This document shows, one piece after another, positions 1 through 64,000 of a DNA stretch of 64,000 bases. The position numbers and the translations under genes were made by a program. This DNA comes from Zingiber officinale (lineage: Eukaryota; Streptophyta; Magnoliopsida; Zingiberales; Zingiberaceae), in NCBI RefSeq assembly GCF_018446385.1, contig NC_055996.1, forward strand, positions 130,000,532 to 130,064,531, in the 5' to 3' direction. Positions within the stretch are counted from its first letter, which is position 1, and each line of letters starts with the position of its first letter. The notes beneath the pieces are model-generated. The model was not told where the DNA came from and made no database searches. It was given only the letters and a program-made list of their open reading frames with translations.

Positions 1-71
1 ATAGGGTTAACACGGTAGATAACCCTAAGAAATCATACACTAAGGGTAGACCTATTAAGACCCAAACCACT

Positions 72-659
72 TTGCCTAAGGGAAGGAAAGTGGGTGAAAA
101 CCTAAGCATTAATCCCAATAAAGGGAGACATATGCCTAGGAAGGTGGGTAGGTCTAGGCATGTCCAAGGTGGACATGTTGACTTTAGGGTTAGAACCCTA
201 GAATTAGAAAATCAAGTCTTGAAGGCAAAGCTTGAGGAAATGGAGAAAGTCCTAGAGAGGTTCATTATTGGACCTAAAGGACTTGACATGTATTTGGGTA
301 GTGAAAAACCTAAAAATGTCAAATTAGGTCCCTCCAAGACCAAAAAGAGGTCAAGTGCTAAGGTAGCACATGACATTGGTAAGGGAGGTGTGACCAAGGA
401 TAAGGGAGAGTCATCTAAGGCCAATAAGAAGGAATATGCTAGGGTGGCATATAATTATGGCAAGGATGGGATGTCCAAGGTTAAGGACAAGAAGAAATTA
501 ACCAAAGACAATGTGTCTAAGGTTAAGAAGGTGAGTTTTGTAGGCCAAGTGTCACCCGAGGTGCACCGAAGTGGCCTAGCCATAGTGGATGAATCACCAA
601 GGGAGGTGACTAAGGTTAAGATTCCTAAGGTTAGGAAGAGCCTTTGGGACCCATGGTAG
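72..659 (+). CDS. Gag-like ORF of LTR element (fossil part)
   Basis: An open frame of 195 codons, very rich in Lys, Gly and Val, with a short heptad-like segment (LELENQVLKAKLEEMEKVLE, about residues 44-63). The same order of a basic stretch, a coiled coil and a KVTK-type basic tail is found in the C-terminal half of the gag ORF at 56632-58479, so it is read as the gag C-terminal region of the element at the window edge. No zinc knuckle is visible in this part. It is not a host gene. Confidence 0.6.
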   Translation: MPKGRKVGENLSINPNKGRHMPRKVGRSRHVQGGHVDFRVRTLELENQVLKAKLEEMEKVLERFIIGPKGLDMYLGSEKPKNVKLGPSKTKKRSSAKVAHDIGKGGVTKDKGESSKANKKEYARVAYNYGKDGMSKVKDKKKLTKDNVSKVKKVSFVGQVSPEVHRSGLAIVDESPREVTKVKIPKVRKSLWDPW

Positions 660-1088
660 ATGGGTTATCAAATGTGCCAAGTGGTTAGGAGACGGACTTA
701 AGTCTCTAACATAGTGGGTTGGCACAATTGAGTTGAGTTTCATGCATAGAAATATGAATTGGGTTCATATTGCATGAAAATTAGTTTTTGATGTAGAGAT
801 GCCATATAAACTAATGCTAGTAATGCATTATGGTTTAGTATGGGCAGATACATCAAGAGGAAGCCAAAACTAGGACTTTAGGTCAAGGTTTAATTGAACC
901 ATTTAGCTAGTTTTGAATTTTGTGTCAATCTTGGGATCTGTGATAAATATATTTTTATATATATTTTTCCCAAGTAGACATGGGTACAATAGACCTCTCC
1001 ACAAAATTTGGGAATTTTTGGAGGTCTGTGGAATTTCTGGTGCATTTCTGAAGTTGGCCTGAAAAGGCTGATTTTTTCAGAAATAGGG

Positions 1089-1292
1089 TACCAGTCGACT
1101 GATACATATACCAGTCGACTGGTAACAGTGTTTTTGAGCACAGAATGTTTCTGTAAGCTCATTTTGTCGATACCAGTCGACTGGTGCCGATACCAGTCGA
1201 CTGGTAACAGTAGATTTCGACCACAGAATGTTTCTGTGAGGTTCTGTCGAAGGGGGCAGTCGACTGGTACCTAGTTCAGTCGACTGATACCA
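1089..1292. repeat. CCAGTCGACTGG palindromes in element interior
   Basis: Several near-exact copies of the 12-bp palindrome CCAGTCGACTGG (core GTCGAC) lie between gag and the 3' LTR, separated by partly duplicated spacers containing the phrase CACAGAATGTTTCTGT. The same palindrome recurs inside the LTR of this element at 2195-2300. Confidence 0.8.
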
Positions 1293-1727
1293 GCCTAAAA
1301 GTGTTTTTCGACATTGTTCTTGACCGTGTCAACTCGTTTAAATGTATGAGATCAATGGGGGATAAATACATGAGTTTAGGGTCAATTTGGATGACATGTT
1401 TTCAACAATTGGGATATTGTTGGAGCTCTTTTTGATGTATGGCAAAGGGGGAGAAGTCTAGGTTTAAGTGGGAAACCTATACACCTTTGCAAGAAATCCT
1501 AACTCAAGGGGGAGCTTAGGTAAAGGGGGAGCGATTGTTTAGGCAAAGGGGGAGAAGTTTACCTTTGCGAGAAATCCTAGCTCAAGGGGGAGCTTAGGTG
1601 AAGGGGGAGCCTAGGGATTTAGGTTCCATTATTTATGCATGAGTTGATTTGCATATTTATTTGCATATGTATTGCATTTATGTTTCCCTAACTTAAACAG
1701 GTTGCCAAACATCAAAAAGGGGGAGAT

Positions 1728-2761
1728 TGTTGGAGCAATCTAGGTGCCCTAGGTTTTGATGTTTGGGCAAAGGTTTAAGTTAGGTTTATTGTTGTATTTG
1801 ATATGCATTGTGAGTGTGCAGGATACAAGTACAACAAGAAAAGTCCAAGTGTGATCTTGGCAAAGGAGGAAAGTCCAAGAATGAGTCTTGGCGGTGTAAG
1901 TCCAAGCATGTAGTCTTGGCAACGTAAGTCCAAGTGTGACTTGGCAATGGATGAAGCCCCGAAGGTGAGGAGCCTCTTGGCAAAGGAAGACCCGACAATA
2001 TGGACAAGGCCGAAGGAAGCTCCAGAAGGCAAGACGTGAAGGATGGGGAGACATCCGAGGGACGCGAGGCTGATGGAGGAGGCTAGAAGGCTAGGTCTAG
2101 GTTGGTCGGGAGAGAACGAGTGCTGAGTGAATGTACTCGAGGCAAAATCCTAAAATTAGGGTTTACTGTAGCGTTACTGTAGCAGTACTGTAGCAGTCGA
2201 CTGATGATTGTAGCAGTCGACTGATGCACTGTAGCAGAGAGCCGTTGAGATAGCCGTTGGCACCAGTCGACTGGTGCATTGACCAGTCGACTGGTAACGG
2301 GCAAATCAGCTTTCTGATTTGCTCCAAGCTCTATAAGAAGGAGCTTGGGATGGCCGGCCAAGGTGACGAAATTAGACTTGGTTAAAGCCTAATTAGTAGT
2401 CACCAAAGTGCTCAAGAGATCTTTGTGTGCCAAGAGGTCTTGGTTGGAGTTGTGGTGAGGTTTCTCCACCCACAAGGAGGTTGAGCTAGCCGGAGTTTGC
2501 CGGGGACTAATCCACCGACGGATTGAGGGATCATCCACCTTACGGACACGCCGTGGAGTAGGAGCAAGTTATCTCCGAACCACGTACACGCCTTGTGTTA
2601 GGGTTTGTGTTTGGTTTGTTGTCTTCTTCCTTCTTGTTTTAGGTTAACTTTCGTATTTGTTAGTTTGTTTTTGTATTCCGCTGTGCACTAACATTATAGG
2701 AAGTAAAGTTTTGGGTGAGACGCTATTCACCCCCCCTCTAGCGGACGTCAAGGTCCCAACA
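1728..2761 (+). repeat. 3' LTR (TG...CA, about 1.03 kb)
   Basis: The LTR starts TGTTGGAGCAATC directly after a polypurine tract (AAAAAGGGGGAGAT) and ends GGTCCCAACA. CAGTCGACTG-type palindromes at 2195-2300 sit just upstream of a TATA-like CTATAAGAAG (2331-2340). The end shows the C-run and purine-rich pattern seen in the other LTRs here. Confidence 0.75.
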
Positions 2762-3529
2762 AAATAGCCGTTGAAGATAAGCCGTGAGCGAAAGGAGAAG
2801 AAGAGATGCGATAGGGATAGAAAATTTCAAATAGAAAAGGAGGAGAAGACTTATCTTTTGAGTCCTCTTTCTCGTAGGCGCAGGTGAAGCCGAAGGCAGC
2901 AGCCAGCAGGGGCACCGCGACGAGTTCTTCATCGCACAGCACAGGTGTAGGCAGCGGAAGAAAAGCCCTAAATCTAATCCTGCACTACACCTATTAAAAT
3001 TTAAACATAATATTTTTTTAAAAAAAATTTTGGGCCCCCCAAAACTCAAGGCCCAGGGCCATCGCCCAGGATGACCCTCCTCCAGAGCCGGGCCTGGGAA
3101 TACAGTGAGCCAAATGCTGGATCTTGAGACCCCGAGCACCAGATTATCATACAAGGGTTGCTCGCCAAAATCTGGGAGGACGCCCGAGCCCGTGCGACAA
3201 TAATGACTCCCAAATGCCCACTAGAGTAAGTACTTTAATGTAAATTCATAGTTTACCTCCGATTGACGCTTACGAACTCCTTTTTATTTGCCTGCAGTAC
3301 TGGGTGAAAAGCTTGGTCATGTGCCACAGGCTCGCGTATCTTGAGGAGGAAGTAAAATAGCTTAAAGCGTCGAGCGACTAATCCTCCCCCGCTCAGGAAA
3401 AGACTGACGTCGAGGTGGCTAGGCTCCGAGCTGCTCTGGAGAAGAGCAAGAAGCTGCTCAAGGCCGAGCGGGCAAAGATCGCCGGTCAGGCCACCATGCT
3501 GGAGCGACTTAACAAATAAGTCGCCACTT
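2762..3529. other. Intergenic repeat debris with a coiled-coil ORF relic
   Basis: No intact gene. At about 3295-3519 the plus strand reads as a Leu/Glu/Lys-rich coiled-coil-like fragment (for example VARLRAALEKSKKLLKAERA), preceded by a good splice-acceptor-like TTTGCCTGCAG and, further left, GAGTAAGT; it contains a stop and has no start. It looks like a piece of a decayed transposon- or host-derived ORF whose family I do not recognise. The stretch 3000-3110 holds a GGGCCC-rich segment of repeat character. Confidence 0.4.
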
Positions 3530-4353
3530 ATTATAGAAACTACAATATATTTAAAGTGAATTTAAAACTTTAGGTCTAAAATTTATACTATATAAAAACT
3601 ATCAAGTAGCTATTATATATATAACATGTAAAAACTACTCAATATCTGTTACAAACGTATTTATGAAGACTTTAGATTAAGATTTAGGGTCACAAAAGCT
3701 ACATAATAGCTTTTACAATTATTTAAAGTGATTTTAACGAAGTTTAAATAATCTTGGCCAAGTTGATAAATAATATTATTTATATAATAATATTCAGAGA
3801 TCCTAAACCCTAAATCTAAAATCCTAAACTCATACTAAAAATATTATAGCAATTATTGAGTAACTACTATATATCTACTGAATAATTTTTACATGGTATA
3901 AATGTTAGATTTGAAATCCTAAACTCATTCTAAATATGCTGTAATAACTACTCGGTAGCTTCTGTAATAGTTGTAGATAGATTATTTGAGATAAGATCAT
4001 GGGAAGATCACCCATTTGATTTTTTTTTTTTAAAAAAAAAATCGTACGTTTGATGATTGGCAAAATTTGAGACGGTCTTTTAATTTTTGCCAATTTATAA
4101 TTACAATGGGGATTAAGAATAAGAAAAGAATAAATAAATAAATAACTATCATGTCAAAAATAAATAATTCATAATTAAATCATTCTAATGGGTGTTAACT
4201 GTTGGAAATTTTAGATTATACCCGACTCGATGCACTGTAACCTTCTCCATGTAACGCAGTTTGGCCTATTCGTAAAAACAACACTATTCGTAAATCCCTA
4301 TCTCCAATCTCCACCCTACTACTAAAGGAACCGATGACAGCAGCAACAAGAAA

Positions 4354-4425
4354 ATGACGGAGGATGCAATTCTAGGTTTCCTCCAGTCCAACGACGAGAT
4401 TGTCGACTCTCATGAATTTATCTAA
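4354..4425 (+). pseudogene. Decoy copy 1 of synthetase exon 1 (23 codons)
   Basis: An ATG plus 22 codons ([13 protein letters not shown]... ending HEFI) and TAA copy the start of the alpha-subunit gene at 10280. After His-Glu-Phe the copy leaves the gene sequence and meets a stop at once. A promoter-like flank precedes it, so it could be transcribed, but no functional peptide can be claimed. Confidence 0.8.
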
Positions 4426-5539
4426 GGATTGAGCTATAATTTTAATAAATTAACAAATAAATTCTCTTTAATGAATATTTGATTTAAGAATAATGAACTA
4501 ATAAACCGCCCAATATAAGTGCTTTCAGATTTACTCTACTAGTGGGAAAATTATGTGGGATCAGATAGATCACCCCAAGATTAATCGATATAAAATAGAT
4601 ATTTAGTGCCAACTAAAAAAAGTACGCCAATAAATTAAGAGAAACATCATATCATATGCACATTTCTTATTTCTAAAAATTAAATGGGCTCTCCTCAGAT
4701 CCAAAAATTCTCTTGAATCTATCAATATTATAGAAACTACAATATATTTAAAGTGAATTTAAAATGTTAGGTCTAAAATTTATACTATATAAAAACTACC
4801 AAGTAGCTATTATAACATGTAAAAACTACTCAATATTTGTTACAAACGTATTTATGATGACTTTAGATTAAGATTTAGGGTCACAAAAGCTACATAATAG
4901 CTTTTACAATTGTTTAAAGTGATTTTAATGAAGTTTAAATAATCTTTGCCAAGTTGATAAATAGCATTTTTTATATAATAATATTAAGAGATCCTAAACC
5001 CAAAATCTCAAATCCTAAACTCATACTAAAAATATTATAGCAACTACTGAGTAACTACTACATATCTACTGAATAATTTTTACATGGTATAAATATTAAA
5101 TTTTAAATCCTACACTCACTCTAAATATGTTGTAATAACTACTCGGTAGCTTCTGTAATAGTGCCAGATAGATATTTTAAGATAAGATCATCAGAAGATC
5201 ACCCATTTGATTTTTTTTTTAAAACAAAATTACACGTTTGATGATTTGTAAAATTTGAGATGGTCTTTTAATTTTTGCTAATTTATAATTACAATGGGGA
5301 TTAAGAATAAGAAAAAGAATAAATAGATAAATAACTATCATGTCAAAAGTAAACAATTCATAATTAAATCATTCTAATGGGTGTTAACTGTTGCAAATTT
5401 TAGATTATGCCTGACATGCACTGTAGCCTTCTCCATGTAACACAGTTTGGCATATTCGTAAAAACAACCCTATTCGTAAACTACTATCTCCAGTCTCCAC
5501 CCTACTACTAAAGGAAGCGGCGACAGCAGCGGCAAGAAA

Positions 5540-5611
5540 ATGGCAGAGGATGCGATTCTAGGTTTCCTCCAATCTAACGACGAGATCGTCGACTCTCATG
5601 AATTTATCTAA
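5540..5611 (+). pseudogene. Decoy copy 2 of synthetase exon 1 (23 codons)
   Basis: Same structure as the copy at 4354: ATG, then [23 protein letters not shown] and TAA. The leader retains the GGAAGCGGCGACAGCAGCGG type sequence found before the real start codon. Confidence 0.8.
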
Positions 5612-6367
5612 GGATTGAGCTATAATTTTGATAAATTAACAAATAAATTTTCTTTAATGGATATTTGATATAAAAATACTGAACTAATGAACTGCCTAAT
5701 ACAAGTACTTTCAGATTTACTCTACTAGTGGGAAACTTATGTGGGATCAGACCGATCACCCCAAGATTAATCAGTATAAAATAAATATTTAGTGCCAACT
5801 AAGAAAAGAATGCCAACAAATTAAGAGAAACATCCTATCATATGAACATTTCTTATTTCAAACAATTAAATGGGCTCTCCTCACATCTAAAAATTCTCTT
5901 GGATTTAGCAATATCATAGAAACTACAATATATTTAAGGTGAATTTAAAATTTTAGGTCTAAAATTATACGTTATAAAAACTACCAAGTAACTGTTATAA
6001 CATGTAAAAACTATTCAATAATTGTTATAAACGTATTTATGATGACTTTAAATTAAGATTTAGGGTCATAGAAGCTACATAATAGCTTTTATAATTTTTA
6101 AAGTGATTTTAACAAAGTTTAAATAATCTTGGCCAAGTTGATAAATAGTATTTTTTATATAATAATATTCAGATATCTTAAACCCTAAATCTGAAATCCT
6201 GAACTCATACTAAAAATATTATAGCTACTGAGTAGCTACTACATATCTACTGAATAAATTTTACATGATATAAATGTTAAATTTTAAATCCTAAACTCAC
6301 TCTAAATATGTTATAATAATTACTTGGTAGCTTCTGTAATAATGTCAGATAGATATTTTGAGATAAT

Positions 6368-8777
6368 TGTTGGTTGCTACTCGGAAAACCTAATGGTTCA
6401 ACTGTACAAAAATTTTGTACAAAGGTCTAAACCTTTTCCTAGCTACCATGTGTTCTTTTAAATTAAACTTGGATCGCCTGCGGAACTTAACACGTTTGAT
6501 CCAAAATTTAATCTATTTGTTCTTTTAGGTTTAGACTCGGATCTCCTGCGAAACTTAACACGTTCGATCCAAATCACCTAGGTTATTAATTTCATTAAAT
6601 ATTAGTTTCCAAAATTGGCTCCCAATACTGACGTGGCGAGGCACCTGACCTTCTTGGATATGGGAACAACCACCACCGACTAGACAAAGCCTTTTAAGGA
6701 AAGTTAATATTTAATTTCCTTAAATAACTTTAGGTCAACCGAAAAGAACAATCAAATCACAAGGAAAAGAAAAAACAAAAGAACACAACATCGAAAACAA
6801 ATTCGAAATACTAGAATCGTATGCCTATTGTATTTGGTATTATTTCCAAAAATAACTAGTATGATGCGGAAAGGAAAAATACTAGTTATACCTTTTAGAA
6901 AGACCTCTTGATCTTCTACCGTATTCCTCTTCTAACCTCGGATGTTGTGTGGGCAACGATCTTCCAAGATGAGGACCACCTAACACCTTCTTCTTCTTCC
7001 TTCAAGTTTCGGCCAAGCACCAAAATCCAAGGATGAAGAACTTTTTCCACCAACTAAGCTCCAAGGGATGCAACCTTTCTCTCCTTCTTCTTCTTCTTCT
7101 CCAAGTAGTATCCGGCCACCACAAGAGCTCCAAGCAAAATAAGGTTTCGGCCACCACAAAGAGGAAGAGAGGGAGAGAGGATGACCGACCACAACACCAA
7201 GGAAAAGAGGGAGAGAATAATAGAGGTTGTGTCTCATGAAAGCACCCCCAACCCCCTCTTTTATATTCCTTAGCTTTGGTAAATAAGAAAATTTAATTAC
7301 AATAAAATTTCCTTAACTTTCCTTGATAACAATTAATTAAGAAAAATTAAATAAAATTTCCTAATCAATTGTATATGGCCAGCCACCTCATGGAGAGCAA
7401 ATAAGATAATTTTCAATCAACAATTAAAAATTCCTTATTTGTCTTCAAAAATTTTAAAAAATAAAATTTCTCTTTACAATCCCTTCATGGTAAATAAAAA
7501 GAAATTTCTATAATTTTAATTTTTCTACATGTGAATAATTTATAAAGAAGAAAAAATAAAATATCTTTCCAATCTACAAATAAGGAAAGAGATCTAATAT
7601 CTTTCTTTAATCTTTTGTAGATCCTTTTAAAAGAGATATTTTAATTTTAAATCTCTCCAATAAATTATATCTTTCACATAAGAAAAATTTTAAATTAAAA
7701 TTCTTTTTAATTTAATGGGGGTCGGCCACCTAAGCTTGGGTTCAAGCTAGGGCCGGCCACCCATGAAACAAGGCTTGGTCGGCCCTAGCTTGAACCACAA
7801 GCTAGCTTGGCCGGCCCCTACATCATGGGTACGAAGGTGGGTATAGGTGGGTATAGTACTCTATAAATAAGAGGCTACGATAGGGACCGAGAGGAGGAAT
7901 TGGTTTTGGTCTCCCGATAAAATTAAGCATCCCGTGTTCGCCCCGAACACACAACTTAATTTTATTAATAATAATTCATTCCACTAGAGAACTATTATTG
8001 AACTACCGCACTAATCCCAAATTACATTTTTGGGCTCCTTCTTATTATGAGTGTGTTAGTCTCCCTGTGTTTAAGATGTCGAATGCTCACTAATTAAGTG
8101 AGTTACTGACAACTCATTTAATTAATATCTTAATCCAAGAATAGTACCACTCAACCTTATCGTCATGTCGGACTATGTCCACCTGCAGGGTTTAACATGA
8201 CAATCTTTATGAGCTCATCTTGGGGACATTATCAACCTAGATTACTAGGACACAGTTTCCTTCTATAATCAACAACACACACTATAAGTGATATCATTTC
8301 CCAACTTATCGGACTTATTGATTCATCAAACTAAATCTCACCCATTGATAAATTAAAGAAATAAATATCAAATATATGTGCTTGTTATTATATTAGGATT
8401 AAGAGCACACACTTCCATAATAACTGAGGTCTTTGTTCCTTCATAAAGTTAGTATAAAAGGAACGACCTCAAATGGTCCTACTCAATACACTCTAAGTGT
8501 ACTAGTGTAATTATATAGTTAAGATAAACTAATACCTAATTACACTACGACCTTCCAATGATTTGTTCCTTTCCATCTTGGTCGTGAGCTACTGTTTATA
8601 ATTTATAAGGAACCGATAACATGATCTTCTGTGTGTGTCACCACACACCATGTTATCTACAATATAAATTAATTGAGCAACTACATTTATCGTAAATGTA
8701 GACATTTAACCAATGTGATTCTTATTTTTAGATAAATGTTTATACCAAAAGCTAGACTTTTAGTATACATCCTAACA
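6368..8777. mobile_element. Solo LTR, about 2.4 kb, inside repeat unit U3
   Basis: TG...CA-bounded (TGTTGGTTGCTACTC ... ATCCTAACA), flanked by the 5-bp target duplication ATAAT (6363-6367 and 8778-8782). There is no internal coding part, so it is read as a solo LTR. A strong TATA-like CTATAAATAAGAGG near 7862 favours plus orientation, with GGCCGGCC palindromes and matching AAGCTAG arms just upstream (7718-7830). A second copy lies at 36375-42737. Short ORFs inside it are not genes. Superfamily uncertain. Confidence 0.8.
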
Positions 8778-9105
8778 ATAATATCATGGGAAGATCATCC
8801 ATTTGATTTTTTTTTTAAAAAAAAAATCCGTATGGTCTTTTAATTTTTGCCAATTTATAATTACAATGGGGATTAAGAATAAGAAAAGAATAAATAAATA
8901 ACTATCATGTCAAAAGTAAATAATTCATAATTAAATCATTCTAATGAGGTTAAGTGCAAATTTTAGATTTTGCTTGACTCGATGCGTCGTAACCTTCTCC
9001 ATGTAATGTAGTTTGGCCTATTCGTGAAAATAATCCTATTCGTAAACCTCTATCTCCAGTCTTTACCCTACTACTAAAGGAGGCGGCAACAACAACGGTA
9101 AGAAA

Positions 9106-9177
9106 ATGGCGGAGGATGCGATTCTAGGTTTCCTCCAGTCTAACGACGAGATCACCGACTCTCATGAATTTATCTAA
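9106..9177 (+). pseudogene. Decoy copy 3 of synthetase exon 1 (23 codons)
   Basis: ATG, then [23 protein letters not shown] and TAA. It belongs to U3 and lies downstream of the inserted solo LTR, so its ancestral upstream flank has been displaced by 2.4 kb and the LTR is its nearest upstream promoter. Confidence 0.8.
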
Positions 9178-10195
9178 GGATTGAGCTATAATTTTGATAA
9201 ATTAACAGATAAATTTTCTTTAATGGATATTTGATCTAAGAATACCGAACTAATGAACCACCCAATACAAGTGCTTTCAAATTTACTCTACTAGTGGGAA
9301 ACCTTATGTGGGATTAGACCGATCACCAAAAGATTAATCGGTATAAAATAAATATTTAGTGCCAACTAAGAAAAAAAGGCCAACAAATTGAGAGAAACAT
9401 CCTATCATATGAACATTTGTTATTTCAAAAAATTAAATGAGCTCTCCTCACATCCAAAAATTCTCTTGAATCTAGCAATATTATAGAAACTAAATATATT
9501 TAAAGTGAGTTTAAAATTTTAGGTCTAAAATTTATACTATATAAAAATTACCAAGTAACTGTTATAACATGTAAAAACTACTCAATATTTGTTACAAACG
9601 TATTTATGATGATTTTAAATTAAGATTTAGATCATAGAAGCTACATAATAACTTTTGCAATTATTTAAAATGATTTTAACGAAGTTTAAATAATTTTGAC
9701 TAAGTTGATAAATAGTATATTTTATATAATAATATTAAGAGATATTAAATCCTAAATCCCAAGTCCTACTCATACTAAAAATATTATAGCAATTATTGAA
9801 TAGCTACTATATATCTACTGAATAAATATTACATGATATAAATGTTAAATTTTAAATCCTAAACTCATTTTAAATATATTGTAATAATAACTCTATAGTG
9901 CCAGATAGATATTTTGAGATAGGATCGAAGATTACTCATTTGATTTTTTTTTTAAAAAAAACTCTTACGTTTATGATTTGTAAAATTTGTGATGGTCTTT
10001 TAATTTTTATCAATTTATAATTACAATGAGGATTAAGAATAAAAAAATAAATAATTTTCATGTTAAAAATAAATAATTCATAATTAAATAATTCTAATGG
10101 GTGTTAACTGTTGGAAATTTTAGATTTTGCCAAGATTTTATCCGACTCGATACACGTAACTTTCTCCATATAATGCAGTTTGGCCTATTCGTGAA

Positions 10196-10268
10196 CCTAA
10201 GGAGGGGCGACACCCTAAGAGGCGGCGACACCCTAAGGAGGCGGCACTCTAAGGAGGCGGCGACAGCA
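10196..10268 (+). repeat. Minisatellite in the leader of the true synthetase gene
   Basis: About four short units of the type CTAAGGAGGCGGCGACACC lie just before the real start codon. The decoy copies have only one such unit (CTAAAGGAGGCGGCGACAGC), so the expansion is private to the live copy. It also adds sequence to an upstream ATG frame (10101-10304) that overlaps the start codon out of frame. Confidence 0.7.
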
Positions 10269-10279
10269 GTAGCAGTAAA

Positions 10280-13200
10280 ATGGTGGCGGAGGATGCGATT
10301 CTAGGTTTTCTCCAGTCGCAAGACGAGATCGCCGACTCTCATGAATTTGCAGCCGGCTTAGGGATCGACCATACTGAGCTTGAGAACGTCATCAAGCGGC
10401 TCAATGGCTTCGAGATCATCGATGCACAGGTATTCTAACGTCTGATCCCTTCTGTTAATGTCACCCACCAAATTAGCCCTTTGTAAGTTTTTGTGGGAGC
10501 GATTTCTTACTGTGCTCTCCTGTAGGATTTTAAGAAGGACAATTATCTCCTTACCGAAGAGGGCAAGCTGTATGCCGTGGAAGGGTCGCCAGAAGTTAAC
10601 TTCTTCCTAGCAGTGCCTCCAGAGGGTATCTCCCTTGCAAATCTCAAGGTGAGTGTTGCTTATTTGTTGAAAATTTAGTTGTCGAGACCGAACTATATGT
10701 AGTGATTGTGGAAGTTGCAATCTTTGAAGTTGTATTGCTTGCATTGGTCATCGTCATTTCCTATTTAATTTATTTGGCTGTTGGTTCAGATAACGTTGGA
10801 CCCAAAAGTATTCAGTATAGGGTCATCCTGGTCTAAAAAGAACAACTGGATTGAAATTGCCAAGGGATCTGTAACAAGGAAGGTATGGTAGATTTTGCCC
10901 TCTTATCCTTTAGTTCCCTTTCTGTTTGTTATTTTCAAGATATTTCCAAATGGTGGTCAGGACTTTCTCTGCATTATATGCCTGTGGCATCCTAGTTAGC
11001 TAGTTTAGTCCCACACAATGAATTGTGGATTAATAAAAAATCTTTATAAAGATGGATAAGCTACTACCAACTTAGGCGTAAGCATTTCGGGGCAATGATA
11101 AGTTAATTAGTCTCTTATCTAGTGCGTCATGACAATTGGTATCAAAGTGGACCTAATCCTAGGCACAATGAGATTTTAGAGAGGGTTGCCTCATGCCTGC
11201 ATGATATGCTTGTGACATCCTAGTTATTCCAAGTAATGAGATGTGGGCTAAGAAAGAAGTTCTTTAAGGCTATGTGATCTACTATTAAGTATTAACTCGC
11301 TTAAGCATTTTGGATTAGTGACTGAGCTAACAAGTTAATGAGTCAATATCTCTTTTCATCTAAGTTGATAATGACAATTGATTCAAGAGCAGAATTAATT
11401 TTAGGTATAGTAAGTTATTGAAAAGTGTTGCATGATGGTGTCCACCATCGGACATCACATGCCGACTACTAGAAAAAATTTAGGCTGTAAGTTGGACTTT
11501 GGGCCTTGATATGTACGTCAAGATATAATCGATGCCATCTTAATTATGACACTCTAGTTTACTTCGGGTTATAAAGAAGCTTTAAAAGAACGAATGATCT
11601 ATTATTAGCTTGGGTTAAGCATTTTGAGTAAGTGATTTTTTTTAAAAAAAAGTTAATGAGCTAGTTGTTTCATTTAAGTGAGGTGTGATAGTGCTAGTCT
11701 TTTCATGTTTGCTTTTTCTAAGTATTGGTTTCTTCATCTATGCTAATATTTAGAGCAATTAGTGTAGCTCCAACTGATAATAAAGCGAGAGAAATAGGAT
11801 ATAAGATGGTATTAAGATATTCAAAGAAAACCTGTTGATTCTACAGTGAAGAAATAAATTTATTAGATCCAAGGGTGTGAGTGGCAGAGGGAGATAAAAA
11901 GAAAAAATAGTAAATGTAATAAAAAAAATACTTGATTTGAATATTACTAGTGATATTTCTTTACATAGAACTCAGTGGAAGGAATATAATTTATGTATAG
12001 ACACCCCAAATAGTTGGAATAATCATGGCTTGATGATGACGATGATTAATCTTTCTTTCTATGACACTTCTAGGCATTTAAAATGAAACATGTTATAGTT
12101 GTAAACAAGTTCTTTTGGTAAACTGAATGGATGTTATGGTATTATACTACTTAAATGGTTATCCAAACTGGTCAAAATTTTGAGTAAATTGGATGCTAGT
12201 AACTAGGCACCAAACCCTTCATTTGCTTTTTATTATCTTTTTTGGCATTAGTTAAATTTTTGACAACCAGCATAGATCATTGAAAAGTAGCACATGTTTT
12301 AGCATGTACCTGCTACTTTTAGCTGTATTTTTGGTTCAATTATTTGCAGGACCATGTACATGCAATTTGCAATTGCTTGTTTTAGCTGGACATTCTTATC
12401 AGGGACCTTATTGTCTGTCACACAGAATTATTTTCAAACTAAACCATAATCAAAATGTTTTATCTTGCTTTGAAAACCCTTTTATAGTACACCTTGTTAT
12501 AGTTTATTCTGTTGTTTAATGCCTTTTATAGGTTGATGCAGTTGAGGACAAAGTTAAGGATTTGCTAAAAGGAATTGAAGATGGAAAGGTTCGTATAACA
12601 TACTTATGTGTTTTATTTTAACTGTCTTTAGTTAATTTAATAATTTTTATTCAAAAAACAGCAGAATTCCCTTCATTCTGTCGCAGTTATGCCTCAATGA
12701 TGCATTTTTCTCCTTGAATTTTCATATCTAATATTTGTGTAAGGATGCTCCATTTATCTTAGTAATTTTTTCTACTGGGGTTCTTTGCTTTTGTCAGAAA
12801 ATAATTTTCAGATTGCTTATAATGGTGAATAGTTTTGCATACGAGTAATGCTGATAATTTACTTGCTTCGTAGAATTTTATTTGGATCCATTATTTTAAA
12901 TGTCAGACAAAAGCAGTGCTTGATGTCAAGATGTATACAATTAGTGACAGTGTTATATAAATATGTTATAAAAGTGTACTAGGAATTAAATGCAAACTTC
13001 TACTTTTATTGCATGTTCTGGTTATTTTGTTCAAAAAGTGTTTTGATCCAAGACAACTCGATGCATATTAACTGAAACATTAACTTCCTCAAAAATAGTT
13101 AGAAGCCTCTACGACAAGGGTATATGTTTTTAATTATGAAGAATTACTTAATAGATACATGATGTGATTTTTTAAGAGCCCAATTAGAAGAGGGATATTT

Positions 13201-16200
13201 GGAAAGAGAGGGGATGATGTGCTCCCTGGAGTTCCTTTTACATTATATTTTTGGTTCTCAATCTAGATGTACTAGATATTTGGCACACCCTTCTCAATCT
13301 GTTATGCAAACAATTCTTTATTCAGCTTTATTTATGCTTATACTCCTATGTTTGGATGAATTTTGTGTCTTGTTTTTGCTAATTAGTGAGGACTGAGTCA
13401 TGACTATCATATTTTATTGCATTGTCAAGTTTACTCTCCCCCAAAACGAATTTGGCAATTAAAATTGGGATTGTTTGATTAGGTGATAAACTGGCAATGC
13501 AAGTTGCATATCAATCAATAGCTAGAGTATTAAAGTCTTTTATGGTTTATGTGTATATTTTGTAGTGTTAGTGATACTCGTACTATTTTGATATATCATT
13601 AAGCACTTTTGGGTCTCTAGTGCATATTGTTATATGGTTGGTAATGTTCACTACATACAATTATGACCTTTCAATTTACATTTGTTATATATATGGAAAT
13701 AAAATTTGGCATAGCTCTGATTGTTGTAAAGGTTATATTCAAACCTTTTAATTTTGTTCTTTGTTCATTAAGGAAAAGAAAATAATTTGGGATGTTAATG
13801 CATTTCTATGACCAGTTGCACATTCTTTTGTATTGTCGAATCATCAGATCAAATTTTATTAATATTAGACTAGTGTTCGAATCTCATGTCCTAATTGGAG
13901 CTAAAACTGTGCTTACAGTTCGTTGATGGGAATGATGTCGCAGAACTGTTGAAAAGAAAGCTTATCGTCAAACAGTAAGAAATATTTCCTTGTCGATTGC
14001 TTTTACTTTCTATTCCTCTAGAAAAGGTTGAGGCTTCAAGTGTGAGGAGAAAATTATTTACCTAGGTCCTTGTTAGTTGGTGAGTTCAATACCAGTATCC
14101 TCTAATTTTTGTAGTTTCATTTTTTGTGATTTTGGTACTTCTTTTAAAAGGTACTTAATTGAGACTACTTTATAATGAAGCCCCCTATACTTCTATACTG
14201 GTTCTATACTTCTATTTTCCTCATGCTAACCTTTTCTAATGCTCCTTGGAAAGAAGAGCTAGGAAGCAATGCCTATTATATCTTGTTAAAGATTTTACTT
14301 TGAGTGTCTTCTTAGCACTGAATATGACTTTGGTAGATTGGGCATATCAGGAAGTACACTGAAATAATCTCAATTTGATATTTTATTGTCTTTCAGAATC
14401 CTATTAAGCAGATGGAGAATCCTATGCATGTCAACTATGTACTTGTTTGTATACTCTATGTGGTCGCCTTTATCTTTGTGCTTCCACATAGTTATATTTT
14501 TAGTAGATCTAATTCTGCCATTATGTGTAATTGTATAGTTTTCCACTTGATTTTTGTTCTTCTTACAGGACTTGGAAGGGTTACAAATTAAGAAAAGGTC
14601 CCAAGTATGTTTCAAAAAGGAAAAAAGCAGCGACTGATTTGACTCGAGAACATCTACAAAAGTACCTTCCTCGTGCTCTTGATTTTAAATTTTCTTTTTT
14701 TCTCAGCTTTGATTATATTTTAGTTCAGAAGCAATTTTGAAGTTTATATTTCATTGCATGTGATAAATCCTTCTCAGTGTTTTGATGCTTGTTAAAATGT
14801 TAGTATGTTTCCAATATGAAATGCTTGAACACATTTTATTCTATCCATGACTGTATTATTCATATTAGAGTTGAACTTTTTGTTATTTGTTCAATAATTT
14901 TTGAGGTATCTCCCTTGTTATTTTGTGGTAAATATTCCACATTTGGTAGTTCAGAACCAGATCTATGGTATTTCGTCTATAGGCATTACTAGTTAGTTTC
15001 TGTCGTATTATTTCCATTTTATTCGGACATGATAGTCCTTTACACTCCAGTTTGTTTTCTTTGCTCGACTACAGGCAAGTTTTCTCTATTACTCTTTGTT
15101 TAAACTATTCCGTGGCGGTTTTTGATGATTGCATTCTCCTCTTCATCTAGTTAGGGCTTTGGCTTCAACTGCTCAATCTTGATTTTGCTAGGTTTTCTTC
15201 TGTCTTAAAACTTTCTAAGGCTCCACACCAATTTTGTTTAGATCTCTTTTACATCTTTGATCTTTTTGAGTGCAAGAAATATTTCATATTTTGTTGTTTC
15301 TTATTTTTCTTCTCTTCTGTTGAAGGGGTGACTGGAAAGATCTAGAGTTTAAAGAGTACAATCTTAATGCTCAAGGGCAACCAATTCAAATTGGCTACTT
15401 GCAACCTTTGTTAGAGGCATGGTTCAAATCATCACTACATACTTTATTAAGATAGCTAATATTTGATTGTTATGAGGGTAAAATGAAAACCTATTCTATC
15501 TTTCAAATATTTGTTTATTTATTTATGCATATGTTATGTACTTCCATAAAGGCAAGAGGCCATGGTTAATTTTGTGAATCTTTCATAATGGTGATCCTTG
15601 TAAAATGGTTGTGCAAGATTTAAGATAGTTTTTAGTTAACAGCAAAATTATCAAATGCACAAGTCCGTATGTGCAAGATTTACTGTATTGAATAAAAAAT
15701 TTCAATTTTTCCTAAACTTTTTGAATTTCTCATGCACAGGTCCGTGAGGAAATTCAAAATATCTTCTTACAAATGGGGTAAACAAAATTTTGGATTTCAC
15801 CTTCTCTTCATATGCTATTCTTATGGATTCATAATTTGAAGTATTCTTCATGCAGTTTTGAGGAGATGCCAACAAATAACTTCGTTGAGAGTAGGTAACT
15901 ACATGTTTAACTTATCAACACTACTTAATCCTTTTCTCTGGTGGCATCATTGGAAACAGAATTAGTTATTTCTTATTAAAGTTTGAGAAGATAAATCTGC
16001 AAAAATAGTAGTTGAATTTGATGCCTGGATTAGGCTGAGTTACTTGTTTAACAAAACATACTTGATAATTAAGAAATTGCATGAATAATAATGTATTGTT
16101 TGACTCTTGTAGTGGTATTTCACTAGATAATGCACTACATATGAAAATGAACACCAAAAAATATGTTTGAATTCATGTATTCAGTATTGAAATCAATCAA

Positions 16201-19200
16201 TTTCGATGAAGCATGCGCTTATATTGGGTTGTGCCTAGTGAGAAAGTTAATTATGTCTATGAAGCATTTATTCTTTGAACAAATCCAACTCTTTTACATA
16301 GTGTTTTTAAGAGTTCTAAATATTTTTTACTTAAAACTTTTTGGTCATTTTCATTTTTATTGTGTGTAAAAAGTTCAAATTCCTTACAGATAAATGTTTA
16401 TAATACTCTAGAATCAATCATTTCTTAATGGAATTTGTGTCCCTCTTTTTTTTTCACTTTTTTCTTGCAGCTTTTGGAATTTTGATGCTTTATTCCAGCC
16501 ACAACAGCATCCTGCTCGTGATTCACATGATACTTTCTTTCTTAAAGGTTGAATGTTGATGTGAAATCCATCTCTTATTGTCATCTATCCCCTTCAAATT
16601 TGCTGATAGATACATGATTAATTATTTTCTACAGCTCCTGCCACCACAAGGGATTTACCTGAGGATTATGTTGAGAGGGTGAAACGAGTTCATGAAGTTG
16701 GTGGTTATGGATCCAAAGGGTATTCTATTTTTTTCTTCTATGCATATCCTCTTAATTGCTTACAAGGTCTTTCCTTTTCCAGCTATGGATATGATTGGAA
16801 AAGAGATGAAGCGGACAAGAATTTGCTTCGGACACACACAACTGCAGTTTCCACAAGAATGCTATACATGCTTGCTCAGAAGGTGTTTTTTTCTTCCTGT
16901 TTTTAATTCTTTTAAACTCATTACTTGTGTTGCTGAAATTCCTATTTGAGATTCCTTATTCATTCTCTGCATTACAAACCAAGTTTAATTTGCATCGCAA
17001 AGTATTCGGTAACTTTTCCTAGAACTCAAGGCATTCTATACTCCAATTAATGTTATCGTATATATTAAGCTAAATTTGTAGCAATTGTGTAGTATCCCAT
17101 GTTCAAATTATATCATATGATGTTTATGAATCATTCATTCTTGTTGCTATTGTCTTTGTAATATCATAGTCGATTTATGTAGCATAATGAAGATATATTT
17201 GTAAGAATTCTGAGAGAAATACTTAGTGCGACAAAGGAAAAATATTCTAGATGCATTTTATGAAGTTAGAGTTGGAGAAAGTATTGTTTTATGTGAATAT
17301 GTATTGGATGATGATGATATTTCACTTGTAGTGCCTGATTATGACTTGATGAAATAGTTACACTTCAGCTGATCCTAGGTTAAAAGTCTTGCACATGCAA
17401 ATATAATGGTATACTTAGTAAGAATATGTAGTGGTTACCTTGTTTGGCAAACTCCTCTTTTGTTGCCAAAAAAAAACTGATACTCTGGTAATGCACAAAA
17501 GTTGTCATCTATTGCTTTGATAGTGGAACTAGAGTTGAGATATTAAATTGGTTAGTTGTCAATTTAAAGGTATGTTTCTAATCAACTGCATAAGTTCTAG
17601 TTACTTTTCAGATTATACGTGTGTTACAACAACTATAAGTTGTTTCTTGATCAATCCTCACATCCCTAGTTTTCTAAATAATGATGATGTAATCATATTT
17701 CTAGTTGCCATTGACAATTACTTCTAACTATGAAATTCATGCTAAACTTACAACTCACTCCCAGGATGAACATATAGTGTTGTACCTGCTGAATTTGTTC
17801 AAATTCTTGAAGTTGAACTACATAATTCATATTCATTTTTATTTTTTGCCTGTGTTGAGATTTCTTTTTGTATGCAGTTAGATACTCAGTTTGATGTCTC
17901 TTTATTATCTGAGTTTATGTGAGTTTGAGATGATTGCTATCCCATATTAGTTTATGTGAGTTTGAGATGGTTGCTATCCCATATTGCTTGATTATTTATT
18001 ATTTGCTTCAAAATATTTATATGTAGTTAACAGTTATTTTTTTGTGGATTTTTAAGTTCTTGTTTATTAATTTGATTCATTTTGTGATCCATAGTAACTA
18101 GTCTCTTCCTTATTCAGAAACCTTTCACGCCAAAGAGATACTACTCTATTGATCGTGTATTTCGCAATGAAGCAGTTGATAGAACTCATCTTGCAGAGTT
18201 CCATCAGATAGAAGGTATTGATTTGCAGTTCTGAGACCATCATATCTTGGCTGGACAATTGTAATTTCATACAAAGTGCATTTTTAATCATCATTGTTTG
18301 TAAGTCATTAAACATTTCAATTTTTTTTGGTTATTAGGACTCATCTGTGACCATGGACTCACACTTGGTGATCTCATTGGGGTATTGGAGGACTTCTTTG
18401 CACGCCTTGGTAAGAAAACAATGCAAGGAACTCTTTCATTAGTATTAGTGCCTTAGTGGTCTTTTTGCTATTGTCTTGTGTTTCTATCTTTGCATGTGTA
18501 ACTAATTAAACTAATTGTTTGATGGAAGTAGGGTTGACTTGTTGATAATATCATACTGGCAACACATCATTTCTTTATCCATAAATCCAATGTTTTTGAG
18601 CATATGAATAGTTGCTCCTGGAGTGGCGTGGATAAATAGGGGGCTGGTCATAAACCATGATTCAAGAGGATCCAGATTTTTTTTAGCATTTCCAGATTCT
18701 AGTTTCTTCAGCATTCATATGCTATTCATTCATTTGCTAGCTATAATATTTTTTTCAAACACCTTTTTTAACTGTAAAGCATCTTTGCACGAGTTTAACT
18801 GAAACATAAATTATTGGGCATTGTTTATCTTTCTTTGAAAGTGGAGTTATTATCGTTATTCTTTTTTAGGCATGACAAAGCTCCGTTTCAAACCAGCGTA
18901 CAATCCGTACACTGAACCAAGCATGGAAATCTTTAGGTACCAAATTCTGTTCACGATTTGTTACTCAGAAAGTCCCAATCTTGTCTGATCTGGTTCTCTC
19001 TCTCACACACAGCTATCATGATGGTTTGAATAAGTGGGTTGAGATTGGGAACTCTGGCATGTTCAGACCAGAAATGCTACTTCCGATGGGGCTTCCTGAG
19101 GATGTCAATGTTATCGCATGGGGACTCTCCCTTGAAAGGTATGTTTTTTTTGCTCTTTATTCATTATAATGCACATGTCCAATTGGGTTAGAAAGCAATT

Positions 19201-19690
19201 CATTTAGCTTATTTAGGCTATTTCAGAATCATGTTTCCTACATTTGTAGTCAACAATCTGTTTTATTTGCCTCTCTGTAGAGGCGGATTCTGTTGTTGAC
19301 TTTATGCTGACCTTTTCACTTCTCTAGCCTGTTCCTTTGCCCTATAAAGAAATCTATGCTCTACACACAGCTAATAAGCAAATGCAATTTCTTGCTGGTC
19401 CCATCACTTGGATCTATGGCACAACCTTTTTTTTTCTCTTCTGGAATAAATGTACTTTTTACTTATACTTACCATTATTCTGTGTAACCCAGGCCGACGA
19501 TGATCTTGTATGGAATCGACAACATCAGAGATCTCTTTGGACCGAAGGTATAGAAACACCGTAAAAGCATGATTGGATTATAATACATCAGTAGCTAGAG
19601 AATTGTGGTTTAAGACATAATTATCGTTGGTTTCAGGTTGATTTCAATGTTATAAAGAACGGGCCTATATGCAGATTGGGGCTGCAGTAA
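10280..19690 (+). CDS. Phenylalanine--tRNA ligase alpha subunit, cytosolic
   Basis: Charges tRNA-Phe with phenylalanine; the alpha subunit carries the class II catalytic core of the (alpha-beta)2 enzyme. I read 18 coding exons: 10280-10429, 10526-10648, 10790-10882, 12532-12588, 13919-13974, 14569-14661, 15326-15416, 15740-15777, 15856-15894, 16471-16547, 16635-16719, 16783-16882, 18118-18214, 18338-18409, 18870-18936, 19013-19138, 19493-19547, 19637-19690. They sum to 1473 nt (490 residues), the usual plant length, and all phases agree. The N-terminal DNA-binding-fold region covers about residues 1-150; [11 protein letters not shown] follows near 180; motif 2 is at 349-367 ([19 protein letters not shown]); motif 3 GLSLER is at 450-455. 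Intron 7 seems to start with GC (GAG|GCATGG), which keeps PLLE joined to [13 protein letters not shown]. The start is supported by the match of residues 2-50 to plant homologues. Corresponds to Arabidopsis At4g39280 by memory. Confidence 0.95.
10960..11690. repeat. Three diverged ~0.24 kb repeats in synthetase intron 3
   Basis: Intron 3 is 1.65 kb and carries three loosely similar segments (about 10965-11175, 11205-11420 and 11520-11690), each with a GATC-TACTA-TTA phrase followed by TTAAGCATTTTG or GTAAGCATTTCGG and a GACAATTG-type end. They look like copies of an old non-coding repeat; the family is not recognised. Confidence 0.45.
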
Positions 19691-21388
19691 ATCACCACAG
19701 CATCCAATACAATCCTTTTTCCATTTAGTATCAGTGGACTGGTGTTTTGTTTCCTTTTCATTTTTGTTTGGTCTGATACAAAAGATGCTTTTCAAAGACA
19801 TTGTTATGCTACATGTTTGCTAATAAAGACTACATAGTGCAATATAGGGTGAAAGAGATGATATTTGGGTTCATAAATTAGTTACAATGGCCCAAAGATT
19901 GAAATCATTGCACTTTTTTGCATTCAATTTAATTCGTATTCCTTGGGTTGTGGATTAATTTTGAATTGATGGTGTTTCTTATAATATACAATTTATTTAA
20001 TTTAGTATAATTGTGTCTCCAAATACGTGAAATGGTCTTCCATGTAGGTCATGCTTGTCCAGCCCCATGCAACTTAAATTCATGGATCAATCCAGCTGGC
20101 CTAGGAGTTGGTATTTAAGTGGTCGACTAGTATCAATGGGTAAGTGGTTGAGTTGTAGCTGTGACAAATATTTCTTCCATTTAAGGGGTCATTCAGTATT
20201 TCATTTATTTCTTTATCTCATCGTGGAACCGGTGACGAGTAGCATTTGGCACGAGCACTATTACATTTTGCATCAATGAATTAATTCAATATAAAAGAGA
20301 TAAAAGAGATAAATCATAGATGATTATTAATCTTCTTGGGAATAATGATTAATATATAAAAAAAGTATTTATCTTGGTTATGTTTGAAGAGTCAAATTTT
20401 AGATTTCATGATAATATTTTATGTACTAATTACTACATCATCCTTTCGGACAATTGACAAATTGTTCATGTGATAAAAAGACGAAATCGCTCGCCCCCAG
20501 CGCCCCCGTCACACCCGATCCAAGGTCATCGCGAGAGAGGTAAATCACAGCATCCTGAGTGAACATGTGACAAACTGCCAAATTGTTCATGCTTGATATG
20601 ATAATGGGTGCCAGCCAACTAATTATGCTCTACTGGCTAAACAAAACAACAAAGGTCGTCCATTTGATATAATTTGCCCGTCAAATCAATTCATTAATGT
20701 TATTTTCTTTTATAAAAAACATTTAAATTGAAGTTGTCACTTCCCCGTATTTGCATTCATCATGGAAGGGAACAAAACAAAGAATTCCATGGCTAATTTC
20801 CCGTTAGCACTCAACACCAATCATCATTCTACTACTATTTCGCCAACAAATAATTAAGAGCATTGCTAGTGGTTGTCTAGTTCCTTTCGAGTCTCAGTAC
20901 GTTAGTTGAAGAGAGAGTGTTTGGACAATGTTTGATCGTAGAATATGGAAGGTAATTTAAAATTTTAATTTATATTTGCCATCGCACAGAATATCAGCTT
21001 GGTTTTTAAATGCATCTGATCCATTTAATTGAGCATGCATGCGTACGGTATAGTATGGATATTAAATTTTCTAATGAGAACGTGCAATATTTTTAGGTTT
21101 CTTTGCGAACGCGATCTAATGGATAGATACGCGGGTAGGTATTAGGTAGATTTTCTTTTCCTTTTTTAAATACTCCTTAAACATGGTAAAAGGTTATTTG
21201 CTCGTTCCCGTAAATTATGGATATCTTAATCACCGTACGCGATCTTTAAAATTAAACTTGCGTGTATATAGAAGAAGATAAATATAGATACATAATTAAC
21301 ACGCGAACTTTAAATACTCAAATGATAGATACGATACGAGTCATGATATTAAAGGCAAAAACAGAGGTTTGATATCGTGCAATGTTAA
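19691..21388. other. Intergenic, 3' flank of synthetase gene
   Basis: Likely holds the 3' UTR of the synthetase gene (AATAAA-like TAATAAAG near 19821) and then AT-rich intergenic sequence. No ORF with gene character, RNA gene or clear transposon was found. Confidence 0.5.
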
Positions 21389-22115
21389 ATGCACATGTTA
21401 AAAACAGAGAAACACTACAAATACTGCTCTGCTTCCTCTGAAGCCTCTACTCATGGATTCTCCTTCACTACATCCTTCCATTCTCCACCTACTACTAGCC
21501 CAACCGCCACTGCCGACGACATCTTCCTCCGGCCGCCACCAGTCCTTCCCGCCCCCTCGCCTCCCTCGACCACGCGGACGGCGCCATTAACCAAACGCCG
21601 AAGCTCCACGACGAAGTAGGAACCAACTCCAAGTGCTCGCTCTCTTCCTTCTTCGGCCTCGCAAACACGCGTAAAAAGGCAACGAAGGCAAATCGAGGGG
21701 AGCGGCGATGGATGGCGAGAACGGGAAGGAGAAGAACAGAGGGAGATTGGTCAACATGAGCAGGCTCCTGAAGAAGTACTACGCGAGCGTGATGCAGCCT
21801 CTGCTGTTCGTTAAAGGGGAGAAAGAAAAGGAGAAGGCGCTGCAGAGGAGGCCGTGCTCATTCTCCGGCGACCCCGGTTTCAAGGAGCAGGGGAGGAGAG
21901 GAAAGCAGAGGAGGAAAACAGAGCAGCTGCGGTCGGCGCCGGAGTCCGCGAGGACGCCCCGCGCCAACAGCGGGGCGCTGGCGTCGTCGGTTTTCTCGTC
22001 CTCGAACGGAAGCACGATGGAGGAGCTGCAGAGCGCTATACAGGCGGCGATCGCGCACTGCAAGAACTCACTTGCGAATTCCGAGCAGCAAGGGAATGAG
22101 AATCTGGCTGGCTGA
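21389..22115 (+). pseudogene. BKI1-like BRI1 kinase inhibitor, reading in three frames
   Basis: BKI1 proteins sit at the plasma membrane and hold the brassinosteroid receptor kinase BRI1 inactive. Three successive frames each match BKI1. Frame A (21389-~21545) has HGFSFTTSFH and TADDIFLRPP, the family N-terminus. Frame B (~21556-21690) has DEVGTNSKCSLSSFFGLANT followed by a basic stretch. Frame C (to 22115; ATG at 21708) has KKYYASVMQPLLF, CSFSGDPGF, SAPESARTPRANSG and the C-terminal STMEELQSAIQAAIAHCKNS, the receptor-binding motif. The switches fall at or near CCCCC (21552-21556) and AAAAA (21673-21677). So it is either a pseudogene with two single-base indels or an intact gene with two assembly errors. 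A short form starting at 21708 would keep the basic and C-terminal parts (135 residues). The family is usually one exon, so introns are an unlikely explanation. Confidence 0.8.
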
Positions 22116-23569
22116 CGGCGAGAGGCGGCCTGAGATCAGTCGATTGTTGAAGGGCGAGAAAAAGAGGTGAACAATTTGTTTTTTTCGTTGGAAGTTTGAG
22201 AAATTAATGTGAATGAATTAATCAGTCTATTAAATTTAATGATTTTTGTCCCGTAACATTTTAAAAATATTTATTATGGAAATTATTTTAAAAGCATATA
22301 ACAGATTTTATGTTATTTTTATATATATTATATAGACATTCAATTAATAATAATAATAATAATAATGATAATAATAATTAACTTTCATTCGCATTCGATA
22401 TCTTAAAATGAGAGTTTAAATCTCACTAGCGATTGTGTTGCTTTATTTTGTAGTGTTGCTTTATTTTATTTTTTTTTCACTTTCCATATTGTCCTGTAAA
22501 TTCAAGTCTTTTTCTCCTCATCATTCAATCTATAATTTTAAATCTATATTTCTTCAGGTCATTCAATCGGAATCAAAATTTATGATTTTTTTTTAAGTGT
22601 GCACATAAAAGGATTTTAAAAGAAATTCCAAGAAATGCTTAGAATTTTTAAGATTATTTTTAGATTTAAATTACTAGTCAAAGATAATCAATATCTTCTA
22701 TGATGAAAATTTTAATTAATAATGATACGACACCCCTTTAAACATCCTTTAACTATTAAAAAAAATTCGCGCATTTTTTGATTTAGTTTAATTATCAATA
22801 GAAAATTTTTATGGGATCACCCCGGGTTAGTCAATAAAATTAATTAGATTTATTATTTTTTTAAATTTTTTTTATCATTTTCTTGCAAGATTAGTGAGTG
22901 TGGGCATAGAGAAAAAGTTTATTATCTTGCACTTAAAATTCACCAAAATAACTTACAAAGCACTGAAGAGTTTGGATTTGAGTTTTCTCCGATTATATCA
23001 ATTAAATCACATAATTATATTTTACATTCGTCCAACTTAACACACTGGGAATAGAGACAATTTATTCATTGTATCTGTAGTGGTACTTCATTGACTACAA
23101 CTCATGAAATTCTAGTGATACATTGACCATGAGTCACAGAAATAGAAAATTAGATTCTCTGTCCTAAGATCTCAATGTCCTCATGTCTTTTCATCCATCG
23201 GATAGTCATAACATCCTCATGATGTGCATCGTATCTTTAAGATTTGATCTAGCCCGTCCGATCGACGAGGGGACATGAGAATCTTGAGACAAAGGATTTG
23301 ACTTGAAACAGTCACGGCCTAGGTTCCTCTCACTTTCAGCCTAGCAATCTTAGCCCGCATCCCAACCAAACCTGATCCGACCGGCAAGGCGGCAACAGAA
23401 GGTTTGGTGAATCAAACAACTTAGAACTAAGGAGAATTTAGATCGAATTGAACCCACCAATTATTAATGGATCATTATCAAAGGTAATTTTTGCCCAAGC
23501 AAATAGCAACAATAATAATAAAAAGAACCACACTCGATTATTAGTTATTTCTCTTTAGAGAGATTACCA
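22116..23569. other. AT-rich intergenic sequence with an ATA microsatellite
   Basis: No gene seen. A short (TAA)n/(ATA)n microsatellite lies at about 22343-22378. The right end is probably the 3' UTR of the EF-hand gene on the minus strand. Confidence 0.5.
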
Positions 23570-23863
23570 CTAGTAAGCAACGATCTTAAGGCCCAAGGAA
23601 TTCCGAGCGAACTCCACCAGCTTGTCGATCTCATCGTCTTCTATGAATCCATCACCATCAGTGTCAGCGAACCGGATTCCGCGGCCGGCCTTCCAGCCGG
23701 TGAACCGGCGGTCGATGCTGCGAATGGCACGCCTAAGCTCCTGGCGGCTGATGCGGCCGTCCTTGTCGGCGTCGAACCTCTTCAACCATTCTTTGAACTC
23801 GTCCACCGTCATCTCCCCGCTCACCGCCCGCGCTGCTGCCGTCGGAGCTTGCTTGATGGCCAT
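23570..23863 (-). CDS. Small calcium-binding protein with two EF-hands
   Basis: A 97-residue, intronless protein. EF-hand loop 1 is residues 31-42 (DADKDGRISRQE) and loop 2 is residues 67-78 (DTDGDGFIEDDE); both have Asp at positions 1, 3 and 5, Gly at 6 and Glu at 12, so both should bind calcium. A helix with VDEFKEWLKRF precedes loop 1. The length fits the small polcalcin/CML-like group of plant calcium sensors, but I cannot name the orthologue. The N-terminus (MAIKQAPTAAARAVSG) has no signal peptide, so it is probably cytosolic or nuclear. The start is the first ATG after a TATA-like box at 23904-23910. GC content is high for the region, as is normal for monocot single-exon genes. Confidence 0.85.
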   Translation of the reverse strand: MAIKQAPTAAARAVSGEMTVDEFKEWLKRFDADKDGRISRQELRRAIRSIDRRFTGWKAGRGIRFADTDGDGFIEDDEIDKLVEFARNSLGLKIVAY

Positions 23864-23903
23864 CCTGCTTCTTGGTGAACTGCATTGTCAGCAGAACAGA
23901 GTT

Positions 23904-23910
23904 CTTTATA
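23904..23910 (-). promoter_or_regulatory. TATA-like box of the EF-hand gene
   Basis: On the minus strand the sequence reads CTTATAAAG about 41 bases before the ATG at 23863. That would give a very short leader of roughly 15 bases. Placement is by spacing only. Confidence 0.35.
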
Positions 23911-24014
23911 AGAACATCGCACATCACTTTATTCTCCAAAATAAATAAATAAAACGAGTAGTGGTGGGAAGCCCATTGTCTGATAATTGATTCCCCTCCT
24001 AAACACACACACAA

Positions 24015-25507
24015 AAGAAATGTATGATTAGAACAATTAACATTGACGAGTTAGGCAATTTGCACTGGAATTTGAAAGTGGACAGATGATTATCCTCCAA
24101 AAAATCTGTGATTGAAGCCGAGATGAAGCCTGCTGATTGCGGCAGGTGTGAAACGTCTATAGGAGATAGCAAAGTTCAAATGAAGGAACAAGATGCTTAA
24201 GTGCTGCCCACCGTCAATTGTGCTGGCTGTGATGATTTCGATGCATCGAATAACTTTTTAGACACTTTGGCTGAATAATATTTCCCAACTATTTTGCCAC
24301 TTTGTATAATCGAAGCAAAATTGTAGCTCTTTCTATGTGGAAATTTACAAGTGGCTGATGACGCGCAGCAGCATATGCAAGCTAAATTCTCATCCATCAC
24401 AACTCCATTCAAAGATCATCCGTAATGCAACTTTGATGAACCTCTCGACCATGGTAGCTTGTGTCAATTGTATCCTAGTTCTCCCGAGATGGTTCAGTGA
24501 CTAACATATGAGGTGTTATCATTATAAGATTTGGAATTCGAATCTCGACATAATCAAGGTAAATATTTCCCTTATGCGCTAGTTAATATTCTAAAGACTA
24601 TAAGTTACTTGTAATTTACTTTCTCATTATTGATCTTGAGATAAATTGACAGGGACATAAACATAGTTGTCTTTATCCATCTTGTATCAATTGAATCGTT
24701 GCTGATTTTTTTTCTTTTAATCTAGGGATTTATCTCAGATAAATTCGGAACCACAGCGGCTCCTGGTGTGGCAGTCCAGTACTCTAGCAGTTTGCTTGCT
24801 CCAAAGAATGGATTAATATCTCTAAACCAAAACAAGTAGATAGATTTTCGAATCTATCAATTTTTAGAAAACTCATGCCATGGCCACTATAAAAATTCTC
24901 TGCTATAATCAAACGCTCTTAAAAATGATTTTTGTTCTTTGATCAAGATTTTATCCAGTTCGTTGCCATACATGACTATTCATCGAGGAATAATTCCCTT
25001 CAAATACCAACAAATGGAACTTTTAGTTTTACACATTAATCGTGAAAGCAGATGGCAGGCTACCATGATCATCCTGGGATGCCATCAACAAAATTTAAAT
25101 TCAAAATGTTGCATGTTTCCCAACCAAAAAAAGATTCATAAGGCTACCATGATCATCCTGTAGACGTTTTCTTTTTGCACTCCATATTAAAAAGCTTAAA
25201 TCCGAAACAGAGTGAACTGCATGACTTAATTTTTTGGGTACAGAATTACTATGTAAATGAATTGCTTGTCTTGCAAGCTTAGCATACATGAAAACATTGT
25301 CCAATCTCAACAGCCTCTTTACTATGAAAAGGAACTAAATAATTCTATAGCCAATTGCTGGGAATGTCATCTAGAAACATATTATATCTCAAAAAAGAAT
25401 AGTGCCTTCTGTAGCCAGTATGTAAGAAATTTGCGTGCAAACATTAGTAAATAACTCGTTGAAGGAAACATAAGTATTGATGCCTGCCAACACCAGAAGG
25501 CTAGGTA
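24015..25507. other. Intergenic, includes 3' flank of the DnaJ-type gene
   Basis: Mostly AT-rich sequence. The part next to 25508 should contain the 3' UTR of the minus-strand zinc-finger gene. No further gene or clear mobile element was found. Confidence 0.45.
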
Positions 25508-28500
25508 TCAAGGAGGTTTTTCATTATCTAAATCTTCCATCAAATTGATGTCCGTGCGCACTGTTATTTTCTGGACATATCCTGAACAATAAAAAAGAAA
25601 GATATTTAGACTAAACAATTGTCTAAAGAGTTTACGGGTGTCATTTCATACTAAGGAAACCATTTTATTGCAGAAAAACAGTTTGGATCATTAAAGTACT
25701 AAAGCTGATTTACTTTTCAAGAAGAAATATATTTCAACTTCTAAAATTGCTTTCGGGGATTTGACTACTTATCCCAATCATAGTCGCAATGAGTTTATAT
25801 CAGCTAGTGGATTTCCTGTAACATTCTGCAACAGTGGCTTGTGAAAGGTAGTCTTCATGCAATGGTAAAGTTACTACCGTGTAACCTTATCACAGATTCA
25901 AGTTGCGGAATAGCTTCTTACAATGCAGTATAAGGTTGCGTACAATAGATCCAATATAATCCCACAATATAGTCCCACCCTTTCCTGGGACTCCGTATTG
26001 ACAGAAGTTTAGTATAGCAATAATGTCTTGTATGAGGAATTTTTCTATTCTTCATTGCCAGATTTGTGTCTAATTGCTCAGCACACAATTTAAGTCGCTT
26101 GCATGGGCAAAAGGGAACCTTCATATTCGACTTATGCAAACTCATTTTGCTGGTTTGATCACTCAATTCACTCATATGGTGAGTTAGCTTTACACTTCCT
26201 AAGCCTAGCCTAGCAGATCAGTGAGAACCATCAGTATCAAATCTTAACAATGTAAGTGAGAAGCATTATCCTCACGAGTATCTCTTTTCCAGGAAATGTA
26301 TTTTTGTCACTGGCAAATGGCACTCTTAATAAGCAGAAATTCTGTTTCATCACAGGTGGCCTCTTCAAATCTCTAGTTTTCTTTACTGGAATCAGCAAGC
26401 TGAATTCCTAATATGATTCCTAGCACCCTGAGAGAGTCTTCCTTATCAGGTCATAAAAAACAGGTTGGGGGCATATTTAAAAGCTGCTGAGAACATATTT
26501 AATTTCCATTTAAAGATTTCAAAAAAATGGACATGAAAGGACCTGGATTCTTCACTGGAACGAAAAAGGCCTTGAAGCAATCAAAACCAAATAGAAAAAT
26601 GAGAATTTCATTCATTGAAATAGCAAGTCAACTGGAACACAAGAGAAAAGTGGTCCCTAATGATGCTTCACTAAGCATCTAATGATTACCTTTACATTGG
26701 TGTTGCTATTGCAGTGTAAATCAAATCCTTCCCACTGTAACAAGTAGGCCATTGTTACCGTGAAATGTAACCCAAGAAAGCATAGAAGACAAATTCTTGT
26801 TTCCCTTCAAACTTGCTTCAGAACCATCAAAGATCACAATATTTCTTGTGATCACAAACAATAAACCACGACTATTTGGATAAGGCAACGTGTATCTTTT
26901 ACAGTTATAAATCATGTCTGAGAAAGTTGGGATGACTACTGTATACTGATGAATTATTATAATATCATATCAACAATACCAAGGTTTATATAGTTATGAT
27001 TTACTTGTTCTCCCTTAACCACTCATATATTTAACTGTGGTTTGATCTGATTTGTCTACTATCTATGTTACTTGTGTTTAGGCATTTTCTTTTACAATCT
27101 TAACCTATTCCCTTGCTCTCATATACAGGGTTGCACTTAACTACTCATGAACACTTAATTTTTTAATATTGTATATCTTCTATTGATACCAAACACTTAC
27201 TAATACTCTTATTAGTTCAGCAAAACATTTTCTAAATACTATGACACAAACGACATTCTACAAATTGATCATCAGCAATATAATAAATCTTGTTTGAGAA
27301 TTGACCAACATGGACTATGATAAAGTTTTATCCATTGCCAAAGTAATGTTTCAAGAAGAACACATAAGAAAAATATTCAATCATCAAAGACCAAAAAAAG
27401 ATAACTAATTGGAAGCTAAAGTAATGATCAAAATGTTCTGAACATTTCACTTTATTAGTCCATAACTTATTTCTTTATCTATAAGTTATACCCACATAGA
27501 ACAAGAAAACCTTACCTAGAGCAAGTCAATTCTGTTTGGTTATTGACACTTTCTTTCAATATTATAGGTCTTACCAATTGATGAAGATGAAGATCTTTGA
27601 AGACCAAAAGACGTCATTTGTGGTGTCAAAGCATGATGAAACTTTTTTATGGACAAAAAGAATTAAAAGGAGGGAGGAGGAGGAGAAATCCCGTCAGCAT
27701 CTGCATGATTGAGGGAACATCAACTAAGAGCCAAGAATGGTTGCATAAGGTAATAGAATCTAGGCAACTTCTCTTTTGCAATGAAATGATAAATATAACT
27801 AAAAGAACTAAAAAAAGACCTATGCAGTTTAAACACTATGAAAAGTTTCTGGACAACTAAAAATTTCTCCTGCTTACATATGACAAATGTTTTTTTATCT
27901 CCTATTTGTGCCTAGTTCTTTTCCTGAATGAAAAAGCCGTGCATGCATTCTAGTCCGTGCCCAAGAAAAAACCATGAAAAAAAGATAAATATAAATGGTT
28001 CAGTCAATCAATCTTCTCAACAATTGTTTCAATCAACCACATCAAAAAATGCATTCAATTCTAAACGAAAACAAATACAATCTCAAATAATGCAATGAGC
28101 TACGAAAACCTATCCCAAGGGCCAACCCGCATTGAAAAATGCATTCGGTTCTAAACGGAAATAAAAGCAATATAAGAGAGTAATGAGCTGTCGAACCTAT
28201 TCCAAGACAAGGAACGCACTTGCAGATTGTCTCGCGCCCCTTTTTGTTGTAGTAGCTGACGAAGCCCGTCCCTTGACAACTTCTACACTTTCCCGTCCAT
28301 TCGTACACCACTTCCTTGCAATCCTATCAGAACATAACACCAAACACGCGTAAGGCCCTCGCATTCAACTACAGACCTAAACACACGCACAAACAACAAC
28401 ATTCTAAAACCTCGATGTCGGGGTCACACTGGAGCCGTCGGTCGATCTCCTCCGGGGACACCGGAGAGGAGTTCGGATAGGTCATCGGAAGAGGCAGGGC

Positions 28501-28788
28501 GTCGGAATCGTCGGCCAAGTAGCTCTCCCGGTCCCGAGACCACCACCACCACCTCTTCTTATTCTTGCCGCTGTTGTTCTGGCCGTTGCTTTCCTCCTTG
28601 GCATTGACACGACTCCCAGGGTCACGGGCCGCCATGCGTCCTCCATCCCGGGGGGCGCTGCGAGGGCGGAACCAGTCGGATGAGGCGTCCGCTGCGGCGC
28701 GGCAGCGGAGGACGGGGCGGTGCGAGGGAAACCGTGGGAGAGAGGAGAAAAAGTAGGAAGAAAGAGATTTAGGGTTCGTGAGAGACAT
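25508..28788 (-). CDS. Plastid-type DnaJ cysteine-rich zinc-finger protein
   Basis: Three exons on the minus strand: 28788-28411, 28323-28197 and 25581-25508, together 579 nt (192 residues), with phases that agree. Exon 1 begins [20 protein letters not shown] and reads like a plastid transit peptide to about residue 36; it continues with a basic, Trp-rich stretch ([12 protein letters not shown]) and ends [16 protein letters not shown]. Exon 2 holds [11 protein letters not shown] and two CxxCxGxG motifs (CRSCQGTG and CVPCLGIG), the zinc-binding signature of the DnaJ/BSD2 class. Exon 3 supplies [20 protein letters not shown] and the stop. Such proteins act as small plastid chaperones or disulphide-related factors without a J domain; the precise role of this member is not known to me. 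I recall a similar Arabidopsis protein, At2g24860. Intron 2 is 2.6 kb and starts in a duplicated segment. Confidence 0.85.
26000..28043 (-). other. Long intron 2 of the zinc-finger gene
   Basis: Most of the 2.6 kb intron is AT-rich unique-looking sequence. Short ORFs in it (for example 27597-27860 on plus) have no protein-like composition or family signature and are not called as genes. Confidence 0.5.
28044..28230 (-). repeat. ~90-bp tandem duplication carrying a second splice donor
   Basis: Two adjacent copies of about 90 bp are seen: the phrases AAAAATGCATTC, TTCTAAACG and AATGAGCT recur with an offset of 87-90 bp. The proximal copy covers the end of exon 2 of the zinc-finger gene (donor ATAG|GTTCG, exon end 28197); the distal copy has ATAG|GTTTTC (exon end 28110). 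The donors are 87 nt apart with no stop between. Confidence 0.75.
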
Positions 28789-29789
28789 TGCAAGGGAAGC
28801 TCATCGCCTTCCCCCTCCTGGATGTCTCTCGCCCACCGAGGCGAGGGGTAGCTCCGACCTCCTACCTCGAATCAAAGCGTCGATGAGAAACGAATGCGGC
28901 TCCCACTGGATAATAGAATATTTCATCGGGAATTACATCGATCGTGACCGCCGATTTGGTCCAAATCGGTCGGTGATTTGGATGAACGTAGATCCAGAAC
29001 TGTAAATGGACCGAGCGGTCCGGAGCCGTGAAGTGGGCCTTCCGACTTCCGAGTTCCACCATCAAGCCCATGGGCCTCGAGTCCAAGTCCGGCTCAAAGG
29101 ACAAGGCCAGATCATTCATTGGTAACAAAAAAAATAATAATAATATCTCTAAATATTTATATCAGTAAAATAATATTTTAAAAAAATATTAAAATAATAT
29201 TGTACTAATAATTTAAAGGTAAAATTTTTAAAAGGTGTCCAAAAATAAATTACTTGAAATACCTTGGACCTAAATTTAAGATTTAGATGATAGAAGATAT
29301 GAGATGGTAAAAGATGAATATATTTATCTTCAGTATTTCTGTCAATCTGTCTCAAGGCCGATGATAAAAGATACAAGGTGCACCGACTATTTATTAATTT
29401 TTATTCAATTGATCATGATCAAGTGAATATTAAAGAGTCTTCTTAGTCTGTTTAGGGATTGAAATATTATTTTCATTAAATTATTACTTTTTTAATAAGT
29501 AAAATCAATATAAAAATTAATGACACTATTATAACAACTAACAACTAATTATTACACATTAGCCAAGTAACTAATTCCGTCTAAATCTTAAATCTGATTC
29601 AAAAGTATTTAGGATAACAGCTTTTTATTTACTGAACCGCCCATATAAGTTACAAAATATTCATTTCTTCTAGGATAGTTTTAAAATTACCAAATTAGGG
29701 ACATATTTTTTTATTTTATCCTTATTAGTCGATGATATTTTTAAGCAATCAAATCAATTTGGCTCTATATCGAAATGCCCGATTTTTAA
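28789..29789. other. Intergenic, 5' flank of the zinc-finger gene
   Basis: 28789-29130 is GC-richer and probably the promoter and leader region of the minus-strand gene; an ORF on the minus strand there (28862-29128) has no recognised motif. 29130-29789 is AT-rich with no feature I can name. Confidence 0.4.
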
Positions 29790-30081
29790 TCAAATTAGTC
29801 GACTAATTTAATCAAATTTAATTTCAGATAAAATCGGTTGATAGATTAAACGATCTCGGAATGATATTAAACTAGTTCCTATACATTTGTCTATCTCTTC
29901 GAATTATATCCATGTCCTCAAACGTCAATTTGACGTTTGGTATATTAGCTGGTTTTGCCTAAAATTTGTTGATTGACCAAATGACCTCGGATTGACATGA
30001 AACTAGTTTCTATGTGTTCCTCTACCTCTCCTGATTATATCTATGCCCTCGTCAATTTGACTCAATATATTAAGAACAATA

Positions 30082-30985
30082 TGTTGGACCCCGTGGTAGT
30101 TTTGATGTGATCAACCAAGTTGGTTAGGTCCTGCTGTGTTTGATCCCTGTGTCTGAGTGTGCAGGAGCTTAGGAGCGCAGGAAGTCGAGCGAAAGACGCA
30201 GCTAGCGAGAAGGATGGCACGGGAAGGGAGCTGGCGGGTTCGGTACGTCCGAAGGACGAGAGAGCTGCGGAAGAGTACTCCGGTGGAGTGAGAAGAACGT
30301 GTGCGGCGTTCGAGGGACGAGAAGCCTGACGGAAGCCTGCTCGAGGAGAAAGCCGGGAATTGGGTTCGGGTGAGCCCTATTCCGGATGGCCGGAATCACC
30401 CAAAAGAACGGAGCATCGGAAGCCCACGCAAAGGAGCTGGAAAAAGGAGATGTGCTGGAAAATCCAACTTAAGGCGCCTTCAACAGTCTTGAAGGCGCCT
30501 TCAACTTAAAGGCGCCTTCAAGGCTTGTTCAAGGCGCCTATAACAGTCAAAGTTGACCGTTTGCACAGCGGATAAAGTTTTATCCACTGACCGAGCTGGA
30601 GGCGCCTTGAACCCAGTTGGAGGTGCCTTGGACTCTCGGGATAAGATTTACAGGACCTATATAAAGGCCCCTGGAGCTAGGAAAGAGATAACAACTCAAG
30701 CAATCAACTTTGTACTCTTTCCTAGCAATAGTTCTAAGCTTCCAAAGTGTAAAAGGCTTCCCCGCCTTCAGCAAAGGAGATTTTTCTACTGAGCTTTTTC
30801 TACTGCCCTGGATTAACAACTTCCTTGGTTGTAACCAGGTTAAATCTGTCTACTACTTAATTTCTATTTCCTTCATTGTCTTAATTTTACTATTGCTTTT
30901 CTGAGTTGAAATCCGAGGAGGGGTATAGTTTGTTTGTGATTTCAGCAATTCACCCCCCCTCTTGCCGGCCTCCGCTGCACCTACA
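30082..30985 (+). repeat. 5' LTR with AAGGCGCCTT palindromes
   Basis: Starts TGTTGGACCCCGTGG, ends CTGCACCTACA. AAGGCGCCTT recurs four to five times at 30471-30610, just before the TATA box CTATATAAAGG (30658-30668). Confidence 0.85.
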
Positions 30986-31049
30986 ATTGGTATCAGAGCC
31001 AGACTGCTCAGAAGGACTAACCGTCGACTGACGCACAACGATCAAAACG

Positions 31050-31868
31050 ATGGCCGGAGACAGTGACTACCCACCTGCATTTGAGGGGGAGTTTGCTTCA
31101 TGGAAGCAAAAGATGGAGGTATACCTTAACTCTGATTTTTCTATTTATTTAATAATGAAATCTGATTATGAAGCACCAAAGAAAGTAAACGGAGAAGAGC
31201 TCGAGAAATACCTCTGGAACGAGAAGCAACGTGACGAGTTTATGGCAAATACACGGACTGAATTTCATCTTCTAACCACAATACCAAATGAAGATCTCGA
31301 CAAAGTCGGAGAGTACAATAGCGCAAAAAAACTTTGAGAAAAGTTCTTAAAACTCCACGAAGAACAAATTGAAGTTGAATCTGACTCCTCGATGGGCACT
31401 GATCCGACGTCAGAAGAGTCCGAAACTGAGGTAAGTGTCGAGACAGAACTAGTAACTGAACTCCAACTTGAAGACCTAGAATGCTCATCACAAATGAGCA
31501 TCGATGAAGGGGGAGAAACATCAGAAGACGAAAACAACTCAACAGGGGGAGAATCAACCGCCGATAATGTAAGTCAGGTATGGTCTCAACCTCTTGGCAA
31601 ATTAATTGTTTCAATTGAAATATTGCCGAAAGGTTTTCGTGAATTACAAATTATTTCGTCGAAAGAATATTTTAAATTAAAAATTGAAAAACTATTAAAG
31701 AATATTGAGTTAAAAGACACAATTTGTCAATTAAAAGATTTTGACAAACTAACAATAGAAAATGTACAATTTTTTGCATGCTCAATATTTTTTGCCATAA
31801 TTCTAGAAAACTGTGAATTAAGAACTTATGAGAAGTTAAAATGGAAATTTAAAAATCATAATATTTGA
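31050..31868 (+). CDS. Gag-like region (fossil)
   Basis: Begins MAGDSDYPPAFEGEFASWKQ, the N-terminal gag pattern (FEGxFAxWKxxMEVYL) also found at 39828-40088. An acidic Ser/Glu-rich part follows at about 31392-31590. No zinc knuckle or protease was seen. The region is interrupted and not coding for an intact protein. Confidence 0.7.
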
Positions 31869-32504
31869 TCTTAGTTTAAATATTAGACTTAGCGCTTTCA
31901 GAGAAGAAAATTAAACAGTAAATTTCTTTATAAAGTTTTGTCAAGGAAGTAGTTGTTGCTCCAATAACCAAGAAGACCTAGTGCCTCGCCATGACCTAGA
32001 AGCTGAAATATTGAAATGAAAGGTTTAATTAACTTTCTGAAAAAGCATTTAAAAATTAGAATTAAATAATACTTTGAAAGTTTAATCAAATATTTTTGAA
32101 AATTTTGTTTATAAATTCATTTTTAGAAATATTTTTTCTTGAAAAAATTCTAAAGACTTAATTTGAAAATATTCTTGACTTGAAATTTTTTTGGAAAATC
32201 CTTAGAATTTTTTTTTTGAAATATTCTTCTGGAAAATTCTAAAAGTTCATTTACTTAGAATTTTTTTAAAAAAGTTCCCTATAATTAGGACCCCATTTTT
32301 GCTGTGATCAAAGGGGGAGAGAAAAGTATAAGTTGAGGGGGAGTTAGGAAAATTAAAATTTTTTTCTAACTATGTTGTAATTTTATTTTATTGCAAAACT
32401 TATGCTTAATATGTTAGTTTAGTAATTTTTCTTTAAAATTACTTTTTGTGTCTATTTTTACCCTAACTTGAACTTGGGTTGATGCACATCAAAAAGGGGG
32501 AGAT

Positions 32505-33359
32505 TATTGGACCCCGTGGTAGTTTTGATGTGATCAACCAAGTTGGTTAGGTCCTGCTGTCTGAGTGTGCAGGAGCTTAGGAGCGCAGGAAGTCGAGCGG
32601 AAGACGCAGCTAGCGAGAAGCACGGCACGGGAAGGGAGCCGACGAGCTCGGTGCGTCCGAAAGGACGAGAGAGCTGCGGAAGAGTACTCCGGTGGAGCGA
32701 GAAGAACGTGTGCGGCGTTCGAGGGACGAGAAGGCGGACGGAAGCCTGCTCGAGGAGAAGGCCGGGAATTGGGTTCGGGTGAGCCTTATTCCGAATGGTC
32801 GGAATCACCCAAAAGAACGGAGTATCGGAAGCCCACGCAAAGGAGCTGGAAAAAAGAGCTGTGCTGGAAGATCCAACTCAAGGCGCCTTCAACAGTCTTG
32901 AAGGCGCCTTCAACAGTCAAAGTTGACCGTTTGCGCAGCAGATAAAGTTTTATCCGCTGACTGAGCTGGAGGTGCCTTGAACCCAGTTGGAGGCACCTTG
33001 GACTCTCGGGATAAGATTTCCAGGACCTATATAAAGGCCCCTGGAGTTAGGAAAGAGATAACAACTCAAGCAATCAACGATGTACTCTTTCCTAGCAATA
33101 GTTCTAAGCTTCCAAAGTGTAAAAGGCTTCTCCGCCTTCAGCAAAGGAGATTTTTCTACTGAGCTTTTTCTACTACCCTGGATTAACAACCTTCTTGGTT
33201 GTAACCAGGTTAAATCCTGTCTACTACTTAATTTCTATTTCCTTGCTTGTCTTAATTTTACTATTGCTTTTCTGAGTTGAAATCCGAGGAGGGTATAGTT
33301 TGTTTTTGATTTCAGCAATTTACCCCCCCCCCCTCTTGTCGGCCTCCGCTGCACCTACA
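32505..33359 (+). repeat. 3' LTR of the gag-only element
   Basis: Matches the LTR at 30082-30985 from TATTGGACCCCGTGG to CTGCACCTACA, with fewer AAGGCGCCTT copies (32877-32912) and the same CTATATAAAGG box near 33026. Confidence 0.85.
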
Positions 33360-36300
33360 TAATGATTTTTTAACATGAATATATTTGAAAATTTTAATTC
33401 ATGTTATAAAAATCATTGCTCTCAATATATTAAGTCAAATTAATGTTTGAGTGGATAGATATAATCAGGAGAAATAGCCAAACTCATTGATATAATTTCA
33501 TGTTAATTTGAGATCGTTTGATCTATCAATCAGATTTTTTAAACGTGAATTTAATTTTTCAAACATATTTGTATTTAAAAAATCATTACTCTTAATATAT
33601 TGGATCAAATTAATGTTTAGGCAAAACTAGCTGATGAACCAAACGAACTTAGATTAATATGAAACAAGTTTGTATATATTTGTCTACCTTTCCTGATTAT
33701 ATTCATGCTTTCAAACATCAATTTGACTTACTATATTGAGAACAATGATTTTTTAAATACAAATATGTTTGAAAAATTTAATTCGTATTTAAAAAATATA
33801 ATTGATGGACTAAATGATCTTGAATTGAGATGAAACTGGATTCTATGAGTTTGGCTAGTTCGCCTAATTATATCTATCCCCTCAAACATCAATTTGACCT
33901 AATATATTGAGAGCAATGATTTTTTGAACATGAATTAAATTTTTTAAATATATTCATGTTCAAAAAATCATTACTCACAAAATATTAGGTTAAATTGAAG
34001 TTTAAGGGTATAGATATAATCATGAGAACTAGTCAAACATATAGGAACTAGTTTTATGTCAATCCGAGATCGTTTGATTCATCAACCGATTTGTCCAAAA
34101 TCGACTGTATGACGTCATTTGATCCGTCAACTGATTTTGTCCAAAATTGGCTAATAGACTAAATGACCTCGGATTGACATGAAACAAGTTCCTATATGTT
34201 CATCTAACTCTCTTGATTATATCCATATCCTCAAACATCAATTTGACCAATATAGTGAGAACAATCATTTGTTGAACATGAATTGAATTTTTTAAATATA
34301 TTTGTATTCAAAAAATTATTACTCTCAATATATTGGATCAAATTAAAGTTTGAGGGCATTAATATAATAACAAGAGGTAGACAACACATAGGAACTAGTT
34401 TCATGTTAATCCGAGGTTGTTTGATCCATTAGCCAGTTTTGCCCAAAATCGACCGATGGACCAAATGACCTCGAATTAATATAAAACTAGTTCCTATGTG
34501 TTCGACCATCTCTCCTTATTATATTTATGTCCTTAAACTTCAATTTGACCTAATATATTGAGAGCAATAATTTTTTAACATAAATATATTTGAAAATTTT
34601 AATTCATATTAAAAAAATAATTATTCTCAATATATTATGTTAAATTAATGTTTGAAGTAATGAATATAATCAGGAGAGGTAGATGAATATATAGAAACTT
34701 GTTTCATATCAATCCGAGGTTATTTGGTCCATTAGCCATTTTTGGACAAAACCGATTAATGGATCAAACGACGTCATTCTGTCCATCAGTCGGGTTTGGA
34801 CAAAAGTGGCTGATGGATCAAATGACCTCGAATGAACATGAAACCAATTCCTTTATGTTCGATTAGTTCTCCTGATTATATCCATGCCCTTAAACTTCAA
34901 TTTAACACAATATATTGAGAGCAATGATTTTTTGAACACATATATGTTTGAAAATTTTAATTCATGTTCAAAAAACTATTGCTTCCAATATTAGGTCAAA
35001 TTGATGTTTAAGGGCATGTATATAATCAGGAAAACTAGCCGAACTCATATGATCTAGTTTCATGTCAATATGAGATTGTTTGGTCCATCAGCCATATTTT
35101 TTAAACATGAATTGAATATTTCAAACACATTCGTGTTAAAAAAAAAATGATTGCTCTCAAATACATTGGGTCAAATTGAAATTTAACGACATAGATATAA
35201 TTAGAAGAATTAACCAAATATATATAAACTAGTTTCATGTTAATTTGAGGTTGTTTACCCAAAATCGACTGATGCACCAAACGAACTCAGATAGACATGA
35301 AATAAATTCCTATATGTTTGTCTACCTCTTTTGATTATATCCATATCCTCAAACATCCATTTGACCCAATATTAAGAGCAATATTTTTAAAAATATGAAT
35401 ATGTTTGAAAAAATTAATTCATATTTCAAAAATCTGATTGATGGACCAAACAATCTCGGATTGATATGAAATTAGATCTTATGAGTTTGGCTAGTTCTCT
35501 TGATTATATATATCCCCTAAAAAATTAATTTGATATAATATATTGAGAGTAATGATTTTTTTATCATGAATTAAATTTTTTAAATATATTCATGTTAAAA
35601 AATTATTGTTCTTAATATATTAAATCAAATTGACATTTGAGGACATCACTATAATCAGAAGATGTAGTGGAACACATAAGACTAGTTTCATGTTAATATG
35701 AGATCATTTGGTTAATCAGGTGATTTTAGATAGATCGGTTAATATACCTAATGACAAATTGATGTTTAAGAGCATAAATATAATTAGAAGGGATAGACGA
35801 ACACATAAAAATTAGTTTCATATCAATTCAAGATCGTTTGATCTATCAACTAATTTTATTTAAAATATATTTTGATTAAAAAAATAAATCCGTCAACAAT
35901 CAGTCGACTCGACTGATTTAATTATAAATTGAGCGTTGATCCCGTCTGGAATCTGAGTCAGACGGAGGTCGGCTCTGCTGTCACTGGCGTTGACAGAAAT
36001 TAACGGAGATGTTCCACAAAGACAAGGCTGCACAGGCAAGCTCCACAGGTTGCTGACAGGGGGTGATGACGAGGGTCTAGAAGCGGGAGCTCCCTGCGCA
36101 CACTCAGACAAGCTCCCTTCACGTTAGGGACCAAGAACCAGGGAAAAATCCCCTGGCGCAAGCCCTTCGACGCTCAAGTCAGGTACTTTTCCCCCTGAAG
36201 AACAGTAAAATTGCAGAAAGTAAAAGAGAGATGCGAAAAGTGAGAGAGCGTACCTGCGTAAGGGAGAGGACACCCCTTTTTATATAGCAATGCGAACTTT

Positions 36301-37061
36301 TGGTCTCTGGCAAATGTCAGGAAATGTCGGGTGTCAGATCTTGTCTAGGGGTAAGTGCCACATGGCATCCTATCTGTTGGTTGCTACTCGGAAAATCTAA
36401 TGGTTCCACTGTACAAAAATTTTGTACAAAGGTCTGAACCTTTCCTAGCTACCATGTGTTCTTTTAAATTAAACTTGGATCACCTGCGGAACTTAACACG
36501 TTTGATCCAAAGTTTAATTTATTTGTTCTTTTAGTTTAGACTTGGATCTCCTGCGGAACTTAACACGTTCGATCCAAATCACCTAGGTTATTAATTCCAT
36601 TAAATATTAATTTCCAGAATTGGCTTCCAGGACTGCATGGCGAGGCACATGACCTTCTTGGATATGGGAACAACCACCACCGCATAGGCAAAGCCTTTTA
36701 AGGAAAGCTAATATTTAATTTCCTTAAATAACTTTAGGTCAACCAAAAAGAACAATCAAATCACAAGGAAAAGAAAAATAAAAGAACACAACATCGAAAA
36801 CAAATTCGAAATACTAGAATCGCATGCCTCTTGTATTTGGTATTTTTACATGAAGATAAAACTAGTATGATGCGGAAATTAAATACTAGTATACCTTTTC
36901 TTTTGTAAGTAAAAACCTCTAGGTCTTCTATCGTATTCCTCTTCTAACCTCGGACGTTGTGTGGGCAACGATCATCCGAGATGAGAAACCACCAAAGCAC
37001 CTTCTTCTCCTTTCTTCAAGTTTCGGCCAAGCACAATGCTTCCAAAAGATGAAGATCTTTT

Positions 37062-37933
37062 TGTTGGTCCCTTTGGAGGCCGGCAAGAGGGGAGGGGTGA
37101 ATTGCCCTACAAAATAAAACTCGAACCTTTCTCGGATTTCAACTATATAATGAACACTTGAAATAAATAAATAAAAGAGACTAAGTAAAGAAAAGCAGAC
37201 ACCAGAGTTTTACTTGGTTTGCAATCAGGGGATTGCTAATCCAAGGAATGTAAGCGAACTATCTGATTCTCCTCTGGGTGGAGTAGCTTCTTTACAACGT
37301 TGATAGCACAAATGAATAGAACAGAATTGAAAGCACAGAAGGAATTGATTACAAGTGAGTTCTAATAATCTGTGCAAACCAGTGCTATATTTATAGCACT
37401 GGTCGGGGCACCCCGAAGGGGTTCTGGGCGCCCTAGGGGGATAAAACTTTATCCCCCAATGTTCAGATCAAGTTTGACTCGATCTGGTCAAAAACTTCGG
37501 TCCGGGCGCCCCGGACCCCAAAAGTCAACTCTGGTTGACTTTTTCCGTCCGGTCGCTCCGCTTCGGTTCAGCTCGTCTCGGTCCGAGTCTTCTGTTCCGG
37601 CTCCACTAGCTTGGGTGATCTCGGTCATCCGGAATAGGGCTCACCCGAACCCATGTTCCGGCCTTCTCCTTGAGCAGCCTTCCTTCCCGGTTTCTCGTCC
37701 CTCGAACGCCGCGCACCTTCTTCTCGTCCACCGGTGTACTCTTCCGAGGTCACCTCGTCTCTCGGACGCACCGAGCCCGTCGGCTCTCTCCCGTGCCGTC
37801 CTTCTCGCTAGCCGCGTCTTCCGCTCGACTTCCTGTGTTCCTAAGCTCCTGCACACTTAGACACAAGGGTTAAACAAACGCAGGACCTAACTTAGCTTGT
37901 TTGATCACATCAAAACACCTTGGGGTTCCAACA
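37062..37933 (-). repeat. 3' LTR of the minus-strand gag-only element
   Basis: Carries GGGCGCC and GGGGCACCCC-type palindromes (37400-37530) immediately before a TATA box that is itself palindromic (GTGCTATAAATATAGCAC on minus, near 37382-37400). Confidence 0.85.
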
Positions 37934-38851
37934 ATCTCCCCCTTTTTGATGTGAGCAACCCAAGTTAAGTTAGGGTAACCATATGCAATAAAAATAATTT
38001 ATATTCAAATAAGTCCAAGTATTTTTCAAATGAAAAATTATATAACCTCCCCCTAGACTTAACATACTTCTCCCCCTTTGATCACATAAAAATTGGGGTT
38101 ATAAACAAGTCTAAGGTAAATTAAAAAAAAATTTGAGTGTAAAAAATGTCTAAGTAAAGACACTCTTCAGAATTTTTCTTTCGAGAAAAATTAAGTAAAA
38201 CACTTTTCAGAAAAAAACAGTCATAATTGTTAATAAAATTTTAAGTTTGAAACTTATTTTAACATTCCCAAAAAAACTTTTCTAACCAAAAAAAAATTCT
38301 AAGTTAATATTCATAAGAAAAAAGTCAATTTTAAGAAAAAATTATAAGGCAATATTATCATAAAAAAAATTCTAAGATTTCTAAGTCAATTTTCATAAAA
38401 ATTTCTAAGATAAAAAAAATTTCAATTTTTTTTTAAAAATATTTTTTAACACAAATTGAATAACTCTTTTAAAGCATTAAGTAATTTAAATTAATGCTTT
38501 TTCAGTTAGTCAATTAAACTTTTCATTTCGATACTTGGCTTCCAGGTCGTGGCGAGACACTAGGCCTTCGTGGTTATTGGAGCAACAACCACTTCCTTAG
38601 ACAAAGCCTCATAAAGAAATTAGTTGTTTAATTTCCTTGCTGAAAATTCTAAGTCTGACTTTAATTTTAAATTAAACAGGTTTTTGGAACCCAGTAGAGG
38701 TTCCTACCTACAGGATTAACCAAGTGTTTCCTAGGTATATAGATTTTTGATATATTTCTAATTTGACTTTGATGAAATCTATAATACCAATTTAAACCTC
38801 TATAATTCCTAAAAGTAGAAATATTTGAACCATTAGATTTTTTCAATCTTT

Positions 38852-40088
38852 CTATTTCTTTTTTAGTTTTTCATTTTCAATTTTTAGTTTTTCAAAATCC
38901 TCTATAAGACATGATTTTGCCAAAATTCTCTTTATTTCTAAAATTTCATTTTCTAATTTGGCATTTTTATTTTCTAATTTGTACATGGATTTAGTCATAG
39001 CTTTGATACCAAAGTAAAGTTCATCAGGGGGTAAGAGACATACCTCACTTACCATATCAGACTTGAAGCCTGAATCTCCGCTACTTCCATCTGAAGTCGC
39101 TCCCCCTTCATCGATGCTGGGTTCTGATGTACTTTGTCCTTCGTGGCTTGCCATCAGTGCAATCCCCGCATATTCTTGAGCTTCTGATTCAGATGAAGAA
39201 GTGTCATCCCAAGTTACTTTTAGGTTGTGTTTCTTGGGTGTCTTCAATTTAACCTTCTTGAGTTCTGGGCAGTCTTCCCTTAGGTGTCCCTCCTTCTGAC
39301 ACTGGTAGCACCGTACCTTTCTTCTACCTTTTTGATTCTTTTTATTCTGCATTTTAAATTTATTAAATCTAAAAAACTTTTTAAAGTTTCTTACCATGTA
39401 CGCTTCTTGATCGTCTTCGGAGTCTGACTCGAGTTCATCCTTGTTGGTTGCGTTCAGCGCCATAGTCTGGGTTGTGTCCTTTGATATCTCTGCATATCTA
39501 GTTTCGTGTAATTCAAGGGTAGAAAACAATTCTTCTAAAGTACTTACTTCCAGGTCTTTCGAGATGTAGTAAGCATCGACGATTGATGTCCACTCCGGAG
39601 TTCTTGGAAACGCGTTGAGCGCGTAGCGTATAGTGTCCCGGTTTGTTACCGTTTCACCAAGGTTTTCGAGACCAGTAACTAGTTCTTTTACCTTTGCATA
39701 TAGACCGGCTACTTTCTCACCTTTCTCCAGACGGATGTTCATCAGTTTGTTGCGGAGGATGTCCCTTCTAGCGAGCTTTGCTTCGGACGTGCCTTCGTGG
39801 AGTTCCAAGAACTTCTCCCAAAGTTCTTTAGCAGATAAATAGTTTCCGATGAGGTTGACCTCTCAGCAGGTGATGTTCCGCACGGCTGTTTGCTACCGAC
39901 TCATTCTGCTCCTTCTTTGTCCAATCGCTCTCTTCTTTTTCTTTTCCATCTTTATCTATTGGAGCTACAAAATCATATTTCATAATAAATCGAATTTCAA
40001 AATATGTTTTTAGGAATACCTCCATACGACGCTTCCAGTCTGCGAAGTTCCCCTCGAATTTTGGTGGAACAATGCTTGGTCCGGCCAT
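38852..40088 (-). CDS. Gag region with one zinc knuckle (fossil)
   Basis: Two open stretches in gag order: 40088-39828 (MAGPSIVPPKFEGNFADWKR...) and 39808-38852 (318 codons). The second has the copia-gag core (MNIRLEKGEKVAGLYAKVKE), a CCHC knuckle CYQCQKEGHLREDC and a C-terminal coiled coil (LENKNAKLENEILEIKR). The element as a whole lacks pol, so mobilisation would need another element's enzymes. At least one break separates the two stretches. Confidence 0.8.
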
Positions 40089-40146
40089 CTTTGTTGCTTC
40101 GATCGGCGGTTAGTCCTCCTGAAGCGCGCCTAGCTCTGATACCACT

Positions 40147-41014
40147 TGTTGGTACCTTTGGAGGCCGACAAGAGGGGAGGGGTGAATTGCCCTACAAAAT
40201 AAAACTCGAACCTTTCTCAGATTTCAACTATATAATGAACACTTGAAATAAATAAATAAAAGAGACTAAGTAAAGAAAAGCAGACACCAGAGTTTTACTT
40301 GGTTTGCAATCAGGGGATTGCTAATCCAAGGAATGTAAGCGAACTATCTGATTCTCCTCTTGCCGGAGTAGCCTCTTTACAACGTTGACAACACAAATGA
40401 ATAGAACAGAATTGAAAGCACAGAAGGAATTGATTACAAGTGAGTTCTAATGATCTGTGCAAACCAGTGCTATATTTATAGCACTGGTCGGGGCGCCCCG
40501 AAGGGGTTCCGGGAGCCCTAGGGGGATAAAACTTTATCCCCCAACGTTCAGATCGAGTTTGACTCGATCTGGTCAAAAACTTCGGTCCGGGCGCCCCGGA
40601 CCCCAAAAGTCAACTCTGGTTGACTTTTTCCGTCCGGTCGCTCCGCTTCGGTTCAGCTCGTTTCGGTCCGGGTCTTCTGTTCCGGCTCCACTAGCTTGGG
40701 TGATCTCGGCCATCCGGAATAGGGCTCACCCGAACCCATGTTCCGGCCTTCTCCTCGAGCAGCCTTCTCGGTTTCTCGTCCCTCGAACGCCGCGCACGTT
40801 CTTCTCGTCCACCGGTGTACTCTTCCGCGGTCACCTTATCCCTCGGACGCACCGAGCCCGTCGGCTCTCTCCCGTGCCGTCCTTCTCGCTAGCCGCGTCT
40901 TCCGCTCGACTTCCTGTGTTCCTAAGCTCCTGCACACTTAGACACAAGGGTTAAACAAACGCAGGACCTAACTTAGCTTGTTTGATCACATCAAAACACC
41001 TTGGGGTTCCAACA
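40147..41014 (-). repeat. 5' LTR of the minus-strand gag-only element
   Basis: Pairs with 37062-37933. It shows GGGGCGCCCC at 40491-40500 and CCGGGCGCCCCGG near 40587, again just upstream (in element sense) of the TATA box at about 40468-40482. Confidence 0.85.
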
Positions 41015-42912
41015 CTTTTTCCACCAACCATGCTCCAAGGGATACAAACTTTCTCTCCTTCTTCTCCAAGCTAGAATCCGGCCACCACTTGATCTCCAAA
41101 GAAGATGTGAGGTTCGGCCACAAAGGATGGAGAGAAGAGAAAGGGGATAGCCGGCCACACCAAGGAAGAAAAGAGGGAGAAAATAATAGAGGTTGTTCAC
41201 CTTGAAGGCTCCCAAAACCCCCCTCTTTTATAATCCTTAGCCTTGGCAAATAAGGAAATTTAATTACAATAAAATTTCCTTAACTTTCCTTGACATGAAT
41301 TAATTAAGAAAAATAAAATAAAATTTCCCAATTAAACATGTCATGGCCGGCCACCTCATGGAGAGCAAACAAGATAATTTTTAATCAACAATTAAAAATT
41401 CCTTATTTGTCTTCGGAAATTTAAAAAAAATAAAATTTCCTTTTAAAATCCATTCATGGTTGATAAAAAGAAATTTCTATAATTTTAATTTTTCAACATG
41501 TGAATAATTTACAAAGAAGAAAAATAAAATATCCTTCCAATCTACAAATAAGGAAAGAGATCTCTTTCTTTAATCTTTTGTAGAGACTTATAAAAGAGAT
41601 ATTTTAATTTTAAATCTCTCCAATAAATTATATCTTTCACATAAGAAAATTTTAAAATTAAAATTCTTTTTTAATTTAATAGGGCCGGTCACCTAAGCTT
41701 GGGTTCAAGCTAGGGACAGCCACCCATGAACCAATGGTTTGGCCGGCCCTAGCTTGATCCACAAGCTAGCTTGGTCGGCCCCTATATCATGGGTATGAAG
41801 GTGGGTATAGGTGGGTATAGTATTCTATAAATAAGAGGCTACGATAGGGACCGAGAGGAGGAATTGGTTTTGGTCTCCCGATAAAATTAAACATCCCGTG
41901 TTCGCCCCGAACACACAACTTAATTTTATCAATAATAATTCATTCCACTAGAGAACTATTATTGAACTACCGCACCAATCCCAAATTATATTTTTTTGGG
42001 CTCCTTCTTATTATGAGTGTGTTAGTCTCCCTGTGTTTAAGATGTCGAATGTCCACTAATTAAGTGAGTTACTGACAACTCATTCAATTAATATCTTAGT
42101 CCAAGAATAGTACCACTTAACCTTATCGTCATGCCGGACTAAGTCCACCTGCAGGGTTTAATATGACAATCCTTATGAGCTCTTCTTGGGGACATTATCA
42201 ACCTAGATCACTAGGACACAGTTTCCTTCTATAATCAACAACACACACTATAAGTGATATCATTTCCCAACTAATCGGGCTTTGATTTATCAAACTAAAT
42301 CTCACTCATTGATAAATTAAAGAAATAAATATCAAATATATGTGCTTGTTATTATATTAGGATTAAAAGCACACACTTCCATAATAACTGAGGTCTTTGT
42401 TTCTTTATAAAGTCAGTATAAAAGAAAACAACCTCTGATGGTCCTACTCAATACACTCTAAGTGTACTAATGTAATTATATAGTTAAGATAAACTAATAC
42501 CTAATTACACTACGACCTTCCAATGGTTTGTTCCTTTCCATTTTGGTCGTGAGCTACTGTTTATAATTTATAAGGTACTGATAACATTATCTTCTATATG
42601 TGACACCACATACTATGTTATCTACAATATAAACTAATTGAACAACTACAAACAAATGTAGATAATTTGACCAAATGTGATTCTTTATTCAAAATAAATG
42701 TTTACGAAAGCTTAGGCTTTCAGTATACACTCTAACACTATCATAGGTTACAAGAAGGTTCTTCTGGTAATGAGTCATGGATCATTGGAATATACCCTTA
42801 CATACAATGATTATTCTCTGACAAGTGGCTACAATTCTCTGGCTTAGTTGTCATGTAGTGACCTACCGTCTTGTAGGGAGAAGTTCCGGCTGACCGATCT
42901 ATCCCGACCAAC

Positions 42913-43215
42913 ATGTCCTGACCTGTAAGCCCTAGTCTGTGAACTCTGCCCTGCATAGCCTGACTCGGAAGTCTCAGTCTGGAAATCCTGACCTGTAAAT
43001 CCTGCCTTGCATAGCCTGACCCAGAAGTCTCAGACTGTAAACCTTGACCTGTAAATCCTGCCCTGCATAGCCTGGCCTAGAAGTCTCAGTCTGTAAATCC
43101 TGACCTGTAAATCCTACCCTGCATAGCCTAGCCCAGAAGTCTCAATCTGTAAATTTGACCTGTAAATCCTGCCCTGCATAGCTTGGCACGGCAGTTTCAG
43201 TCTATAAATCCTGAC
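42913..43215. repeat. 56-bp tandem repeat, about five units
   Basis: The unit reads roughly CCTGACCTGTAAATCCTGCC, CTGCATAGCCTGGCCCAGAA, GTCTCAGTCTGTAAAT, repeated five times with substitutions. It lies inside the outer LTR fragment and is probably part of its U3 region. Confidence 0.8.
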
Positions 43216-43424
43216 TTGATTGGTTCCTCCCCCCTCTTCCTTATTCTTAATGTTACTTTCCCGACCTTTTGACTAGAGCACTTCGACTAGTGCGCCCATT
43301 TGCCCTCTCGACCTGGATCTCTTACTCGCACAACCCTTTTGATCCCTGATATGGACATCTCGACCGAGCATTCAGAGTCAACTCCTGACCTGGACCTTTT
43401 GCCTAAGTAACCTATCCCCTTGAC

Positions 43425-43520
43425 TTCTGGCTGTCACGTCCCCTTGACTTCTGACTACCATGTCCCCTTGAATCCTGACTGTCACGTTCTCTTGATTCTT
43501 GATTATCACGTCTCCTTAAC
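43425..43520. repeat. ~27-bp tandem repeat, about four units
   Basis: Diverged units of the type CCCCTTGACTTCTGACTGTCACGT follow the 56-bp repeats in the same LTR fragment. Confidence 0.6.
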
Positions 43521-43559
43521 TAAGTCCTACCTTTACGTACCGTATCAAGCGTTTTTACA

Positions 43560-44254
43560 CAGAGTTAAATCGATTCAATTATTTTTAATTAGCAATTGAC
43601 TGATATCGATAAAATTGAAAATAGATGTATAATTTATAAATTTTGAAACTATACGCTACTATGTGGAATGAATATTTTATAAATTTATATAAGCGATTCA
43701 TTAAAATGCTGTTAAGATGATTTGCTTTAAATGTAAAGTCCATTTAACTTTAATTGGGAAAGAAACGTCCATCACACGTTTGTATGGACCCTCTTTTAAG
43801 TTTTTACCCTTAATTTAACACTTTGTCTTCCATTTTAGCCATGTGACAGCGCATCTCTAGCGAGCCGACAATTTATTTCTAGACATAAAAGAGTCGTACA
43901 TTTAAGCCCCAAGTCTCCCATTTTCAGCTCATCTCATCTGCTTCAAGACTTTGTTCATCCGTCGATATTGACAAAATGCTCTCATGAATTGACCAGAGAG
44001 CTGAACTTATCCCACACTAGATTTGTTCAGAATCTTTCGATACCTTATCCTGACAAAATGCTGTAAAGTCTGGAAAGTGTTTGAAGAAACTTTTTCTAAC
44101 TTGAACTTTGCATATTACAAGAAATAGCCAGAGCCAAGGTTATTGCTGCTTGAACCTTCATATACACTTAATTTCCTTGTAAGAAGTACTCCAACTGGTA
44201 TTCTTTGAATGTGATGTAAACTACAACGAAACTTAGAAAATTGTCCAGGTAGCT
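43560..44254. other. Intergenic, 3' flank of CYP707A
   Basis: AT-rich sequence; the part nearest 44255 should hold the 3' UTR of the minus-strand P450 gene. Nothing else was recognised. Confidence 0.45.
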
Positions 44255-46393
44255 TCATGAAGATTGTTCTGCTCTGCTGCTATCGGACACTCTCCACAGC
44301 TTGACCACCAGGCCCTGCTTTGGGACAGGGAAAGGGCAGCACTCCACCTCACCACCTTGCTGCCCCATGATCTCCCACCTGCATCACAGTTCAACCAACA
44401 TCGAACCGGGTTAGTCGATATTCATGCGGTTCGAACCAGACCGAGATAATGCATAAATATACCTGTAGTTGGTGACCAGATGATGGATCAAAACAAGTAT
44501 CTCTAGCTTGGCTAGCTCGTTGCCAGGGCAAGCATGGATTCCAGTCCCAAATGGAAAGAAGGTGTTGGGCTTTGGAGCAACCTGTGTGGTTTACACTTCT
44601 TGAGAATAAATAAATGAGTTAAATAATGGAACTCTTTGATAAACGATCGATAGTCATACCTCGAATCTAGAAGGGTTGAAGATTTGAGGCTCTCGAAAGA
44701 ACTCTGAATTGTGGTGAATATTTCTGAACAAAGGCATCACTTTCCATCCCTTTGGTATCAGGTATCCTGCAGAAGTGATCCATTAACACTTCTCTGATCA
44801 CTTCAAATGCTACAACTGAAGTAAGTTTACAATTGACGATTGAAGAAATTAAATACCTTTGTACTCTACATCATCCACTGCCTCCCTGAAGGTGAAAGAG
44901 ATGATGCTCGCCATCCTTAAACTCTCTAATATGACCTGCATAAGATTGTTTAAGCTCATAAATATGAAAACTAGTTCTTGTTTGAACTGTGAGAAGGAGA
45001 GAGTGGTGCACAGATCTACTTTGTGTGTAAGGATCATGCTTCGTATCTGGGCCCACGTCAGGGGTCGCCGTCCTTGTTCGTTCGTATCCCAGATGGCCAT
45101 TTGCTCGTCCTGCATCATCAGGAATCGATCGAGAATTCCAAGGTCAGAGATTAATTCTTCGCCGGATCATTAATTCTACGGTATACGTACTTTGACCGCC
45201 TGAAGAAGTTTCGGGTCGTCGTGGAGGAACTTTAGGATCCACGTCATGACGCTCGCGGTGGTGTCCTGCGCCGCGAAGAGCACGCCAATAACGTTGTCGG
45301 CGATCTGGTCGTCGCTCAGGCGCTCCTCGGAGTTCATGAGACGCGACAGTAGATCGTTGGACTTCGCCGGCGATCCGAGTTTCCTCCTCTCGTTCATGAT
45401 CTCGGCTAGTATGCCGCCCAATCGTTTTCTTGCCTGGTTTAAACTCAAATTATCAAATTGAGCAACGAACAGTCGGTGGATGAAGCGGAAACGAAGGTGT
45501 TCGCTGATATGATACCTGGATCGCCTTGTGGTAGGTGGTTCTGGGAAAGGAATTGGGGAAAGAATTGTAACCCTTTTCCACGATGAAGAAGTTCTTCTTC
45601 AACTCCGATCTATGCCGATCTTCCAATTGACCTCCGAAAATCACAAGGACGCCCGCATCGAACGGGAGCTGCATGCGAAATCAGCGGGTACATCTTGTCA
45701 CACTCTGTTTTCCTGCAGATTCAATCGTGAACCTCGAATATGAAATTCTACGACTCAAATGCTCTCACCTGCTTCATGGTGTGGAAGGTGCTGAATTCGC
45801 GGCCGTCCCAGGAGCGGAGGAGGGGGACAACGAGGCGTTCGACGTCTGGGACGATGCCGCGGAGGGCGTCAGGGGAGACGGCGGCCTGGACGATCTTGCG
45901 GAGGCGGAGGTGGTAGTCGCCCTGGTGGAAGAAGAGGGCCCAGGGGCCGATCAACCGCTCCTTGCTCCTGGGATACGTCGGCTTGAAGAGGTGCGCCTGC
46001 GTCACCAGCACGAACTTGGCGGCCTCGGGGCTCGCCAGCATCACGCAGGGGCAGCCCAACAGGCGCGTCTTGAAGATCTCACCGTACCTGCATGCATGCA
46101 TGCGTTCATCGTGGTTCACAAATTAAACAAACAATTCAGATCCTAATCAACTTGCAGGAAATCAAATTATTATATCGGAACCTCTTTTGTCTGGTAGCGA
46201 AGAAGAGATTGGGGTCTTGGGAGTAGAGTTGCAGGGTCTCCCCGATGTAAGGCCATCCCATGGATCCCGGAGGGAGCTTGAGCTGGCGGCGCCGGCGATG
46301 GGGCTCTTTACTGATCTTGTGCTTCGAGATTCTGACGAGGACATAGGTTACCGCCAGACCTATTAGAAGGGTGCAAGCAACGGCACAAGCCAT
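44255..46393 (-). CDS. CYP707A: Abscisic acid 8'-hydroxylase (CYP707A family P450)
   Basis: Hydroxylates abscisic acid at C-8', the main step of its breakdown, at the ER membrane. Nine exons on minus: 46393-46182, 46087-45769, 45668-45516, 45433-45191, 45109-45020, 44935-44857, 44766-44660, 44581-44463, 44378-44255; 481 residues, the family's normal length, with agreeing phases. An N-terminal membrane segment (ACAVACTLLIGLAVTYVLV) precedes the Pro-rich LPPGSMGWPYIGETLQLYSQ. Family signatures are GCPCVMLASPEAAKFVLVTQ, FKPTYPRSKER and FIVEKGYNSFPNSFP; the I-helix is AAQDTT (282-287), ExxR is ESLR (343-346), and the haem loop FPFGTGIHACPG puts the Cys ligand at 419. An upstream in-frame ATG (46510) would add 39 residues, but it lies only 18-25 bases from a TATA box (46528-46535), so the ATG at 46393 is preferred. 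It appears intact. Confidence 0.93.
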
Positions 46394-46527
46394 CCCCGAT
46401 ATTGCACTTGCGGCAGAGGGAAATGGAGATGGAAGAATAATGGCGGAAAGAGAGAGAGAGAGAAAGAGACAGAGAGAGGAAGAAGTGTGTTTCTTGATCA
46501 ATGGTGTCATGGGAAAGCTTCGATGAG

Positions 46528-46535
46528 TATATATA
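46528..46535 (-). promoter_or_regulatory. TATA box of the CYP707A gene
   Basis: TATATATA on the minus strand, about 135 bases upstream of the preferred ATG. The usual spacing would start transcription near 46500, giving a leader of about 110 bases with CT-rich (TCTCTCTCTC) sequence. Confidence 0.6.
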
Positions 46536-46539
46536 GAGG

Positions 46540-48684
46540 GGAAGAAGGAATTGGCATGCGTGTTCTTGAGGTCAGGCCAAAATTGTACGGAACCAAAAAT
46601 ACATTGTTCGCATAAATATATTTGTTATCGTCAAGACTAATTCATTTTAGAGTTATCAATAAATAGCGTAATTTGTATTTAAAGTCTTCGTGCAACACTG
46701 CATGTGTCACATGCATCGAGCCAATTTATATGCACCAAAGTTCAGCCTAATCGACTTCGTCACGGTTTTTTCTGTGAAAGACCGTCACGGTATTCAGTTA
46801 CCAAATTTATAGTCGTGGTCTAGCTGCTACTGGAAATATACCGGAACGTCACCGCACATCGAGCACTTACTGGAAAGCCCGTTGACTTCTCTTCCAAAAC
46901 ACTGAACGCATCGATCGGAGACTGTTACGAGCGAAAAAACTCACGGTGATCGCGTCACATCAGGTGAACCGGCCACGAGTCGGGTCGGTCCAGTTTGGCG
47001 GGGCGGATCGAAGTCGAAATCAAGACAGCTGTGTTACGGACACGCGTCGAGTCCGCAGTGGTCGGGGCGGAGATGGTTCTAGCGGCCCGATCTCGCGTTC
47101 CGGGCAGGACGATCCGGTCCCCAGCGGATCCCTCAGCTGGGCGGGCGGCGTGTCGGTGGGTCTCACCGAACTCCTTTCAAGCGCTGAAGAAGACGTGAAA
47201 AGTTCTCTACAGTGTTTGTTTATTAACTCGATGAGTTTGTCCATGTAAATAGACGAAGATTTTTATTGGATGTGGTATGTACGTGTGGTGGGAAAGGATG
47301 TATGTCTGTGAAAATATGAAATATAAAAATAATATTGTGGTATAAATTTATTGAAATGCCCGAGATGTCATGCAACAGTTACATTAATAATGGAGATGTT
47401 TCGGCAGAGGACTGGTTTACGGCAGAGATGGCGACGACGTGAGCTGTCGATGCCACTAAGGCTACGTAAGATGAGTTGGGCCATGCCGGGGCAGTCAGTT
47501 GTTCTCGACTATGAAGATTATGCTTATTGATCTTCATTATACGTCATAATTTTGTAGTTTTGAATAATTTAGAATGAGAAATCTAAATTGATTTAGTTTT
47601 CTAAGCAAACACGTCTGTAAGACTTTCAAGACGTACGATGCATTCGTTACGTCACACTCCATATTTAAGACATAAGATGTGTCTCCCGTCTAATATTTAA
47701 GGACTTAAATAAATCAGATTGTCCATGAATTATTCAAATTTGGATTCAATAAAAATTCATTTGAACTTATTTAATGAAATTTATTAAGATAAATAGATTA
47801 AACTCAAATTTCATAATATTTGACTCGTTAGCTCATGAACATATTAATTTTTAAATAAAATAATAATAATTTTGATATTAAATTTATAGATTTTATTTTC
47901 TACTTATGAAATATATTTTTTATAAGAATATTATAATTTTCTTTAAATATATAATTTAATTTTTAATGAATATTTAAATTTATAATTTATATTTATTAAG
48001 TTCATTTTGATTCGATAAAAGTTCGAATAAATTCGCGAGTCATGAATACATTCGTTAAATAAAATTTGAGCTCGACTCAATTATAAACAAACTAAACTCA
48101 AACATTTAACTCAACTTTACTCAATTATATCCTTATTAATATTCACCTACTTTCCCAATATCAATAGAGCCTTTGGGGTACATTTGGAGGGCTTGCGAAA
48201 AATAAGACACTGGACTTCGCCGATGACTTGAGCTTTCATGGTTATATTCGGGATCTTTTAAATTTATATTAAATAGATTTTAAAAACAGTGATTTATTTA
48301 AAAATAACTGCTAATTACGCTGCGTTGGAATTTAGGAAATTATGAAAATCAGTTCTCAAAGGTATGCATAATGTGGAGATTGTGTATGTATATTGTGTGA
48401 TTGGGGTCTAAATTTATGGACAAATATCAAAAGAGAGTCCAAATTAAAAGAATATCAAATGAGTGTTTTTTTTAAAAAAAGTTAAAATTATTGAGATTAC
48501 GGTCAAAATCTCACATTAAAAATATAAAAATATCGTAGGATTATAAGATCAAAGATATTTCTATTGGTAGGATCAAGTGAAATCTTTTGGATAGAGTGTA
48601 AAATAAATTTATGAGGGCTTAGGTTCGGATAATATTATATTACTATAGAGATATGTAAATTTTATTGATCTAACAAGTAGTATC
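46540..48684. other. Intergenic, with a GC-rich island
   Basis: 46540-46930 is the promoter side of CYP707A. 46930-47200 is clearly GC-richer than its surroundings and has open frames on both strands, none with recognisable protein features; it may be a repeat or a relic. 47200-48684 is AT-rich with nothing to name. Confidence 0.4.
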
Positions 48685-49259
48685 CACTAAAAAAAATGTC
48701 ACATTCTGGGATGAATTTGTAAAATATTTTAATCGTAAAAAGTTTTGGGATGAATTTTGTGATGAAATATTTTTTCATTCCAAAATTTTCATCGCCAAAT
48801 TATGCGACGAAAAAAAAATTCAAACTCATCGTCAAATTTGGCGACAAATTTGGTTTTCGTTGCTAATTATACAAAAAAAAAACAAAATTGGTCACAAAAT
48901 TCCCTAGGCAACACTACGATTTGTAGTAGATTTAGTAACAAAAATAGATTCATCACCAAATGCGGGATGATCAAATTTGACAACGAATAATAATTTTGTT
49001 GATAAATCTACAATGAATACTATTTTATCACCAATTTTAATTTGACTAATCTGCGATGAATCAATTTCTTCCCAGAATATGGGACGAATCTGTGTATTCG
49101 TCTCATATTCTGGGATGAAATTTTGGACGAAAAATAATTCGTCATCAAATTATCGATACACGGTAATTTATGATAATTTGGCAATGAATTTTTTTCATCG
49201 CAAAATTCATCCCTAAATAAAAAATAGACAGAACTATTCCATTTCTTCAATTTATAGTG
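48685..49259. repeat. Subterminal repeats of the CACTA element
   Basis: Dense direct and inverted copies of short motifs such as GGGATGAATTT, TTCGTCG, GCGACGAA and CAAATTTGGCGAC. Such repeats are the binding sites of TNPA-type proteins in CACTA elements. Confidence 0.65.
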
Positions 49260-49551
49260 TTAATACAATTCAATTCAATATATTTACAAACCTATTTAAA
49301 ACAAATTCAAATAACACATCTTGTACATCCAACCCATCCTATTGAACATTATCATATCTTATTACACATTCTAATTAGTATTATCACACATCTTATTACA
49401 CTTATAACACATCCTATTGAACATTATAACATTTTATTACACTAATTAACATATATATACACATATTATGAATATTCGAAATTAAATCTACAATAACAAA
49501 AGTCCAAAGTTGTCAAAATATAATCATACAAAAAAGTCTAAAGAAACATAT

Positions 49552-50390
49552 TGTTGGTGTAGTTGACATCAATGGTCAAACATATATTTTAATGAATGAC
49601 AAATGGTTAAAGTTAGGTTATGTGTTATCTGATATCTTTATCAAGTGTGCAGGAATTGACGGATCTAGAGGACCTGACACTAGACTGAAATTCTGCTAGG
49701 TTTGTGGACTTGATAGCTGGTGGGAGTGACTAAAATCCTAATTTTAGGATTTTACTGTAGCGTAACTGTAGCAGTACTGTAGCGTTACTGTACCAGTCGA
49801 CTGCTAAAACATGCAGTCGACTGGGTGTAAACAGAATGATTCTGTTCGTTCGGTCAGTGGGGATCAATCGACTGCATGTTTTAGCAGTCGACTGATATCG
49901 AGCTGTTGGGATGTAACAGTCGAATTTCCATAGAGGGGAGTAGACTGCATGTTTTGGTAGTCGACTGGTAGGCGGGGTTTTCAACCCGCGACCTATATTA
50001 CCAAAGCTTGGGAGCTTGGTTATAGTTGACGAAATAGAGGTGGTTAATCTCTATTAGTAGTCTACCTGTGCCCTAGCTTGTAAAGAGTCCTTGGTGAGAG
50101 TTGTGGTGAGGTTTCTCCATCCACAAGGAGCTACGTGAGCTAGCCAGAGATCTTCCGGGGAGTAATCCACCGACGGATAGAGATCGTCCACCTCAAGGAC
50201 ACGCCGTGGAGTAGGAGCTTTATCTCCGAACCACGTAAATGATCGTGTAGCTTGGTTTGCATTCTTTCTTGTCTTTAGTTTAATTTCCTTTAGCTTGTTT
50301 GTTTTGTATATTCTGCTACGCATACTAACAAGTGTAGGAAGATCAATCAATTTGGGGGCGCCGTCTATCCAACCCCTCTTTAAGCCGGCC
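49552..50390 (+). mobile_element. LTR fragment or solo LTR with CAGTCGACTG palindromes
   Basis: Starts TGTTGGTGTAGTTGACATC at 49552. CAGTCGACTG-type palindromes occur at 49792-49970 just before a TATA-like CCTATATTACC (49990). Its downstream part (TTGTGGTGAGGTTTCTCC, ACCGACGGAT, GGACACGCCGTGGAGTAGGAG) matches the LTR at 1728-2761, so the two are related families. The right boundary is not clear. Confidence 0.65.
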
Positions 50391-50439
50391 GACCGATCCC
50401 CTACATACACTACTACTCCGTGGCATCCAACTACTGCTG

Positions 50440-51834
50440 GCAGACCAACACCGACACATGAGCTTGTTCAGACTCTACACCTCTAAGTGTTGGTAAAGCT
50501 TTAATATTTTTGTATATCTTTCTTACTTGCAAAAGGAAAGTGTAGACTGTTACTGATCTTGTACGAAAGCCGATGAGATGGATGCGGGGGACGTGACGCT
50601 CCTGCTGACCTCCTATGGACTTCGTGGACTCTGCTCTTGCCTGCAACACAAGCAGCGTCAGTGCTGAGCCAGAGAAGGGGTCCCCGACGATGACCCTCCG
50701 ATGCTCATGTCAGTCTCCGACGAAGCAAGAAGAAACAAGAAGAAGCAATGAGAACTGTGGCGCAACAGTAGAAATCGTGTGTTAAGCATACCTCCGCCGA
50801 TGCTTGGATCCCCTTTATATAGAGCCTCGAAAGCGTACGTTTACGCTTCCCAAGGTGAGCACGCATCACAAAATTTTTTCTGAAAAGACGTGTCAGTAAA
50901 GTATTCCTAAGACAGTACCTTAATGGATCGAGCATATCTCTGAAGTGACAGTAGAAGCTTCCGCCTTACGATCTTCTGTCTGACCATGTCGCCTGTAAGC
51001 GGCACTAGCTCCCAAAAGGATATCAAAATATATCCTGATGTGTTTGTTACTTGGCCGAGTGGAATGGCCGCTCGGCCAGAATTATACTATCCTTGAGCTG
51101 TCTACTGTTACGCCGAGCGAGATAGCCGCTCGACTTAAAGTTCATTGTTGCGCCAGCGGGGATAGCCGCTCGGCTGAAAGTCCGCTATCCTAGTGTCGTC
51201 CGTTACCGGGCCGAGCGGGACAACGGCTCGGTCGGAAGCCCACTGTCCACATGCTCCATCGCTAGGCCGAGCGGGATAGCCGCTTGGCATGCAGTTCACT
51301 GTCAGTGTACTCATCTGATGTCGAGTCTGCTGCTAGGCTGAACGGAGGAGCCGCTCGGCTCGGCTTCTGCACGTCCGTTGAGCGTCGGTTTGATTATTCC
51401 TTATGTCAAAGATGATGGGTCGGTGCTTGAGCCCCAGTCAGAGTATGCCTCGCCCGACCAGCCAACACCGTCCACTCGTTGACCGTCTTGACTTTGACTT
51501 CCTTTGACCTCCACCGTGGCAGCGGGGTGGGGCCCCTCATCATCAACACATCAGTTACATTTTCCCTTTTTTTGTACTTGTATTCGATTCCGTCTTCCAG
51601 CAATTCTAGAATAGGTTTATAGTGGATTACCCATCGATACGGTTTGAGAAATCGTGGGTCTTGGAGTAAGAGTTGTCGAAGGCTCCGAACCAAATAATCG
51701 CTTCAGTCTTTCTTATCTTTTCTCGTCTTCTATTTTCGTTTATTCCGCTGCGTACTTAATTTCAAAATAAAAGAAAGTTTTTTAAAATCACATGATTCAC
51801 CCCCGTCTTTCATGATATCCAAAAATATCCAACA
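50440..51834 (-). mobile_element. LTR fragments with hairpin repeats
   Basis: A minus-strand TATA box CTATATAAAGGGG (50811-50823) and, upstream of it in element sense, hairpin repeats at 51050-51375. The right end (51690-51834, ending CCAACA) resembles the tail of a plus-oriented LTR, so more than one fragment may be present. No coding part recognised. Confidence 0.5.
51050..51375. repeat. ~65-bp repeats each containing a GCCGAGCGG/CCGCTCGGC hairpin
   Basis: About five units: GCCGAGCGGGATAGCCGCTC followed by GGC and a variable spacer with CCACTGTCC- or GTTCACTGTC-like text. Each unit forms a 9-bp stem with a 4-6 base loop. Confidence 0.75.
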
Positions 51835-52189
51835 CTCCAAGAAGTTAAACAAGTTAATTTAAAAGAAAATACACAAATACAAACTCATCTTCTTCTTCTA
51901 TAAAAACTTTCTTCTCCATCCAATCTTTTTTTTTTTTTGCATCAAAACAAACAAACAAAAAAAATATCATTTATAATATGAAAGAAAATCACTTAAACTA
52001 ATACAAAACTTAATACTTACTTTTTCCTCTAACATAGATTTCGCCTCACCAACCCTGTTAATATTAATAAAAAATTACAAAAGTGAAAGGTTCACAATCC
52101 ATGAATTAATATTTGAAAACACTAATTATGAGACAAATAACATTTATACATAATTAAAATCATGAAGAATTATGACCACCATCATCGTC
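51835..52189. other. AT-rich interior of the CACTA element
   Basis: No feature beyond simple A- and T-runs; probably an intron or untranslated part of the CACTA element, downstream of its second ORF. Confidence 0.35.
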
Positions 52190-52700
52190 GCCACCATCAT
52201 CACCAAAATGGGGAGGAATCTGACTTGGAGGGGAGCTTAACTAAAGATGCTGCATTATAAAGTCTTGTTGTCGGCGCAACTCGCCAATTTCTTGACCCCT
52301 TTACGCCATTTGATATTTCCTTGGGAACATTTCTTGATCCCTTAGCGCCTATTGTTGTGCCATTTCTTGATCTCTTGGCAATAATATCTCTCTCAAATGA
52401 CTAACCTCTTCAATCAAGGTATTTATTTGAGCTTTTACTGATGGTGGGGTGGAAGAAGATGTACTAACTATTTTTTGGGTTACGCTCAAGAAACTCATTC
52501 CCAATATCTATTCTCTTTTGGGTCCTCCACTGACCTCCAACCATAAACTCATATTATTGCCAACAGAGGACTCATATCCCTTGGTATCAGCATTAGCTTG
52601 TGAGCATCTATATGCTAGCTCGAGCTCATCATATTTTTCCTATAATTATGAAATGCATATTATATTGATTAGATATAATAAAACACATATAAATTAAGAG
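52190..52700 (-). pseudogene. CACTA second ORF, Transposase_24-like, decayed
   Basis: The minus strand reads KYDELELAYRCSQANADTKG, then NNMSLWLEVSGGPKRE, and after a stop a coiled-coil tail (VKAQINTLIEEVSHLREIL, with repeated RDQEM) and a Gly/Asp-rich end (HFGDDGGDDDGGHNS). The YDELxLAYxCSQ ... LWLEVxGGPKK pattern is that of the plant Ptta/En/Spm transposase family (PF03004). Several in-frame stops interrupt the tail, so it is not functional. Confidence 0.7.
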
Positions 52701-52794
52701 AGAGCAGTTACCTAACTAATAAAATCTAAGTACTAAATTAAGATCAAATAAATATTAATCCCAACCTTTACTACTTTTGCTCTATCCCCACTTC

Positions 52795-54270
52795 TGTTAG
52801 GACCAAAAGTAGCTATAGGGGGGGTGAATAGCTCGTCGCGTTCGCTCGGTGCGCTTCGTTGCTTGGCGTTGCTTGTTTCTTCTTGGATGTGCAGCGGAAA
52901 ATACAGAAACAAACACAAAACGCTAACACTAGGATTTTACTTGGTATCCACCTCACAAGAGGTGACTAATCCAAGGATCCACACCAACGCACACACCCTC
53001 CACTATGAATAACACTCCTTTATGGTAACTACCAAAGGCGGAGAAGCCCTACAACACTCTCAATACAAGAAGAAGAAAGGGAAATACAAGTTAAGCAAAA
53101 GCTTACAAGATGTGCAGTAAAAACCCTAACCCTAACTTCTTCCTCTTGCAATAGATCCGCCTCTTGACTTGGAAAGCCTCCAAGAACCTTCAAGAACTGG
53201 CGATCACGTGCTTGTAGAGAGCTGTGGAGGAGCTGGAATGAATCTGAGAAGAGCTCGTGAAGAGATGCCGAAGACCACGCTCGCCTGCGGCTTTAAACCC
53301 GACGCAACGGTCGGATCCCGATCGATTCAAATGTTCCGAATCGATCGGGGAGGCTTTGGATCGATCCACGGATCGATCCAGAGCGCCTCTGTGCTCTGGA
53401 AACGCGCCTGGATCGATCCACGGATCGATCCAGCGCTTATCACGCGAAGCAGCATCGTCCCGATCGATCGGGACCTCTGGATCGATCCACGGATCGATCC
53501 AGAAGCTTTCTGTTCGCTGGGAAGAACCTGGATCGATCCACTGATCGATCCACATCCTGGATCGATCCAGCACTTGGTTTTTGCCCAAAACCAAGTCCCA
53601 AACCTCCCTAACCAACATCCGGTCAACCTTGACCTGTTGGTACATCATGCCTCGCATCTGGTCACTCCCTTGACCTGCCAGGACTCCCCACCAAGTGTCC
53701 GGTCAATCCCTTTGACCCACTTGGACTTTTACTCGTCGTGCCAAGTATCCGGTCACTCCATTGACCTACTTGGACTTCCACCAGATGTCTGGTCAACCTT
53801 GACCCATCTGGACTTCCTTCCTTGCCAAGTATCCAGTCAATCCTTTGACCTACTTGGACTTCCCAACACCAGATGTCCGATCATCCTTGATCCATCTGGA
53901 TTTCCTTCCTTGCCTGGCTTCACTCACCAGGACTTTCACCTAGCTTCACTCACTAGGGTTTTCCATCTGCCTAGCTTCACTCACTAAGACTTTCACCTGG
54001 CTTCACTCACCAGGATTTCCTTCTGCCTAGCTTCACTCACTAGGACTTTCACCTGGCTTCACTCACCAGGATTTCCTTTTGCCTAGCTTCACTCACTAGG
54101 ACTTCCTTCTGCCTAACTTGCCAGTTAGGACTTCCCAGTCAAGTATCCAGTCAACCTTGACCTACTTGACTCTTCTTCAATCAATATCTTATTGTCAAAC
54201 ATCTAAACCCTAACCAAGACTCAGCTTGGTTAACCAGGTCACCCTTGACCTGAGGGATATTGCACCAACA
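52795..54270 (-). repeat. 3' LTR with GGATCGATCC palindromes and stem-loop series
   Basis: In element sense (right to left): a series of stem-loop repeats (54180-53640), then GGATCGATCC palindromes (53580-53330), then a TATA-like TTTAAAG (about 53292-53298). Overlapping long frames on both strands here (for example 53169-53987) arise from the palindromes and are not genes. Confidence 0.9.
53640..54180. repeat. Series of stem-loops with matched arm changes
   Basis: About twelve hairpins in a row. Type 1 has an outer stem and an inner stem: CCAAGTG..CACTTGG with GGTCAA..TTGACC inside; others use CCAAGTA..TACTTGG, CCAGATG..CATCTGG, TCAAGTA..TACTTGA, and one swaps the inner stem to GATCA..TGATC. 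Type 2 is CCTGG-cttcactca-CCAGG alternating with CCTAG-cttcactca-CTAGG, and one CCTAAC..GTTAGG. The second LTR has the same series at 59400-59945. Confidence 0.85.
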
Positions 54271-55154
54271 ATCTCCCCCTTTTTGATGTTTGACAATACC
54301 ACAATAACACTTACAATCCCACATGTAAGTTAGGTTAATCCTATAGCCTCCTTCTTCATGCCACTAGGTAATGAACCCATAAATTAAGCTTTCCATTCTC
54401 CCCCTAAGAGGGAAAACTCCCTCTAGGTAATGAAAACCTAACTTACTTCCTTTCATTCTCCCCCTATTGGCACACATCAACCCCCTACAAAAAACATCAA
54501 CCCGTCTTTGGACACACATCAACCTATGCTCCAATTTTGGGCACACTTCAACAACTCCATTTGTTGAAGACTCTCCCCCTGAAGAGTTGCTCATCGTGAT
54601 CACAATTTCACTCATTGTGATCAACTCAATATTGAAGGTCCCATACCCTTCATTATCCTTAACTTCTCCCTCAATGTTGACAAATACCCAACCTTGAGCA
54701 TTTTCAATCACTTGAGTTACCACTTGAAATGATGAGGATATCCACTCCCCATTTATCCCCATTTTAAGTTTAAATGCTCAACCTTGAGCAAGTTCACAAC
54801 AGAAGGTTAACCACCTTCCAAGGTTCATGAAAAATAATTTTCATGTCTTTAAAGAGTCCCTCCCCCTAAAGACATGGTGGTAACTTCTGTCATTGCACCA
54901 ACAATGACTTGGAATCCCTAAACCTCTAGGAAACCCAGATTTAGAAGTTTTGAGGTTCAAATGTTCAAAATTTGAAACAAACCTCAACCTAAACTTCAAT
55001 GAAGTCTTCCTTAACCATTCCATCCTTGTTTTCAACACGAAAACACCCTTTTTATGTATACAAATGTATTTTAAGGGTTTGGAATGGTTACCTAGACTAA
55101 AATAGGTTCAAAGTGCTGAAATCAGGCTTTCCCAGCCAAAATCAGCAACTTGGA

Positions 55155-55325
55155 TCGATTGAGTTGGGTTCCAATCGATTGAACCTTCAATCGATCCACC
55201 GATCGATTCAGACTACCGGATCGATCGGCTGATCGATCCAGTGAGCTTCTGCTCATGGATTTGTTTTCCAATCGATCCATGGATCGATTCAGCACTCCAA
55301 TCGATCCATGGATCGATCGAGACTC
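55155..55325. repeat. ATCGAT palindromes in the element interior
   Basis: Seven or more GATCGATCC/CAATCGATTG-type sites lie between gag and the 3' LTR, outside both LTRs, echoing those inside the LTR of the same element. Confidence 0.8.
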
Positions 55326-56631
55326 GATAGTTGCTGAAATTCCATTTCAGTCAACTTCAGAAATCCCTAGAAAATTCTACAAAAATCCAAAAATTATGAA
55401 ATTTCGTGTAGACATTGTTTAGGGCATATATTATCAAGGAAAAATAGTTTTCTATAAAAATACATCATCTTTTCAAAGATTGACACAAACTTGAAAACTT
55501 GCAAAAACTTTAGTGTTTTCTTCAAGTTTGTGTCTAACTATTCAATGGTGATTACTATCAAAAGATAGTCTTCACCAAGGTTTTCCAAAAACATTTTAAA
55601 AACATTTTCAAAACCAATATCCCATCATGTTCCTTGGGCATAATGCACATGACTTGTACATTAGCTTTCCCAATGATGGGAAAACACATATCTATGTGTT
55701 TTGATGAAACTAAAACTCAAAAGAATGTACTAAATCAACATCTTGAGTTTTGTTCATCATCCTAACATCTCACTTGTATCTAATGTGCACTAAAACACAT
55801 ACAAGTCATCTTATAGGTCTTTGTGAGATGTAGAGATTTTGGTTTTTGCCCTAATCTAGGGATCATGCATATCTATCTAGGCATTTTGGAGATATTAGAC
55901 ACCCACCTAGGATGTCACTTGTTAGTAAGTGTTGTTAAATGCCTTTTGTCCTTAATTACAAGGAATTAAACTAATGCATGATAATGTTATGGCATACATC
56001 AAAAATAAATAATTTTCAAAGGAAAATATCCTATAATCACATGATGTATGAATGTCATGACATGGTATTTTTGGATTTTTCATAATAAAACATGAACGCA
56101 AAAATAGACATGATGTCATGACATATGATGGGCAAACAATCATGGCAAGATTTAGCATAAATAAAATATACCTAGATTAACTATCTAAGTATCCTTAAAA
56201 CCTTAGCTAAACTTACAACTTAAACCTAGATTGCCCTAAAGTGCTTCAAGAAAATGTCAAAGCCTAAATTGACATTTCTAATTCCCTTGATTAATTTATG
56301 CCAGTCGAAATTAAGCATATCCTCAAATGTTGGCATATTTCATTTTTCCACAAGAGAGGCACTTTTAAATTTAAGGCCCGGATTGCCTTAAATTTCCTAA
56401 GAACATACCAAAATCCCAACTTGGTAGTTCTCAAGATTTTCCTAATTTGTGCCATTTTAAGATAAAATCAATTTTCCACCATTAGGCACATTTTACTCTT
56501 TCAAGGAGTAATTAATAGTTCCATTTCATTTTCAAAGGTTAGCAAAAACCTTGAAAATGCTCCTTGAGTGTCAATTTCCTCAAAGTTGGGTTAACTACCC
56601 TTCTAATTGGAGTTGACACTCTCTAACCCAT

Positions 56632-58479
56632 TTATGGGATAGAGAAGATGCTCCTAGGAACCCAACACCTATTTGTGCTCCTTGGATGCTCTAGGTACTC
56701 ACTAGGGATAGCTTCCCTAGATACCTTCCTAGTGACCTTGTTGGGCTTCTTAGAAGCCTTGGTCACATTTTCTAGGTCAACCCTAGGGATTTCTTCCCTT
56801 GTGACCTTCTTTGTGACCTTCTTTGACTTCTTAGAAGTCTTAGTCACATTTGTTGCAAAAATACTCTTAGGGATGACTTCCCTAATATTTTTGACTTGAC
56901 CACTAGACCTAGGGTTTGTTCCATAACTATATGGAACCCTATGGTAAGAGGGCACATCCTTCTTAGCCTTGGGTTTGTATCCCAAACTTCTATGGCCATT
57001 AGATGACCTATGTGCTCCTAGACCTAGGCTATGCTCATTTTGCCCTTTTAGGATATTTTCCATCCTTTTTAGGGTCTTTTCCATGTTATCAAGCCTTGAC
57101 CTCAAGACTTGATTTTCTATCATTAAATCCTTAGAATTTGGTTTTTCATTAAGTCCATGAGCATTTTGGTTTCTAGGCTTGTATCTAAAATCCTTAGAGT
57201 TATTGCCTAGACTTTTACCTACATTCCTAACCCTAGGAGTGATAGTCTTAGCATGTAGGGCCACATGCTTTTCCTTAAAGCCCTCATGCTTTCTATTCTT
57301 ATGGTAAATTGCATTAAAATGATAAAAGTTAGACCTATCATGCTTTTTACCATAATGTAAAGGAGTAGGCTCAATAAATGTTACCTTCTTCTTTACCTTG
57401 GAGGCTCCCCCTTGACTAGTGCCTCCTTGAGCCTTGACCTTCTTCTTCCCCTTGGGGCATTGACTACGATAATGCCCCTTTTGATTGCAAGAGAAGCATA
57501 TAATATGCTCCTTGCTCTTCTTTGTGTTGGGGATGGTCTCCTTGGGCTTCACCTTGCCCTTTTGTGCCACTTGGCCCTTCTTCTTTACTAATTTAGGGCA
57601 CTTGCTCTTGTAGTGCCCATGTTCCCTACATTCAAAGCATATAATATGATTTTTATTATTAATTGAAATATTTATACCTTTGCTTGTAGGGGTGGCAACT
57701 TTTTCTTTGGATCCGGAGGTAGAAGCTTCCTCTTGATCGGACCTTGATTCTCCTCTATTTGATTTTTCTTGACTTGTGGAGGTAGAAGCTTCTTCCTCCT
57801 CTTCTTCTCTTGACCCGGATGTAGAGGCTTCTCCTTCTTCTTGATCCGGTGTCACCAAGGATTGCTCCCCCTCAATCCTAGAGGTGGAGGCTTCATCATC
57901 TTGAATATGAAACAAGGAATATGCTCCCTCCTTGTTCCCTTCGTTGCATTCCCTTGAGGATGAAGCTTCTTGGATTTCCTCTTCTTCGGAGGTTGAGCAT
58001 CTCTCAACCTCGGAATCCTCCTCTTGGTCTTGCTCCAAAGAGTCTCCCTCTCTGGATTCTTCTTGATCTCGTACAGTGGAGGGGATCTCTTCATGAAGCT
58101 TGGCCAATTTGCTCCAAAGCTCCTTGGCATCTTCGAATTCTCCAACTTGAGCCAAGATGTGGCTAGGCAATAAGTTGACCAAAAGCTTGGTCACTTTGTC
58201 ATTTGCCTCGCCCCTTTGAATTTGCTCCGAGCTCCATCTGCTTTTCTTTAGAAGCTTGCCCTTGGAGTTCGTTGGAGCTTTGAAGCCTTCCATTAGAGCA
58301 AACCATTGCTCTATCTCCATCATAAGAAAGTTTTCGATTCTTGATCTCCAAGAATCAAATCTCGTAGAAGTGTATGGTGGAGCCACCCTTGTGTCAAATC
58401 CAAGTCCATCTTGGAATTGCATCTTGAAGTTGAGCTTGATGAAGTCTTGAACTTGAAGAATTTGCTCCAACTTCTTCAC
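56632..58479 (-). CDS. Gag polyprotein with two zinc knuckles (fossil element part)
   Basis: One open frame of 615 codons. The N-terminal third has the copia-gag pattern (RFDSWRSRIENFLMMEIEQW, then KVTKLLVNLLPSHILAQVGE and AKELWSKLAKLHEEIP). The middle is acidic and repetitive (EEEEASTS-type, about residues 140-260). Two CCHC knuckles follow: CFECREHGHYKSKC and CFSCNQKGHYRSQC. The C-terminal part is basic with a coiled coil (ENQVLRSRLDNMEKTLKRME) and a repeated KKVTKKVTREEIPR. The frame looks whole. There is no protease, integrase or reverse transcriptase. Confidence 0.85.
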   Translation of the reverse strand: MKKLEQILQVQDFIKLNFKMQFQDGLGFDTRVAPPYTSTRFDSWRSRIENFLMMEIEQWFALMEGFKAPTNSKGKLLKKSRWSSEQIQRGEANDKVTKLLVNLLPSHILAQVGEFEDAKELWSKLAKLHEEIPSTVRDQEESREGDSLEQDQEEDSEVERCSTSEEEEIQEASSSRECNEGNKEGAYSLFHIQDDEASTSRIEGEQSLVTPDQEEGEASTSGSREEEEEEASTSTSQEKSNRGESRSDQEEASTSGSKEKVATPTSKGINISINNKNHIICFECREHGHYKSKCPKLVKKKGQVAQKGKVKPKETIPNTKKSKEHIICFSCNQKGHYRSQCPKGKKKVKAQGGTSQGGASKVKKKVTFIEPTPLHYGKKHDRSNFYHFNAIYHKNRKHEGFKEKHVALHAKTITPRVRNVGKSLGNNSKDFRYKPRNQNAHGLNEKPNSKDLMIENQVLRSRLDNMEKTLKRMENILKGQNEHSLGLGAHRSSNGHRSLGYKPKAKKDVPSYHRVPYSYGTNPRSSGQVKNIREVIPKSIFATNVTKTSKKSKKVTKKVTREEIPRVDLENVTKASKKPNKVTRKVSREAIPSEYLEHPRSTNRCWVPRSIFSIP

Positions 58480-58554
58480 CCTCTAGCTTTTCTTGATATG
58501 CTTGACCCTTCCGGCGATGATTCCGGTGAAGAGCGGCCTTGCTCTGATACCACT

Positions 58555-60048
58555 TGTTAGGACCAAAAGTAGCTAGAGGGGGGAGGGGGTGAATAGCTCG
58601 TCGCGTTCGCTCGGTGCGCTTCGTTGCTTGGCGTTGCTTGTTTCTTCTTGGATGTGCAGCGGAAAATACAGAAACAAACACAAAACGCTAACACTAGGAT
58701 TTTACTTGGTATCCACCTCACAAGAGGTGACTAATCCAAGGATCCACATCAACGCACACACCCTCCACTATAAATAACACTCCTTTATGGTAACTACCAA
58801 AGGCGGAGAAGCCCTACAACATTCTCAATACAAGAAGAAGAAAGGGAAATACAAGTTAAGCAAAAGCTTACAAGATGTGCAGTAAAAACCCTAACCCTAA
58901 CTTCTTCCTCTTGCAATAGATCCGCCTCTTGACTTGGAAAGCCTCCAAGAACCTTCAAGAACTGGCGATCACGTGCTTGTAGAGAGCTGTGGAGGAGCTG
59001 GAATGAATCTGAGAAGAGCTCGTGAAGAGATGCCGAAGACCACGCTCGCCTGCGGCTTTAAACCCGACGCAACGGTCGGATCCCGATCGATTCAAATGTT
59101 CCGAATCGATCGGGGAGGCTTTGGATCGATCCACGGATCGATCCAGAGCGCCTCTGTGCTCTGGAAACGCGCCTGGATCGATCCACGGATCGATCCAGCG
59201 CTTATCACGCGAAGCAGCATCGTCCCGATCGATCGGCTGATCGATCGGGACCTCTGGATCGATCCACGGATCGATCCAGAAGCTTTCTGTTCGCTGGGAA
59301 GAATCTGGATCGATCCACTGATCGATCCACATCCTGGATCGATCCAGCACTTGGTTTTTGCCCAAAACCAAGTCCCAAACCTCCCTAACCAACATCCGGT
59401 CAACCTTGACCTGTTGGTACATCATGCCTCGCATCTGGTCACTCCCTTGACCTGCCAGGACTCCCCACCAAGTGTCCGGTCAATCCCTTTGACCCACTTG
59501 GACTTTTACTCGTCGTGCCAAGTATCCGGTCACTCCATTGACCTACTTGGACTTCCACCAGATGTCTGGTCAACCTTGACCCATCTGGACTTCCTTCCTT
59601 GCCAAGTATCCAGTCAATCCCTTTGACCTACTTGGACTTCCCAACACCAGATGTCCGATCATCCTTGATCCATCTGGATTTCCTTCCTTGCCTGGCTTCA
59701 CTCACCAGGACTTTCACCTAGCTTCACTCACTAGGGTTTTCCATTTGCCTAGCTTCACTCACTAGGACTTTCACCTGGCTTCACTCACCAGGATTTCCTT
59801 CTGCATAGCTTCACTCACTAGGACTTTCACCTGGCTTCACTCACCAGGATTTCCTTCTGCCTAGCTTCACTCACTAGGACTTCCTTCTGCCTAACTTGCC
59901 AGTTAGGACTTCCCAGTCAAGTATCCAGTCAACCTTGACATACTTGACTCTTCTTCAATCAATATCTTATTGTCAAACATCTAAACCCTAACCAAGACTC
60001 AGCTTGGTTAACCAGGTCACCCTTGACCTGAGGGATATTGCACCAACA
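58555..60048 (-). repeat. 5' LTR of the same element
   Basis: Pairs with 52795-54270. The clearest difference is a short extra palindrome block near 59228-59248 (GATCGGCTGATCGATCG type), which shows that the palindrome number changes between LTR copies. Confidence 0.9.
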
Positions 60049-60053
60049 ACTTC

Positions 60054-61082
60054 AACTCTTGTTTTTTACTTTATAAAAGTACGAGTGAAAGTATCTATGA
60101 AAGCATACTCTGGTTGATTACATCAAAACTACTACGGGATCCAACATAGTGTTTGACTCGACACTGATTGGTCGACCGATCCCTCTGAGCGATCTACTGA
60201 ACTTGCTTAATCCACCTGACTTTCTGTTCAAATGCTGCTACTTCGGGTAAGATCTTCGTTCGATCGACTGATCCCGCCGTTCGATCGACCGGACCCTCGA
60301 TGATCCCTCGCTTATCTAGTTCGATCAACCCGACCCGATCAAGTCGCTGCTTATCCACTGTTCGGTCGACTGGACCTGAAGTTCGGTCAATCGATCCCTT
60401 GGTCGAGGCTGCCCGTGAGCTGATCTGATCACTGTGGTTTGATCGACTGATCCCAACGTTTGGTTGATTGATCAAGGCAAAATCCTAACATACAAAATGT
60501 TAGTCTTCTTGTAAAACAGAGTTAGAATAATAGACAAACAATATATAAAAATTAACTTTTGACAGTCTTCAGACTGTCTGATCCTGACTTTGAGTTTCAC
60601 TAAAACTTTATGTTAAACCGACGCCTACTGTGCCCTCTTCAGGGAACGCGTCCTCACCAACTCCTCTCAGACTCAGAAGAAATTACCTTTTGTCAGATCG
60701 GTCCTCCAGACCGTCTAGATTTTTGCTCAGTGTCCGAGACTTCAGAACTTCATGCTGAACATCTGATCCACGACCCGTCCAGACTTCCACCGGGTGTCTA
60801 TGACCCCTAGAATTTTCACCTAAAGTTCTCGACTCTAGAATTTCACCTAAAGTCCTCAACTCGCTAAGACTTCGCCAGTCCCCCGGACCAAGACTTTGTT
60901 GCCTAACAGTAGTTAGGACTTTCCACCTGCTTAACCGTAGCTAGGACTTTCCTTTACCTAAGATCACTTAAGACTTTCCTGCATATTTAGTTTAACTTGT
61001 TAGACAACAAGACAGCTTAACTTTGAATCTCTTTACTATTATCACAACACAGGTTCGATCGTCTGGTGCTCCCTGCACCAAC
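60054..61082 (-). mobile_element. LTR fragments related to the neighbouring families
   Basis: The right end CCCTGCACCAACA (61082) is an LTR start on the minus strand. Stem-loop-like text (CCTAACAGTAGTTAGG near 60902) and TTCGATCGAC palindromes (60250-60480) follow in the same order as in the 52795-60048 element. A second LTR start (TGTTGGATCCCGTAGTAG on minus, near 60147) suggests two fragments. No coding region seen. Confidence 0.55.
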
Positions 61083-61569
61083 AGATGCATGGGTACTTGC
61101 AATTGCACTGGCGATGGTACTGATGACTGTGAATGAGAAGGCGCTAGCAAAGGTGCATGAGAAGATCTTGCCTAATCAGGAGGTGATGTAGGTACAATGG
61201 CAGGTGATGAATCCGACTAGCACTATAAACTTCATCTACGTCCACCCGTCGAAAGATTTGCTGAAAATTCCTATATAGGATAAAGTAAATTATAAATTTG
61301 ATGCATAATGAAGAACATTAAAAACTTACTATATTTGCTAACAACTCAGAGAATGCGAGAAAAAAATATACTAGATGCCCCTCTAATGACCTGTAGGAAA
61401 AAATACAGTGCATTAACCGATAAAATAAATAAATTTAAAATAGTATATAAAAAACTCATTGAGCTATGTGTTTGGTAAATTTGCATATTAAAATTAAATG
61501 TCCTTGTAAAAAAAGTACCTCATATGAAAAAAATATAACAACTTTTTATTAAGCTAACAAAACTTACCC
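61083..61569 (-). other. CACTA interior, Pro/Ser-rich relic
   Basis: On the minus strand parts of 61083-61260 read as a Ser/Pro-rich, low-complexity peptide (for example SHAPLLAPSHSQSSVPSPVQ), as in the N-terminal linker of CACTA second ORFs. The rest is AT-rich. Confidence 0.4.
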
Positions 61570-61573
61570 ATCA

Positions 61574-61969
61574 TCAAAAATAAAAGTCCTTATTGTTATT
61601 GTCATTATCATCCTCATCCTCGTTGTCCTCCTCCTCCTCCTCCTCTAATCCATACTCATCATCATTCTCATGTGTTTCACTTATATCCACGTTTATCACT
61701 ACTCCGTTGGGATCTCGTAAAGTTGGAATAATATATTCTTCTATTTGAAATGTTTTCATAACTTTCTCTTATTGATATACAATATTTTCCCAACGTGCAT
61801 GTGGATACACCTTCATCCTTCTGACAGGGTCAAACCAACGATTCATAAATAAGATAACTCGCATTTCTAGCCCTTGGTATTTTACCTCTATAATTTTATC
61901 TAGCAATATATAAAAATCATTGCTTGCACCTCCATCATTAGATGACTGAACACACACCTCGCTATTCAT
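61574..61969 (-). pseudogene. CACTA tnp2 C-terminal part (DUF4216-like), relic
   Basis: 61969-61769 reads DFYILLDKIIEVKYQGLEMR, then VILFMNRWFDPVRRMKVYP, the pattern DFYGxLxxIIELxYxG...VxLFKxxWFDP of DUF4216 at the end of CACTA transposases. 61759-61574 follows with PTLRDPNGVVINV and a long Glu/Asp tail (GAGGAGGAGG-type codons). The main catalytic domain is not in the window, so it cannot be active. Confidence 0.7.
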
Positions 61970-62559
61970 GGTATTTTTTTTTCTATTCCATATTCTTGAC
62001 TATAAAAAGTATATCTATTATGTAATATGCTGGCCGAGTGCATACTAATGTTTTTGGATCCTATGACAGATGGAATAGTTATTCTTGCTCAAGGTGAGCT
62101 TGATTATCTTGAACCTAAGGTTAAATACATCAATTGTTAAAAGTCTATAAACATGTAAATCAAATATAAATTTTCTACTTACATATATGATCCAGATGTA
62201 TAAGAGGGGTCCCACAGGGATTAGGGGAGGAGGCAAGGGCATTGAGGTTTTTTGACATTTGGAGGGTTTTGATTTTAAGAGGGGATATTGTTCACTTTGG
62301 AAGAGTGGGGTTGGTTTTTTCCTTCATGTTTTCCGCCGCCATTACCTCTCAAGCATGCGACCACCTCTTCTTCTCCTCTCTCGACGACCATGCCATCTCA
62401 AACCTGACAGCCTCCTCTCCTCTCGCTACCTTCGTCACCATCGGCCAGAGAGCCGCTTCCCCCCTCTCCACGCCAACCTCGGCATCGCCTCCATCGACAA
62501 CCATGCCTCCTTCCTCTCCCCTCTTTCTGCTTCAGCCAGAGGGCCTCTTTGTTATTTAA
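61970..62559. other. Flank of the CACTA relic, unassigned
   Basis: Two overlapping plus-strand frames at 62242-62564 are Ser/Pro/His-rich without motifs and are probably non-coding. No boundary of the CACTA element could be fixed here. Confidence 0.3.
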
Positions 62560-62689
62560 CTTAAATTTCAATTTAATTTAACAACTTGAAATTAATAACT
62601 TATTTAATTCAAATCTACTTAATTCTTAACCTTAATAAAAAAAAAATTTAACCTACTTATCTCCTAATTTATTTAATAGATTAATTAAT

Positions 62690-62960
62690 ATATTAATACT
62701 CTCAATCAAAATCCTTTTAAAAAAAAATCTTTAAAAAAAATCTTTTAAAAATTATTTTACAATCCTTTTAAATATTTTAAAATTTCTTAAAAATTATTTT
62801 AAAATCTTTTAAAAGTTATTTTAAAAAAAATCTTTTAAAAATTATTTTAAAATCCTTTTAAATATTATAAAATCTTCAAAAATTATTTTAAAATCTTTAA
62901 AAATTATTTTAAAAACTTTAAAAATTATTTTAAAAAATTATTTTATCACTTTTATAGAAG
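62690..62960. repeat. AT-rich minisatellite (TTTTAAAAATTATTTTAAAA)
   Basis: Ten or so units of about 20-28 bp built from AAAATC(T)TTTAAAAATTATTTT. Units differ by small indels. Confidence 0.75.
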
Positions 62961-63329
62961 AACTAAAATTTGTTTGTCAACCTATTATGGGTGGTTTATT
63001 TTTTTCATATTCGTTGTGTATGCTATGTTTTAAATTTATAAGTTTAATATCGATTAAAAATTTTAGAAAATCATATTAAACTAATTAGAACTGTAATTTC
63101 TTATTTATAGTTGTATCCATCTATAATGAAACAATGAGGTAAGTTTTATAAAACTAATGTAATGAGACCTCAAAAATTACCACCTGATCTACCACCATGT
63201 TAGAATTCAACATATAAATTATTGCATGATTCATTTCAATATACCAAATTATTATCTTTATTTTTTTAGAAAACTACTAATACTAATATATATTTATTTT
63301 CATAATAATGGAATATTTGTATTAATATT

Positions 63330-64000
63330 TGTAAAATTTTAAAAGTATTTAACGATGTAACCAAACAACTTTCTAGTGTTTATTATCTTATTGCTCATTT
63401 AATTTTATAAAAATTTCCTAGTATAGTATTAGTTTTAAATGAATATATTAATAATGAATCTTTATTTTCTTGTATATTAGCTATGAAAACTAAATAGAAA
63501 AAATATTTTTATGTTGTTTTTGAAATTTATTTAATTACATTTGCTTTATATACTAGATTTAAATTAGAAATTTTATAAGAAATGTTAACTTTGTATTATG
63601 ACACTTTAATTTCAATTAAAGATTCTTCTTCTCTTATCTCAATCTTTATAATCAATATTATGTAAAATATGAAGTACAACATAATATTTATGAAATACAA
63701 TAAACTACTAGTAGTAATTTAAAATTTATAAAAGCATAACATTTATTAAAAGAACGGACAAAATACCCAAGTTCTTTTACAACTTCTTTTAATTTTTTTA
63801 CAACTTCTTTTAATTTTAGTGAAGCAAATAATGAAAATTTCATATCTTAAAGCGATGGTCACAAAAGGCTTAAAACTTTCTCGTCCTCTTTGTGATCGCC
63901 AAAGAAATTTTAGCTTGTCCAGTGTTAACTGTTGCTGTGGAGCAGATGTTCAGTATTGATGACAAAATATTAGATGAATGACGATCGACTTTATCTCGTG
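63330..64000 (+). pseudogene. hAT transposase relic, runs off the window
   Basis: The plus strand reads FNDVTKQLSSVYYLIAHLIL, NEYINNESLFSCILAMKTK and, near the end, AKEILACPVLTVAVEQMFSI then DDKILDE-stop-RSTLSR. This is the order of a RICESLEEPER-like hAT transposase (FYxxTxxFSGxxYPT ... hAT dimerisation domain with ILAxPVxTVASExxFS...RILD). Several in-frame stops and shifts show it is dead. Upstream 62960-63330 has no clear coding match. Confidence 0.65.

Follow-up and report, generated by a model that had tools for sequence, protein, structure and literature searches.

Palindrome arrays before the TATA-like sites of Sirevirus LTRs in Zingiber officinale

Why should LTRs that differ in sequence each carry a repeated palindrome of their own ahead of the TATA box? 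The question is raised by a 64-kb window of the Zingiber officinale genome (the whole stretch of DNA analysed here), in which a preliminary description saw at least six LTR families sharing this design through independent growth, and proposed that the palindromes were dimer-type protein sites or sites for silencing escape. LTRs were detected by comparing the window with itself, and their ends, PBS, PPT, TATA-like sites and target-site duplications (TSD) were read off the sequence, giving the following features:

1728–2761, plus strand: LTR A, assigned as the 3′ LTR of a Sirevirus, with AGGGGGAGATTG directly upstream at 1718, seven AGGGGGAG octamers at 1446–1718 and a C7 run at 2730.
49553–50420 (3′ end approximate), plus strand: LTR B, homologous to A, with four copies of AGTCGACT at 49794–49966.
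30082–33360, plus strand: element C, with LTRs at 30082–30985 and 32505–33359, PBS at 30988 and six AGGGGGAG octamers at 31084–32495.
37062–41014, minus strand: element D, with 3′ LTR at 37062–37933, 5′ LTR at 40146–41014, PBS at 40133, PPT at 37932 and TSD CTTTT.
52795–60048, minus strand: element E, with 3′ LTR at 52795–54270, 5′ LTR at 58553–60048, PBS at 58541, PPT at 54269, seven octamers and TSD ACTTC.
6368–8777: G, a solo LTR with a TATA-like site at 7860.

In the self-comparison, LTR B shares 85.5% identity with A across 159 bp, and C shares about 85–86% with D across about 320 bp. The insertion site of D lies in another copy of the solo LTR G. The ORF of D at 38855–39859 matches a copia-type gag above the Pfam cut-off, and that of E at 56635–58479 contains a zinc knuckle above the cut-off and a copia-type gag match below it; no complete copia coding region was seen in element C, whose ORF at 31338–31865 has no Pfam match.

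For each LTR, the highest copy number of any one 8-bp palindromic core was compared with that in 60 dinucleotide shuffles. The arrays, together with copies in the linkers, which the preliminary description does not mention, are:

2194–2297: array of LTR A, the AGTCGACT core four times with pairs 20 bp apart (0/60 shuffles reach four; TATA-like site at 2330).
30471–30607: array of element C, AGGCGCCT five times in the LTR at 30082 (0/60 shuffles; TATA-like site at 30657).
37424–37515: palindromes of element D, GGGCGCCC twice, and twice in the other LTR near 40492 and 40590 (two copies reached by 1/60 and 0/60 shuffles).
53357–53570: array in the 3′ LTR of element E, GATCGATC ten times, most of them in GGATCGATCC pairs with a 12-bp spacing (0/60 shuffles).
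59122–59347: array in the 5′ LTR of element E, GATCGATC eleven times (0/60 shuffles).
51054–51359: array of F, GCCGAGCGG-N5-CCGCTCGGC five times, each copy with one or two mismatches, and a CGG-CCG core.
1092–1287: linker array of A, AGTCGACT six times, 441 bp ahead of the 3′ LTR (RNA fold z -8.3).
55219–55318: linker copies of E, GATCGATC three times inside the element (55219, 55231 and 55311).

The four AGTCGACT copies of LTR B are likewise reached by 0/60 shuffles (TATA-like site at 49992), and the second LTR of C, at 32505, holds two AGGCGCCT copies at 32880–32913, a number reached by 2/60 shuffles, with its TATA-like site at 33027. The TATA-like sites of D, at 37385–37397 and 40470–40482 on the minus strand, lie downstream of the palindromes in the direction of transcription; the sole candidates in E are TTTAAA at 53290–53299 and 59055–59064 (minus), and F, the orientation of which is not settled, has a site at 50813–50824 (minus). 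No repeated perfect palindrome was found in F, where the split palindrome occurs five times with up to three mismatches allowed (expectation for the window, 0.00). The arrays of A, B, C, E and F are far above chance and that of D weakly so. An array in solo LTR G is unsupported, as its top repeated palindrome, AAAATTTT in three copies, is reached by 5/60 shuffles, though GGCCGGCC is over-represented (twice in G, at 7751 and 7809, and six times in the whole window, where 0.15 copies are expected). When the window is divided into 105 tiles, 30 hold at least three copies of one palindrome; of these, the tiles whose cores contain CpG overlap one of LTRs A, B, C and E or a linker of A or E, and the remainder are A/T-rich or carry GAAGCTTC (57001, 57601).

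The picture of different sequences in one design is borne out by these arrays of differing palindromes before TATA-like sites, in excess of chance in A, B, C, E and F, with D weak and G dropping out. D, with two copies per LTR, falls below the copy number of three to eight given for the design; the reported difference between the LTR copies at 52795 and 58555 is real, at ten against eleven, and recurs in C at five against two.

The claim of many origins fares worse. An exact 12-mer, made of the terminal PPT AGGGGGAG, AT and the TG of the 3′ LTR, stands at 1718 in A, 37932 in D and 54269 in E (minus), and C deviates from it by one base, its octamer at 32495 preceding ATTA; an adjoining PPT was not seen for B, F or G. 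PPT octamers, of which a Sirevirus typically has about four, cluster before the 3′ LTR (seven in A, six in C, four in D, seven in E), and the PBS TATCAGAGC adjoins the 5′ LTR of C (30988), D (40133) and E (58541), A being without a 5′ LTR in the window. The polyC integrase signal lies near the LTR 3′ end in A (2730), C (30953 and 33323) and E (52818 and 58578, as plus-strand G runs), and no polyC run of six was found near the LTR end in D. Judged by these junction motifs, A, C, D and E are Sirevirus elements (Ty1/copia). Because these four have junction motifs in common, and because homology links B with A and C with D, six or more families that grew their arrays independently are not supported; the design is inherited and it is the palindrome sequence that turns over.

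The same design is widespread in the assembly (3.09 Gb, 211 contigs), where the exact 22-base PPT/3′ LTR junction occurs 17,289 + 17,510 times. Palindrome pairs far outnumber their reversed patterns (GGATCGATCC, 36,857 against 14; AAGGCGCCTT, 25,302 against 0; CAGTCGACTG, 29,047 against 6; GGTCGACC, 16,779 against 67), as does the F-type CCGAGCGG-N1..12-CCGCTCGG (8,892 against 361). The first four of these comparisons, with the shuffles and the mismatch count in F, led us to reject chance as the origin of the arrays. We then drew an LTR sample from 50 junction places among the matches listed, all taken from 6 Mb of contig C1 and so representing one region. By selection all 50 loci contain the terminal PPT; at least two PPT octamers lie within 1.2 kb in 47/50 (mean 4.2), a C5 or longer run is present in 30/50, many being truncated before the LTR end, and an inverted repeat around the terminal PPT matches at least 12 of 14 bases in 35/50 as a raw count. 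One locus (L040) that looked like a switched array proved to be a nested pair, with the insertion point of one LTR about 94 bp inside the other, and was dropped, leaving 49.

Enrichment over shuffled LTRs, the check proposed in the preliminary description, is clear in this sample: at least three copies of one 8-bp palindrome occur in 32/49 PPT-anchored LTRs, against a mean of 0.04 per 49 and a largest value of 2 in 100 shuffled sets. Eight further LTRs have two copies and nine have no repeated palindrome. The scan covered the first 1300 bases past the junction, so some copies may fall outside the LTR, and those of L015 (1133–1242) are located after its own polyC run. All 32 arrays have CpG-containing cores: GATCGATC in 14, CCGATCGG in seven, AGGCGCCT in five, GGGCGCCC in two, and TCGATCGA, AATCGATT, GGTCGACC and AGTCGACT in one each. 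CpG observed/expected is 1.22 in arrays against 0.63 elsewhere (higher in 29/32), and a TATA-like match follows the last palindrome in 23/32. The 1.2-kb linker ahead of the 3′ LTR also holds at least three copies of one palindrome in 25/49 loci (nine with A/T-only cores, seven with GGTTAACC, eight with GATCGATC and one with AGTCGACT), so that the bare count is not LTR-specific.

LTRs with alignable flanks can carry different arrays. In the group of C and D, the first ~320 bp can be aligned at 83–95% identity in most pairs (76–80%, in pieces, for L046), and three array types are found there: AGGCGCCT in C, L026, L030, L032 and L045; GGGCGCCC in D, L006 and L024, with single copies in L025, L046 and L054; and GGTCGACC in L048, L059 and L065. 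LTRs that are 88–91% identical across the first 320 bp nevertheless differ in their arrays; L048 and L026, at 91.4% identity over 324 bp, have none of the seven tested palindrome types in common, and offer a natural pair with the same outer LTR and a different array. A second LTR group (L022, L023, L041, and by partial homology L015 and L034) has AGGCGCCT five times in L022 and GGGCGCCC in L015 (three), L034 (two) and L041 (one), and GGTCGACC in L063 (eight) and L066 (four), the outer parts of which are 88% identical over 351 bp and 81% over 370 bp, respectively, to L041. The same three array types are thus common to both groups. The LTRs numbered L059 to L066 were picked for containing GGTCGACC pairs; L060 and L064 had no matching LTR in the sample, and L061 and L062 matched short pieces only. 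L063 and L048 share 82 bp at 83% identity, including the last pair and running toward the TATA-like site, a pattern suggesting that a promoter module was exchanged.

These sites might instead be bound by an element-encoded protein, for instance in anti-silencing or packaging, with each family evolving its own protein–site pair. It would be in keeping with such pairing that, of seven types tested, a single one is present in 14/14 LTRs of the C/D group and 13/15 of the E group, and that copies occur in linkers too. However, two LTR groups have the same three types, types are mixed in LTR groups II and IV, so that LTRs are not always type-pure, and the gag zinc knuckle is the sole DNA- or RNA-binding domain in the seven window ORFs scanned; we regard an element-encoded partner as very improbable.

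Spacing within pairs was hand-counted at 50 places per type on C1, among the matches listed and with gaps of 1–25 bases allowed. Among these, GGTCGACC copies are exactly 21 bp apart in 42/50, CAGTCGACTG copies exactly 20 bp in 35/50 (13 in seven, 12 in two), AAGGCGCCTT copies 20–23 bp in 43/50 (17 in three, 12 in two) and GGATCGATCC copies exactly 12 bp in 33/50. In the LTR sample, intervals of up to 60 bp are 12 bp in 55/113 for GATCGATC, and GGCGCC intervals are 19–22 bp in 25/31; for GTCGAC the commonest is 41 bp (15/26), with 20–21 bp in 7/26. For three of the pair types the distance is most simply read as two helical turns, which the 12-bp type does not fit; like that type, the GTCGAC pairs, mostly 41 bp apart, speak against a two-turn rule. 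Across 33 distinct same-length spacers of GGTCGACC, the four middle positions are near chance identity (0.23–0.34) and both edges are conserved. Spacers of CAGTCGACTG are less variable (per-position identity 0.25–0.70), so that descent may account for part of the fixed spacing.

It is the spacing that discriminates between proteins on DNA and hairpins in RNA. The transcript, which contains U3 at its 3′ end, could pair with itself through the arrays, in dimerisation or packaging, or could be a source of small RNAs for host recognition. Arrays do fold far better than shuffles (z -7.1 for A, -10.4 for B, -9.0 for C, -6.0 for D, -12.4 for E and -2.8 for F; -7.2 for the sample array of L048), the linker copies likewise lie near the RNA 3′ end, and the palindromes of maize Sirevirus LTRs are described as small-RNA hotspots in the parts of PMC5311732 and PMC10760457 used here. 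Hairpins, however, need neither self-symmetric copies nor a fixed loop length, and positions 3 and 11 of the GGTCGACC spacer, which a stem would place opposite one another, are each T in 32/33, a kept mismatch. We consider an RNA role as the main explanation unlikely, although DNA-bound proteins and RNA hairpins may both act.

Conservation was measured in five family sets, with the palindrome mask taken from a third sequence (for the CCGATCGG set, the hexamer GATCGG) and leaving aside the second LTRs C2, D2 and E2, L032 (the homology of which to L026 stops at 513 bp), and L046, L008, L027, L051, L058, L005, L014, L020 and L050. Identities in palindromes, spacers and the rest of the LTR are 0.939/0.794/0.911, 0.943/0.743/0.863, 0.896/0.799/0.833, 0.900/0.639/0.800 and 0.862/0.665/0.861; palindromes exceed spacers in 5/5 sets and equal or exceed the rest of the LTR, in alignments that anchor on repeats and so favour palindromes. 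Symmetry extends beyond the core when compared with re-dealt arms: three positions exceed them for GGCGCC (the first in 48/65 against 31.0 expected), mainly the first for GTCGAC (27/43 against 13.4) and the second and third for ATCGAT; it is absent for CGATCG and at the first position of ATCGAT. A symmetric change is seen at a site homologous between A and L016, ACCAGTCGACTGGT in the former being ACCAATCGATTGGT in the latter.

Slippage or template switching, in reverse transcription or replication, could expand and perfect palindromes with no function at all, and both the unequal copies in paired LTRs (C five and two, E ten and eleven) and the spacers, less conserved than any other part of the LTR, would be expected of such a by-product. 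What it leaves unexplained is why the arrays sit before the promoter with one dominant palindrome each, why a preferred spacing holds across unrelated palindromes, and why palindromes are conserved as much as or above the rest of the LTR despite their CpG richness. As the whole story, we judge copying error to be quite improbable.

Dimer-type protein sites, as the preliminary description proposed, are the likeliest reading. On this view a hypothetical host DNA-binding protein would occupy each palindrome as a dimer; in the three types with pairs about two helical turns apart, two dimers would share one face of the helix, from which they could act together at the TATA promoter. The self-symmetry of the copies, their spacing, free spacers and place would all follow from dimeric host proteins on the DNA. 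Changes of array type might come from recombination between the promoter regions of different families, as could occur when their RNAs are packaged together, and changes of copy number from slippage or unequal exchange, and RNA hairpins formed by the same arrays might be a cost or a second role. We lean, slightly, towards this mechanism as a whole, in which RM-type boxes would serve as dimer sites of host DNA-binding proteins and be exchanged as modules. Further observations run against a dimer model: 17/49 LTRs fall short of three copies, and a TATA-like site lies within 150 bp in just 15/32 arrays. A bolder extension, which we hold only tentatively and think rather doubtful, is that the palindromes form an interchangeable address code, in which few palindromes, paired one or two turns apart, are exchanged between families as modules that would re-target elements to other dimeric host factors, leaving the flanks unchanged. 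Such a set would recur among LTR groups whose flanks do not align, and as far away as grapevine. L048 carries CGGTCGACCG, the motif given for a grapevine Sirevirus in Table 3 of PMC2829016, which also speaks for RM-type boxes.

Turnover of this kind has a counterpart in the Tnt1 superfamily, where related elements are reported to differ chiefly in the LTR motifs controlling transcription (in the part of PMC2829016 used here); U3 motifs turn over among relatives in both, a likeness by description only, and Tnt1 is not a Sirevirus. Closer are the maize Sirevirus LTR palindromes (Genome Res. 2016, 26:226), known to us as related in passages of PMC5311732 and PMC10760457, which likewise form clusters in the regulatory part of the LTR and are predicted to be strongly structured, although the motif quoted, CACCGGACNNNGTCCGGTG, is unlike those found here, and small RNAs were mapped in maize whereas our data are sequence alone. 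Those small-RNA hotspots point in the opposite direction from silencing escape. Closest of all are the RM boxes of Bousios et al. (2010, BMC Genomics 11:89; PMC2829016), palindromes before the TATA box in 13 Sirevirus elements, each with its own sequence, which are described in the parts used here as lying in the upper half of the LTR, as CpG-rich and as having extra linker copies in env-bearing elements. The window arrays are also palindromic, CpG-rich and present in many copies before a TATA-like site, with linker copies (D weakly, G not), and almost certainly belong with the RM-type boxes; the feature is thus of a kind already described in 2010, and a striking pattern is placed in a known group, the many-origins claim being removed. 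The published motifs have a CGG-CCG core in 12/13, the exception being Tnd-1 with ACAATCGATTGT; this core is present in F and in the GGTCGACC arrays (as CGGTCGACCG), whereas the palindromes of A, B, C and E, which look like RM boxes and probably work like them, have other cores. A preferred pair spacing with variable spacers, the switching of arrays among close relatives and the occurrence of the same three array types in two LTR groups were not found in the part of that account used here, and these, together with the cores other than CGG-CCG, are details that go beyond it and make the purpose of Sirevirus palindromes directly testable.

A 22-base Sirevirus junction between PPT and 3′ LTR is present in 34,799 exact copies in the 3.09 Gb Zingiber officinale assembly; the Sirevirus group is very abundant in this genome. 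Among the PPT-anchored 3′ LTR loci sampled from one contig, L040 was considered as a switched array, that is, a different palindrome type behind an alignable outer LTR, and was rejected: here an E-type LTR is inserted approximately 94 bp into a C-type LTR, a nested arrangement which mimics such a switch.

Nesting is also seen within the window, where solo LTR G (6368–8777) recurs at 36375–42737 in a second copy, into which element D (37062–41014, minus strand) is inserted; in the window self-comparison, this copy is approximately 90% identical to the solo LTR on either side of the element. Solo LTR G itself breaks a tandem repeat of approximately 1.19 kb (3529–10192). The stretch 33346–35880 holds repeats of 100–300 bp in both orientations, many of them related by inversion.

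Seven loci of LTR family IV (L009, L012, L017, L020, L044, L053, L057) each carry three copies of GGTTAACC in the linker, scanned as the 1.2 kb before the 3′ LTR. Finally, the homologous palindromes at window 2282–2295, in the 3′ LTR of element A, and at approximately position 540 of the LTR at sampled locus L016 are distinguished by a double, symmetric change from AGTCGACT to AATCGATT.
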